Translations under genes and position numbers: made by a program
The notes under the pieces: generated by a model
Databases searched by the model: none
The model's input: only the letters and a program-made list of their open reading frames with translations
Told to the model about the DNA's origin: nothing
In this document: positions 1 through 64,000 of the stretch, in pieces
How the letters are laid out: every line of letters begins with the position of its first letter
How positions within the stretch are numbered: the stretch's first letter is position 1
NCBI GenBank assembly: GCA_019321725.1
Contig: CM033123.1
Coordinates: forward strand, 4,348,960-4,412,959
Length of the DNA stretch: 64,000 nucleotides
Origin: Paulownia fortunei
Lineage: Eukaryota > Streptophyta > Magnoliopsida > Lamiales > Paulowniaceae
Direction of reading: 5' to 3'

Positions 1-773
1 CATTTATTATTTGTTAAATAGAACAATTAATTAACGTTCATCCAATTATAACATATATTACTTTAAGGTTTCAAACAATCTATTATTATGAACTCATATA
101 TAACAAAATTTTATCTAATAAAATTGGTTTTAGTACCAAACTCTTTTATCAAACAAATAAAAGAAGTGAGGAATTAATTTCTATATAACTAAATATATTG
201 ATGTAGTTAATAAGATATTGAGGGGGAGAAGAAGAGGATGGTGCAAGAATGAGTGTTTTTCTTGTTTGCTTTACATTTGTTGTTACAAAAAATAAATTTT
301 ATAAAAAAATGTTTGTAGTTTGAAGAATTAAAGCCAGCAATATGATAAAATAAAAAACTGGAAAGGCACTCTTTCGATTGTAATTGGTACAAGGATGCAA
401 AATGAAGCAACCTAAAAATTAAACCATACAAGTTTAAATTTAATCTAAAATCATCAAGTTAACTAAATTATTTTTAACCCGAAATCAAACGTAACATGTT
501 GATATTAAATATAAATAGTACGTAATAACTCAAGAAAATGTGAAGTCTAATATGTCTAATCCACTTATATAAATCTAATTTCCTATTCTTTCCCATCTCC
601 CTCACTCCTCCCAACAATTCAATAAAACACATAACCTAGAAACACAAAATTAACAGAAGATCACTTTTTTTTGTTATTTTTTCCCTTTTATTAACTATTA
701 TATAGATAACGTATATACAAATTATGATTTGTATCTTAACACTTTAAACGTAATTTTCATTATATATTATATA
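1..773. other. AT-rich intergenic DNA, no gene seen
   Basis: The stretch is strongly AT-rich with frequent stops in all frames. Only short open frames without start context or recognisable composition are present. It ends at the target duplication of the Mutator-like element that starts at 774. Confidence 0.6.
765..773. repeat. Target site duplication, left copy
   Basis: TATTATATA is repeated exactly at 1715-1723 and borders the inverted terminal repeats of the element between them. Confidence 0.6.
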
Positions 774-1714
774 GGGTCAATTGCATAATTTTTTTTTTGT
801 GTTTTCGAAAAAATGCTAAAAACTTAATGAATTAAGAAAATAATTTAAAAACCCTCCTTGTTAATAAAAACTCTTCAAATTAGGTGTTAAGTAATAACTT
901 TTTCCTACTTTTTACCCTTTTGGAAGGTAAAATCACTTTAATGCCCCTACGACTATATATATACAATTAGGTGTAGCCCCATTTACCCATTTACCCACCT
1001 CCATTTTCTTTCAATTATTTCAATAGATGATATATTTAACTATAAATTTCTTTCATCCATTTATAAAAAACAAAAATATTTTTTTTTTCAATTTTAATTA
1101 AAATCATTTTTTTATATTTAATTAATCCCAAAATATTTATTATTTTATTTTTTTACTCTTTCAATTTTAATTAAATTTAATTGTTAAATCTAATTTATTA
1201 ATTTTCTTCTTTTTCCCTTCATCTTCTTCTTCCTCCTTACCACAAGTGTTGGCACTCACCCTCACCTGCAGCACCCAACCTCACCCCTAACCCCCCAAAC
1301 CCAGCCCCAAGCCCCTTCTTCCCCGCCGGCACGCACCCCTACCCCGAGTCATTGGTCCATGTGTATATATGTGTATAAATGTATATAAATGATTTCGAAA
1401 AGACAAAAAAAATAATAAAAAAGAAATAGAAATAATGAAATAGAAAAAAATATGAACAATTGATTTTGACTTTAAAATGAAATCTAACGATTGATATAAT
1501 TTAAATAAAATTATTGTCATCTTAGATCCAAGAATTGAGATTTTCAATAGTGTAATAGGCATTTCACTTGAAAAACTAACCCCTTTAGTTTTAGTTGAAG
1601 CCAAGAGCGAGTATATAGAGTTTTTGTTAATATAGGAATTCTTAGGCTATTTTCTTAATTTAAATTTTTTTAGTATTTTTGCAAAAATATAGGAGGATTT
1701 TATGCAATTAACTC
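774..1714. mobile_element. Non-autonomous Mutator-like element (MULE) with long TIRs
   Basis: The left end (from 774, GGGTCAATTGCAT) and the reverse complement of the right end (to 1714, GAGTTAATTGCAT) match imperfectly for about 100 bp, through an AT-rich part to a shared AACAAAAACTCT / AATAAAAACTCT block. The element is flanked by an exact 9-bp duplication, TATTATATA, at 765-773 and 1715-1723. Long TIRs plus a 9-bp duplication fit the Mutator superfamily. No transposase is present. The interior carries a C-rich island near 1255-1350 that is unlike its surroundings. The duplicated site is pure AT, so chance agreement is possible, but the TIR match supports the call. Confidence 0.72.
1255..1350. 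other. C-rich island inside the MULE-like element
   Basis: Runs of CCCCAA/CCCCTA-type sequence (for example CCTAACCCCCCAAACC) form a GC-rich patch in AT-rich DNA. A similar patch lies at about 8882-8990. It could be captured host DNA, as in Pack-MULEs, or simply a polypyrimidine bias. No convincing reading frame is present. Confidence 0.45.
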
Positions 1715-2150
1715 TATTATATATATGTAGTATCTTTTAGTAGTATCTTTATTGTTTCGGATGTGTTATCATTTCTACAAATTTTAAATAAGAGCTGAAC
1801 TTTACCTTTATTCCTTAAACTGTGAAATTGGTTAAGAAATATGTTATAACCAATCGCTATTCACACAACCTCACTAAACTGTATAACAAATTTCAAACAC
1901 ATGAAATATGTAACATGCATTTGCGGGTGGTCTACATGTAACATGAAAATAAATGGAAAACCATCAAACCATTATAGCAAAATAAAACTTCAGAACAGTA
2001 ATGATGGAATATAATCAGCAGCATCAAGTTCAACTTTTATTTTAAGATTCCAAACCAGAAATACATAAATTTAGATTTCTCCAAGATAATGCAGTAGAGA
2101 GATAACATTTGAAGAACGAAGAAGGCATTAATGTTGATATGCATGCAGCC
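1715..2150. other. Intergenic / 3' flank of the gene at 2195
   Basis: No coding signal was seen. The part near 2040-2150 lies directly downstream of the minus-strand gene and is the likely 3' untranslated region. Confidence 0.45.
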
Positions 2151-2194
2151 ATTCTTCTAGTTCCTTAAACTACATAGGTGGCGCATGCAGCCAC

Positions 2195-2623
2195 TCAGAA
2201 TGGCGGTGGTGGCGACTTCCTTCTCCCCCACGGCTTCCACCACGGACTCGATGGCTTGCCCCCTGGTGATGGTGGCGGCTTCCTTCTCCCCCAGGGCTTC
2301 CACCACGGAGGCTTGCCCCCTGGTGATGGCGGCGGCTTCCTTCTTCCCCAGGGCTTCCACGATGGACGCGATGGCTTGCCCCCTGGTGGTGCTGGTGGCA
2401 AGTGCGGTACCCCAGGGCGTGGCGGTGGTGACTTGCTCCATGGCCAACGGAGGAGCTGCTGGCTCATTTGCTCCGCCACGAGCACTGTCTTCTCTTCATG
2501 CTCGGACTTGGGGGCTTCCTCATATAGATGAAAATCAGCCTGAGATGGATTAGTGAAAGCCATTGCTCCAAAGAGCAACATCAGAAAAAGTGTAGCCATG
2601 TTTTTTCCTTTGTGCCAAACCAT
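2195..2623 (-). CDS. Secreted Trp/Arg/Pro-rich repeat peptide precursor (type 1)
   Basis: A 142-residue protein of no family I can name. Residues 1-29 form a signal peptide (hydrophobic LFLMLLFGAMAF, likely cut after PSQA). Residues 30-58 are an acidic spacer. From residue 59 the protein is basic and proline-rich with three repeats of about 20 residues centred on WKPWGRRKPPPSPGGKP (W89-W92, W107-W111, W128-W132), preceded by a degenerate WPWSKSPPP at 60-68. The start is supported because MxWxK at residues 1-5 aligns with MGWLK/MGWDK in the genes at 11969 and 14046; Met9 is an alternative. A TATA box lies 43 bp upstream. Related to the gene at 9298 by its leader (GAMA(Y/F)T.PSQA). WRR/RRK clusters could be protease sites, and the composition resembles Trp/Pro-rich cationic antimicrobial peptides, but both points are inference. 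Confidence 0.8.
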   Translation of the reverse strand: MVWHKGKNMATLFLMLLFGAMAFTNPSQADFHLYEEAPKSEHEEKTVLVAEQMSQQLLRWPWSKSPPPRPGVPHLPPAPPGGKPSRPSWKPWGRRKPPPSPGGKPPWWKPWGRRKPPPSPGGKPSSPWWKPWGRRKSPPPPF

Positions 2624-2665
2624 AGTGGCTTGGGTGGATGGTAGAGATCATTCAGGGGGTTGGGG

Positions 2666-2672
2666 TTTTATA
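2666..2672 (-). promoter_or_regulatory. TATA box of the gene at 2195-2623
   Basis: TATAAAA on the minus strand, 43 bp before the first ATG. The same spacing (35 bp) is seen at 14518-14524 upstream of the related gene at 14046. Confidence 0.65.
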
Positions 2673-2829
2673 GTTAATTCTACAGATCCCTTGTGCAATT
2701 TCTTGTTGGAGTATGGAATTAATGAAATTTACCTGGTGGTGGAGGAGAGGGACTTGTGCAATGAAGAGATATGGTTTTGCATTGGGATGAAAATTGCATT
2801 AAATTAAGGTTGTCTGTATTAGCCAAGTA

Positions 2830-3375
2830 CACAGCCTACACTCTCAGATGCTGCCAGGTAGTGCTTGAATACATAGGATTTGTGTTAGTCATTGTAAAGA
2901 ATTAATTTCCAGCTAGATTATCTCTGGTAAAGAATCATCAAAGGTTGCTTTTTAAAGGCAAGTTTTATGTCCAAATACAAGATCTTGAAAGTAAAGAATG
3001 CAACTTGAGATTAAGAATTTTAGTGGGGTTGTGTGAATATGGATTAATTACATCAAGCTTCATGAAGTGATTAATATTATGTTAATTAATATGAGCACAC
3101 ATAAAGTGAGTGATGTAACCTAATTTGGTTGGATCTTAAACAATTAAAGTTGAACACAAAGAAAACGTTCACATGCTTTTTGGCGACATAAAATATTATT
3201 TACTAAAATGCTAATTAAAAATTAAAATAGGGTTTTGAGCCATTGAACCATTCGATATATACATAATGATATCATAAAGTCGAAAGGCTAATGTTATTAT
3301 GTACACATCTATTTTATAAATCTATTTTAGTAGTACAAAAGTCAATTGTATAAAACTAAGCTTGGAAAATTTGAG
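2830..3375. other. Upstream intergenic DNA, no gene seen
   Basis: AT-rich sequence with no coding signal, between the promoter region of the 2195 gene and a hAT-type element. Confidence 0.5.
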
Positions 3376-3383
3376 CTCTATAT

Positions 3384-3828
3384 CAATGTTTTCATAACCT
3401 GATCGGTGATTAAATCAATTTTGTTAGTAATTAGTGGTTCAACCGATCGGAACCGGTCGGACCGGCTCAATCGACGGTCAGACTGGTTTAATAAAAATTA
3501 ATTATATTTTCTTATTTTATTATGTAAAATAATAATAATATAATAAATTAATTGTTATGTAATACATTTTAAATGTAAAAATAAATAAACAACTACATAA
3601 AAAAATATATAATAAAATTCAAAATTCAAATAATCACATAAATATAACAAAATATCAAATTTAGACCTTTATAAAAATTAAAATCAAAAAATTAAAAAAA
3701 AAAATGAAAACCGGTCAAACTAGTTTTGACCGGTCAAACAATTTTTTAGGTCTAATTGTACGGACCAACCTTTGATTTTCATTTGGACCGATTGAACAGG
3801 CCGGTCTAGTTCGATTTTGAAAATATTG
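3384..3828. mobile_element. hAT-like MITE with 8-bp target duplication
   Basis: A 445-bp element with ends CAATGTTTTCATAACC (left) and CAATATTTTCAAAATC (reverse complement of right) and subterminal copies of ACCGGTC-like motifs. It is flanked by an exact 8-bp direct repeat CTCTATAT at 3376-3383 and 3829-3836. The 8-bp duplication fits the hAT superfamily. No protein is encoded. Confidence 0.7.
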
Positions 3829-3836
3829 CTCTATAT

Positions 3837-4030
3837 TATGGGTGTGCACAATATGGGAAACCGACCAAATCGTACGGGTATCGAAAATTTGATACATACC
3901 GAATACTGAACCAAAAATTTAATTCAGTGTTTTTAGTTTTGTAGAGTTTTGGTATTCGGTATGGTATCGGTAATTTGGTCCAGTATACCGTACCATACCG
4001 AATACCGAAATTATATATATTTATATACAT
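3837..4030. mobile_element. Possible partial second hAT element
   Basis: Starts with TATGGGTGTGCAC, a hAT-like terminus, and contains repeated GGTAT(C/T)GG / ATACCGAA motifs in both orientations, as in the subterminal regions of hAT MITEs. I did not find a clean matching right end or target duplication, so this is tentative. Confidence 0.35.
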
Positions 4031-4034
4031 TTTT

Positions 4035-5170
4035 TATTTTTTATGATTTACATATTTAGGGTTGAGTTTTAATGAAGACTTTGACTTAAGAATAATCCTA
4101 ATTCCTAATTCCTCATTTCCAGTTTTCCACTCCAGCACTCCACGCCTCCTCCCAAACTTTCTTTGTCTCTCTCGTTGATTCTCTCTGTCTCTTGTCGATC
4201 TCTCTAACAGTAACGACCACCACTCCAGCCAACAAGCCACCACTCTATCGTTTTGTTGCCCACTATCGAGCCATTAGTAGTAGCCACACCTTCTTTCACT
4301 GTCAAGACCACCACTACTCCACCAAATTTTTCAGTTCTCCATTTTCGTCACCTTGTCGTCGGCTCTAGCCTTCATGCTCGTTACCAGTGGCCACCGTAGG
4401 CCTTTCCTACTCCACGCTAAGTGTTGATTGGGAATTTTTCCTCTAAGGCAAAAGAACCCCAAATTTCTAAACCCTAGGCCCCTAAAAATAGGTAATTACT
4501 AATTCTTCTATTTTTTTCTCATTATTTTCTAATTTCTGTTAATTAGCCTATGTATATGTTAGTACGCTTTGCATAATCCTTTTTTATGTCAATGAATCCC
4601 GAACTCAAAATTTGGATAAAATTTAAATGTCATTCATTTTAAATTGAAATTTGACAGAAATTGAGTTCAGTGGTGCATTATCTCTCTATAATTTTAGTTG
4701 TATGTAGAGCAATGACAATGCATACATGTGGAGCAATGACAATGCATAACACTATCATACACCCACTGGTCGAGGCACGTCGAGGCATGTAGCGGTAGAG
4801 ATGTGAAATAAAGCTCTTGGTTGAGGCGTGGGCCAAGGTTGCCAGTCGAGGTGTGGGGCTAGGATGAGGCCTCTTTAGAGTTTTGATTCTTTTCCCATGT
4901 TTTTGTCTTCTCCTCTTGGATTGTTTCTCCAAGTCTTTATGTAAAGTTGGGGACGTTAATTGGCATTTATGACTACTTATTTCCCCATTTTTGGAGTTGT
5001 CTTGAGGTTTTTCCTCAATCTTTTTGGCCATTGTACAAGTACTTGATATTCTGCTATTATCAGCACTTTAACCCTTATTGTGTTGAGAAAAAAAATAGCG
5101 CGAGCATGTTTTCTATCATGGCGTTAGTTTCTTTTCATGCCCGTTGGAGGAGTGTGCTTTGAGGGAGTTA
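4035..5170. other. Unassigned intergenic DNA
   Basis: Contains a CT-rich stretch (4090-4360) that looks like a plant 5' leader or a fragment of a captured transcript, but no convincing open frame follows it. Treated as gene-free. Confidence 0.4.
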
Positions 5171-5239
5171 CGTGTTCCTATATGGAAATACGTGGGAAGT
5201 GGAGGCACTTCTCACTAATTAGAGGAGTGAGCTCCTCAA

Positions 5240-5410
5240 AGAGGCGCATGTCTCCATTTCATAATGCACTTCATGGGAGACACTTATCATTGTATTAGAG
5301 GAGTGTGCTCCTAGGGAGATAAGTGAGCTTCTCGGAGAGGCGTTTGTCACCATCTCGTAATGCGCTTCATGGAAGACACTTGTCATTGTATTAGAGGAGT
5401 GTGTTTTCAA
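5240..5410. repeat. Two direct copies of a ~97-bp repeat
   Basis: 5240-5312 and 5337-5409 align closely: both run from GAGGCG(C/T) through TCATTGTATTAGAGGAGTGTG. Looser copies of the GAGGAGTGTGCTCC core occur at about 5145 and again at about 5903, on the far side of the inserted hAT-like element. The origin is unknown; it may be a decayed transposon end or minisatellite. Confidence 0.6.
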
Positions 5411-5436
5411 GGAGATGCTTGTCGCTTTATTGGAGC

Positions 5437-5899
5437 TAGGGATACCAACGGGGTAGGTTTGGGATGGGTTTGATTGGACTCGGGATCCACCCAACCAAGA
5501 AAAATACAAACCCGAGACCCGCCTCGGACCTAGACCCGGTGGGTCTAACCCACCAAACCCGTTAATTATTTTGTTTTTGAAAAAATCAAACTGAAAAATA
5601 GTTAAAAAAATAGCTAAAAAATAAATAATTATTTCAAGGTATAATACAAGTGTAGTGGCCGTAAAAATAAGGGTGGGAGGAGAAAAAAAATAAAAAAGCT
5701 AAACACATGAAACCCTAATCTATATATACTCCTTATATTTGGGGCGGGTTTAGGTAGGTCCTTTGGACTCGTTACCTGCCTCAAATCCGATGGGTCTAAA
5801 AATATAAAACTCGTTACCTATTTATCCAACCCGAACCCGCTCCAAAAGGAATGGGTTTGTGATGGGTTGGGATAAGACCCAGACTCATTGACATCCCTA
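5437..5899. mobile_element. hAT-like MITE inserted in the GAGGAGTGTG repeat region
   Basis: Left end TAGGGATACCAAC and right end (reverse complement) TAGGGATGTCAAT match the common hAT terminus. Subterminal GGGTTTG/GATGGGT motifs occur in inverted orientation at both ends. The expected 8-bp flanks (ATTGGAGC and ACTAGAGG) agree at only 5 of 8 positions, so the copy is old or the boundary is slightly off. Confidence 0.55.
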
Positions 5900-5907
5900 A
5901 CTAGAGG

Positions 5908-7052
5908 AGTATGCTCCTAAGAAGGTGCTTGTCGCTGTCACTGTATGCGTTTTGAGAGGAGGCACTTGTAAATTTACTAGGAGGTGTATTTATAAGGTAC
6001 TTGTTAGTATTTATAAGGCACTTGTATCTGCTTAAATTATTGTATTTTGATAAAAAAAATCAATTTAATTTAATTTTGGAAGGTAAAATATGCTATTAGA
6101 CTCTATCAAATTCATTTTTGCACCTAAAATATCTTTGTTCTTACACTAAAAGTATTTTGCATTCATTTGCAGATGAAATCAAGTCCAAGTAAGATAACTT
6201 TAGAGAAAGAAGATTAAAATTTTCAATTAGTACTTTATCTTTGAGAAAATGAATTAATATCTTCGATTTTAGAGTAATCATGAAGCATGTGCCTCTTATA
6301 TGCCAAAATTCCCTCCAAAATCTTGGATTTAACAGCCACATTCACATGCCAATTTATGTTAAAAATTTGATGGTGGGTTAAATATTGCAAAGAAAGGCTA
6401 ATATATTGGACCAAGGTTGGATATTTTGAGAAATATGGTACCAAACTTACAACTCCCATTATTGTGGGACTAAAAGAGTAATTCCTCCCTTGTACAAACT
6501 TGAAATTGCGCTCCATCTCATTGGAATGAAAGGACAAACTTCATACAAAATGCGGTTGGTTATGTTTGCTAGTTACTATTGCAAGAAATCTTAAGACTCT
6601 GTAATGATTGGGAATTTCTAAAAGAGTTCGAGAAAAATGACAAGAAAATAGGTAGGGTAAATGAATTGAAGGATCTCAGTATCAAATGCCATCAACATGA
6701 AAGTGTTTTTGCCCTTGAGAAAAAGAAAAGACACTGTTATTGAGATGTTCTAAATACTATCCTAACCCCTCCGTATTCGTCCCCATCCGACCAATGCCCC
6801 TAGGCTGGTAACAAATGTCTCACTAATAGCGTCAAATTTTATTTTTTGTCCCTTGAGATTTAGGACATTACAATTTTGGTCCACCTATTTTAAAATGGTA
6901 CCATAAGCATTTTTTTTTATTTAGTCTTGCTATTAAGTTTTGGACTACCCTAACTAACTGGCGTTCGTTGTTAAATGGGAGGGAAAACATTAGCAAATGC
7001 CATTAAAACTTAGAAAAGCTTCACCAACTCTTCCTTCACCAATTTTGGCATT
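5908..7052. other. Intergenic DNA, no gene seen
   Basis: Short open frames only. The part from about 6755 to 6990 (phrases such as TTTTTGTCCCTTGAGATTTAGG) is of a type often found near plant DNA transposon ends, but no partner end was recognised. Confidence 0.4.
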
Positions 7053-7060
7053 GTGAAGAT

Positions 7061-8285
7061 TATAGTTGTCAATTGGATTGGATCTAACCGGTCTAGTTCG
7101 TAACCGGATCATTAAAACCCATATCAGAATCAGTCCATGAACAGTACGTGCTACATGAGTCGATTTTCAGTATCTGAACATGGCCCCTATTGAATCTAAT
7201 TGACAAAACTCAAATCAACCCCGTCATAGGTCAATTATTATATATTATAATTTATAACCTCTATTGGGTCCAATTGACAAAACCCAACTCAGCCCCGTCA
7301 AAAATCAATTATTATATATTATAATTTATAATTATGTATTTATGTTATTTTAACAAAATAAATATTTTTTGTTCTTAAAAAAATTTGAACACAAGACCAT
7401 GCAACGAAAGAAAAGGTTTATACCACTAAGCTATCCTTAATTATATTAAAATATTATCTAAAAATATATATATTGACAAAACATGTTGTATCAAATAAAT
7501 TTAGGAAAATCATCATTTAAAAATCAATATAAAATTTTAGGATGATACACTTGAAATAATCAACTAAATAATTATATACTAGTTATACTAAATATAATTT
7601 ATAAGATAAGAACATAAATTTAGAATAATATAATAGTAAGTATAATAAATTTAGAAAATAAGTTTATTAATAACAAAATAAAATAATACTGAGTATAATA
7701 AACTAAATTAAGTCATGAAAATTAAAATATAAACTTAAAATGAATATATACTAATCAATTTATCAAATGAAAAACCAACATCTAAACTTGATATAATTTA
7801 ATTATCAAATAAAAATAAGATATAGTAATTATATAAATAATTGACAAGATAAAGACTTAAATTTATAGTAATAAACTCAAAATAATAATTAAATCTAAAT
7901 TTTAAGATGATATGCTTTAAATAATAAATTTTAAAATTCATAAATTCAATTTTAGGATATAACTAATTTTAAGATATAATTTAGAGTAATAAATAAAATT
8001 TACAAATCTAATATTAGGATATAAAATGTACATATGAATTTGTTAAAAAAAAAAACAAACTCATAAACTCAACTCATAGGTCCAGCTCGTATAGCATGGA
8101 TCAGGCTCGGGACCGGTCCACTAGCACCAGGCTAGTGGGCCGAATAGGGCCTAACTTTCAGAATTTTTATTCAACTCGATTCAGATCGATTTAGGATCGG
8201 GTCTGGGCTTAACCGACCTAGTTTCCAAGTGGGTTTATACAGATCTGGACCGGTCCAACCCAAACCGATCTAGTTGACAACTCTA
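7061..8285. mobile_element. Non-autonomous hAT element, 1.2 kb
   Basis: Ends are TATAGTTGTCAA (7061) and, in reverse complement, TAGAGTTGTCAA (8285), the typical hAT terminal inverted repeat. Flanks GTGAAGAT (7053-7060) and ATGAAGAT (8286-8293) are an 8-bp target duplication with one mismatch. Subterminal ACCGGTC/GACCGGT motifs occur at both ends. The interior is nearly pure AT with no transposase. Confidence 0.75.
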
Positions 8286-8293
8286 ATGAAGAT

Positions 8294-9060
8294 CCAAAAA
8301 CACCCGATAAAAAAAAAACTTCATCTACACAATTCAGAATAATTTGCCATTGTGAAAAATATTATTTGTAAATTTTTTAATAAATAAAATAAAAATAATT
8401 ATATAGACACACATTGAAATTTAGTTATATTACAAAATAAAATTAATATGATGAGTATTTAATTTTTAAATTTACAGAGTAACTATTATTTTTAACTGCT
8501 CAAATAATCAAATAATTAATAACGTATTATTTTTGACAAATTAATAATCAAATAATTAATAAGTTTAATTATTTAAATAATCACCTAATAATTCAACTAA
8601 TTAGATAATTAATTATTTAAAAATTAACTAACTTTTATTAGTGCACTAAGAAAATTAATCAGATTAACTATTTTCTTCTCAAATAGTAGTTACTGATCAA
8701 TTAAAAACTTAATAATTAATTAGTGAAGAAAAAAACCATTAAATATGATATATAACTATTATATAAAAAAATCCTATATAAATTTGTTTTTTATATTTTC
8801 CATTTTATTATTTTTTTCCTTCCATTTTATTACTTTTATTTTTATTTTTTTCTCTTTCTAATTTTTTTCTTCTTCATCTTCCTCACCCAAGCCCCTTGCC
8901 CCACCACACCACCCAATAACCCAGACCCGCGATCCCTACCACCCAAAAACCCAAAACCCTCCACCCCCACGACCCAAAGACCCATCTTCCTGCAAGCGTA
9001 ACCCACCATATTGACTCAACTTGACCCCCTGTTGACGTGCTTGTGATTTTGGGCTTTTTG
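8294..9060. other. AT-rich DNA with a C-rich patch, no gene seen
   Basis: The first 550 bp are strongly AT-rich. A C-rich patch at about 8882-8990 resembles that inside the element at 774-1714. The short minus-strand frame through the patch has no recognisable features. Confidence 0.4.
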
Positions 9061-9297
9061 CCCATTAATTTTTCGAATTTTAATAGTGATTATTTCTGGT
9101 TCTGGCCTAAGGATTGAAGCTGTGCTTCTATTTGCAATTTAAAATAACTTTTAAATTAATCGAAAGAGTTATAATAGAAATGCATGAGGGTATTAAAATA
9201 AAGAGAATCCATTTCATAATAATTTTGATTTCAGACTACATTATATTCAACGCACAAGATGTTTGGTAGCCATTCTTATTTATCTCCATCCTGTCGA

Positions 9298-9714
9298 CTA
9301 GTAAGCAAGTGACGGTGGTGGCGGTGATCTTCTTCTCCAGGGCCACGGAGACTTTGGTTTTGGGAACCAGGAGTGGCGTGGTGGAGGAGCAGAGCCGTGG
9401 TGGTGCCCCGGTGACTGAGGTGGTGGTGATCTTCTTCTCCAGGGCCACGGCGATGTTGGTTTTGGGAACCAGGGGTGGCGTGGTGGAGGCGCAGAGTCGT
9501 GATGGTGCACCGATGATGGAGTTGGTGGTGGCGATCTTCTCCAGGGCACCGGCCACTTCGGCTTTGGGAACCGCCGGCCGTGAGGTGGTAGCGCCGAGCC
9601 AAGCTTGTGCTCAGGAAATTGATTTTCATCAAGAACAGTTAAAGAGTTTGCCTGAGATGGGGTGGTGTAAGCCATTGCTCCAAGGAGCAAAACTATCACT
9701 AGAAGTGCACCCAT
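9298..9714 (-). CDS. Secreted Trp/Arg/Pro/His-rich repeat peptide precursor (type 1)
   Basis: A 138-residue protein of no family I can name. Residues 1-22 are a signal peptide (LLVIVLLLGAMAY, likely cut after PSQA). Residues 23-46 are a spacer holding DENQFPEHK, a motif echoed as HENQSEK and DENRSEK in the genes at 11969 and 14046. The rest is a 34-residue repeat at 49-82, 83-116 and 117-138 (last one partial): FPKPKSPWPWRRRSPPP, then a HHH stretch, then GSAPPPRH.W. The protein ends SLAY. The upstream ATG used by the related genes is lost here (the aligned sequence reads TATTGGTTAAAA), so translation should begin at this Met, 62 bp below the TATA box. An inverted duplicate at 15793 is broken. 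Tribasic RRR sites may allow release of separate peptides (inference). Confidence 0.82.
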   Translation of the reverse strand: MGALLVIVLLLGAMAYTTPSQANSLTVLDENQFPEHKLGSALPPHGRRFPKPKWPVPWRRSPPPTPSSVHHHDSAPPPRHPWFPKPTSPWPWRRRSPPPQSPGHHHGSAPPPRHSWFPKPKSPWPWRRRSPPPPSLAY

Positions 9715-9775
9715 TTTTTGAAAGTTTTAACCAATACTGAGTTTGGGTGGTGAAATTGGACAGGAGAGTGATAGA

Positions 9776-9782
9776 TTTTATA
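9776..9782 (-). promoter_or_regulatory. TATA box of the gene at 9298-9714
   Basis: TATAAAA on the minus strand in the context GGTATAAAATC. In the inverted duplicate the aligned bases read GGCATAAAAT, so the box is damaged there. Confidence 0.65.
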
Positions 9783-10156
9783 CCATATTCCTGACCTTCC
9801 TTAAAATTTGACCTTGCACCATTCAATTAATGTAATTTACCTTGTGACATTATTGGTATATAATTAATTACATCAGTGCATAAGGAAAATTGCATTCATG
9901 GTTACATGCCAACTTATGGCTACCAACATTTTAAATAGTCTAATGAACTTGGGCCATGCTCCAAAGTTAGGAAAATGATTCACAAGAAAAATAAAGGCTT
10001 AGCAAAATGATATTTATCAATTTATGTTTTAATCATTGATTTGTACAGTCGTTTCTTTTATTGCTTAATTAGCGTACTAACATTTGACGACGTCTTGATT
10101 ATTATAATGTCGGATTGCTATAAATAAGTTCAAAGTACTACTACCTAGCTAGCATT

Positions 10157-10271
10157 TGATAGGTGATTGCAGCTTATCTGTTTGCTATCAAAATTTAATT
10201 CTACCTATAATTGTCACGCAATTAGTTTGATGGCAACTAAATATTGATAAGCTGTAACTAACCTGTGAAAA
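10157..10271. repeat. Short inverted repeat, possible MITE or hairpin
   Basis: 10157-10198 (from GATAGGTGATTGCAGCTTATC) pairs imperfectly with 10227-10271 (TTTGATGGCAAC ... GATAAGCTGTAACTAACCTG), leaving a loop of about 30 bp. It could be a small foldback element or the template of a hairpin RNA. No target duplication was identified. Confidence 0.5.
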
Positions 10272-11601
10272 TCATCCAGAGATAGCCCTAAAGTTTCAGG
10301 GTATAAGCTAAAATTCATCTGCATTTTGCATGTTTGACTCCTTAATTATAAGCTAAAATTCCATAAGTAGATCGATTGGATTTATGCTGCATCTAATATA
10401 TATGTATTGAGTACATGAATGTTGTAACAAATATTTAATTAAATATTTGTAGCACATTTGTCGTCCATGGCATAAGGGTTATGATGACTTGACGTGATTC
10501 TGATATTTTTTTTTTATTTTTTTGTAAATTATTTTATATTTTAAAAATTAAGTATGCAAACTATTTTCTGTTTTACTTATTTGTTGAATATAAATATACT
10601 TTTTAATTTTTAAATGTGAAATTTCATTAACATCTAAACACTTATTTATATAATAATGGACTTAAGCTATTTTTCCTTCAATTTCAGAAAATTCCTAATT
10701 TTTTGTCCACATTAGAAATATCTGGCCATATTAGATTATTTCAGCAAGATTTATGCTAAAATTGTCAAAAAATTTTCAGATAATGTCCTTAAATGCCATA
10801 CCTCCCAAATAAAGAAAGAAAACTGAAAGTATGACAACATATAGGACAAAAAATATAAATTTTTTAAATAAGATTTAACTACTAAATAAAATAAACCAAA
10901 CAGCATGCTCTAAATTTGTTGTGTTTCAAATTACTTGTGTATTACAGAAATAAATCAAATTCTGCGTTACCATCATATTATCAAATTGAATAAATGAAAA
11001 AATACAAAATAAAAAAACACAGTGATTTTATTTAAAAATGACAAATCAAATCAACAATGATATGTTGAAGAATGGAATTTCAATATTGAAATGCTCATTA
11101 AGATTTTTCACTTTCAATGGCGGCATAATTTGCATTATATGATTATAAGAATTTTTGAGTGTCGGTGTCCAAATGATTTTTAGCTTTGGTTTGTACATTT
11201 ATTAACATTTGAATAAAAAGTAGATTTGGAATCAAAAAATGAATTGGAGGCGATATTTTTTTTTAAAATAATAAATAAAAAATATTTTTAATTTTTTAAG
11301 AGGCATAAATTTTTAAAATTTAATAATTTTATATATAAAATTTATAATAATTTAAATTTTTTGTGAAATTTTTCTAATTCCGTTTCTGGTAGCTCCATCA
11401 TTATAGAGTGCCCGCTAAATACAACTCTCGAGATTGGAGAGGTTCTTTTGACTCCCATTTCTTCTTTTGATGCCTTACAATCATAGTTAATAATTAATCA
11501 AGCACATCTCTATATGCAAGTTGTGCTTTTTGTAAGTGTATCTCCAAAGTACCGATGAGTATAATTATTTCTAATATTTTATTTTAACTTCATATTTAAT
11601 T

Positions 11602-11722
11602 TTATATTTTGTATATATAGATACACCACACGTATATTTAAAGGAATTATCAATTTCATAATTTATCTTATATTCTATGTATATAAATGCATTATACTAT
11701 GTCTATTTAAAGGAATTATCAA
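11602..11722. repeat. Short tandem duplication (~52 bp unit)
   Basis: Two copies end with the same stretch TATTTAAAGGAATTATCAA (about 11635-11652 and 11704-11721), with similar AT-rich sequence before each. No function can be inferred. Confidence 0.5.
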
Positions 11723-11968
11723 AGTTGATGAAAGTAGAGAAAATATACTTAACTTATATTTATAATATAAAATATAAAAGTTTAAACATCAACTTAAAAT
11801 AAAAAATTTAAATTGTTGTGTCGCATTCACAGGACCGTTAAAAGACTCAAATTCTTAGCCACCACAAACAAAATTATCACTGAGCTTAAAATTTTGTTCA
11901 CAGATTTCACCAATACTTTCTGCAATCACATTATCTAGTACTCAACCCAAACCCAACATCTGTAATCC

Positions 11969-12035
11969 TTAAAGACCATTACCATCTTCCATCCTCAGAT
12001 TTTCATAACTGGATGGCCGGTGGATGTGCTTGTTT

Positions 12036-12066
<31 letters not shown>

Positions 12067-12427
12067 GGGGTTGGTCCCACCAGTGTACATGGCGTGGAGG
12101 ACGCGGTGGCCGTGTTGGCCTTCCAACACCATGACGGGAGCCTGGTGGCGGTGGCGGTGGTTTCTTCTTTGTCCAAGGAAAACATTCTGGCGACCATGGT
12201 TTCTTGTGGCAGCCGAGTCGGTGGAGCGGCGGGGTTTGGGCCCAAGACTTCCATGCCCAGAGCTCGCTATGCTTCATTTCTTCTGGCTGAAGGATAAGTC
12301 TTTTCTCAGATTGATTTTCATGGATTTTCTGAGAGTAAGCAAGGCATGATGAGATGATTATTGCCATCTCGCCAAGCAGCAGTATCACTAAAAATGTACT
12401 TATGGTGGGAGTTTTGAGCCAACCCAT
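11969..12427 (-). CDS. Secreted Pro-rich peptide precursor with C-x8-C loop (type 1 relative)
   Basis: A 152-residue protein. Residues 1-30 are a signal peptide (MGWLKTPT then FLVILLLGEMAIIISSCLA). A spacer with HENQSEKR follows. Cys73 and Cys82 enclose HKKPWSPE, then FPWTKKKPPPPPP. Residues 101-125 are basic and proline-rich and contain WWDQPPPPP. A microsatellite encodes PPPPPSLSLSLS (121-131), and the C-terminal part has PSSYEN. The gene at 14046 shares the MGW.KTPT start, the LLLGEM leader, .ENxSEK, CH.KPW...CFP and PSSYEN, so these are paralogues and this reading is real. Two conserved cysteines in an otherwise Cys-poor mature protein suggest a disulfide-closed loop (inference). I see no clear TATA box where its paralogue has one. 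Confidence 0.78.
12035..12070. repeat. Compound microsatellite (GA)n(G)n inside a coding region
   Basis: About 21 bp of GA repeat is followed by a run of about 15 G. On the coding (minus) strand it is read as PPPPP then SLSLSLS in the gene at 11969-12427. Length changes of non-multiples of three would shift the C-terminal reading frame. Confidence 0.9.
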
Positions 12428-12499
12428 TGCTCTACGATTTGATCTCTGTGTAGAGTGAAAAACTGTTCCTGTGTATGGTAGTAAACTGATTTGTTCCTG

Positions 12500-14030
12500 G
12501 GGAAAAGAAATTAATGTACTTTTGCTATTCCTGGATGATTAATTGCAGAAAATGATTTTGTTAAAGGCACCTATCTTGGTATTCTAAAATTAACGAATCA
12601 TGAGCGAAAATATAAAATGTAATACTAAATTAAATAGAGGTGGTACTGTTCTGAATTTTTTATGAGAAAAAAAGAAAAAAGTATTAAGAATAAAGTATAA
12701 AGCATTATACTTTAAAAGTGAGAAAGATATTTGCTAAAATTTAAAGTTCAAAGATGGCATTAATTTTTTTTTAGCCAAGTAACAATTTTGTTCTTGTCAC
12801 AGGATCTTGCTTAGTTAGACTAGCTATAACATTAAATCTCACAGGGTATAGTTTTGAAGTAATTCATTTTTTCCTATTAAATAAAAGGAAACAATTCTTA
12901 GCACTAATCCGCTTTCCCCAAACCAAGAAATTACAAATTAAGTACTTAAATTCAATAGTTGAATAATTTAAATTATTTTTGCTACAGAAAGGCTCAATAT
13001 TTACATCTCCTATATTTCTTTAATGTTATTTATACATGTATTTCCAAGACCAATAGAGGGGAAAGTTTGTTATTTATACATGTATTTTATATCAATCTTT
13101 ATTGTATATCCGATTCAAAAAGTGAAAAATCTGCAATTTTTTTTTTCTTTGAATAGAAATCTATTAGAAATAAACCTTAGACTAAATTGGTAGGGCTAAT
13201 TTTGTAAACGTAAATCTTAGGCTCACTCAGTGGTGCTAATTTTGTTATCCATAGATCATATAGTTCGAAAAATACGGTGCCTGAAATAAAATATGAATGT
13301 CAATATATACAGAGGTTAAAATCTTAAAGTGTTAAGAGTGCCTAAAAACCTCCTGTTACTTTTTGCTCGGTCAACTTGAAATATTATGAGCTTTTTCAAC
13401 ATTAGCTTTTTTCTTCTTAAAGTTTATTTTCAGTATGAAAGTTAATACGAGTTTCAATAATTCAAGCTAGCTCTAGCTTTACATTTTGTCTTTTTTGTTA
13501 TAATTTGTTATAAATTTAAATTCAAGCTAGGTCAAGCTTTAGATTTTGCCTTCATTTTTATTAAAATTTTCTGAAAACTTATACAGTGACTTCAATTTAT
13601 TAAAGAATGCTAATTAGCTCCATGGCATACAACTCTTTCAATGTCCTGACTTGAATTTTAAGTATTAACTATAGGTATTTTAATTTTACAAGTAATTTTT
13701 TTTTTCCTTTTGTATTTTCTATACATATTTATTGCCATTTATTTTGAACATGCAACTTTGTTTGAGTTTAATTTCAAGACGATCTCGCCTTGGTTAGTCT
13801 GAGGGGCCTGACTTTGTATTCAAGACTGTACCATTGACCTTAAACTGAATTTTAATTGAAAATTAGGTGTCAAAATTTGTGATCTTTGAGTCAATATGAA
13901 CTAGATAAAGTTGGCAATTCTCCAATTATATTAGAGAAAATGATGTACATTTAATTGTAAATATTGATTGGCTAACAAGAGGCTAAAACCATTTTGTGCA
14001 ATCACATTAATTAATTACTACACGCAACCA
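12500..14030. other. Intergenic DNA, no gene seen
   Basis: AT-rich, no coding signal. The right end (13900-14040) is the probable 3' flank of the minus-strand gene at 14046. Confidence 0.45.
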
Positions 14031-14045
14031 CCCACGTCTAATGCT

Positions 14046-14483
14046 TTAGACAACATGCATAAACATATTGTAGTTTTCATAACTTGATGGCTGGTGAGGA
14101 TGTGGAGGTCTTAGTTGACGGGGTGGCCGCTCCCACGGCCGTGCAAGACGACGGGGCGGACGTGCTGGCCGTTCAATGGCATGATCGCGGCCTGGTGGCG
14201 GCTTCATCTTTCTCCTAGGAAAACATCCCGTGAACCATGGCTTACCGTGGCAGCCCCATCGGCCCGGAGGGCGTGGAGGGATGTGGGTTGCCCCCCAGGA
14301 TTTTGCTCTCTCCGAAGCCGAAAGGCTGCCAATATCGTCTTCTGGATGTAGTCCTTTTTCAGATCGATTTTCATCTACTTTTTGGGAGTCGGCAAGACAT
14401 GGTGAGATGAGGAAAACCATCTCCCCAAGCAGTAGTAACATAACCAAAAACACTCGCATGGTTGGAGTTTTGTCCCAACCCAT
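14046..14483 (-). CDS. Secreted basic Pro-rich peptide precursor with C-x8-C loop (type 1 relative)
   Basis: A 145-residue protein, paralogue of the gene at 11969. The start at 14483 (MGWDKTPT) is preferred over an ATG 24 bp upstream because that one lies only 11 bp from the TATA box at 14518 and would be outside the transcript, and because MGW.KTPT is shared with the paralogue. Residues 1-31 are a signal peptide. A spacer with DENRSEKG and an acidic PEDD follows. Cys78 and Cys87 enclose HGKPWFTG, followed by FPRRKMKPPP. Residues 98-131 are Arg/Pro-rich (RPARPPRRLARPWERPPRQL). PSSYEN lies near the C-terminus. No named family fits; a secreted, possibly processed, peptide precursor is the likely role. 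Confidence 0.78.
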   Translation of the reverse strand: MGWDKTPTMRVFLVMLLLLGEMVFLISPCLADSQKVDENRSEKGLHPEDDIGSLSASERAKSWGATHIPPRPPGRWGCHGKPWFTGCFPRRKMKPPPGRDHAIERPARPPRRLARPWERPPRQLRPPHPHQPSSYENYNMFMHVV

Positions 14484-14517
14484 TCTTGTGTACAATGGTT
14501 GGAACAAAATGTTGCCT

Positions 14518-14524
14518 TTTTATA
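14518..14524 (-). promoter_or_regulatory. TATA box of the gene at 14046-14483
   Basis: TATAAAA on the minus strand (context CTATAAAAAGG), 35 bp before the chosen ATG. It decides the start codon, as the longer reading would begin 11 bp from it. Confidence 0.65.
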
Positions 14525-14689
14525 GTTGTACGCTGATGTTTTTCCTAGGAATATGTAATCAATGTTGTTCACATTGAGGTTGGATGATTAACTTGAAAGA
14601 AGTCATGTTGGTAACATTGTATTATCAGAAGGATGATAATATTAATAAATGGAAGTCAGTCAAATCTGCGAGCCCAGTGTCGGTATATT

Positions 14690-15040
14690 TAGATGCGTTC
14701 TGTGTGGACGGGCAGACATATATTGTGTGGAATGTGGAAGGTTTTATTGGATACGTACGATGTTGTTGTATCAATGACTTGATTTATATTGTTTGTGTAT
14801 GATTAAGAGTGAATTGTGTGGATAGTTTTTGGTTCAATTTGTAGAGTCATGTTTTGGCAAAATTACCATTTAAGTCTCATAGGTTAGTCCGATTTGGCCA
14901 ACACCATGATTTGGGTATTGAGATTTGTTATTATATTAACAATTCGTTGTGGTCTCTCTAAAATGTCTAGAAGAACTTGAAGCCATTGAATACCAATTTC
15001 ACACACAATCCCCAAGATAATTTGATAACTAGGTTATGTT
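14690..15040 (+). repeat. Dispersed direct repeat, copy 1
   Basis: Matches 17395-17685 in the same orientation, including GATGTTGTATCAATGACTTG-like sequence, GGCAAAAT(T/G)ACCATTT, TTAGTCC(G/T)ATTTGG and AAGATAATTTGATAA. Probably a piece of a transposable element; no coding content was recognised. Confidence 0.6.
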
Positions 15041-15718
15041 CATCATGTGAGGAATGTATTTATACAAGTGGGAAAGATGTAAAATTGACCCGTATATTGG
15101 CCTAGGGTTTAGATTTTTTATTTAATGCCTGTTTATATTGGGACATTAGGTTTTAAAAATTAATAATTTTAATTTAATTTTCGTCGAAAATTGCAATTGT
15201 GTCCGTATAATTGCTGACATGGACACCAAAATGACTATAAATTACTTACCTAGATTGGAATTTGGGAATATTTATATTTGGAAGAAAAATTGGATGATGT
15301 AACCATTTATATGGACAAAAAAGGGAAACAAATGGGGATTCCCTCCCTCCATCCATGTGACAAAAAATAAAAAAATAAAAAAAGGGAAAATCCTCCCCTC
15401 TCTACACCCGTCACCATGTGAAATGTAGTAAGCTAATTTAGAAATAAAAGAAATGACTGTACAAATCAATTAAAACATAAATTAGGAAATATTATTTTGC
15501 TAAGCCTTTATTTTTCTTGAGAATCATTTTCCTAACTTTGGAGCACAGCCCAAGTTCATTAGACTATTTAAAATGTTGGTAGTCATAAGCTGGCATGTAA
15601 CCATGAATGCAATTTTCCTTATGCGCTGAAGTTAATTATATACTAATAATTTCATAAGGTAAATTACATTAATTCAATGGTGCATGGTAAGATTTTAAGG
15701 GAGGTCAGGAGTATATGG

Positions 15719-15725
15719 CATAAAA
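15719..15725 (+). promoter_or_regulatory. Damaged TATA box of the pseudogene at 15793
   Basis: Reads CATAAAA where the parental promoter (9776-9782) has TATAAAA, in otherwise closely aligned sequence. Confidence 0.5.
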
Positions 15726-15792
15726 TTTGCATCACTCTCATGTCCAATTCCACCATCAAAACCCAAACAACATTGGTTAAAAACTTCAAAAA

Positions 15793-16209
15793 ATGGGTAC
15801 ACTTTTTATGATAGTTTTTCTCCTTGGAGCAATGGCTTACACCACCCAATCTTAGGCAAACTCTTTAATTGTTCCTGATGAAAATCAATTTCATGAGCAC
15901 AAGCTTGGCTCGGCGCTACCGCCTCACGGCCGGCGGTTCCCAAAGCCAAAGTGGCCGTTGCCCTGGAGAAGATCGCCACCACCTCCATCACCGGTGCACG
16001 ATCACGACTCTGCGCCTCCACCACGCCAATTCTGGTTCCCAAAGCCAAAGTCGCCGTGGCCCTGGACAAGAAGATCACCACCACCTCCTCCGTCACCAGT
16101 GCACCACCACGGCTCTGCCCCTCCACCACGCCACTCCTTGTTGCCAAAACCAAAGTCGCCGTGGCCCTGGAGAAGAAGATCACCACCACCACCGTCACTT
16201 GCTTACTAG
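15793..16209 (+). pseudogene. Broken inverted copy of the Trp/Arg/Pro-rich precursor gene
   Basis: The frame aligns codon for codon with the intact gene at 9298-9714 over 139 codons, starting MGTLFMIVFLLGAMAY. Codon 21 is TAG (15853-15855) where the intact copy has CAG (Gln21), so translation stops within the signal peptide. The rest of the frame stays open to the SLAY terminus and keeps the three FPKPK..PWPW repeats, which implies recent inactivation. The TATA box is also changed. Initiation downstream of the stop would give a product lacking a signal peptide, so I call this a pseudogene unless read-through or an assembly error applies. Confidence 0.85.
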
Positions 16210-16569
16210 CTAGTTGACAAGATGGAGATAAATAAGAATGGCTACCAAACATGTTGTGCGAATATAATGTAGTCTGAAATCTGAATTACTAATAAATCGA
16301 TTATCTTTCTTTTAATACCCTCATGCATTTCTGTGATAACTCTTTCGATTAATCCTACAAATGTTCTAGTTCATTGCTTAACGTAAATTTGTAGAGGAAA
16401 TTAACAAGGACGGTCAGGGCACGGAGCCAGGGACTGGGCCTCGGAGAAATCGTGTAGTTATTTGAACTACTGAAAAAACAAATATTTAAGTTGCAAATAG
16501 AAGCAATTTTTCGACCCTGAGGCCAGGAACCAGCAATTAATTACTGTAAAAATTAGAAAAATTAATGTC

Positions 16570-18540
16570 GTGCACAAAAAGAATTATGATGTTCTGATGA
16601 AGGAAGTTAAACACTATTGGTATAAATAAATTCAAGAAAATTTATCAAAATTCGAACCTATAATTTTGATTGAATTATTGATGTTCACATTTGTGGAGGC
16701 TCATTTTTGACCAAAACTCAATCACAATGAATTTTGTTTCACAATTCAAATGCCTCAATTTTGGAGTTGAAGCTTGACCAAAATAATCACTTTATACTTT
16801 CAAATTTAGTCCCTTTAATGCATGAAAATTATATTGTTTTTTTGCATGTTTTGTATATTTCTCTTGCATGCGTTGGTTAAAAATAAACAGGGATAGGGAG
16901 TTATGTATATAGAGAGGATGGTTCCTTACATTTGAATCCAATATCCAACCACTCCCTCCAATATATACATAAATATAAATATGGGATGTTCAAATCTAAT
17001 GGACAACCCACAATTCTAACACTTGATATAACTAGTGATTGTCCATTATTCCAGTGACTTATAGCTTGCAATCTTCATTAAGTAACAACTACTAAAATTA
17101 GTGATCTTAATCAATTATATCATCAGCTGTTTGCAGTTAACGCATCAATTATTCCAACAATACATTCGTGAGAGGTCACTATGACTCTTAATCAAAAAAA
17201 CAATATTTTTTTTTTAGTTAACTAAATTTGAATAGGTTTTTGCTAATTAGTTCAATTGAAACATGTGAAAAAAGTAATCATTTGACTTTGATTCAAACTT
17301 CAGGGCTAATGTCAATAACAGAAGGGAATTCTATGCATTGTGAATAAAGAGGCCAATATATTAGGTAGTGGGTGTGAGACAATATATGGTTTAATATTAC
17401 ATTTATCGAATATGGATGGTTTTATTTGATACATAGGATGATGTTGTATCAATGACTTGGAGTGACTTGTGTGGATTGTTTTTGGTCCAATTTGTATAGT
17501 CATATTTTGGCAAAATGACCATTTTAGTCCTATAAGTTAGTCCTATTTGGGCATACACCATTATTTGGGCACCGAGATTTGTTGTTACATAAACAATTGA
17601 TTACGGTTTCTCTAAAATGTGTAGAACTTGAAGCCATGGAGTTCAAAAGTCACACACGATTGCTAAGATAATTTGATAATTAAAACCAGAAATTCCAGTG
17701 AAACTTTCATCCACCAGGGCAAGTGGAAACGAGTCACCTAATTAAATTTTGAAACTTATGAGACTAAATTTGTTAACATTGAACCGGATGGGGAGATCAG
17801 AATTAGGGCTAAGTTATGGGACTAAAATGGAAATTTTGCCTTCATGTATTTATTGAGCTAGCTAGTCGTATGGTATTTATTTATTTATTTTAGGGAAGCG
17901 ATAGTTACATAATCACCTCAAGATATTAATTAATAAGTTTAATATTTATCAATGATCAATAACTTACAATGAATATTATAAGGAATAAAAATATTTATCC
18001 ACACACCGTGTGTGGAACATTCTATCAAAGTTTTCTCATGTGCTGTACGATTTTGCAGGGTAAAACCGTCAAATCATTTAAATTTATGATACTTTGTTGC
18101 TCAAATTTTTTCACATTTTCTCATTTCAAGCATATAAGGACTATACTAAATATGAATAAAATTAAATAAAATTTCAAAGCTCAATAATGAAAATTAAAAC
18201 TGCAAAAAATGGCCCCAACCTAAGGAAACAACAATGTGCGATTTTGATGATAATTGGGTTGATCTTACCACGTAATTTATTTATTTTTTGTTAACCACAA
18301 ACGTTGAATTGGACCAAAAAGAATAAAAATACATTTTTATATCTATCTTTTCTCCCTAAAAATTGAAATTAATGATCATGTGCGATCCCCAAACATGGTT
18401 CCATTGATTGTTTAACAACAGGAGAAATTTGGAACGAAAATGTGCATGATATTTTCAAACATAGGATTATTTCTAAAATCTCATAAAGCGCAAAACTTTA
18501 ATTACAGAACCCCTGAATAAAAATGCAATTTTTCTTGTAT
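16570..18540. other. Intergenic DNA, no gene seen
   Basis: Contains the second copy of a dispersed repeat (17395-17685). No frame with coding character was found. Confidence 0.5.
17395..17685 (+). repeat. Dispersed direct repeat, copy 2
   Basis: Partner of 14690-15040. The similarity ends near AAGATAATTTGATAA in both copies. Confidence 0.6.
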
Positions 18541-19064
18541 TATAGGTAAGAAATAACAAATTAAGGAGACAATTCGATGGCTTCTTATTACTAGGAAGGA
18601 TACTGAATCTCAACAAATAAGAAAAAAAAAAAGATTTTTTTTTTTAATGATACAACATTTTTAAGGGTACAAAACATCTTCTTGGAAGACATTTCGAAAA
18701 TCAATGAGGTACTTTTTGTTTAAATCCTCCAGGACTTTAATCTTCGATAAGAACTAATTGACATTATTCCAAAATTTTCTTATTTTAAAAATACTAGTAA
18801 ATTCTATCAAATGACAAATAATTAAGTACATTTAATGCTGAAATATTTAAATCGACAACTAATCTCATATGAGATACCAATGCACGCATTCATTTATGTC
18901 GAGAAATATTCAATTTGTATTCAGCATGTGTGTATGGCTAGATGCATGCAGGCTTCATATCTTTGGTAAGTGAATGATTTTGAATTCCTTATACTCTAAA
19001 GTAGTTAAGCAAAGTCCATTATATTATCGTGACATTTGTTCCTAAGGGAGGGGTCTCATTTTCC

Positions 19065-19072
19065 TATATAAA
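19065..19072 (+). promoter_or_regulatory. TATA box of the pseudogene at 19132
   Basis: TATATAAA in a promoter nearly identical to that at 23564, including GACATTTGTTCCTAAGGGAG just upstream and CCTACACCTCTCTCCAAG downstream. Confidence 0.6.
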
Positions 19073-19131
19073 AACCTACACCTCTCTCCAAGATTTTCAC
19101 TATCACACAATTAATCAAGTATCCCAAAATC

Positions 19132-19934
19132 ATGTCTAGCACATATTTGTTAGTACTTCTGCTTGCTGCATCAATTCTTGCCATCCCATCTATTGCCAAT
19201 GACAATCTTGGCTTGGGGAAGAGTTGCACAAGCACAAGCCATCTCATCCACCTACAGATGCACCTGCACCATCACCAAAGCATAAATGGAAACCACATCC
19301 GCCACTTTCACAAATATTGGGCGACGATAGCAAATTAGAGGAGGAACTTAACCGGAAGCCTAAGCACAGTGTGATGACCTAGTCGTTATCATATCTATCG
19401 TCGACAGTACTGGTTAAAAGAGTTGAAATGTATATGGTGGGAAAAACTCCAAATCAAGAGGTGTTGGAAATTTGAGCAAATCCTTCAGAGTTCAAGTATG
19501 CCTATCCAGTTGAGTTTGGAAACCTTGTTGCTGGTTTTGAACATGACATTGAAAAAGGGATTTAGTCATCTATATACAAAATGGTCGGGGTTTGGAATCA
19601 ATCTCCTAATGAGTCAAGACAGGGTGAAAACCAATTACTGCTCAATTGGATTAGGTTGGTCTCGAGAAGTCAGGGCGTTGCACAGGCACCGTGTGAAGGG
19701 CAAAAATGCCCGGTCGGTGACAACAAGCCATCTCATCCACCTTTACATGCACCAGCACCGTCACCAAAGCATAAGAAAAAGTCCCCTCCTCCAGTACCAT
19801 TGGCGGAAGCTTTTGACATGGTAGAGGAGGAAGAACTCAAGGTTAAACACAAGCACAAGCACTCTCATCCACCATCTGAAGCACCCAAAGTTGCGCCAAC
19901 GCCTTCTAGATTCAATTTCTACTCATTGTTATAG
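19132..19934 (+). pseudogene. Broken copy of the Lys/His/Pro-rich secreted protein gene (type 2)
   Basis: The first 29 codons match the intact gene at 23629 (MSSTYLLVLLLAASIL, signal peptide). Then a single-base deletion (GGGGAAGAG against GGGGCAAGAA) and a 6-bp deletion shift the frame, which would end at 19338 after 68 residues. The coding sequence is further split by a 353-bp insert at 19370-19722. After the insert the original frame resumes (SHPPLHAPAPSPKHK to SRFNFYSLL, ending 19934) and is well preserved, so decay is recent. Confidence 0.85.
19370..19722. mobile_element. Solo-LTR-like insertion in the pseudogene
   Basis: A 353-bp segment with no counterpart in the copy at 23629 begins TGTGATGACC and ends GGTGACA (TG...CA, as in LTRs). 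The right flank reads ACAAG and the left flank ACAG where the intact gene has ACAAG, consistent with a 5-bp target duplication with one base lost. No internal retroelement domain is present. The type of LTR element is unknown. Confidence 0.6.
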
Positions 19935-19999
19935 ATAAAAGAGTAGCTGCTGAATGAAAAAGTAACAAGTCAGCTTCTTATTTGTCATTGAGCTACTAC

Positions 20000-21970
20000 T
20001 ACCAAACTCTACTGTGACAAATGAATTTGCATCAAGAATTATATTAGTGTTGAATAATAGTATTTCAAATTTCGCCTTTTGCATTTTAATGGTTGACATA
20101 ATAAACCGTGATATCTTATTTGTAATTTCAAGGGTTGATTTGTTAGGTATGCACTAGAAGTAATTTGCACCAACCAATTAAGCATGTGAATTATATTCAC
20201 ATTATATTCCATAGCTAGGGCTTCAATTAATTTAGTTAAATTAGAAAAAATGAAAAGATCCTGAACATGGATGCCTACTAATGCTACTTAAAAAGAATAA
20301 AAACAACAAAGTACATATGGCCTCAAGTTTTACTTTAATACATACATAAAACATGAGATAAAAAATATTATCACCTAGAATTATGATATATAATGATTGA
20401 CAACCAACTTTAGGAATTGAAAAACACTCAATTGTGAAACTAAAGCTGCAAAGCCCCACCCCAAGACAAACATGCGTGCATGGCGCAATTATAAGATACA
20501 AATGAAAAAAATGTAAGAATCGTGGATTTAAATGTTTTTAGTGTTAGCAGCATAGCGTGCCTGAATCTGTCCCTTCGGGGGTCCCTTGTTATGCTATAAG
20601 TAGGTTTAAAGAGAGGTAAAAATTGATACGAATATCCAATTCAAGTGTTTATAGGTTGTATTATCATATTTACCTTCATAAAAAAAAAAATTAAAATACA
20701 CACATAGAGCAAAGAAATATTATTTTGACGATGATTGGGCCGATAGTAAACTCAAAATGCAAGCATCGAATGGGCCCAAAAGATTAACATAGTCCGCCCA
20801 ACCCGTACCTCTAATACCCCTAATTATAACCAAATTTGATGCTTTTACTCTTACATAAAATGTGGACAATATTAATATTTATTTTTCTATCGTTTGGAGT
20901 ACTATTTTTTTTATCATTGGAATACGAAAAAACTTTATGTAATATGTACAAGTAAATAGAAGTATGTAAAAGTAAAAAAATAAAGCTAAACATTGTATAC
21001 ATAGATGCGAGTGTAAATATTTAAAAATGACACATAACATAATGTATTTACATAGTATATATTATATATTTTGCATGGTGCAAAGTATAAGAGTTTATCA
21101 AACAAAATATTATATGCATAATGTATTATATGTTATATATAAATAATTCATATGTATACAAATAATTTATAGTATTATTGATTTATTTGACTTACTTAAT
21201 TTAGACGACCTTAATGATTTTACATGCAATCTGCATTATACACATTGAGACATAATAAAATGTTATTTGTAGAAAAGTTATATAACATGTATATGGATTT
21301 GCCTATTTATTTTTATTAATTTAAAAATAAATTTATGTGTATATTGGTCTTTAAGGAAAAATAACAAAGTTCTTCCTTTATGATGGCCTAAATAGATATT
21401 TGGTCATCTAATTGTTCTATTATATTTTTGCATACACTATCTTTGAAAAATTGGCATATTTAGTCATTTTTTGGTTGAAAAGTTCAATTTTAGGCGGTAA
21501 TTATTGACTTGGCACAATAGACCACCAAAATTTGCCAACATGTACTCCAATTTGAGAATTTATAAAATTTGGAGGTAAAATTGGCCATGTGGCATTCTCC
21601 ATGGATAAAATGAAAGGAAAATTTAATGCCACATACATTCTAATTAACAAATTAAAATAAAAAATAGATTATAAAATACAAAATTAATTCCAAAAAACAA
21701 CTCTATAGTTCATATACAAAAACCATTAATAAAAAATGAAAAAATAAAGATTAATAATGAGTAATTTTTAATTTGTTTTACTACACATAAAAATTGAAAA
21801 CAATCATCCATCATCAAATGATTTTTATTATTTATTTTGTTTTTATAAAATTTTAATAATATAAAATTCTAAACTACAATGTGCAAGATTTGTCAAACTT
21901 GTAACTATTTCTAAAATCTTGTAACCCACAAAATTAAATTTACAGACCCCCTAAATAAAAAAAGCAATTT
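20000..21970. other. Intergenic DNA between the two type-2 copies
   Basis: No gene seen. About 20080-20240 resembles 25870-26470 (shared CATGTGAATTATATTCA and CATAGCTAGGGCTTC). About 21360-21620 has phrases typical of transposon ends, without a recognisable boundary. Confidence 0.45.
20080..20240 (+). repeat. Direct repeat of the flank at 25865-26470
   Basis: Shares TTTTAATGGTTGACATAATAAA, ACCAATTAA.CATGTGAATTATATTCA and CATAGCTAGGGCTTC with the region at 25870-26470, which contains extra inserted sequence. This suggests an older duplication linking the type-2 genes with the neighbourhood of the gene at 25125. Confidence 0.6.
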
Positions 21971-22234
21971 TTTGACATTATCATTTTGTGAGAAATTAAG
22001 GAGACATTCCAATGGCTTCTTATTATTAGGAAGGACACTAAAACTCAGCAAATTAAAAAAATAAAAAAATAAAACAGTTTTAATGTTAAAACCTTTTTAA
22101 GAGTATTGGAGAACAACTTCTTGGAAGACATTTCAAAAATCAATGAGGTATTTACTTGCATAAATCCTTGAGAATTTATATCTTTGATAAGTGAATAACT
22201 AACATTTACCAAAGACTTTTTATTTTTGTAAATA

Positions 22235-23259
22235 GGGTTAAAAATAATATGCCATTCGATGTATAGCCGTTTTTACACTATAACCATTTAATTATTATTA
22301 TTTTTTTGGCGACTCACCGTCTAAACAACACGATTTTTTTTTTTTTTTTAGCATCCATGACTCTAGGTCCAAAATTTATAAAAAAATTCACTTTGTCACC
22401 CCACTTTTAATTTTTTTTTTTTTTAAAAAATTATGTATATTAATGTAATTCATCTATTTTTCTATTACTCATTTACAAAAAATTAAATTTAATTAATACT
22501 TATTATAATAAAAATATAATACCAATGAATTTTTTTTTTTGTATGCCTGTTTAACATTTTTGTTGAATTATAAATTCTATTCTTTATCTTTAATAAATTT
22601 CAAATTGAAGTAAATTATAATTTATGGAACAAAAATAAAACTTTAAATATAAAAATCATCGATTTAATTAAAATTGTAATAATTTTACTTGTTTTTTTAC
22701 TCGAGTATAGACTAATTTATATTTCAAAATGTATTCTAATGTGTTCAAAAATACGTTGGTGTCTATCTATAATTTTATTCGCCTCAAATGGAAAAATATT
22801 TGTTTATGTGTTTTTTCTTTTTTCTTTTCATTTATAATTATATTTTATTTTAATTTAAAAATTAATTAAGTAAATTCAAGAATACAATTTATAATTCAAT
22901 AAGAAAGTTTAAAAGGATTACCAAAAAAATTAATTTTACTGACAATATATTTTTGTTATAATAAGTGTTGATTAAATTTAATTTTTTGAAATGAGTAATA
23001 GAAAAATAAAGAAAGTACACGTATATACATAATGTTTTTAAAGTAGGGTGACAAAGTGGAAAAATATGCAAAATTTAAGTAGCAAAGTGCGATAATTTTA
23101 ACATGTACCACGCATGAGATGGAATCTCGGTGGAATATTCCATAGGTGAGTCCTAGATAATAAAGTGAAAAAACCCGTGTAATTTAGGTGGTGAGTTGCC
23201 AAAAATAAAAAGATGATATAATATAAAAATAGACACGGATGGTAAAATATTATTAACCC
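22235..23259. mobile_element. Non-autonomous Mutator-like element in the promoter region of the gene at 23629
   Basis: Left end GGGTTAAAAATAATATGCCATTCG and right end (reverse complement) GGGTTAATAATATTTTACCATCCG match imperfectly for about 100 bp, including TTTTTGGC(G/A)ACTCACC. Flanks TTGTAAATA (22226-22234) and TTGAAAATA (23260-23268) form a 9-bp target duplication with one mismatch. The duplicate locus at about 18780-18805 lacks it, giving an empty site. No transposase is encoded. It ends 370 bp before the start codon. Confidence 0.82.
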
Positions 23260-23563
23260 TTGAAAATATTAATAAATTCTACCAAGCGACAAATAATTAA
23301 GTACATTTATTGCTTAATAATCTAAATCGACAACTAATCCCATATGGGATGCCAATGTTAGCATTCATTTCTGACTCATAAATATTCAATTTGTATATAG
23401 CACATGTATATAGCTAGATGCATGGAGGTTTAATATCTTTGGTAAGTGAATGATTTTGAATTCCTTATACTAGAAAGTAGGTAAGCTTCCTAGGAGGCTC
23501 TGACGATAACAAGTCCATTAAACTCTCGCGACATTTGTTCCTAAGGGAGGGGTCTTATTTTCC

Positions 23564-23570
23564 TATAAAA
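23564..23570 (+). promoter_or_regulatory. TATA box of the gene at 23629-24072
   Basis: TATAAAA, 65 bp before the ATG, in a block nearly identical to the promoter at 19065. Confidence 0.65.
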
Positions 23571-23628
23571 ACCTACACCTCTCTCCAAGATTTTCATCAT
23601 CACACAATTAATCAAATATCCCAAAATC

Positions 23629-24072
23629 ATGTCTAGCACATATTTGTTAGTGCTTCTGCTTGCTGCATCAATTCTTGGCATCCCATCTATTGCCAATGAC
23701 AATTTTGGCTTGGGGCAAGAATTGCATAAGCACAAGCACAAGCCATCTCATCCACCTACAGATGCACCTGCACCATCACCAAAGCATAAATGGAAGCCAC
23801 ATCCACCTGTTTCACAAATATTGGACGACGACAGCAAATTAGAGGAGGAACTTAACCGGAAGCCTAAGCACAAGCCCTCTCACCCACCTGCAAATGCACC
23901 AGCACCGTCGCCAAAGCATAAGAAAAAGTCCCCTTCTCCAGTTCCATTGGCAGAAGCTTTTAACATGGTAGAGGAGGAAGAACTCAAGCATAAAAATAGG
24001 CACAAGCACCCCCATCCACCATCTCAGCCACCCAAAGCTGCTCCAAGGCCTTCTAGATTCAATTTCTTCTGA
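23629..24072 (+). CDS. Secreted Lys/His/Pro-rich protein with APAPSP repeats (type 2)
   Basis: A 147-residue protein. Residues 1-23 are a signal peptide (MSSTYLLVLLLAASILGIPSIA). The mature part has repeats KHKPSHPPTDAPAPSPKHK at 36-54 and KHKPSHPPANAPAPSPKHK at 80-98, separated by an acidic linker (LDDDSKLEEELNRKP). A second acidic segment (AEAFNMVEEEEL) follows, then HKHPHPPSQPPKAAPRPS and the C-terminus RFNFF. APAPSP is the type of sequence that carries arabinogalactan after proline hydroxylation in plant cell-wall proteins, so a secreted arabinogalactan- or extensin-like peptide is possible. There is no hydrophobic C-terminus for a GPI anchor. His clusters could bind metal ions (inference). 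A broken duplicate is at 19132. Confidence 0.82.
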   Translation: MSSTYLLVLLLAASILGIPSIANDNFGLGQELHKHKHKPSHPPTDAPAPSPKHKWKPHPPVSQILDDDSKLEEELNRKPKHKPSHPPANAPAPSPKHKKKSPSPVPLAEAFNMVEEEELKHKNRHKHPHPPSQPPKAAPRPSRFNFF

Positions 24073-24129
24073 TTATTCTAGATAAAAAAGTAGCTGCTAA
24101 ATAAAAAATTTATAATTCAGCTACTTATT

Positions 24130-25120
24130 TGTCATTGAGCTATTAATAATGCAAATTTTGCATTTCAGCTTTGCTCACAGGAGAATTACATATGTCCCAG
24201 ATGAATCTGAGAATTATTCCGTGGCAATAACTTTACTATGCTCGATAATTTTTATCTATTTTTCGAAAATTTTCAGGTTATCCTCTTCATTGTCTCTTTG
24301 ACCTTAGTTCAACAGTTCATTTTAAGTTACTAACATCAAGAACTTTTGGTGGTAAAATTAAAATACTAATTAATTTGAGCAGGATTTACTAGAATGCGCA
24401 TAGACTTTCGCGTTTAAACTCTGATTCTGCAAGCTCATTTTGCATAGATCAGTTCAAAATTATAAAGGAACTGACTTTTTGAAATAACTGAATCAAAAAT
24501 ATGAACTTACAAAAGTACTTCTGGAGAATTATGTTTGGACTTTCAATAAAGTTTGGTTTAGCAGTTTTCTTCTTGACTTGTTGGCTCTGTTCCTGGAAGG
24601 GATTGACATGGTTATATTTAATGCAAAATGATTTCACTTATCAACAAAACTTGTACGTAGTATCCCTAGAAATATCTGGGTCAAAAAAAAAGAAAAAAGA
24701 AAAAAGAAAAAAAAATTCCTGCTAATGACAGGTAAGATTATTTGCTATGTTCTTTTTTTTTTTTCCTTGGGTTTACACTTATTTCTATTCGAAAAATAAT
24801 TAAATTAGCAACTGCTTCCTTTTCTTTCCATGGTTTCTTGATAGTCTTTTATATATTTGTTGAGAAAGGTGTGTATGTATGTGTTGGCAATCAAAGGGGC
24901 ATTTTTGTAATATATTCATAATTATATTTCATTGAAAAAAATATATCTTAAATTCAAGAAAATGGCCATTTCTCAACTTTATCCAGATTATTTACCCAGA
25001 ACTGACACCATATATCGTTGACAAAAGCATTTCTTAGACCAAATAAGCGTTATTTATTTTACTAAATCAGCCTATCAACTTATAACATATTCAAATGTCA
25101 ATATGTATCCTAATGTACCA
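24130..25120. other. Intergenic DNA, no gene seen
   Basis: Short open frames only, with an A-rich stretch at 24682-24715 and no homology to other parts of the window that I noticed. Confidence 0.5.
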
Positions 25121-25124
25121 ATTA

Positions 25125-25490
25125 TTAACTAGTAGTAGAGCCGCTCTTGCCGCTGCCAACGCCGACACCCTGACCGCCAGCAGTGGAGGAACTAGCCGGA
25201 GAGTGAGTACCCGGAGGGTGATCCTTACGAGCAGGAGGCCCAGGCGGAGACCGATAAGCCGGCTTACGAGCAGGCAGCTTAAGAGGGGGGCGTACCACCG
25301 GCCGCCGTTTTGCAGGCCTCTTGGTTCGTGCTTTGCTTTCAAATGGTAGAGAAAATGGATATTTCTTTGGGGTGTTAAACTTTGTTTCATCTATTGAATT
25401 CTCATAGGAAGCATGATAATCACAAAAAGAAGTAGTAATGGGAAGAATAATCAACACAAATACAAATAAAAAGATGTAAACTGCACTCAT
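25125..25490 (-). CDS. Secreted basic proline-rich protein, singleton (type 3)
   Basis: A 121-residue protein. Residues 1-23 are a signal peptide (MSAVYIFLFVFVLIILPITTSFC). A short spacer with ASYENSIDETK follows; SYEN also occurs near the C-termini of the genes at 11969 and 14046. Residues 53-90 are Arg/Lys/Pro-rich (KRPAKRRPVVRPPLKLP then ARKPAYRSPPGPPARK). The tail (96-121) is Ser/Gly-rich. A TATA-like sequence lies 50 bp upstream. No named family fits. The region is GC-rich compared with its surroundings, as in the other precursor genes. A cell-wall or cationic peptide precursor role is inferred. Confidence 0.7.
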   Translation of the reverse strand: MSAVYIFLFVFVLIILPITTSFCDYHASYENSIDETKFNTPKKYPFSLPFESKARTKRPAKRRPVVRPPLKLPARKPAYRSPPGPPARKDHPPGTHSPASSSTAGGQGVGVGSGKSGSTTS

Positions 25491-25539
25491 TTTTTATTTT
25501 TTATGTGAAATAATGAGAAGTCTTCAAGATACATGACAC

Positions 25540-25545
25540 ATTATA
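25540..25545 (-). promoter_or_regulatory. TATA-like box of the gene at 25125-25490
   Basis: TATAAT on the minus strand, 50 bp before the ATG, in the context CACTGTATAATGTG. Confidence 0.45.
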
Positions 25546-25559
25546 CAGTGGCTCTTGTG

Positions 25560-27180
25560 GCAAATTTATTCGAACATAAAGTGCAGACCAAATATTTAAC
25601 TATGATCTTATCAATAAACTCAATAAAAATGGAAACTGTAGTCACTTTCTCTGTGAGATAATGAGAAAATTAATTTCTCCTCATTCGTTGGTCACCTTGA
25701 AAATTTGATGGTAAAAATAGTTTAATGCTCCGTGTCTTTGTTAATTTTATGCTATCCAAGCTATTATGAGCGTTCGCCTTTAATAAATTAACACACTATA
25801 CGAAGGCAAGGGATAAGCAATTCTGAAGAAACACCAATTGTGAAAAACTATGAATTTTTGTTTGTGGGTATGAATTTTAATGGTTGACATAATAAATAAT
25901 ATATCATTCTTTTTATAAGAAGGATATTGGATGATTCCTAATTATCTTTTTAGGTGACTCGAATCCATGATCAATTAGATTGTAGGTGTAAAGTATTTAC
26001 CAACAAGTTACCTTGTCTCTTCTAAGATGAAGAGGGTATTTGGTTAAACTTATTTAAAAAAATTTATAAACTCTTACATTTTATAAGATGTTAAATCTTA
26101 TTTTAAAAATAAGTTGTTAAAATGTTTGGATAAAATAAGATTATAGAGCTTTTAAAATGTTAATAATGATATTTTTGTAATTAAAACTGTTAAAATTAAA
26201 GGAGTTTGTTAAAATAAGATTTTATTTTGATAATAAGTTGGGGTAGAGATATTTTTTTTAGGAGTTTATATGCTTTCAACTAACTTTTTTTTTTAGATCT
26301 TATAAGTTCTTTAAAAAAAAAAAACAAATAATTTTTAATAGATTATATGCTGATAAACTTCTTATTTGTGATTACAAGTGTTGATATTCACTAACCAATT
26401 AACCATGTGAATTATATTCAGATTATACTGCATAGCTAGGGCTTCCATTAATTTAGTAAAAAATAAAAAGACCTCAACATGGAAGCTTTTGGAAAATTGG
26501 GTTTAATGAATTAAGTATATAGAGAAAAATAGAGAGAGAAATTACTTTTTACTTTTAACTTCTAATCTCTTTTCTAAATATATTAATGATCTGCTACTTC
26601 TTTATTTTTAAGAAAAATGAAAAATAATGTTCAAGCATTATCAAATAACTAAAAGCTGGAAATGTTTCATTTAAATAATGATAATAAAAAATTTGGTTCA
26701 ATCATTGTAAGTGTAACTAACAAATTCATAACTTAAAATCAACATCATTCAATTAATTGGAAATACTTAAAATCAAGTTGACAAATAAAGATAATTAAGG
26801 CCCGCAATTGGTATGGGGGTGTTACAAAACCAGATGAGACCTGCATGTTTCCTCAAGTACTATATTGGAGTTGTTAGTAAGAATCCATTTTTCTCACGTG
26901 TTCAAGTTCTACAAACAAATTTAAAAGTAAAATAACTTATAATTACAAAATATTTAGCAAAAGTGTGGAGAAAGAGAACTTTAATTCATAAAGAGAGGAA
27001 AAAGAAGGCCCGATAATCAAAATAGTTCACCACATATATATATAAGGATAAGTGCCTTTAAGGAAAGATTTATTTTTAACACAAGATTAATTGTGCTACA
27101 ATATCTTCCATTCACGCACAGATATTGGTTTTTAACACCAACTATATAGTTTTGCACAGAAACCACAATTTATTATTTAA
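25560..27180. other. Intergenic DNA with a duplicated flank, no gene seen
   Basis: 25870-26470 shares sequence blocks with 20080-20240. The extra sequence between those blocks (about 26035-26370), rich in TTATAAG / CTTATAA, may be a decayed MITE, but I could not fix its ends. Confidence 0.4.
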
Positions 27181-27228
27181 TTTACTAGTCCCCTTAGGCG
27201 CTGGTAAGAAAACCAGCTGTCATTTTTT

Positions 27229-27711
27229 CTACAGATGCATATCCTCTACTTTATGAGTATTGGTCATCTTTGATCGATAACCTGTGGGCATATCCTTTGG
27301 TGCTTCCTCCAATTTATACATAGTTGTTTTCTTAGCACCTGGTAGAAAAGATTCGGGCTTGTCCCTATGTAATTTCTCCATGTTTTGCGTGGCTGGTTTT
27401 GCAACTGGTAGATAACTTGAGGTATGGTCTTCAGGTGCTTTTTCCTCTACCTTTTGCATGGTTCGTCTTGATCCTGTGGGCTTAAGCTTTGCTTGTTGCA
27501 TTGACACGTCTTCAGGTGCTCTTTCAAGTGATTTTTCTATTGATTTAGATGGGTGGTTTCTGATTCTTGCCCAACCTCTGGAGTGAAAGCGGCTCATGAA
27601 AGGCATTTGCCTGGGCTCGTTGAGGGCGGCACCGCCATTTTGCTCGGCGGTTGTGGGGGTGGAAAGGACCACTAGCCCAAGAAGAAACACAAGGAAATAT
27701 GTGGTGGACAT
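27229..27711 (-). CDS. Secreted repeat protein with APED motifs, singleton (type 3)
   Basis: A 160-residue protein. Residues 1-22 are a signal peptide (MSTTYFLVFLLGLVVLSTPTTA); its MS.TY(F/L)LV(F/L)LL start resembles that of the type-2 gene at 23629. After a basic stretch (FMSRFHSRGWARIRNHP) come four to five imperfect repeats of about 21 residues, with forms such as SKSIEKSLERAPED, RTMQKVEEKAPED, TQNMEKLHRDKPE, TMYKLEEAPKDMP and NTHKVED. Unlike its neighbours it is not proline-dominated. The alternation of basic and acidic residues gives possible dibasic sites. No named family fits. A TATA box lies 76 bp upstream. Confidence 0.75.
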   Translation of the reverse strand: MSTTYFLVFLLGLVVLSTPTTAEQNGGAALNEPRQMPFMSRFHSRGWARIRNHPSKSIEKSLERAPEDVSMQQAKLKPTGSRRTMQKVEEKAPEDHTSSYLPVAKPATQNMEKLHRDKPESFLPGAKKTTMYKLEEAPKDMPTGYRSKMTNTHKVEDMHL

Positions 27712-27786
27712 TGTTAGCTATAGCCCTTGAATTAACTAATTACTTGTGAATTTTTGTGACGGTGTGAAGTTGGCGAAGGGTTGGGG

Positions 27787-27793
27787 TTTTATA
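27787..27793 (-). promoter_or_regulatory. TATA box of the gene at 27229-27711
   Basis: TATAAAA on the minus strand in the context GCTATAAAACCCCAACC, similar to the TATAAAACCCCAACC context upstream of the gene at 2195. Confidence 0.65.
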
Positions 27794-28713
27794 GCAGTTT
27801 AAGGTCTCTAACAGGGGTAATTTTCCATGCTGCTGCTACTCTAACTGCACAATTAGCGTGTTACTTATACGCACTTTTGGTGTGAACTTCTGTGACTACT
27901 CTCGTGAATGCTACCTAATTACCTCGTAGAAAATGATTTCATACATTGTTGCATCAGAATTGGATTCAACTAAATAACTACTAATTACATATCACAAGAT
28001 TTGTCCATGATTTTGCGTATATCAGTATTGCATATATATGTAAGCATTGCTTAATATATAGACAAACTGTGGCCATATATCAAGAAAAGTGGAACTTGCT
28101 CAACGGGTGAAGACCACTCCTCAATGGTATTAATCAAACTGAGTTCATTTCAAGATTCATTATCCACCTTTATTAATCAAACTGAGATCATCATCCTTCT
28201 CCTGGAAATCAAAGTGACCGATTTTCATATTCCTTCAAAACTCGTAAAGATATCTGATATATTTCCTTGCTGAAATCAAATTAAGTTGTCTTTCTGAGAA
28301 AAACACCTACAGTTCTTAGTGGGATTATGGCTTGAAGTAGCACACGGTTTTTCCACCATCTCTATAGATAGTTGCTAGCGGTAAGAACCAAATTTCTGTT
28401 TCTATGCGATTAAATTTCACAAAGAGGCAAGAATCAATTTCCCTTCAGATATGTTTGTTATGCAAGAAGTGTTCAAAACAATAGGCCGGGCTCTTTGCCC
28501 TCTCTGTCATTTGTTTTAATTTTTACGTAATAAACAGGTAGCGATTCAAGCCAATACCACACAGGCACAATGATTCTCATAAGAAAGAAAAATAAAGACA
28601 ACAAAAAAGAAATTCGTAGAGATGAAGCACTTCAGGATGATTTTATTTCAACTAGGCATTTGATTTGATAACAGCTCAGAACTAGTACAATATAAGTGTC
28701 TGAGTCAGAGTTG

Positions 28714-29127
28714 CTAGTGACCGGAGTGGTCATGGTTTTTAAGGGTCAACCTCTTCAGCTTCAAACCTGGTAGATGTACTTCAAGCATTGGCTCCGGCAG
28801 TTCTTGCAGTGGGGGCATGGGTTCAGCGGCAGTGTTGTAAGATAACGATTCCTGCAACGGGGGCATGGGTTCAACGGCTGTGTTGTATGATAATGATCCG
28901 TGCAGAGGTAAAGCCACCGGGGAAATGTCATGTTGGTTTGGCAGCTCATATGAATTTCCCGACGTTAAGACATCGAGGGACTGCGCAGTACCTATTATTA
29001 GAGGCTGCTTCTCTTGCCATGGAAATTCTGTATGCTCAATTTCATGTGGTCTCTGGTGATCGGCAAGTGTGAAAGTTGTGACAACCACCAGGCTGATGAA
29101 CAATATTAACAAGTCTTTTGTTGGCAT
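28714..29127 (-). CDS. Secreted SLSYN-repeat peptide precursor (type 4)
   Basis: A 137-residue protein of no family I can name. Residues 1-22 are a signal peptide (MPTKDLLILFISLVVVTTFTLA). Residues 23-77 are a spacer with HQRPHEIEH, FPWQEKQPL and SGNSYELPNQ. Two 16-residue repeats SLSYNTA(V/A)EPMPPLQE lie at 78-93 and 94-109, followed by a degenerate LPEPMLE and HLPGLKLKRL. The C-terminus is HDHSGH. Broken copies at 38194, 56275 and 62558 share the leader, so this is the only intact member seen. Each repeat offers Tyr followed by Asn, a possible cut site for asparaginyl endopeptidase, so short Tyr-ending peptides could be released (inference). TATA box 81 bp upstream. Confidence 0.8.
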   Translation of the reverse strand: MPTKDLLILFISLVVVTTFTLADHQRPHEIEHTEFPWQEKQPLIIGTAQSLDVLTSGNSYELPNQHDISPVALPLHGSLSYNTAVEPMPPLQESLSYNTAAEPMPPLQELPEPMLEVHLPGLKLKRLTLKNHDHSGH

Positions 29128-29207
29128 CTTCGAAATCTTATATGGTGCAAAAATAAGAGATATTAGTAGTTTACTTTACTCTCATGTTCTATCTGTATCC
29201 TCAAGAA

Positions 29208-29215
29208 CTTATATA
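29208..29215 (-). promoter_or_regulatory. TATA box of the gene at 28714-29127
   Basis: TATATAAG on the minus strand. The same block is kept upstream of the broken copy at 62558. Confidence 0.55.
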
Positions 29216-29340
29216 GTTGAGTTGCATTCTAGCTAACAAAGTTCCTTAAGATTGATATGGTAGTTTCAATTCCTTATCTTATGGAGCATGACATTTTTGT
29301 GATATAAAAGTTCCCCAGTTGGATGAATAATAAAATTTGT

Positions 29341-29535
29341 TTATTGAAGACTCTGTCCATGCAATTCTGCTGCACTTATATCGTGTGTGATAGTTTTGTT
29401 ATCAAGTCCAGGTAGGTGGAATTTGTGCTTGGATGATCCACATCTCAAGATCTGGCGCCCATGAGCTAATTTCTCCTGAAGCATTACTAATTCTTCACTG
29501 AATCGTTTATTCGCACGCTTGAAAGATTGTTTCAC
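29341..29535 (-). pseudogene. Conserved block in each segmental unit, possible gene relic
   Basis: An open minus-strand frame of 64 codons with HLPGLDNKTI and DISAAELH. Equivalent sequence at 38690-38830, 56690-56760 and 59515-59620 (shared GCTGCACTTA and AAGTCCAGGACA) has stops and indels, so no common frame is maintained. It may be a fragment of a further small gene (HLPGL also occurs in the type-4 protein) or a conserved non-coding part of the unit. Confidence 0.3.
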
Positions 29536-29549
29536 ATCTCTTCTCGAGA

Positions 29550-31280
29550 AACAAGTGGGTTTTCGAGTTCTATATTTCTTTCGAATTTGAATAATAACTC
29601 AATCTTCTCCCATAATTATTCAGTTTATTCATATTCCAATAAAAAACTTGTAGAATCAAATCCAAAAGATAGTAATCATTCAAAAATTAGCCAAAATTTC
29701 CAGATGTAGAGGGAATTGTTTTTTTTTTTTTATATAAATATTTTGAGAAAAGTGAAGAAGAATGTAAAGTATATTTTGTTTTATTTTAAAAATGTGTTTT
29801 AGAGTGTGATGATTAGTACGTTTTAGACGACTAAAAGATTATTTTGGAAGAAATATATTAAAGAATATATGGTAATATTTGATTTTATTTTAGAAAAATA
29901 AAAATAAAGAATGAAAACAAAAACAAACATTTTGCTGAGTGGTGGGAAAATAAATTTTGGATCTTAAAAGCCCATTTAGCTAGGTTTATGTTCCTCATGC
30001 AAAATATAAATGTAAGTAATTCTGCTAGCTATATGATTTTTTATTTTTATTTTTTAAATACATCTAAATTTTTAATCAAAAAAGTATGCATTACCAAAAC
30101 ACTTATTATTGCAACATTACCTCTCGATCTCAATAAAAATGAAACAAATCACAAAATTGGATAACTTCAAACCATAATCAAACATGAAATTCACAAGTTC
30201 ATATGTGGGCGCCCTAAGCATTGACCAAAGAAAATTAGTTTATTGTAAAATAAATCATACTCAAAATGCAAGAATAAATCATGGGTTCTTCAATAATTTC
30301 AGTACAACTTAGCAATAATTTTAGGGAAATTAAAAGGAAAAACCCAAAACCCAACAATTGGAGAAGACCCAAGTAGTTGAACTCTTGATTTCTTCTTGTA
30401 ATCTTCAATTCTCTTGTTGTTTCCTCCTCTCTCCTTAAACTTGTGTTTTTCTCTCTTCTTTGCTTTCAAAGATCGTCCCCAAATGTATATGGAATGTATC
30501 TAAAGATTATTTTTTATATCCCATTTTCTTTCCTCATTGGCTGTATATAATAATAATAATAAAAAAAAAACTTTAACAAAATTGCAAACCAGTGTCGTGG
30601 CGCTAGGGAAATGAAGCTTCAGCACGAAGCGCTTTGACAAGGAATTTTTAGGATGGTTTGAAGGAAACCTTCTCAATCGAGAAATCCCTCTGAATTGGAC
30701 TAGACCTGACTCTGTCGCAATCCTAGGATGGTTTGATTTCAGTCTGCATTGTTTTCTCAAATACTATGATTTTTGCCCGAGTAGTTGGAAAATAAATTTT
30801 GAATCATACAAGCCCATCTATGTTTGTGTTCCTCATGCAAAGTAGAAATGTAAGCATTTCTTGATAGAGGAAATTTCTGTACGTTGATTTGTAATTTCCA
30901 TTTGATACTTGGATTAGGACTTCGTACAAACTTTTTGCTATATTAGGATGCAACTGCAGTCCATAATTCAGTGTAGTTCCAAATTAATTTTAGATGCATC
31001 TAAATTTTTAATTATGAATTAGTTGATGAGGCCTGTGATTAATGTAACTTTTGTGATACAATTAAAAGACAACCATCAGTATGCAAGTGCATGGTATTGA
31101 TGCAGTATAAGCAGCATTCTCATAATATTGTACTCCATTTCATACATGAGAGAAGTACATCAGGTTAACTCGCAAGCTTATTACCACTACAGCAACACTT
31201 GCAAGTGGTAATTAAGCAGAAGATAGATTATTTATTCAAAAAAAATTAACCAGTTTTCAACCTGAGTTTATTTAGTATTT
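29550..31280. other. Intergenic part of repeat unit 1
   Basis: 29620-29740 matches 47440-47560; 30640-31030 matches 38860-39220; 30120-30550 matches 48170-48660. No gene is apparent. Confidence 0.55.
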
Positions 31281-31287
31281 GGGCTTT

Positions 31288-31397
31288 TTATATCGGACGC
31301 CTTGGTGGTGTTGGGGGCTCGAACAACTCACCATCGTCCGGGATTACTGATGGTGCGTGGATGGGCTCGCCAACGCCATGGGATGAGTGTTGGCTCT
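31288..31397 (-). pseudogene. Out-of-frame C-terminal remnant of the type-5 gene
   Basis: Downstream of the stop at 31398, another frame reads HSSHGVGEPIHAPS and then DDGELFEPPTPPRRP before TAA at 31288. The copies at 41964 and 49002 read the equivalent tail in frame. A single-base deletion in the run CCACCAAAAACC accounts for the shift. Confidence 0.7.
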
Positions 31398-31775
31398 TTA
31401 GGTTTTTGGTGGTGGCGGGGTGAGCTCGCTAACGCCATGGGATGAGTGTAGGCTGTTTAGGATTGTTGATGGTGCCTTTATGGGCTGGCGAATGCCATGG
31501 GATGAGTATCGGCTGTTTAAGATTGTTGATGGTGCGTGGATGGGCTCGCCAACGCCATGGGATGAGTGTGGGTTGTTTAGGATTGCTGATGGTGCCTTGA
31601 TGGGCTGGCTAACGCCATGGGATGAGTGTAGGCTGCTTTGGGTTGGCTTCAACATATACTTGTTTCGGTCGAGACCCTGATTCTTTTTCTCATTATCTTC
31701 ATTAGCAAGAGAGGAGGTGGCGATCAGGAGCACAACGGCAAAGGGCAAAATCAGAGTGTGTAATTTAACTGACAT
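31398..31775 (-). CDS. Secreted SSHGV-repeat peptide precursor (type 5), C-terminus frameshifted
   Basis: A 125-residue protein. Residues 1-24 are a signal peptide (MSVKLHTLILPFAVVLLIATSSLA). A charged spacer NEDNEKKNQGLDRNK follows. Four 20-residue repeats begin at 50, 70, 90 and 110, with the shared form HSSHGV..PI.APS.ILN. The repeats differ at set positions (SQPIK, GEPIH, RQPIK). The last repeat is cut short as SELTPPPPKT by a one-base deletion compared with paralogues. The Met at 31775 is chosen over one at 31886 because the TATA box (31841) and G-box (31874) lie between them. No named family fits. The precursor may be cut between repeats to give several related peptides (inference). Confidence 0.8.
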   Translation of the reverse strand: MSVKLHTLILPFAVVLLIATSSLANEDNEKKNQGLDRNKYMLKPTQSSLHSSHGVSQPIKAPSAILNNPHSSHGVGEPIHAPSTILNSRYSSHGIRQPIKAPSTILNSLHSSHGVSELTPPPPKT

Positions 31776-31840
31776 CTTCAGATTATTCTTCTTATTATTA
31801 TTTTTTGGTGACTGTTTAAAATCCTGGCTGAAGGTGGCCT

Positions 31841-31847
31841 TTTTATA
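31841..31847 (-). promoter_or_regulatory. TATA box of the gene at 31398-31775
   Basis: TATAAAA on the minus strand (CATTATAAAAAGGCC), 66 bp before the ATG. Confidence 0.65.
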
Positions 31848-31873
31848 ATGATTTTGGGCCAATGGAAAAGTAA

Positions 31874-31879
31874 CACGTG
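31874..31879. promoter_or_regulatory. G-box upstream of the type-5 gene
   Basis: CACGTG within TAACACGTGTTA, with a CCAAT motif about 15 bp nearer the gene. The site is identical upstream of the copies at 41964 and 49002. G-boxes bind bHLH and bZIP factors in plants; which factor acts here is unknown. Confidence 0.6.
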
Positions 31880-32299
31880 TTAGCAAAACGATTTAAACCA
31901 AAAAAATTGAAAAACTTAAAGATACACCACCATTCTGATCAATATTATCCTAGAGTCCCATATCATCTTCTAATGCTGCCATTTACACTTGTAGAATCCT
32001 GCACATTTCCAGTAATTTACCATATCCATGGAAACAGGATGTACCTTTGGCAGACACAATTATTGAATTTGTTTACACATAAACATCATCTTGCCTCTCG
32101 TATCTTATGCAGGGATTTCTTTTTCTTAAACTGGGTTGCTGCTAAAAATGCAGCAGTGGTCCATTTTCCCCAAGAAATAAAACTTATAAGCCGTGATATG
32201 ATTCATCATTCTTGGTACTGAATAGAGTTTTAGAGTACTAGGATAAGCTATAAGCACGATAGCATGTGTTTTTCTGTTTATTTAGGGATGGAACCACGG

Positions 32300-35200
32300 T
32301 TTCTAAGGATGAATATTTACTAAATTTTGAATTCATCTTTTTATACATTAAATTAAGGATAAACCCACTAGAGGGGAGCAGCTGTTCCACAGTGAATAAG
32401 TAATTGCTTTTGTTTGATATGCCAACAGTTAATATGTTTCTAAATCAGCTAGAAATATTCAAAATATAATAATTATAATCCGTATTTAAAAATTAAAAAA
32501 AAAAAAAAGAAAGAGAGATTTTTCTGCATTTCTAATATAAGACACATCATTATGCTGCAGATTTATGGTTTAAAAGCCTGATTTTCCCAATATTGTGTGA
32601 ATCGGGAATTTAGTGCTTTTCCAGCTTTTTCTTCACTGCTAACTTATGGCCTTCGATGCCAGTAACAGGGCATTCTCTTAATTGATAGCAGGCATTTGCC
32701 TGTAAGAACATGAGTTAATTGTAGCATGTGTTGGGCTCCTGTCCACTCAACCTGTGCCTTCAAGAGTCCAACATACAGCAAAATTTAACAGGTCAAGGTC
32801 TCCACCATTTAAGGTTTTCTGAATGAGCTCAAGGAACAAACTGCAGCTTTGGAAGTGCAACTTGGACAGTGTAATCTTAGTTGTACTCGTTAATAAAAAG
32901 TATAAAATATAAGCAGACAAATATGAAGAAAAGGGATTTCTTTATCGCTCGGGTGAAGTCAGGAATTGCACAAATGTAAAATCGCTTTAATTCCTTTTAA
33001 GTTTTTAAGACAATTGGTTTGCAAATATTTAAGTATAGTAGTTTTTCTTTTTCTTCTGCAGTAAGTTCTTATGTCTAAGATAATAACACAAAACATTGGC
33101 AATTTCAAAGGCAGAAATTATAGCACGTTTGATAATTATGGAAGGCGAAGCATTACTAGAAATTGAGAATAATAAATGGTATATGATACCCTCGTTTCTT
33201 TCATGATAGCATCCAAAAACATATTTTCGTAGGGGGCAAAAAAAAGTAGGTATGCCTGTTTTATCCATTACTTAACTGATATGCCATCAAATTTTATATT
33301 TCTTTTAATTACTAGTGAAAAATAGGTGTGTTGTACGTAAAAGACTGTAACTATAATAGAAAATTTTTACTAATAAATATTATATAAAAAGAAAAAGAAA
33401 TACTATATCAACAATTAGATTTTGAGTGAGGGAGAAGAGATAGTAAAAAAATAAAAAAAAAATGCAAAAAATTCTATTAAACCAAACAAAAAGAGAATAA
33501 CTCGAATAATCAAGGTCAAACAAAAGAAGAACTAATGTAACTAAGAATTTAAATAATTATACTTTGTAGAGTTAAAATTTACTAAGTTAAATTATTATTG
33601 AAGTTTTGAATATTTAATTTTTCATTTTATTTAATACTTAATTCAATATTGATTTGCTTTCTTATCCATTGCAGCATTCGAATATTTTAAATATTTACTC
33701 AATTGAATTTAAATATCTTGCAATGATTATAACAAGGTCCTATAATTTATTACTCCTATTTTTGCAAATAAATCATTAATAATAGAAAAATATTTAATTG
33801 AAATATAACTAGAGTTTTGTTGAAAAAAATGCTTGAAATTGAAACCAAATAAAACAATAATGAGAATCAAGTTAAAAAAACAAAATTTAGTCTTTAGATT
33901 GTAAGTTATTTTTTATTAAATTTATTGTAATGTATATCAATTAAAATTTTGAGAAAATAAAGATAAATTTAAAACAACAAATGAAGCGCTTGCTCAATGA
34001 ATTTTACATATTTTTAGATATTTTGAACAACACTAAGGTGTGAGGAATAAATTACTAAAAAAAAATAATTGCATTTCTTAACCCTAAAAGATTCCATACA
34101 TATTGCGGAATTTGATATTGGCATATGAATATAAAAGTACAAAATGCATTTTTAGTCCTATGACTTAGTAGCTTACTTTGACAATGGTCCTTTGAAATGT
34201 GGGTTTCCAATTTATATAAAACATCTTTCAAAAGTTGGCACATCTGGTCCAAAATTCATCACATGCCTGATATGACACCTAATTTTTAAGAAATAGATGA
34301 ACAATTGCTATGTAGACGTTTTTATAATAAACATGCCTAAATTTCTCTCCAATTAACTTTCACACATTTTTTTCTCTAAAACATTGAAAATGAAGAAGAG
34401 ATGAGAGTGGGAAAAAAAATCCTTTACTAAATTGTGTAAATAATGAAAAAATCTCCTAGTTGAGATCTAACTTGAACCAAATCACTTTAATCAAAATATT
34501 TACTTTATGTTTTTCTAGAATGAAACCAATATAAGTAACAAAAAAAGAAAAAATCATATAGAGTTAAATTTAATAAGTTAATTATATTTTTAAGTTGAAT
34601 CAGTTTATACATGTCATTTATTTATTCCTTGTATGATAGACAATAATATTGGATATATATTGATAAAACATAATAATTTACTAATTTATGATAAAAATTT
34701 AATAGCAAATTAATTTTAGGTCCTTTTCGAGGCTTAATTAAATAGAAATATAATGTATATAATATAATATTCTTGGTAGTTTCAGTCGATATTCAACAAT
34801 TAACCCTATCTGTAAATTATCTAATGAAATATGTTAAAGAATTCAACATAATTTAATAGAGATAAAAACTTACACATGTATTAGCAATATATTGGAAAGT
34901 TTTATATAGTACATTTGAGCTCAATTTCTTCTTGATTTTCAATTTATAGAGGAAAAGAGAGTGAACATTGATTCGGAGGGAAACTTAGCAACTTTTCTCA
35001 AAAAATAATTGATATCCACATAAATAATTTTCTTACATTTCAGAAAATTCTCAATTTCAGGTGTCATGTTTTGGGCATGTGACATTTTCTAGTCAAATTT
35101 AAAATATTTGGCAAATTTTAGACTAAATTTGTTGATATTTGTGTAATGTTATATGTAAATTTTGTTTAATATTATATTTAAATTAACATACCAATATTTT

Positions 35201-38180
35201 AAACAGATAAAAGTGAAAATAATCCACATTAAAGTATTAAAAAATCTTTTTGCCTGAATTAAAATTAATATTAAAGAGTTTGATGTCTATATGAATTGAT
35301 GAGATCTGTAATCTAAATATTTATTTAAGTAACTATCATCATTTTGAAAGAATATGGGATCTCTTATGAATATGTTTATCTTAAAAAAATTAAATTTAAA
35401 TTTATAGTCTAAATAAGAGTTATTTTTTGAACTCCAAAGAAATAGAACAATTATAGAAGAGGCTCATTCTTAACCTAAATAAACAAGTTATATATTTTTG
35501 CTTTCATATGTTTACTACTCTTAAATCATCTCACATAAAAAAATAAAAAATATAACTTTTAAAATCATTAGTGTTGATAAAAATTGTTAAATTAGTTTAT
35601 TCCTAATTAGTTTAGAATATTTTCTTTCAAAAAGATTGTTTGAAAAATTTAGATTAATCAGTTTTGAAAAATATTTCATAATCAATTTGAAAAGTCATTT
35701 TTCATTTATGATCAATTAGTAAATGCAAAATAAATTAAAACAAGATGAATTCCATTATATGTTTCACTTATCCAAATGTACTTTAATGAAAATCATAATT
35801 TGTATTTCTCTTTTTGTAGTCTCTAATTTTTAAATAATAAAGTGTTAAAATTATTTTTTCTTAGTTACTTTTTTCAATTTAACCTTATAGTTCATTATTA
35901 AGAGAGATCAATAAACTAATTTATTAAAATTAATTTCTAAGTAATCTATACTAAATGCAGACTAAAATAAGTTTATTCTCTAAAATATAGCTTATAGAAT
36001 AAATTAGTCGCAACTGAATATAATTGTAAACGAAATTAATAAGTCAATAACTTTATATAGTCATTCTATGATGAAATAATTTATAATAATGAATGAAATA
36101 CAACTTTGTACAATCTATATAATATAAGGATATAATCTGATATTTTTTCACATATTTCATTCAAATAAATACAAAATTAAAAAAATTCAAAAGTATTAGC
36201 AGACATTGAATTGATATTAAGTATGTACACCATAATTACTAAAAAAGACAAGGGACAAAAAGATCAGAAAAAGATATAGTAAGAATTATTAAAAACTTTA
36301 CTATAGTCTAAATATAATTTAGAAAATATACTATTTTGTAAGCAATATTTATATATGATCAGATAGAGTTATTTCACATTTTAAGCATTGATAAATATAC
36401 ATTTTAACTATTTTCACAGTTAATCAAGTGAAAAGTTAAAAAAAAATGATAAAAGGGTTACATTTAATAAAAAAAACTCAAGTAAACTAAATTATTTGGT
36501 TACCATAGCAAGCATATAATGCCAATGTTATTCATAATTACTACTAATTCTTATCTTGTACATCCACTTACCTATTCCTCATGTCTATATCTCTTTCTCC
36601 ATGTCGTTTCTCCAACAATAATATATAATAAAAAATCATAAATACAACAAATATATGTAGTATGAATAATATATTAAAATGTTAATTTTTTATTTTTTAA
36701 TTAACGACCATATAGATATTTTTATCATTAGTCTAAATTTATAATACATTATAAACACAACAACTTTTAAAAGTAAAATCAATTTGGTACTTGTGTCTTG
36801 TTATGCATGTCAAAGTGATAGTTGAATTTTAACACATATTTTATATAATATCTGAATGTCACTATAAATGTTATATTGATAGATCGAACTCCATTTAATT
36901 TCTATTTTAAATTTTTTATAATGACATTCTTTTAATCTATTCACTTCCAATTCATCTTTCAATTTTATAGGTTAAATTTCACTTGCTTAAAATAAATACT
37001 ATCATGTTGATAACATATATTTGAAATTCTCTAATAATTATATACTTCCATATAAGTAAGCTATAATATATTATGGTGTGATAAAAGAGATTGAAATTGC
37101 AATATATTTGAAGATAGAGTAATAATTCTGAAACTAAATGTATGCTGTGAGATTTAATTTTAATTTTAAAAGGTATTTTAAATATTTATTCAGAGGTTAA
37201 TTGTAATGTATCTGATGCAACAAATTTTTTATTCTTTTTGTTGTTTTAAAACTTTTTTGTGGATTTTTTGTCTTATTACATGGACTTAATTAAAACAAAG
37301 CCTGGAAAGACGATCCAATAAAAGCAAAATAAATACTTCTCTCATTCTTTCTTCTCTTATTTTCTAGACCTCGTTTTCCAAAAAATTATATTTAAAATCT
37401 CATTTCATAAATTTAATTTTAAAGTAATTGTTTCAATCTAGGTGTATATAAATTTTATTAATTAACTACAAATATTAATTTTTGGTTATAACACAAATTT
37501 TTATTTATATTATCACAATGATATGATTTGTTTTAATCAATTGAATGTACCATGAGAAGTTAAATAGGTATTTGAAATTAAATTAAGATTTAAAAGTATA
37601 TGTTCGTCATCATAAAAAGTTCTAAATGAAGAATTTGATGGAGCCCTTCCAATATATATCAATCTAATATTTATGAAGAACACTGGGGTACCTATTAGAG
37701 AATTATAAAAACTGATTTATCTGAACTTATATATCAGTACTAATATAATTTTTATTCTAACTTTTGGTAAACTTTTAATTATTTTGGGATGTCATCTGTA
37801 ATCATTTTTTATTTAGCATTAAAGCTCTTATAATTAATCTTAGAATTTTTGTTCATTTCTAATGGAAATTAATTGGAATAGGATAATTTATGAGAAAATT
37901 AGAAGAAAAATCATAAAAAATACAGTATGCAAAATTATCATCTTTAAATAACCACTCATACACGAAGTCCTCTGTATGCTCATGACATATGGTTAGAAAG
38001 CTCATGAAGTCTACTTTCTATATGATATCAATTTCATTTAAACATTCACAGTATCCCAAAACTTATAACAGAAAGACTTTTAGGCTGACAGCTTTAAGAG
38101 TTTGAGATTAAAAATGGAACTTAAAATCCAATTATGACCTCTTTTTTGCTATTTAATAGTTAAGATATAGTGTGCATATC
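32300..38180. other. Long AT-rich tail of repeat unit 1, no gene seen
   Basis: Nearly 6 kb without a convincing gene. Parts align with unit 3 (for example TTATGAATATGTTTATCTTA at 35360 against TTATGAATGTATTTATCTTA at 51112, and the 36500-36660 region against 52300-52500). The shared decay pattern suggests this was already non-coding before the duplication. Confidence 0.55.
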
Positions 38181-38193
38181 AAAAATTCATACT

Positions 38194-38467
38194 TTATGAG
38201 CTATTCATATAGTAGAGATAGACAAGGGATAGAGATACAAATAGAGATAAACATTGCCAAAGGGTAAATGTCTTGTTGATTGGGCACTCATATGGATTTT
38301 CAAATGTTATGACATTGAGGGACTGACCAGTACTTATTACTTGAGGCTGCTTCTTGCTGCGGTAATTCTGTATGCTCAAGTTCATGTGGTCTCTGGTGAT
38401 CAGCAAGTGTTAAAGTTGTGACAACCACCAGGCCGAGGAACAATATTACCAAGTCTTTTGTTGGCAT
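38194..38467 (-). pseudogene. Broken copy of the SLSYN-repeat gene (type 4), unit 2
   Basis: Starts MPTKDLVILFLGLVVVTTLTLADHQ like the intact gene at 28714. A 2-bp deletion at the CAAGAGAAGCAG position shifts the frame. The sequence after the equivalent of residue 65 no longer resembles the parent, and the SLSYN repeats are absent. Confidence 0.8.
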
Positions 38468-38689
38468 CTTCGAAATCTTATGGTGAAAAAAGTAAGAGAT
38501 ATTAGTAGTTTACTTTATCTCATTTTTTATTCGTATCCTCAAGAAATTATTAAGTCTAGTATGCAAGAGATCATAAAACAGAGTTATGAATTGCATTCTG
38601 CTAACAGAGTTCCATAAAATTGATATGGTTGTTCCATTTTTGTGATATAAAAGTTTTCCAGTTGGATGAAAAATAAAATTGGTTTATAG

Positions 38690-39226
38690 AAGATTTTCTT
38701 CTTTGTTTGTGCAATTCTGCTGCACTTATATCCTGTGCTAGTTTTGTTCTCAAGTCCAGGACATCTTCCTAAATGTCTTCCAGGCAGGTGGAATTGCAGG
38801 TATTAATGAATCAACATAATAGACCCAACTCAAAAATTGGAGCACAGTGGCCCGATAGTGAAGCAAACCTTCTCAATCCGGAAATCCCACTGAATTGGAC
38901 TAGACTTGACTCAGTCGCAGTCCTAGGATGGTTTGATTTGAGTCTGCATTGTTTTCTCAAGTACTATGATTTTTGCCCGAGTAGTTGAAAAATAAATTTT
39001 GAATCGTACAAGCCCATCTAGGTTTGTGTTCCACATGCAAAGCAGAAATTTAAGATATTCTTGATTGAGGAAATTTCTGTACGTTGATTTGTAATTTCCA
39101 TTTGATACTTGGATTAGGACTTCGTACAAACTTTTTGCTATATTAGGATGCAACTGCAGTCCATAATTCAGTGTAGTTCCAAATTAATTTTAGATGCATC
39201 TAAATTTTTAATTATGAATTAGTTAA
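38690..39226 (+). repeat. Conserved flank of repeat unit 2
   Basis: 38690-38830 matches the block at 29341-29535. 38860-39220 matches 30640-31030 closely, including GGATGGTTTGATTT and GATTAGGACTTCGTACAAAC. It is interrupted at 39227 by a copia element. Confidence 0.7.
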
Positions 39227-39721
39227 TGTTCCCTCCTCTTGCCTATAAAAAGGCTTGATGAGGAGTTGCAAAAAATACACAATAATTTAAGAGAAATAAC
39301 TTGAATACAAGATAGAGAGAAAAATAGAGAGCAAGTGTAGCCATCTAGAAAGCAATTTGTGGGAGTCAAATTGTGATAGGTGTGGGAAAACACTTGAGTT
39401 TTTTCTCTTGGGGCAAAACAAAGGGATTGAGAGAGTATTTTTGATAACTATTAGAGTGGTTATACTAAAGTCTTATGTTCTTGAATTTGGACATAAAATT
39501 CAAGGGTGTATGTTTCTTGAACTGAAAAATTCTTTATTAGTGAGAAACGGGAACTCTCATAGACATAGGTGGATTTGCCAAACTACGTAAAAATATCTGT
39601 GCAATTTTATATTATATCGGTATTATTTATTTTTTTTTGTCGTCATCTTGTTGGTGTGATTTCCCAAATATTCTTAGTAAATCAAATATCGGATTCCCAA
39701 TTGCTTCCGCTATGCCCAACA
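39227..39721 (+). repeat. 5' LTR of the copia element
   Basis: Compared with the 3' LTR it lacks about the first 96 bp and carries extra sequence in the middle. It has an internal CTATAAAAAGG promoter-like box at about 39243-39253 and ends in CA at 39721. Confidence 0.7.
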
Positions 39722-39774
39722 AGTATTATCAGAGCCATTTGGTTGAGGCTAATATTGAGATTTGAGTTATTAGG

Positions 39775-41030
39775 ATGAACGACGTGTCGATGGCAAATCT
39801 ATTCAAGGTGCAACAATTTGACGGCAAATGAAATTTCACTATTCGGCAAAGAAGGGTGAAGTATCTTCTAATTCAACAGGGCCTAGTAGTAGTGTTGAAG
39901 GAAAAAGAAGAAAAACCAGAAGGTATGAAAGATGTACAATGGGAAGATTTGGAATCGTGCTGTGTCGGCACAAATTGCCTTTGTATTGCCGATAACATTA
40001 TCAATAATGTTGTTGATGATAATTCTGAAGATTCGGCACCAAAGCTGTGGGCAAAATTGGAGAACTTGTATCTCAAAAAAAATTGTCCACAAAGTTATTT
40101 TCGAAGCGGCAATTGTATGGACTGAAGATGCAGGAAGGTGAGAGTCTTATGGATCACATGAACTAGTTTAACAGACTAGTGGATCAACTGCGGAAAACTG
40201 ATGTGAAGATTGAGGAAGAAGATAAAATCTTTTTACTTCTTACCTCACTCTCGGATTCATATGATGGTCTAGTGACGATGTTGTTGTACGGAAAAGATAC
40301 ATTGGACCTGGAGTATATAAAAGCATTATTGTTGTCCCATAAAAAATAAAAAAAGGCAAACCAGGTGGTGGGACAAGAATCTGCTTTGGTTGCTCAGGGC
40401 ATGAATCGGAATGAGAGAAAATCTAGTGGTGGATAAGTGAACAGCAGGTCAGGTTCAAAGGCCAGGGGAAAGAGCAATGTCTGTTTTGAATGCCAAGAGA
40501 AGGGTCACTTTAAGAGAAATTGTAATTAAAGAAGGAATAACAGAGATGGTGAAGGTGGCAGCAGTAATTTGACAATAACAGAGATATACAATGGAGATAT
40601 TCTCATAGTCTCCACACATATGGATACTTCTTCTCAAAATGGATGAATTTTAGATTTGGAATGCGTAATGCATGTGTGCTCCAGAAAAGATTATTTTGAT
40701 TTACTTCAATTGAAGAGGGCAGGTACTTTGTCATTGGGTGATGGTTCTACTTGTAGAATCATGGAATTTTGAGTAGTGAAAATCAAAATGGTTGATGGAG
40801 TGAATCGTATTTTGGGTGGTGCGGCATATGTCTCAAAAATGCGAATGAATCTAATTTTCTTGAGCCAGTTAGATTTTAGGGACTGTGAGTATTCAGCTGG
40901 AGGTGGAGTCCTGAAAGCCATACGTGGCAGAAGGGTTCTAATGATAGGAGAGAAGTATGGAAATTTGTATCGTCTAGTGACCTCAAAGGATGACTTGAAG
41001 TGGAGCGCGCTAGAAGACTTCTAGGGAACA
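39775..41030 (+). pseudogene. Degenerate copia gag-protease reading
   Basis: Successive frames read pieces of copia gag (YLLIQQGLVVVLKEKEEKP and LYGKDTLDLEYIKALLLSHKK), the CCHC zinc knuckle near 40480-40522 and a protease-region segment (KMRMNLIFLSQLD). In-frame stops (for example at FDGK-stop-NFTI) and at least one frameshift near 40075 show it is dead. Confidence 0.8.
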
Positions 41031-41256
41031 GACAGGTGTGAAGGAAATTCTGTTGGGTGAGAGAATGGATCGAGGTTATCCCTCTCGGCAGTCAACTAGT
41101 GGTGTTGATTGGGCTGTATGTGTGCTTTAACCGACTTAAATAAGGTGAAGTTAGAACCTTACTGATTCAGTATATGCTATGAATTCATTGAAGGTCAATT
41201 GTATTTTTGGTATTCTGGTTTACGGACAAAAGTATTTTGTGGTGGAGATGGAGAAT

Positions 41257-41773
41257 TGTTGGAATCCACCACATACAAAGAAAAAGAAAAGAGAGTCAAA
41301 AATGGGAGCTATGAAATGAAAGCCCCCCAATCCCATTCCATGCCAAACAATTGTCCCCCTCCTCTTGCCTATAAAAAGACTTGAGAAGGAGTTGCAAAAA
41401 ACACACAACAATCCAAGAGAAATAACTTGGATACAAGATAGAGAGAAAAAATAAAGAGCAAGTGTAGATATCTAGAAAAAATAATTTGTAGAGTTTTTTG
41501 ATAAATATTAGAGTGGTTGTACAATAATCTTATGTTCTTGAGTTTGGGCATAAAACTTGAGAGTATATTTTTCTTGTACCAAAAAATTCTCTATTAGTGA
41601 AAAACGGAAACTCTCGTGGCCGTAAGTGAATTTGCCGAACCAAGTAAAATTCTCTATGTAATTTTATATTATTTCGGTATCATTTTTTTTGTCGTTATCA
41701 TTTTGGTGTGATTTTTCGGATATTCCTAATAAATCAAATCTCGGATTTCCAATTATTTTCGCTGTGCCCAACA
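41257..41773 (+). repeat. 3' LTR of the copia element
   Basis: Starts TGTTGGAATCCACC and ends TGCCCAACA. It is followed directly by GATGTAGTATAAGCAGC, which is repeat-unit sequence. Confidence 0.75.
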
Positions 41774-41963
41774 TTGATGTAGTATAAGCAGCATTTTCAT
41801 AATATAGTACTCCATTTCATACATGCGAGAAGTGCATCAGGTTAACTCGCAAGCTAATTACCACTACAACAACACTTGTAAGTGATAATTAAGCAAAACA
41901 ATAGATTATTTATTTAAAAAAGATGACCAGTTCACAACCGAGTTTATTTAGTATTTCGGCTTT

Positions 41964-42452
41964 TTATATCGGACGCCTTGGTGGTGTTGAGGGCTCGAAC
42001 AATTCAACGTCGTCCGGGATTGCGGATGGTGTGGGGCTGGGCTTGCTAAAGCCATGGGATGAGTGTAGTCTGTTTAGGACTTTTGGTGATGGAGGGGTGA
42101 GTTCGCTAACACCATGGAATGAGTGTCGGCTGTTTAGGATTGTTGATGGTGCAGTGATGGGATCCCCAATGCCATGGGATGAGTGTCGGCTGCTTAGGAT
42201 TGTTTATGGTGCAGTGATGGGGTCGCCAACGCCATGGAATGAGTGTCGGCTGCTTAGGATTGTTGATGGTGCAGTTATGGGCTCGCCAACGCCATGGGAT
42301 GAGTGTCGGCTGCTTTGAATTGGCTTCAACATATGCCTGTTTCCGTCGAGGCCCTGATTCTTTTTCTCATTATCTGCATTAGCAAGAGAGGAGGTGGCGA
42401 TCAGGAGCACAACGGCAAATGGCAAAATTAGACAGTGTAATTTGGCTGACAT
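41964..42452 (-). pseudogene. SSHGV-repeat precursor gene (type 5) with a premature stop, unit 2
   Basis: A 163-codon frame from ATG at 42452 (MSAKLHCLILPFAVVLLIATSSLA) to TAA at 41964 is interrupted only once, by TAA at codon 83 (42204-42206) where other repeats have TCA (Ser). Before the stop there are about two repeats; beyond it the frame stays open with further repeats (one changed to ELTPPSPKV) and the tail DDVELFEPSTPPRRP. The promoter keeps TATA-like sequence and G-box. An 82-residue truncated precursor ending PITAP could still be made and would carry usable repeats, so loss of function is not certain. Confidence 0.75.
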
Positions 42453-42540
42453 CTTCAGATATTGTTTTTTTGGTGATTGTATGTAAAATCCTGGCTGAAG
42501 GTGGCCTTCTTATAATGATTTTGGACCAATGGAAAAGTAA

Positions 42541-42546
42541 CACGTG
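42541..42546. promoter_or_regulatory. G-box upstream of the type-5 copy in unit 2
   Basis: CACGTG at the same distance from the ATG and in the same context (GTAACACGTGTTAGC) as at 31874. A TATAAGAA box lies at 42507-42515. Confidence 0.55.
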
Positions 42547-42689
42547 TTAGCCAAATGATTTAAACCAAAAAATTGAAAAACTTAAAGATACACCATTCTG
42601 ATAAATATTATACTGGAGTCCAATATCATCTTCTAATGCAACCATTTACACTTGTAGAATCCTGCAAATTTCCAGTAAAATCCCAATAA

Positions 42690-45600
42690 AGAAAATTTTT
42701 AAAAAATCTTATCTTATATTTTGAGATAAATTGAAATAATAAGTCGCCAAAGTGACCTCTATTGTTAAATTTATTTTTAAAATATTATATATCAAGAAAA
42801 TATTTGCATTATGTCTATATCTTTGCAGATAATAATCCGCTCAAATGAATAATATTATTTGGTTAGATGATAGACATGCGAGATAAATTTGAGATTTATT
42901 TGTTCCTACTTGTCTGATATCACAAAATAAATTAATTGAAACAATACGTTGCAAAAGTAACCTCTATTGTATAGATTTATTTATTTTGAAATATTAAGAT
43001 GTGTATGTTTGTTATTTATGCGAATAATGATCGGTTCAAAGGAAAGTTATTGTTTGGCCAAATAACAAATATACCTGTGATAATAAGTATGTGATAATTA
43101 TTAGATTTTTCATGTGAGCAATAATCGGACCAAATGAATGTTATTGTTTGACATGACTAATTGTCAAATTTTTTATTACTACATTGGCCCACTATTATTT
43201 AATTATGCCATGCATAAATATGGATTATTTTTTTATGATGACATGAATATTGATTATGAGTATATTATTTAGTTTTGTTCCCTAAATTATGTTTATGCTT
43301 ATAATTTTACAAGATCTGTCAATGTCAATTTTATTTGTGCTTCAAGGCACAAATTTCAAGAATTTAAAAGAGAACATTGTGATTGTTCTCGGATGCATTG
43401 ATCTTAACTTTGTGCTTTAGATAGAATGATCTCCTACGCTCATTCATGAAAGTTCCCCTAAGGTTAAAGGGAGTTTGAAAAGTAGAGTTATTCTAACCGC
43501 ATAAATCTTATGATCATAAATTGTACAACTCTAGAAATATTTAAGGGCACTATAAGTGAGGAGGATAGTGCTAAAAAGTTCTTAAAAGATATTGATTGAA
43601 ACAAACACATTTTTTGGCTAATCTTATTTCAATAAGGTATAAAGGAAAATGAAACATAAGGAAGCACATTATGGAAATGTCTAACCTTGCTTCCAAATTA
43701 AAGACACTAAAGTTAGAGTTGTTTGAGGACTTGCTTGTGCATATGGTTTCATTTATCTTCCTGCACAATATGGCTAATTTAAAGTGAGTGACAACACCCA
43801 AAAGAACAAATGAACTCTTAATGAGTTCATATCTCAGTGTGCAAGAAGAAGAATGGTTTGAGCGAGAAAAAACTAAAAGAGCTCATTTAGCAATTACCCC
43901 CTCAGGATAAAAAAAAATAAGTTGCAATTGGAACACCATAACAGAAATTGCAAAAGAAACAAGATTAGGAATTTACCTGTCACTTCTGCAAGAAGAGTGA
44001 ACACATAAAGAAAAAATGTCCCAAATATGCTAATATGCTTCTCACTTTGGTTCATTTTTTAAGTTAGTTTAGTTTTTTGTATCCAGACAACTTGGTGGGT
44101 AGATTTTGGTTCCACTATTCACATAAGTGTGTCTATGCAGGGTTGTCTATTGAGGCAACAAATAAGTGATGTTGAAAGATACATCTATATGGGATTTGGC
44201 AAAATAGTTACAGTTGAGGCTATACGGATTTTTTTGGATATCATTAATGGTCGGTTATTTTTTGAATTTGAAAAAGACATACAATATCATCATTTAGATT
44301 GAGTATAATTTTTATTTTCATTTTGGACAAATTCAGTTATTCTTATTCAATTGGAAATAGCAAATTTAGTCTCTTTGAAGATTCAAATTTTATTGGTACT
44401 AGTTTTTTATCATTGATGACAACCTATATTTTGGATAAAATTGCCTCATATAATAAAATCTTGTATATTAGTTCATATGGTACAAAACACGCAAAACATA
44501 ATGCTTAATGACATGGCAAGAAGTATGATTAGTTATTCTTCTTTAATAAAAAAAAAACTTGAAAGAAGCACTAAAGACTGCAACTTATACAATTAACAAG
44601 GTACCAATCAAAGCGGTAGCTAAAACTCCTTATGGACTATGGATATGCAATATATTTGGGGTTGTCGAACTAAGGTAAGGCCTTAAAAGTCAAATGAAAG
44701 GAAATTAGACTCTAGATCTTTAAGTTGGCACTTTGTTAGGTACTCTAAATGTTCAAGGGATTACAAATTTTATGATCTTTTGACTATGTTATTTTCAGAT
44801 GGGAAATACGGTTTCTCTTGAGAAAGTTGAGTTTGGGATGGAGATAAGGTTAAAGACATTGTCTTTGAAGATGAATTTATTTCTCTTCTTACTGTTAATA
44901 TTGACAGTGTTTAGGCTTCCATTCTTGACACTATTCAAGATATAAATTCGAACTATCAAGACAATGTTGAAGAGCTTTCTCTTCAGAATAAAGAAAATTA
45001 TTTTTTTTAAAGAGCAAACTCAACAATTTCAAGATAAAATGCAATTAAGAAATCCACTTGAGAAAGGAGAACAACGATTCTGGTTATTATATTGTCTTTT
45101 TTCATGAATATGAGGTTGACATAGGAGTGATGAAAAATAATTCAATCAACTTTCATCAAATCAATAAAATTTTAGTTCTCAAAAATGGATTGATGTCATA
45201 AAAGATAAAATAAAATCCATAAAATATAATGCATTTAGAATCTCATCAAATTGCCTAAAGATGTGAAACACATTGGTTGCAAATAGATATTTAAGACCAA
45301 TAAGGATTAAAAAGACAATAATGAGAGATATAAAGTATGTCTAGTCATTAAGGATTTCACTCAAAAGGAATACATTGATTATAAGAGACTTTTCTTTCGG
45401 TTTAATTAAAAGACTCTTTAGAATCATTTTGGCAGTTGTAGCTCATTTTAATTTGGAGTTGGCTTCCCATTAATGGTATCATACATTTCATCAATTCATT
45501 ACCTCATTTGGGTTTAAGATAAATAAGGTTGATGATTGTGTATACTATAAGTTCTATGGCAATAAATACATCTTTCTGGTGTAATATGTCAATGACATGC

Positions 45601-47435
45601 TGTTAGCCAATAGTGTTATAGGCTTATTGCATAAAATCAAGAGATTTCTGACAAAGAACTTTGAGATGAAATATATTGGGGACATCTCTTTTGTTTTTAA
45701 GCATACAGATACATTGAGATCGCTCTCGAGATATCCTTGGGTTATCATAAAAGAGCTATATCGAAAGAGTTCTTAGTAGATTTGATATGAAAGATTGCAC
45801 ACTGGAAGATACTCCTATTGCTAAGGGAGACAAGTTTAGTCTCAATCAGTTCCCCAAAAATAAGTTTAAAGTAAAAAAAATACAAAAGATTCCTCATGCG
45901 TCAGCTGTAGGAAGTCTTATGTATGCTAAAATACGTACGCATCCAGATATAGCATGCATAGTTGGAATATTAGGTAGATATTTAAATAATCCTGGAATAG
46001 ATCATTAAGAAGCAGCCAAAAGGATTATACGATGTTTATACAGAATAAAAGATTATATGCTCACTTATCGAAAATCAGATCTTCAGGAGATCATTCGGTA
46101 TTCTGATTCTAATTTTATTGGTTGCTTATTCAGTCACAAATCTACTTTGGGCTACAGTTAATTGCTAGTTGGAAAAGCTATTTCTAGGAATAGTGCTAAG
46201 TAGACACTCATAGCTTCTTCCACTATGGTAGTTGAATTCATAGCCTGTTACGAAGTATTTAATCCTAGAATATGGCTGCGTAACTTTGTCACTAGGCCGC
46301 ATATAAAGAATGGTATTAAATACCTCTAAAGATATATTTTGACAATAAATCGGCCTTACCATATTCCATTAACAACAAAATCTCTTTGAAGTCGAGGCAA
46401 ATAGACATCAAGTTTCTTATTGTTAAAGAAAGAATTCAGAGTTGTCAAGTGTCTATAGAACATATTGGGACAAACTCCATGGTTGCAGATCCGCTCACTA
46501 AAGGTTTACCACCTAAGGTGTTTTATGAGCACATTGCTCATGGGGTGTTGTATTCTTTGATATGTGCATTTAGTGGGAGTTTGTAATTTTGATGTTCTTT
46601 TGGTTTAAACAAAATTTATATTTATTATCTGCAGAATAAAGAAGATAGTTTATTTTTATACTTTGAATTATTTGTATTTTAGCATGATCTTATAAAGAAT
46701 AAAGAAGGACCAGTTGAAAATAGGCATGTTTGAGATCACATTGTATATAATTTTCATGCTATACATCCATATTCGATCTATGTCATTGAATATGTTAGTG
46801 TGCTGACCATTGATGGATCTAATTATGAATAAATGTAAGAAATGTCGCTTTGATCCCATACTGATATAGGAGATGGACCAAATTGTAACTCATGAGATAT
46901 TTCAAAGATAGATAACATTTTGTGTGCACTCAAGTTTATAATATAATTGTTTACGGTATCATATGTAGTTTAAATGGGAGATTGTTGGAATTAATTTCTT
47001 AAAATGGACTTACATATTTAAAACAATAATTATATTATATGTTATCTAATTTGATAGAGTCAAATAAGTGATCTACCATAAGAGACTCTAAGAATATCTT
47101 TAGAGTATGGATTTTGTAATGTATGAAGACCTGATACTAGTCAAACTTAGGATTGATAAGATTCTTTTTGACCTAATATATAAATAATATCATGGGTTAT
47201 GGTCCCCAAGTTATATAATACAATTTTGCTCTTCTCTTCTTTACCATCTTAAAGAGAGACCCACTGAGCATTCTAAGTTGATTTGACTGTGAAAGATGCA
47301 TACCTGATTGCTTTCATTGTCATGAATTCAGGTACTCTTCCGATTTAGAATTAAAGTATTTCTTGATAATTTACATGATGATTTTGAATTATAATTATTG
47401 AATCATATTAAATTAAAATCTAACACCTTAATCTT
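42690..47435 (+). mobile_element. Old Ty1-copia retrotransposon, heavily decayed
   Basis: Pieces in element order on the plus strand: gag with a zinc knuckle (CHFCKKSEHIKKKCPK, about 43980-44030), the protease start (WWVDFGSTIHIS, about 44090-44130), an integrase fragment (PIKAVAKTPYGLW, about 44608-44645), reverse-transcriptase scraps (45460-45780), a better-preserved piece with SAVGSLMYAKIRTHPDIA (45787-46008), RNase H remnants (46010-46400) and HIGTNSMVADPLTKGLPP (46460-46520). Many stops and frameshifts are present. The borders are set where the repeat-unit sequence breaks off (about 42690) and resumes (about 47440); LTR boundaries were not resolved. Confidence 0.8.
45787..46586 (+). pseudogene. 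Copia RNase H-region remnant
   Basis: Motifs SLMYAKIRTHPDIA, a stop, RYSDSNFIGC (the D.D..G region of copia RNase H) and the terminal SMVADPLTKGLPP appear in order with several in-frame stops. Confidence 0.8.
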
Positions 47436-47439
47436 TTGG

Positions 47440-48990
47440 TTTTATTCATATTCCAATAAAAAACTTGTGGGATCAAATCTAAAAGATAGTAATTCATTCA
47501 AAAATTAGCCAAATTTTCCCGATGTAGAGGGAATTATTTTTTTTTAATTATATATTCTGAAAAATATAAAGAAGAATGTGGTGTATATTTTGTTTTATTT
47601 TGGAAATGTGTTTTAAAGTTGGATCTTAAAAGCCCATCTAGTTTATGTTCCTCATGCAAAATATAAATGTAAGTGATTCTTGATAAGAGGAAATTCTTGA
47701 ACATAATTTCCATTTGACACTTGGATTAGGACTTTGTATTTTTGCTATATTAGGATGCAATTGCAGTCTATAATTCTGCATAGTTCCTTGTGCATCTCAT
47801 GACCCCCATGATTACCTTAGCCCAACAAAAAAAAGTTAGTTCAAGAAGCCTAATAGGAATTTTCAAATTATTTCTTAGGGTTATAGTTGTTTGTTTCGAA
47901 ATCCCATCTCTACTAATGGAGGTGGTTGAAATTCTTGATCAATGGAGGAACATCATTTTTGTTTACTAGGATACCAAAGTGCATAATTGACTCACTCCAT
48001 CATCTATAGTATTTTTGCCTTGGTTAATTTCTCTCTCATTTATTAAAATTATGGAATCTTGAATTCCAAATTGATCAAATATTGGTCAATACATTTTTCT
48101 TTTTTCAAATGCATCAAAATTTCTAATCAAATGGTTATGCATTAATTAGTAGAATACTCTTTGTAACATTACTTCTCATTCTCAATTACAACGAAACAAA
48201 TCAATTCAAAGTTGGCCAAAATTCAAAAAGTATAACACATATTCATCACAAAATTGAATAACTTCAAACTGTAATCAAATATGAAATTCACAATTTCATG
48301 AATTGGCGCCTTAAGCATTGACTAAAGAAAATTAGTTTATTGTGAAATAAATCATACTTAAAATGCAAGAATAAATCATCGGTTCTTCAATAATTTCAGT
48401 ACAATTAAGCAATAATTTTAGGAAATTAAAAGGAAAAACCAAAACCCAATAATTAAGGAAGACCCAAGTAGTTGAACTCTTGATTTCTTCATGTAATCTT
48501 CAATTCTCTTGTTGTTTCCTCCTCTCTTAGCCTTAAACTTGTGTTTTCTCTGTTCTTTACTCTGAAAGATCGTCCCGAATATATATAGAATGTATGTACG
48601 GACTCTTTTTTATATCTCATTCTCTTTCCTCATTGGTTGTATATAATAAATAAATAAAAAAATACATTAACAAAAATTGCGAACGAACAAAAAATTTCTC
48701 AATCTCTGTAAAGATATTAAGTTTTGCGAGTTCATAGTCATAGACATTAATTAATTCCAATTCTTAATTAATGCAACTTTTGTGATACTATTAAAAAGAC
48801 AAACATCAGTATGCAAGTGCATGGTACAGATGCAGTATAAGCAACATTCACATAATATAGTACTCCATTTCATACATGCGAGAAGTACATCAGGTTAACT
48901 CGCAAGCTAATTACCACTACAGCAACACTTGTAAGTGATAATTAAGCAGAACATAGATTATTTATTCAAAAAAAAAAAGACCAGTTCACA
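47440..48990 (+). repeat. Left part of repeat unit 3
   Basis: 47440-47560 matches 29620-29740 (TATTCATATTCCAATAAAAAACTTG). 47620-48370 matches 63220-64000 very closely, for example CATCTCATGACCCCCATGATTACC. 48170-48660 matches 30120-30550. The type-4 gene expected further left was lost or replaced by the copia insertion. No gene is seen here. Confidence 0.7.
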
Positions 48991-49001
48991 ACCGAGTTTA
49001 T

Positions 49002-49433
49002 TTAGTATTTCGGCTTTTTTGGTGGTGTTGGGGGCTCGAACAATTCAACGTCGTCCGGGATTGCTGATGGTGCGGGGCTGGGCTTGCTAAAGCCATGGGA
49101 TGAGTGTCGGCTGCTTAGGATTGTTGATGGTGCAGTGATGGGGTCGCCAACGCCATGGGATGAGTGTCGGCTGCTTAGGATTGTTGATGGTGCAGTGATG
49201 GGGTCGCCAACGCCATGGGATGAGTGCCGGCTGCTTAGGAGTGTTGATGGTGCAGTGATGGGGTCGCCAACGCCATGGGATGTGTGTAGGCTGTTTTGAA
49301 TTGGGTTCAACATATGCCTGCTTCGGTCGAGGCCCTGATTCTTTTTCTCATTATCTTCGTTAGCAAGAGAGGAGGTGGCGATCAGAAGCACAACGGCAAA
49401 GGGCAAAATTAGACACTGTAATTTGGCTGACAT
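49002..49433 (-). CDS. Secreted SSHGV-repeat peptide precursor (type 5), intact copy
   Basis: A 143-residue protein and the best-preserved member. Residues 1-24 are a signal peptide (MSAKLQCLILPFAVVLLIATSSLA). The spacer is NEDNEKKNQGLDRSRH. Repeats of exactly 20 residues start at 50, 70, 90 and 110: three nearly identical copies of SSHGVGDPITAPST(I/L)LSSR and a final variant SSHGFSKPSPAPSAIPDD. The C-terminal tail is ELFEPPTPPKKPKY. The 60-bp DNA repeats are almost identical, so they were recently expanded or homogenised. The start at 49433 is chosen because the in-frame ATG at 49532 lies upstream of the G-box (49520) and TATA region. Function is unknown; a secreted multi-peptide precursor is inferred. 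Confidence 0.85.
   Translation of the reverse strand: MSAKLQCLILPFAVVLLIATSSLANEDNEKKNQGLDRSRHMLNPIQNSLHTSHGVGDPITAPSTLLSSRHSSHGVGDPITAPSTILSSRHSSHGVGDPITAPSTILSSRHSSHGFSKPSPAPSAIPDDVELFEPPTPPKKPKY
49085..49296. repeat. 60-bp tandem repeat within the type-5 gene
   Basis: About 3.5 units, each with GCCATGGGATGAGTG..GGCTG and GATGGTGCAGTGATGGG. Because 60 is a multiple of 3, all frames repeat, and the antisense strand also stays open across it. The same array is present at 31370-31640, 42045-42312 and 57290-57580 with different unit numbers. Confidence 0.9.
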
Positions 49434-49519
49434 CTTCAGATGTTGTTTTTTTGGTGATTGCATGAAATCCAGGCTGAAAGTGGGCTTCTTATTATGATTT
49501 TGGACCAATGGAAAAGTAA

Positions 49520-49525
49520 CACGTG
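49520..49525. promoter_or_regulatory. G-box upstream of the type-5 gene in unit 3
   Basis: CACGTG in GTAACACGTGTTAGC with CCAAT adjacent. The TATA region here reads CATAATAAGAAG, where the other copies read CATTATAA(G/A)AAG, so the box is altered in the only fully intact copy. Confidence 0.55.
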
Positions 49526-49899
49526 TTAGCAAAATGATTTAAACCCAAAAATTGAAAAACTTAAAAATACACCATCCTGATAAATATTATACTAGAGTCC
49601 AATATCATCTTCTAATGCAACCATTTACAGTTGTAGAATCCTGCAAATTTCCAGTAATTTACCATATCCATGGAAACAGGCTGTGCCTTTGGCAGACACA
49701 ATTATTGAATTTGTTTACACATAACCACCATCTTGCCTCTAGTATCTTATGCAGGGATTTCTTTTTCTTAAACTGGGTTGCCGCTAAAAATGCAGCAGTG
49801 GTCCATTTTACCCAAGAAATGAAACTTATAAGCCGTGATATGATTCATCATTCATGGTACTGAATAGAGTTTTAGAGTACTAGGATAAGTGAATAAGTA

Positions 49900-52800
49900 A
49901 TTACTTTTGTTTGATATCCCACCAGTTAACATGTTCCTAAATCAGCAAGAAATATTCAAAATATAATAATTACAATCCGTATTTAAAAATTGTTAAAAAT
50001 GAGAAAAAGAAAGAGAGATTTTTCTGCATTTCTAATTGAAGACACAATATTATGCTGCAGATTTATGGTTTAAAGGCCTGATTTTCCCACTACCGTGTGA
50101 ATCGGCAATTTAGTGCTTTTCCAGCTTTTTCTTCACTTATGGCCTGCGATGCCAGTAGCATGGCGCTCTTGTAATTGATAGCAGGCATTTGCTTGTAAAA
50201 ACATGAGTTAATTGTAGCATGTTTTGGGCTCCTGTCCACTCAACCTGTGCCTTCAAGAGTCCAACATACAGCAAAATTTAACAGATCAAGGTCTCCACCA
50301 TTTAATATATTCTGATGAGCTCAAGGAACAAACTGCAGATTTGGAAGTGCAACTTGGACAGTGTAATCTTAGTTCTACTTAGTACCAAGAACGATAAAAT
50401 GCGAAGAAATAGGATTTCTTCAAAAATATACAATCTCTTTAATTCCTTTAAATTTTTTAAGCCCAATTGATTTGCCTATATTTAAGTATAATTTTTTTTA
50501 TTTTTCTTCTTCCGTAAGTTCTTTTCTCTAGAAATATTATACATTGGCAATTTCAAAATGAAATTATAGCAATTATAGCACGTCTGATAATTATAGAATA
50601 ATAAATGGCATATGATACTCTAATTGTGCCCAAAAATATATTTTTTGTTAAAAAAACAAAACCAATTGGGTATCCCCTTTTTTATTCCTTACTTAACTGA
50701 TATGCCGTCAAATTTTATATTTTTTTCTAATTGCGAGTAAAAGAATACGTGTATTGTATAAAAGACTAATACCAATAATAAAAAAATAAATTAATAAACA
50801 TAACAAAAAAAAATATTTGATTTTATAACTTGATTTTTATTATTGTTTTATTTTGGTTTTCAATTCCAAGCATTTTTTTCAATACAACTCTAATTATATT
50901 TTAATTAATTATTCTTCTATTATTAATGATATGGTTGCATAATAGAAGTAATAAAAATTATACGATCCCGCCAAATTACAAGAGTGAAAATAATTTTTTG
51001 CTTGAATGTAAGTGTAAACTTCAAGCAATTGAAATTTATGTGGATTGAAGGGATTTGTTTTTTTAAGTATTTGTTAAATAATGTGGATAATTTTGAAAGA
51101 ATGCGGGATCACTTATGAATGTATTTATCTTAAAAAATTAAATCTTATTCAATATGCTTAATAAGAGTTATTTCTTGAACTCAAAAGAAATAAAACAACT
51201 ATAAAATAGGCTCACTCTTAACGTAAATAAATTTGTTATATATTTTCATTTACATATGTTTACTACTCATAAATCATCTTATATAAAATAGTTTTTATTA
51301 TAGCTTTCAAAATCATTAGTGTAGATTAAAATTATTGCAGTAGTTGACGCCTAATTAAGTTAGATTATTTTGTTTTTAAAAGATTGTATCAAAAATAAAT
51401 CAATTTAGTTTAATCAGTCTTGAAAATATTTCATAATCAATTTGAAAATTCATTTTTTTCTTGTATGATCAATTTATAAATGCAAAATAAATCAAAACAT
51501 GACGAAGTCCAATATTTGTGTCACTTATTCAAATGTGATTTAGTGAAAATCTGCATTTGTATTTTCTCTTTTTGTAGTTTTAATTTTTTTAATAATAACG
51601 TGTCAAAATTATTTTTTTTAGTTACTTTTTCTAATATAACCTAATAATTCATTATTTAAAAGAGATAATTAAAATAAATTATTGAAATTAATTTAAAAAT
51701 AATATAAACTAAATATACACTAAAATAAATTTATTCTCTAACGTACTAATTAGTACATAAAAATTACTCGCATTGAAAACAATTGTAAACAAAATCAAAA
51801 TAACTTTATATATAGTCATTCTATGATGAAATGATTTATAACAAATGAATGAAATACAACTTTATAAGTTCAAATTCAAACAATCTACATAATGTAATGA
51901 TATAATCTATATTTATTCACATGTACCATTCAAATAAATACAAAATTAAAATGAATTCAAGAGTATTAGCAAACAAAAATTGATACCAAGTATGCACATC
52001 AAATTAACCACTAAAAAGGGCAAGTGATTAAAAGATTAGTTTCAAATGAAAAGACATTACGAAATTGATACAATAGCCTAAATATAACTTTTAAATTATG
52101 TGTGTTATAAATGGAATGCATTATATATTATCACATCAAGTTACTTCACATGCTATGCATTTAAAAATGTATTTTTTAACTATATCTGTACTGATACTTA
52201 ATTTTCTCAATCAAAGTAATTTTCACAATTAATCAAGTGAAAAGTTAAAAAATCAATGATAAAAGTGTCACATTTAATTAAAAACTCAAGTAAACTAAAT
52301 ATTTATTTATCATAACAAGCATATAATGTTGATTTTATTCATAATTACTACTTGTTAATTTAAATATATAAAGTCTAATTTTGTCCATCCACTTACCTAT
52401 TTCTCTTGTCTACATCTCTTTCTCTCCGTCACTCCTTCAATAGTGATATATATATATATTTAGAAAATCATAAATACAACAAACATATATAGTATGAATA
52501 ATATATTAAAATATCACTTCTTTTATTAACAACATGTACATATTTTTATCATAAGCACTAATTTATAATACTTTTTAAACACAATAACTTTTATAAGTAA
52601 AAGTAAATGTCAAATTGATGGTTGAATTTTTATACATGTTTAATATAATATTCGAATTTTATCATAAATGTTAAATTGATAGAATGAATTCTATATAAAT
52701 TCTATTTTGAATTTCTTGTAGCGGCATTCTTTTAACCTATTCACTTCTAGTTCTTCTTTCAATCTTGCATATTATATTTGACTTGAATAAATTAAATGCT

Positions 52801-52960
52801 AAGATTTAATCCTTAATTTTGAAACTTATATTAAATATATACTCGGAAATTAAATATGAAGTTTATGATGCAACAATTTTTAAGTCTATCTATTGTTTTA
52901 AAAATTTATTGTGGATTTTTCATCTTATTGATGAGGCTTAATTAAAACAAAGCACAGAAT
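49900..52960. other. AT-rich tail of repeat unit 3, no gene seen
   Basis: Aligns in many places with 32400-37300 of unit 1 but is shorter through deletions. No coding signal was found. Confidence 0.55.
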
Positions 52961-52962
52961 AC

Positions 52963-55200
52963 TAAATGATCACTCCAGTGCGGCACGATGCCGCTGATGC
53001 CAAGTCAGCTCCTACGTCGCTAACTATGCCCTGCTTGGTCCTCCAGCACAATGGAGGTTCCATAGTGCGTTATGAGCACTGGGCTAAGAACGGTAGCTCT
53101 CTTAGGGAGACCCAACGTAATTGCTTAACTGATTGTGCATGGTAGCTTCACTCTGAAGGAGTTGTTGCAAGGTGGCTAGCTTCGCTATGCCTACTCTCTG
53201 CCGATGAAGACGATGAGTGCATTTTATGTCCACTAATTGAGTACTATTTGTTTAACTTTTTGATTAGTTTTTGAGTATTTTTGTTAATTTTTATGCATTT
53301 AGTTTGAAATATTGTAGGAACTACCAAAATGAGGAGAAAATGGAAATAAACATAAAACTTGGTTTAAATTTGATTAATCCGCCTTTTGGTGTTATTAAGG
53401 ACAGTGTTCGTATTTCAATCATAACTTTTTGGTCTAATATCCTTTTGACTTGTTTCTTGAATTATTGGAAAGCCAAGAGATTTATCTATAACATTTATGT
53501 TTACCATAAAATTCAGTTATTTTTATTTCAATAAGAAAAATTGGGTTAAATAGTTTACACTTGACCGAACATTTCAGGTATGACATATCTTGGTATTTCA
53601 GGCATAAATCTTTGCACATATTTCATATTGAGTTGATTCAAGTTCCTATTGAAATCCAATACATAGACTACAATTTATATGAGACAACAAAAACCAATTT
53701 AGTCTAGAAATAGGTGAAAAGGTAGTTGAAAGAGGCTACAAGTACAGTAAAAACTCATCTTAAACAGCAAGAGCAGTGCCTAAGCGCTGCCATGTAGCGC
53801 TTAGGCGCTACAATCACTGTCCAGGACAGAATGTGCAGTGCCTAGGCACTGTAAATTGGCACCTAGGCGCTGCCAACCAGGCAAGTAAGGGCAAATTGGT
53901 ATTTTATGCCCTCTTTAGAGCATCTCCCATCAAGTTTAAGTATTCCAAAAGCCTCTATTTCAGATTTGTAGAGAGGGAAAGAAGAAAAAATAAGCCAAGA
54001 AAGAAGAAGGAAGAAGAAGAAAAAATTCTTCCAAGAGTTGAGAAGAAGACATCTACAAGGGGAAGAAACTCATCCTACTTCCAAGTTTTATTTCATTTTC
54101 CTATTTCTCTCATTAATTATGTTTATGAATATTGTTAGGTTGTCTTTCATTTTTATCATTATGAACTAATTTATTTTTCTAGGGTTGTGATGTAAAAAAT
54201 TATGATATTTTGAACATTTGTATCAATTCAATTCTCAATTTATGTTCAAGTTAGTTTTCTACATTGTTTTTAATGCTTTCAATTACTTAGCCACTAATTG
54301 AATAATTTGCTAATCATATTGACCCGAGAGGTGATATATGTGTCAAGTTTTATGTGTAGAAAATTATAAATTACATGTGAGATAGGAATATACTTACATG
54401 GTTTGTGTAGTGTTGTTGGAGATCCATATAACCTAATGAATTGTTGATTATTGTATTCATATAGAAATATAGTGAGTTAGCAATTGATGATATTTTCATT
54501 AGACTTTGGGAAAGGCTAGTGGATAATTTAAGGATTCTCGACTATCACTTGAGAATTAAATTGAGATTGATGAGATGAATTATTCAATTCGGATTAATTA
54601 TGGTACAATCATAACCTTAAGCTTTTGAGTTTTTGAATTTCATCATTAGTTAGTGTAGGTAGACTTAATTTGTAATCATAATCACCCATTTTCGTTTATT
54701 CAAATAAAATTAGAGTTAACATAATTTCAGTACTTAATAATTCAACAATCCTCGTGGGAACGATAAATGATTCACCACTTTATTACTTGTATATGATAAC
54801 GTGCACTTGCGTTCACGAAATTTCGCAACAGAAGACATTAGAGACATCATACTTTATATGATTTAAAGGCACGATCTCAAAGTCTGTCTATTGGTATTGC
54901 GGAATTGGAGTCCTTGAAAGATCGAGTTTCTACCGTGATACAATCCCATGAGGAGAAGGTGGTGAAGGCCAAACAACGACTATTCCAGCAAATTCTGGTT
55001 TTTTAGCAGAGGCTAGCCAAAAAGTTTTCGAGGCTAGAGCTTCACTAGAAGGGAGAAGGGCTTTACATCAAATGGCGATTGATGATCTTCACATTGCTAG
55101 AGCTGAACAAATGAGTCTGAATACCAAGGCTAACATTGCTGAGACGGCATCCGAGAGAGCTGATCTTGAGAAGGCTCGAGAGGCTTGGAGGGAATAGGGA
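52963..55200 (+). mobile_element. Retroelement-derived insert, probably Ty3-gypsy leader plus a coiled-coil fragment
   Basis: Interrupts the repeat-unit sequence (left break near AAAGCACAGAATACTAAATG; right resumption near 55205). It includes a GC-richer leader with palindromic AGCGCTTAGGCGCT / CCTAGGCGCT motifs (53775-53890). The phrase CCTCGTGGGAACGATAAATGATTC ... GTGCACTTGCG (54750-54815) is like the leader of plant gypsy elements. A piece at 54880-55195 reads, in two frames, as a Glu/Lys/Ala-rich coiled coil (SLKDRVSTVIQSHEEKVVKAK and later MSLNTKANIAETASERADLEK). No reverse transcriptase is present. The class assignment is tentative. Confidence 0.5.
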
Positions 55201-55204
55201 CATA

Positions 55205-56270
55205 ACGGGCTTCATTTTTTCTTTTTCTTTTAACTCTTTTTTTCAAACCTAAATTTTGAAAATTTATAATTAAAATCTTATATTAGGAATCTAATTTCAA
55301 ATTTATTGCTTCAATCTTGGAATATATTCATTGTATTAATTAACTATGAATATTTATAGTTTTTATGAATATGATTGTTTTTTATGTTTCAATTTTTTAT
55401 TTATATTATTACAATGATATGATTTGTTTTAATCAATTGAATGTTACTATGAAAAATTAAATAGGTAATTGAAACTAAATTAGAATTTAAAAGTGTATAC
55501 TCATCATTATTAGAAGTTCTAGATAAAAATTTGATGGAGTCCTCATTATATACACGAATCTAATATTTATAAAAAAAAACTTTGATACCAATTAGAGTAT
55601 CATAAAAACTGAATTATCTCAACGGATGTATATCATATTGAGATAAATGTCAAGACTTGGGTACTAATGTAATTTTTGTTCAAACTTTTGGTAAAATTTT
55701 AGTTACTTTAAGATGTTATCATTAATTCTTTTTAATTTAGTATCAAAGTTCTTATCATTAATCTTAGTATTTTTTTTTACTGTAAATTGATCTTTGTTTA
55801 CAATCTAAAATTATAATCGGAATAAGATAATTGATATGAAAATTAGAAAATATTCATAAAATTGCAGTAATGCTAAATGATCAATTTTAAACGATCATAA
55901 CTCTCACATACCAAGTCCTCATTATGCTCATTACATATGGTTAGAAAGTTTTCCTCGTCTACTTTTGTATGAAACTAATTTTATTTAAAAAGTCAAAACA
56001 TTCAAAATCTTATGGCAGATTGTTTGAGATCAAAAACTAAAACTTGGTGTTATACACAAATTATACCACTTAAAATTTGATAAAATTCAATCATGCTCTC
56101 CTTTTTGGGTATTTAGTCCTTAATTAATTAGGATAGAGTTGTTTTAGGTTTTCATTTTTTAATTTTTTTATATTTAGAATATAGTATGCATATCAAAAAC
56201 TCATAAAGATTTTTTTATATTAACGATTTTTTTTTTAAATTTTTGAGTTATTCATACTTAATTAGCCAGC
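55205..56270. other. Continuation of the unit 3 tail, no gene seen
   Basis: Resumes homology with 37360-38190 of unit 1 (for example ATGATATGATTTGTTTTAATCAATTGAATG and AATTTGATGGAGTCC..). No coding signal. Confidence 0.55.
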
Positions 56271-56274
56271 TGAT

Positions 56275-56433
56275 ATGGATTTTCAAATGTTATTACTTGA
56301 GGCTGCTTCTCTTGCCACGGTATTTCTGTATGCTCAAGTTCATGTAGTCTCTGGGGATTGGCGGCAAGTGTGGAAGTTGTGACAACCATGCACCAGGCTG
56401 AGGAACAATATTTAACAAGTTTTTTGTTGGCAT
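56275..56433 (-). pseudogene. Broken copy of the SLSYN-repeat gene (type 4), unit 4
   Basis: Starts MPTKNLLN and keeps nucleotide similarity to the leader, but indels shift the frame within the signal peptide, and everything after the equivalent of TGCTCAA..ACCGTGGCAAGAG is lost. Only about 160 bp remain. Confidence 0.75.
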
Positions 56434-56689
56434 CTTTAAAACCATATATGGTGCAAAAATAAGAGATATTAGTAGTTAACTTTATTCTGATTTTTTATCT
56501 GTATCCTCAAGAATTTTTTAAGTCTTGTACGCAAGAAGCTTATAAAACAGAGGTATGAATTGCATTCTGCTAACAGAGTTCCATAAAATCGATCTGGTAG
56601 TTCCATTTTTGTGATATAATAAAAGTTTTCCAGTTGGATGAATAATAAAATTTGTTTATTGAAGATTTTTTTTCTTTGTTCATGCAAGT

Positions 56690-57180
56690 CCAGGACATCT
56701 TCCGAAATGTCTTCCAGGCAGGTGGAATTGCAGGTATTAATGGATCAACATAATAGACACAACTCATAAATTGGAGCATAGAGACCTATAGTCGAAGGAA
56801 ACCTTCACAATGGGGAAATCCCTCTGAATTGGACTAGATCTGACTCTGTTGCAATCCTAGGATGGTTTGATTTGAGTCTGCATTGTTTTCTCAAACCCAG
56901 AAGACATTTGATTGTTCACTGAAAGAAAAATTTCTCAATCTGTCTTCATAGTCATGGACATTAAAAATTTCCAATTCTTAATTAATGTAACTTTTGTGAT
57001 ATTAATAAAAGACAAACATCAGTATGCATTGTATAAGCAGCATTCTCATAATATAATACTCCAGTTCATACATGATACAAGTACATAAGGTTAACTCGCA
57101 AGCTAATTACCACTACAGCAACACTTGTAAGTGGTAAGCAGAACATAGATTGTTTATTCAAAAAATTAACCAGTTCACAA
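56690..57180 (+). repeat. Conserved flank of repeat unit 4
   Basis: 56690-56900 matches 38745-38960 (GTCCAGGACATCTTCC, GGCAGGTGGAATTGCAGGTATTAATG). 56940-57180 matches the region just left of the other type-5 genes (GCATTCTCATAATAT, GCTAATTACCACTAC). No gene seen. Confidence 0.65.
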
Positions 57181-57207
57181 CCTAAGTTTATTTAATATTT
57201 GGGCTAT

Positions 57208-57721
57208 TTATATCGGACGCCTTGGAGGTGTTGGGGGCTCGAACAATTCAACGCCCGTCCGGAATTGCTGATGGTGCGTGTCTGGCCTCGCTAAAGCCAT
57301 GGGATGAGTGAAGTCTGTTTAGGATTTTTGGTTGTGGGGTGGGGGGGGGGGGGGGGGGGTGAGCTCGCTAACACCATGGGGTGATGTGGGGCACACACAT
57401 GTGAGCCTCGTGTATAATTCTTTGTGCATGGTCTTTAACACCATCGGATGAGTGTCGGCTACTTAGGATTGTCGATGTTGCAGTGATGGGCTCGCCAACG
57501 CCATGGGATGAGTGTAGGCTGCTTAGGATTGTTGATGGTGCAGTTATGGGCTCGCCAACACCATGGGATGTGTGTAGGCTGTTTTGATTTGGCTTCAACA
57601 TATGCCTGTTTCGGTCGAGACCCTGATTCTTTTTCTCATTATCTTCATTAGCAAGAGAGGAGGTGGCGATCAGGAGCACAACTGCAAAGGGCAAAATTAG
57701 ACAGTGTAATTTGGCTGACAT
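57208..57721 (-). pseudogene. Disrupted SSHGV-repeat precursor gene (type 5), unit 4
   Basis: Starts at 57721 with MSAKLHCLILPFAVVLLIATSSLA and reads about two and a half normal repeats (TSHGVGEPITAPS, SSHGVGEPITATS). At the third, SSDGVKDH, the frame enters foreign sequence of about 55 bp (57378-57432) and ends in HITPWC at 57368 (118 residues). Beyond it lie a run of about 18 G (57342-57359) and an unread remnant of the last repeat and tail down to TAA at 57208. The G-box is also mutated. A truncated precursor with two intact repeats might still be made. Confidence 0.8.
57342..57359. repeat. Poly-G run inside the disrupted type-5 gene
   Basis: About 18 consecutive G following GTTGTGGGGT. 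Absent from the other copies, where the position reads GGTGGCGGGGTGAGC or GATGGAGGGGTGAG. Likely slippage in a short G run; the exact length may be uncertain in any assembly. Confidence 0.85.
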
Positions 57722-57810
57722 CTTCAGATGTTCCTTTTTTGGGTGACTGCGTGTAAAATCCCGGCTGAAAGTGGCCTTCTTATAATGATTTTGGACCAAT
57801 GGAAAAGTAA

Positions 57811-57816
57811 CACTTG
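57811..57816. promoter_or_regulatory. Mutated G-box of the unit 4 type-5 copy
   Basis: CACTTG where the three other copies have CACGTG, in otherwise conserved promoter sequence. Confidence 0.6.
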
Positions 57817-58149
57817 TTAACAAATGATTTAAAACAAAAAATTGAAAAACTTAAAGATACACCATTCTGATAAAATATTATACTAGAATCCAATATCATC
57901 TTCTAATTCAACCATTTACACTTGTAGAATCCTGCAAATTTCCAGTATTTTACCATATCCATGGAAACAGGCTGTGCCTTTGGCAGACACAATTATTGAA
58001 TTTGTTCACACATAACCATCATCTTGCCTCCCGTATCTTGTGCAGGGATTTCTTTTTCTTAAACTGGTTTGCTGCTAAAAATGCAGTAGTGGTCCAATTT
58101 ACAGAAAAAAATTAAATTTTCAACCCGTGACATGATTCATGGTGCTGAA

Positions 58150-60235
58150 TATTAAGGATAGAGACAAATTAATTCTGTGTCACTGATGGCCTAATACTGA
58201 ATTTTGAACCATTAAGAAGCTAGAGTTTTAGAGTACTAGTATAAGCTATAAGCACGATAGCATGCATGTGCTTTTCTGTTTATCTGGGGATGGAATCAGG
58301 GTTTCTAAGGAGGAATATCTACTAAAGTTGAATTCATTTAACACGCAAATATGATTTAAAATTTAAGGATATACCGGCCACTTGAGGGGAGCGGCTGCCC
58401 CTTCGTGAAGAAGATTAGAAAACCCAACAGTTAACGTATTCATAAATCAGCTAGAAATATTCAAAAATATATTGATCATTATCCTTATTTTCGCAATATT
58501 GTGTGAATTGGGAATTTTGTGCTTTTCCAGCTTTGTCTTCACTGCTAACCGGTGGCCTTTGATGCCAGTGAGTTAAAAATGGTGGCAACTATTTTTGTAA
58601 TCATTAACAATGTTCTTCACTGCTAACCTATGGCATGATATTTTGGCAAGTGGAAAACCAGTAAACTCAATGATCCAGACTGATAAATCTAAGTGGATTT
58701 ATCATTAAACATTGATGAGTAAGGATCATAACCATGAAATGGTAAAGCTTGCCCAGGAAAAGATGAAACTGGGTTGAATAACGTAAATTTTCACACCTCA
58801 ATAAGATTAAGCAAATATCAAACGAAGTTGGCAATTAAAGACCAGTGTCACACTAAAAAAGATGAATGTATTTTATAAGTGAAGACCCCTTGTCAAGCTA
58901 AACAATAAATGATTTAATGGTGACATTTCTGTTCTGAGTACACGACAATAAAAATTTATTACGTTGTCATAATGAGAGAAAAATTGTTAGTAGAAAAATA
59001 TTTACAGGCACCGATTCAGGCCATTGGACTCACTTTTAGCTATAGGAAGACTCCAACCCAATTAATAGCAGCAACCTAGCAATCAAGAGAAGCTCTTACT
59101 AATCCGACAGGTTGTACAGCGGTTTGCTTCTTCCAGTTTTTGATGATTTCCCTTTTGTTGTCTATGCTTCTTGCTCTCTTAGCAAAGGGTAAAATTATGG
59201 GCTTCTCGGCTATGGAAGTTAAAGATGCTACCCTTATGTTCATTTACAGGCATAGCTATGCTGGTTTATGTATTAGCCATTACCAGCAAGATAGAACATT
59301 TACAAATTGAATTATATACACTGAGCAGGACAGCAGTTTCCAGAGCATTTACAATATTCACCGGCTATGTTTTTAGTTGTCAACCACAAAAAGCATGTCC
59401 AATAAGGCAATGACAACAATCACATTCAGAAAATACAAGGAAAACTTGTCAAAAGTGTCAGCAATAATCTCAAAAAATTAGTTCATGCAAGAGGGGTAAA
59501 GTTTCAGCAATAATCCCAATTCTGCTGCACTTACATCGTGTGCTAGTTAGGTTCTCAAGTCCAGGACAGCTTCCGAAATGGCTCCCAGGTAGGTGGAATA
59601 GCAGGTATTAATGGATCAATATGATAGACCCGACTCACAAATTGGAGCATAGTGTCGGATAATTGACGGAAACCTTTCTCAATCCCTCTCAATTGGACTA
59701 GCCATGCAATCCGAGGAAGGTGTTTCATGGTGGAAGTGGAGCTACACTACTATTATAGCATGTATTAAAATTCAAGTCAAGATTGAGAATTTTAATGTTT
59801 TATTTTGAATTATGTACCAAAAATAATATTGAATTACTTAAAGGTAAAGTAATTGTTAGTGGGAGAAAAAGAGGTCATATAGATATTTTGTAGCAATTTT
59901 AGTTAAGTGCAGATTTTTTAACCTAATTTTTCTCATTGAAATTAAAAGAACTGGATTTAGTGATAAATATAGAAGTTATTAATCTATTTCTTAGATTTTC
60001 AATGGCTCAATAATCAAGTTAAAATGATATTAAAGCAAAGAGTTATGATTGAAATACAAACACTGCCCTTAATAACAGTATAAAGCGAATTATTCTAAAT
60101 TTTAACCAAGTTTTATATTTCTTTTCATTTTCTTCTCATTTTGCCATTACCTCCAAAATTTTAAATTAAATTATAAAAAGTAACATAAACATTCAAAAAC
60201 TAATCAAAAAATTAAACAAATGCTACTCAATTAAT
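58150..60235. other. Intergenic part of unit 4, no gene seen
   Basis: 58200-58560 follows the pattern of 32210-32650. 59515-59720 is another copy of the block found at 38700-38940. A plus-strand frame of 62 codons at 59225 has no features that support a gene. Confidence 0.5.
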
Positions 60236-60763
60236 AGTTATAAAATCCACTCATCAAGGCCAAATGCCATATTTTTCTTCTTCAATATAATATATATAAG
60301 CCTTTATAGCTCAAATGTCCATACCTCAAATGCAAAAGGTTATAATCTTCATCTATTGTACTCTGAAGTACGACTTTCTCAGTTAATGACAAATAAAGAG
60401 GAAAAACTTTATTTGAACTCATCTTAATTTTAACAATTGTGAGATTTTTCTAATTATCAATAATAACACACTGGTCATTATTGAATTCCACTTTGTAATC
60501 TTTCTCCAGTAGTTGGTCGATGCTCAATAAATTCTGAGTTAAGTCTAGTACATAAAAAACATCCTTGATAATATTGATTTTGCCTTCTTTCGTTTGGACT
60601 GCAATTGCTCATTTTCCTGTAATTTTGTGCGCTTTGTCATCTCCAAGTTTTACGTCTGATGAATATAATTCATCGAGCTTCACGAATATTTTCTTATTTC
60701 CACACATGTGATTGCTGCAACCATTATCCACGTACCAAATATTATCAATTTGTTGTTGAGAGT

Positions 60764-61773
60764 TCAAGCAGAAATAAAATACTTATTGTCCTCATTTCTT
60801 TCTGTGAAGTTGACCTCTTTTGTATCTCCTTCATCTTCGTACCAACAATCTCCTTGGGAATGATTTGTATTTTTGCATTTATTCCGGTAATTTTTTTGTT
60901 TTATGATCGTTCCTCCTACATATTCAGCAATATAAATCTCAATTTTGATTAAACTTTCTCGGTCTAGAATTGTCTTTTCTTCCTTGTCCTCGTGTTTGGA
61001 AGTTTTGATATCTGCCATCACCTCTGCCTCATGCACCTCGCTAAATTGAATTATTCTTTTGGCCATCTTTCTGATTTTTCTATTCTGAAATATTAACCTT
61101 TTCTTGAAAAGATTGCTCCAAACTTTGACTTGAAAATCTACTCATTCTTTTTTCATTGGTTTCTAGTGATCCCACAAGTTCATCCAAAGATAATTTTGAC
61201 AAATCTTTAGATTCTTCAATTGCAGCGACTATATGCTCGAACTTTGCTAGCAAATTTCGTAGCACTTTTTCAATGATATTTCAGTCTTCAACAATATCAC
61301 CATATCATCTTATTTGATTTACAACTATAGAAACTCTATAAAAAAATTCTTGCACACTTTTGCTATCTTTCATAGCCAAATTATCAAAATCTCACCATAA
61401 ATTTTGCAATTTGATAGAGATGACTTTTTCAAATCCTCCAAATTGTTTTTTCAGAATTTGTCATGCATCTTTTAATGTTTTAACACCTGTAATACGTGGA
61501 AGAATGGATCGACTTACACCTTAGTGCATAAAGTACAAGGCTCTTGCATCTTTCATCTTGTGCACTTTATGTTTTTTTTTTTGTTGCAGCTAGCGCGGCT
61601 TCCTCCTCCGGAGTATATGTATTATACCCCTTTTTAACAATATCCCAAAGTTCATGGGTCACGAATAATGTGCGCATCAAGATATTCCATAACTCGTAAT
61701 TTTGACCAACAAATATAGGAACACCGTGTTGGGAATAGGTGAAACCAAGTTCACTACTGGTGGTTGAAGTCAT
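60764..61773 (-). pseudogene. Degenerate copia gag
   Basis: Begins MTSTTSSELGFTYSQHGVPI then FVGQNYELWNILMRTLF, a copia-type gag start (YELW). A frameshift follows TPEEEAALAATKKK. Later pieces include MKDSKSVQEFFYRVSIVVNQ and VLRNLLAKFEHIVAAIEESK. Stops occur throughout. Confidence 0.8.
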
Positions 61774-61807
61774 TTTTGTGTATAGGAGGGGTAATCAGGC
61801 CAAGAGT

Positions 61808-61820
61808 GGCTCTGATACCA
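61808..61820 (-). other. Primer-binding site (tRNA-Met type)
   Basis: TGGTATCAGAGCC on the minus strand, four bases after the LTR terminus CCCAACA. This is the usual plant copia primer site. Confidence 0.85.
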
Positions 61821-61824
61821 CAAA

Positions 61825-62362
61825 TGTTGGGTGTAAGGGTTTAAATATATAAAAAAAAAAATATGAGAAAGGTAAAAATAAATGGAAGACTAATATTACA
61901 AATGTAATAAAAATATGTTCACTATTTGGCATTACAAATAGCCTAATATTTGGAAGGCTAACATGAGAGAGGTAAAAGTAAATGGAAGACTAATATTTGG
62001 TATTGCAAATAGAAATATGCTCACTATTTGAGAGGTAATTCTATTTTGCACTCTAAAATAGTCTTGCCTGGCTTTTTTTTTTTTTTTTTTACTTCCTTGA
62101 TTTTTTCCTCGGATTGCTTGCTTGAAATATCCAACAGCATTGCCTATTTATATGCCTCAATCATCCTAGCATGTAGATTAAAATAATTACCAAAGTTTAT
62201 CACTAAGAAAGTGGGAGATGTAGTGGGTGCATTAGCACACCATAATCTTTCATAATTGTACCATAATGCATCAATTTCTATGGCCGGTTGGACCTCATTC
62301 ATTACGCTCCATTAGTTGTGGTTTAGTGTTTCAACCACTAATTACAAATTATTATTTTAACA
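61825..62362 (-). repeat. 5' LTR of the minus-strand copia element
   Basis: 538 bp, TGTTAAAATAATAATTTG at its start and CCCTTACACCCAACA at its end (minus-strand sense). Unit sequence resumes at about 62363 (CAAGAAGTGTTCAAAACAATAGG). Confidence 0.75.
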
Positions 62363-62557
62363 CAAGAAGTGTTCAAAACAATAGGCCGGGCTCTTTGACC
62401 ACACAGGCACAAGTGATTTCTCATAACAAAGAAAATTAAAGAAAACAAAAAAGAAATCCATAGAGATGAAGCACTTCAGGATGATTTTATTTCAACAAGG
62501 CATTTAATTTTATAACAGCTCAGAACAAGTACATAATAAGTGTCTGAGTCAGAGTTG

Positions 62558-62926
62558 CTAGTGACCGGAGTGGTCATGGTTAAGGGTCAACCTCTTCAGC
62601 TTCAAACCTGGTAGATGTATTTCAAGCATTGGCTCCGGCACTTCTGGCAGTGGGGGCCTGGGTTCAGCGGCAGTGTTGTAGGATAATGGTTCCTGCAACG
62701 GGGGCATTGGTTCAACGGCTGTGCTGTCTGATAATGATCCGTGCACTCATTCCGAATCCAACGTCAAGACATTGAGGGACTGTGCAGTACCTATTGTTAG
62801 AGGCTGCTTCTCTTGCCATGGCAATTTTGTATGCTCAATTTCATGTGGTCTCTGGTGATCGGCAAGTGTGAAAGTTGTGACAACCACCAGGCTGATGAAC
62901 AATATTAACAAGTCTTTTGTTGGCAT
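62558..62926 (-). pseudogene. SLSYN-repeat gene (type 4) with a deletion and premature stop, unit 5
   Basis: A 123-codon frame starting MPTKDLLILFISLVVVTTFTLA. A deletion of about 50 bp after SLNVLT removes the equivalent of SYELPNQHDISPVALPL, and TGA at codon 60 (62747-62749) ends translation. Beyond it the frame is open and keeps HGSLSDSTAVEPMPPLQ, EPLSYNTAAEPRPPLPE and the NHDHSGH end. The first SLSY is changed to SLSD. Compared with the copy at 28714, decay is recent. Confidence 0.82.
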
Positions 62927-63019
62927 CTTCGAAATCTTATATGGTGCAAAAATAAGAAATATTAGTAGTTTACTTTACTCTCATTTTCTATCTGTATCCT
63001 CAAGAACTTATATAGTTGA

Positions 63020-64000
63020 GTTGCATTCTGAAAAATATCAAGAAGAATGTGGTGTATATTTTGTTTTATTTTGGAAATGTGATTTAAAGTGTAATGATTA
63101 GGACGTTTTGGACGACTAGGAGATTATTTTGAAGAAAATATATTGAAAAATGTATACCAATATTTGATTTTATTTTGGGAGAATAAAAAAAAAAACGAAA
63201 ACAAACATTTTGCTTAGTGGTGGGAAAATAAATTTTGGATCTTAAAAGCCCATCTAGGTTTATGTTCCTCATGCAAAGTATAAATGTAAGTGATTCTTGA
63301 TAAGAGGAAATTCTTGAACATAATTTCCATTTGACACTTGGATTAGGACTTTGTATTTTTGCTATATTAGGATGCAATTGCAGTCTACAATTCTGCATAG
63401 TTCCTTGCGCATCTCATGACCCCCATGATTACCTTAGCCCGACAAAAAAAGTTAGTTCAAGAAGCCTAATAGGAATTTTCAAAATTATTTCTTGGGGTTA
63501 TAGTTGTTTGTTTCGAAATCCCATCTCTACTAATGGAGGTGGTTGAAATTCTAGATCAATGGAGGAACATCATTTTTGTTTACTAGTATACCAAAGTGCA
63601 TAATTGACTCATTCCATCATCTATAGTATTTTTACCCTGGTGAATTTCTCTCTCATTTATTAAAATTATGGAATCTTGAATTACTAATTGATTGAATATT
63701 GGTCAATACATTTTTCTTTTTTGAAATGCATCTAAATTTTTAATCAAATAGGTATGCATTAATTAGTAGAGTACTCTTTGTAACATTAATTCTCGTTCTC
63801 AATTACAATGAAACAAATCAATTCAAAATTGGCCAAATTTAAAAAAGTATAACACATATTCATCACAAAATTGAATAACTTCAAACTGTAATCAAATATG
63901 AAATTCACAATTTCATGGGTTGCCGCCTTAAGCATTGATTAAAGAAAATTAGTTAATTGTGAAATAAATCATACTCAAAATGGAAGATAAATCATCGGTT
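63020..64000 (+). repeat. Right end of the window: repeat unit 5 flank
   Basis: 63020-63290 resembles 29750-30020 and 47560-47690. 63290-64000 matches 47690-48390 nearly base for base. By analogy with unit 3, a type-5 gene would be expected about 600 bp beyond the window. No gene is seen here. Confidence 0.7.

Follow-up and report, generated by a model that had tools for sequence, protein, structure and literature searches.

What does a stretch of plant genome encode when it carries little besides short genes for apparently secreted, low-complexity peptides, and what might those peptides do? The original prediction had described positions 2195-62926 of the window (the whole 64-kb stretch analyzed here) as almost only small secreted repeat-peptide precursors, and that array stood up to analysis, with short genes along its full span whose products have a predicted signal peptide followed by a low-complexity mature region. 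We sorted these genes into six types, A to F, and counted 17 on 64 kb. Nine are fully open (A1-A4, B2, E1, F1, D1 and C3), C1 is open with a frameshifted tail, and seven are decayed (A5, B1, C2, C4, D2, D3 and D4), such that the earlier count of eight open and seven decayed holds for the decayed genes and falls short for the open ones. Weak low-complexity tblastn matches at 8881-9030 (E 0.001) and 31358-31540 (E 0.006) were left out of this count. The features are as follows.

2195..2623, minus strand: A1, open, 142 aa, with predicted signal peptide, acidic spacer and W/R/P-rich repeats
9298..9714, minus strand: A2, open, 138 aa, with 102-nt repeats (ORF, TRF and self-comparison)
11969..12427, minus strand: A3, open, 152 aa, two Cys, without a tandem repeat by TRF (ORF)
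14046..14483, minus strand: A4, open, 145 aa, two Cys, paralogue of A3
15793..16206, plus strand (opposite to A2): A5, decayed copy of A2
19132..19934, plus strand: B1, decayed copy of B2, frameshifted and interrupted by some 353 nt of additional sequence
23629..24072, plus strand: B2, open, 147 aa, with H/K/P-rich diverged repeats (by eye)
25125..25490, minus strand: E1, open, 121 aa, single copy, P/K/R-rich
27229..27711, minus strand: F1, open, 160 aa, conserved in Lamiales
28556..64000, no strand assigned: tandemly duplicated D-C module (self-comparison and profile search)
28714..29127, minus strand: D1, open, 137 aa, acidic, with two repeats of SLSYNTA(V/A)EPMPPLQE
31398..31775, minus strand: C1, open frame of 125 aa with four 20-aa repeats
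38252..38467, minus strand: D2, decayed (self-comparison and profile search)
40074..45692, plus strand: Copia retrotransposon fragments with gag, Pol_BBD and RVT_2 (Pfam)
41970..42452, minus strand: C2, decayed, with a stop after two repeats
49002..49463, minus strand: C3, open, 60-nt repeats, 143 aa counted from the conserved ATG at 49433
56261..56389, minus strand: D3, decayed remnant (self-comparison and profile search)
57214..57721, minus strand: C4, decayed by a frameshift and extra sequence
60495..61643, minus strand: Copia retrotransposon fragment with gag and Pol_BBD (Pfam)
62561..62926, minus strand: D4, decayed copy of D1 with one stop

In a plant that likely belongs to Lamiales, these small genes form a cluster shaped by duplication and decay, and their products would be precursors that start with a predicted signal peptide. 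A5 retains 84% protein identity to A2 and has one stop in its signal peptide, while a frameshift moves the tail of C1 into another frame, to about 31294. The D-C module is present in 4-5 copies, with cores at about 28.5-33.4, 38.2-42.7, 47.4-50.8, 56.3-58.6 and 62.4-64.0 kb, and continues past the right end of the window; self-comparison and profile search found no D gene in the core at 47.4-50.8 kb. Each of C1, C2 and C3 has a CACGTG at 92-104 nt upstream (three of the four in the window), which proves nothing on regulation because these genes are duplicates.

The layout of the individual precursors agreed with what had been foreseen only in part. Tandem arrays called by TRF lie only over A1 (63-nt period, 3.2 copies), A2, A5, D1 and C1-C4 and so cover four of the nine fully open genes; the expectation of a usually repeated mature region therefore holds for A1, A2, D1 and C3, and by eye for the diverged B2, but no repeat was noticed in A3, A4 or E1. 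A charged spacer had likewise been expected, and with boundaries placed by hand and charges measured in types A, C and D, the spacer is net acidic in A1-A4 (-5, -2, -1 and -4) and D1 (-6) but near zero net charge in C.

The repeat arrays are also open in several antisense or shifted frames, so open frames over repeats are weak evidence by themselves. This bears on the reading that most copies are non-functional repeat-bearing frames open by chance, with only F1 and some type A members being true genes, a reading to which the breakage of seven or eight of the 17 copies also lends itself. The predicted signal peptides argue otherwise. Scored with a signal-peptide matrix, 11 of the 12 top predictions among 42 ORFs were array members (A3 scored only 3.2, rank 16), and eight ORFs of at least 70 aa reached 7 or more in the window versus four in total over 20 shuffled windows, although these eight are not independent, C1-C4 being duplicates.

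Coding constraint further separates the types. Between A1 and A2, dN/dS was 0.23 (dS saturated) with a Fisher p of 5e-9 for synonymous versus nonsynonymous change, and between A3 and A4 it was 0.45 (p 9e-5), with synonymous above nonsynonymous change and a codon-position bias that was not significant (p 0.13). No significant constraint was found for A2-A5 or C1-C2, the six C pairs ranged from 0.37 to 1.04, and D1-D4 showed no codon-position bias (9/9/9). Protein-level constraint is thus present in A1/A2 and A3/A4 and weak or absent in C and D. The latter fits chance frames, but the former does not, nor do C3 and D1, which remain intact beside broken sisters; taken with the signal-peptide enrichment, we consider it highly unlikely that most copies are open by chance. 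Faster nonsynonymous change in the mature part than in the leader appeared in C1-C3 (p 0.02) and C1-C4 (p 0.006) among five pairs tested and was not significant in C1-C2, C2-C3 or A3-A4, while A1-A2 and A2-A5 trended the opposite way, with lower dN/dS in the mature part.

Evaluating kinship among leaders, we found that 5 of 38 cross-type pairs reached p 0.003 or less (uncorrected) in the protein test. The kinship of B2 with F1 was seen in both protein and nucleotides; that of E1 with F1 was clear in protein (z 5.3) and absent from the nucleotide test. A3 and A4 had no strong cross-type link, and no D or C leader fell below p = 0.01 against other types in protein. No flank similarity was found between types. 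In the nucleotide test, A1-C1 and A1-C3 were flagged within the part encoding the signal peptide, and A1-F1 and A4-C1 in the 5' flank; the three pairs that involve C were not built upon because the protein test disagrees. Leaders thus connect A, B, F and E, whereas the link of C and D to them is not convincing. Leaders are therefore kept inside every type and from A through B and F to E, but the idea of one family with one kept leader does not carry over to C and D.

For F1, seven database relatives were found that cover 83-99% of the protein at 50-60% identity. The six that are named all come from Lamiales, in three families, with sesame and broomrape among the source plants. In the alignment with these relatives, invariant residues make up 12 of 22 signal-peptide positions versus 14 of 138 elsewhere (p 6e-6), and with one sequence per genus the counts become 15 of 22 and 18 of 138. 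F1 is a genuine conserved gene, its predicted signal peptide being far better conserved than the remainder; a sequence comparison with the PDB gave no match. Plant peptide families are usually defined by a conserved mature peptide behind a variable leader. In three Lamiales families F1 shows the opposite pattern, and at least one cluster gene with an unlike mature sequence (B2) shares the F1 leader. Tentatively, and with more doubt than confidence, one may see here a plant counterpart of the gene arsenals of cone snails and frog skin, in which an order-wide Lamiales family would conserve its leader while the mature region is repeatedly replaced by new repeat peptides, F1 being an old member and A to E recent offshoots in one genomic nursery.

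An acidic spacer before a cationic mature part is the layout of many antimicrobial prepropeptides, and in the array it is present in A1-A4 only, where the part following the spacer has a net charge of +19, +16, +10 and +13 (hand-set boundaries). Because an acidic spacer precedes a strongly cationic part rich in Trp, Arg and Pro, type A peptides would likely be antimicrobial. A single-sequence AF2 model of A3 (mean pLDDT 63) gave one N-terminal helix and a remainder of low confidence. D1 is acidic and C3 neutral, so no single antimicrobial mechanism would serve all types.

The proline content of types A, B and E raises another reading, namely that the products work as intact proteins in a structural or wall-binding role, as small glycoproteins of the cell wall rich in proline (short extensins, PRP- or AGP-like). 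Likeness to structural wall proteins was what the original prediction had named as telling against it, and some was found. A1 with two SPPP and A2 with three, both shorter than 200 aa, reach, in number, the short-extensin count as given in PMC5073881 (at least two SPPP, spread along the protein, <200 aa), and B2 has nine [AST]P dipeptides. SPPP is absent from the other eight of the ten proteins, and none contains YxY, PPVx[KT] or KKPCPP or fits the rules for AGPs and PRPs (PAST of 50% or more; PVKCYT of 45% or more, or PPVx[KT]/KKPCPP twice). Type A is moreover rich in Trp and Arg, and in C, D and F the mature part is only 9-13% Pro. We therefore regard a wall-protein identity as unlikely.

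Further candidates for what the array might be were sought in known families and in the surrounding DNA. In a six-frame Pfam scan of about 50 of the 64 kb (0-1, 2.6-12.6, 14.5-24.5, 32.5-37.5, 38-53 and 54-64 kb), only Copia pieces besides the array reached cut-offs, in keeping with the earlier view that no other host gene is visible. An SH3-like match within the first Copia stretch fell just under the cut-off, a sub-threshold DUF4219 match adjoins the second, and nothing reached the Rfam gathering threshold. The same scanned portion held no BURP domain, which bears on whether the genes could encode precursors of cyclic RiPPs, such as split burpitides or orbitides, whose repeated cores a separate enzyme would cyclize. 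Multi-core precursors are described as common among plant RiPPs (PMC11253845), and SLSY is repeated in D1 and PWG in A1; yet the jujube and coffee precursors of that account sit near a BURP domain, the C repeats contain no Trp and, but for a single Tyr in C1, no Tyr, and the mature types are too unlike for one cyclase, all of which makes a cyclic product very improbable indeed.

The searches agreed with the original prediction, which recognized no repeat motif as a described family. None of the ten proteins had a Pfam match above cut-off (three had sub-threshold matches at E 1), and none matched any of seven simple peptide-hormone patterns, the core motifs of CEP, PIP, IDA, CLE and PSK included. 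Literature searches with six repeat strings of the window returned no paper, and no such family appeared among the matches listed for lineage-specific secreted Lamiales peptides (by title or start of abstract) or, by title, among those for hypervariable plant peptide clusters. In protein database searches, which reach only relatives with exact five-residue words in common, neither C3 (11 word-sharing candidates) nor D1 (68) had a relative at E 1. Secreted fast-evolving clusters arise in reproduction too, and the genes could act in reproductive or developmental processes (pollen, seed, gland) as secreted factors specific to a species or organ that evolve fast for reasons other than defense. The conservation of F1 in three Lamiales families is what a developmental ligand might show, but the sequence indicates no organ and C3 and D1 yielded no relatives, and we hold this to be quite unlikely.

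Sequence evidence establishes the array with its decayed copies, its repeats and the tandem D-C module, together with constraint in A1/A2 and A3/A4 and the conservation of F1 and especially of its signal peptide. With about an even chance in our judgment, the locus may be a PROSCOOP-like cluster of secreted multi-peptide precursors that are cut into short, often repeated peptides with a probably defensive role. The precursors would enter the secretory pathway through their predicted signal peptides, the proline-rich types would be proline-hydroxylated, and cleavage, likely at basic or spacer sites, would release the peptides. Type A peptides would likely defend by antimicrobial action; for all other types, B to F, signaling in the manner of phytocytokines is the likelier guess. 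If other types follow F1, searches by mature motif would miss such families, and many lamiid defense or signaling peptides may then lack annotation. The locus supplies candidate genes, with F1 first, then A1/A2 and C3.

Among known systems, the LEED..PEED genes of Medicago are likewise a lineage-specific family of small, putatively secreted peptides, set apart by their description as 13 legume genes with acidic domains. Short extensins, PRPs and AGPs share the SPPP of A1 and A2 and the Pro-rich spacing of A, B and E but differ in composition from all ten array proteins. The pipid frog skin cluster of antimicrobial and hormone-like peptides, with 13 active genes and up to 19 diverse peptides (PMC3731216), is similar in design but animal and unrelated. 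HypSys precursors, as described in PMC4621407, are secreted, close to the array genes in size (146 and 165 aa) and yield several Pro-rich peptides of 15-20 aa, although that account does not describe a gene cluster; none of 500 shuffles aligned as well as A1 to tobacco HypSys I, which was not so for the other nine proteins. The closest comparison is with PROSCOOP of the Brassicaceae, whose SCOOP peptides, ligands of MIK2, act in immunity (PMC6382344, PMC8448819). As described there, PROSCOOP genes comprise 2-3 exons and encode 72-117 aa that include a conserved SxS motif near the C-terminus, whereas the genes here appear as single open frames of 121-160 aa, with predicted signal peptides and unlike repeats, and A3 and A4 carry two Cys. 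SxS is absent from A2, C1 and C3 and scattered in A1, A3, A4, B2, E1, F1 and D1 (once in each of the two D1 repeats), and an SxS-plus-GxG pattern matched none of the ten proteins. PROSCOOP genes form tandem clusters with transposon vestiges, are restricted to one plant family and encode small precursors that begin with a signal peptide, lack Cys and in some cases hold two peptide copies (PMC6382344, PMC8448819); the array shares with them the transposon remains, the limited phylogenetic range, the predicted signal peptide, the small precursor and the tandem cluster.

Between positions 2195 and 62926, we found 17 short genes or gene remnants which, sorted by sequence, form six types of predicted secreted precursor, each with a leader (signal peptide plus spacer) and a low-complexity, often repeated mature part:

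Type A: A1-A4 open; A5 decayed
Type B: B2 open; B1 decayed
Type C: C3 open; C1 with an open frame of 125 aa and a tail in a different frame; C2 and C4 decayed
Type D: D1 open; D2-D4 decayed
Type E: E1, a single open gene
Type F: F1, a single open gene

Nucleotide profile searches of the window revealed no additional A, B, C or D copies at E 0.01, tblastn returned only self-matches for E1 and F1, and an Rfam search gave no match. When about 50 of the 64 kb (all but 1-2.6, 12.6-14.5, 24.5-32.5, 37.5-38 and 53-54 kb) was translated in six frames, the above-cut-off Pfam matches were to Copia retrotransposon pieces only. These pieces and the plant relatives of F1 described below are the grounds for treating the window as plant nuclear DNA. 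B1 is interrupted by about 353 bases that B2 lacks (19369-19722), possibly a small transposon insertion; the joint shows a short ACA-like repeat, and clear terminal inverted repeats are missing. A 131-aa open frame antisense to the C2 repeats (41923-42318, forward strand) could mislead gene callers and is expected because the repeats are 60 bases long.

Using a signal-peptide matrix to evaluate the predicted signal peptides against chance, we saw that family members, including the shortened C2 and C4 frames, held 11 of the 12 top scores among the 42 ORFs of 70 aa or more; the exception was a frame antisense to E1, and A3, the twelfth family ORF, ranked 16. Scores of at least 7 were reached by eight ORFs in the window versus four in total across 20 shuffled windows, these eight not being independent because C1-C4 are duplicates. 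That a frame is open across a tandem repeat says little in itself, since other frames there are open too.

Self-comparison revealed a unit of one D and one C gene recurring along the right half, with cores at about 28.5-33.4, 38.2-42.7, 47.4-50.8, 56.3-58.6 and 62.4-64.0 kb and more diverged flanks that match as well; no D gene was found beside C3 in the third core. Because the window ends within the last copy, the array probably has further members outside it. Two additional duplications, A2-A5 and B1-B2, include flanking sequence, and intact genes adjoining broken sisters are a mark of birth-and-death evolution. Part of the D-C spacer (47619-48384 and 63235-64000, 766 bases each) is 95% identical, the top identity among the long self-matches listed, and an inverted pair of about 355 bases (53212-53565 and 59902-60255, 80% identical) lies near the second Copia fragment. 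Two diverged duplicate pairs outside genes (14730-15031 with 17408-17682; 18425-18786 with 21864-22226; 75-77%) indicate that the left half was likewise built from old duplications. Three of the four CACGTG (G-box) motifs in the window (31874-31879, 42541-42546, 49520-49525) lie 92-104 bases upstream of the C1, C2 and C3 ATGs, and none occurs within 400 bases upstream of C4.

Pairwise comparisons show constraint in type A, whereas types C and D show weak constraint or none. A1-A2 (dN/dS 0.23 with dS >2, saturated; Fisher p 5e-9) changed most at third codon positions (p 0.0004), and A3-A4 had dN/dS 0.45 (Fisher p 9e-5) with no significant codon-position bias (p 0.13). C3-C4 gave Fisher p 0.02 and codon-position p 0.002, constraint was not significant in A2-A5 or C1-C2, dN/dS across six C pairs was 0.37 to 1.04, and D1-D4 had no codon-position bias. 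The mature part changed more than the leader in C1-C3 (p 0.02) and C1-C4 (p 0.006) and not significantly so in C1-C2, C2-C3 or A3-A4; in A1-A2 and A2-A5 it had the lower dN/dS. Among ten pairs tested, the signal peptide was more alike than the rest in A3-A4 and D1-D4 (p <0.05); three C pairs gave p 0.050-0.060, and the remaining five gave no such signal.

For F1, a protein database search returned seven relatives (E 4e-32 or better, 83-99% coverage), including three from Sesamum, two from Orobanche and one from Buddleja, genera of three Lamiales families; this makes Lamiales the likely order of the plant studied here as well. All eight aligned proteins start with MSTT, and the signal peptide is the best-conserved part (mean pairwise identity 0.81 vs 0.41-0.61 elsewhere), holding invariant residues at 12 of 22 positions vs 14 of 138 elsewhere (p 6e-6), or 15 of 22 vs 18 of 138 with one sequence per genus (five sequences). 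Ordinary secreted proteins are expected to show the opposite pattern.

Across types, a permutation test shuffling signal peptide and spacer apart gave p ≤0.003 (uncorrected) in 5 of 38 leader pairs (A1-B2, A1-F1, A2-F1, B2-F1, E1-F1). No C or D pair fell below p 0.01, the nearest being F1-D1 (0.010), E1-D1 (0.013) and F1-C1 (0.017). At the nucleotide level B2-F1 was recovered (79% over 34 nt in one comparison; z 8.6 in a nucleotide test) and E1-F1 was not. The nucleotide test also picked out A1-C1 and A1-C3, two pairs without support in the protein test; at E 0.001, no flanks of different types matched each other. A, B, F and E thus plausibly have a common ancestor; C and D could belong to that lineage or stand apart from it.

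The strongest rival reading is that the genes encode cell-wall structural proteins. Under the hydroxyproline-rich glycoprotein rules of PMC5073881, A1 and A2, with two and three SPPP, have the number asked of a short extensin; none of ten proteins (A1-A4, B2, E1, F1, D1, C1, C3) passes the PAST, PVKCYT or PRP motif rules. With hand-set boundaries, A1-A4 have an acidic spacer (-5 to -1) followed by a Trp/Arg/Pro-rich cationic part (+10 to +19); D1 is acidic and C3 neutral in net charge. None of the ten matched simple sequence patterns for seven peptide families, and in alignment to tobacco HypSys I, A1 alone beat 500 of 500 shuffles. The precursors are probably largely disordered, and a role in defence seems likeliest, in which type A would act in an antimicrobial-like manner and the other types in a signalling-like one. 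What is new is the combination of unlike repeat types in a single locus, and F1, present in three Lamiales families with its leader kept better than its product.

Membership in PROSCOOP was rejected, as its conserved SxS peptide is absent from the ten proteins. According to PMC6382344, PROSCOOP clusters, one spanning 37 kb, hold transposon vestiges, lack Cys and are family-restricted. The best fit to our analyses is a cluster of predicted secreted multi-peptide precursors with PROSCOOP-like organisation, in that the locus is clustered in a similar way, although its genes depart from PROSCOOP in sequence, in being single open frames and in their repeats.
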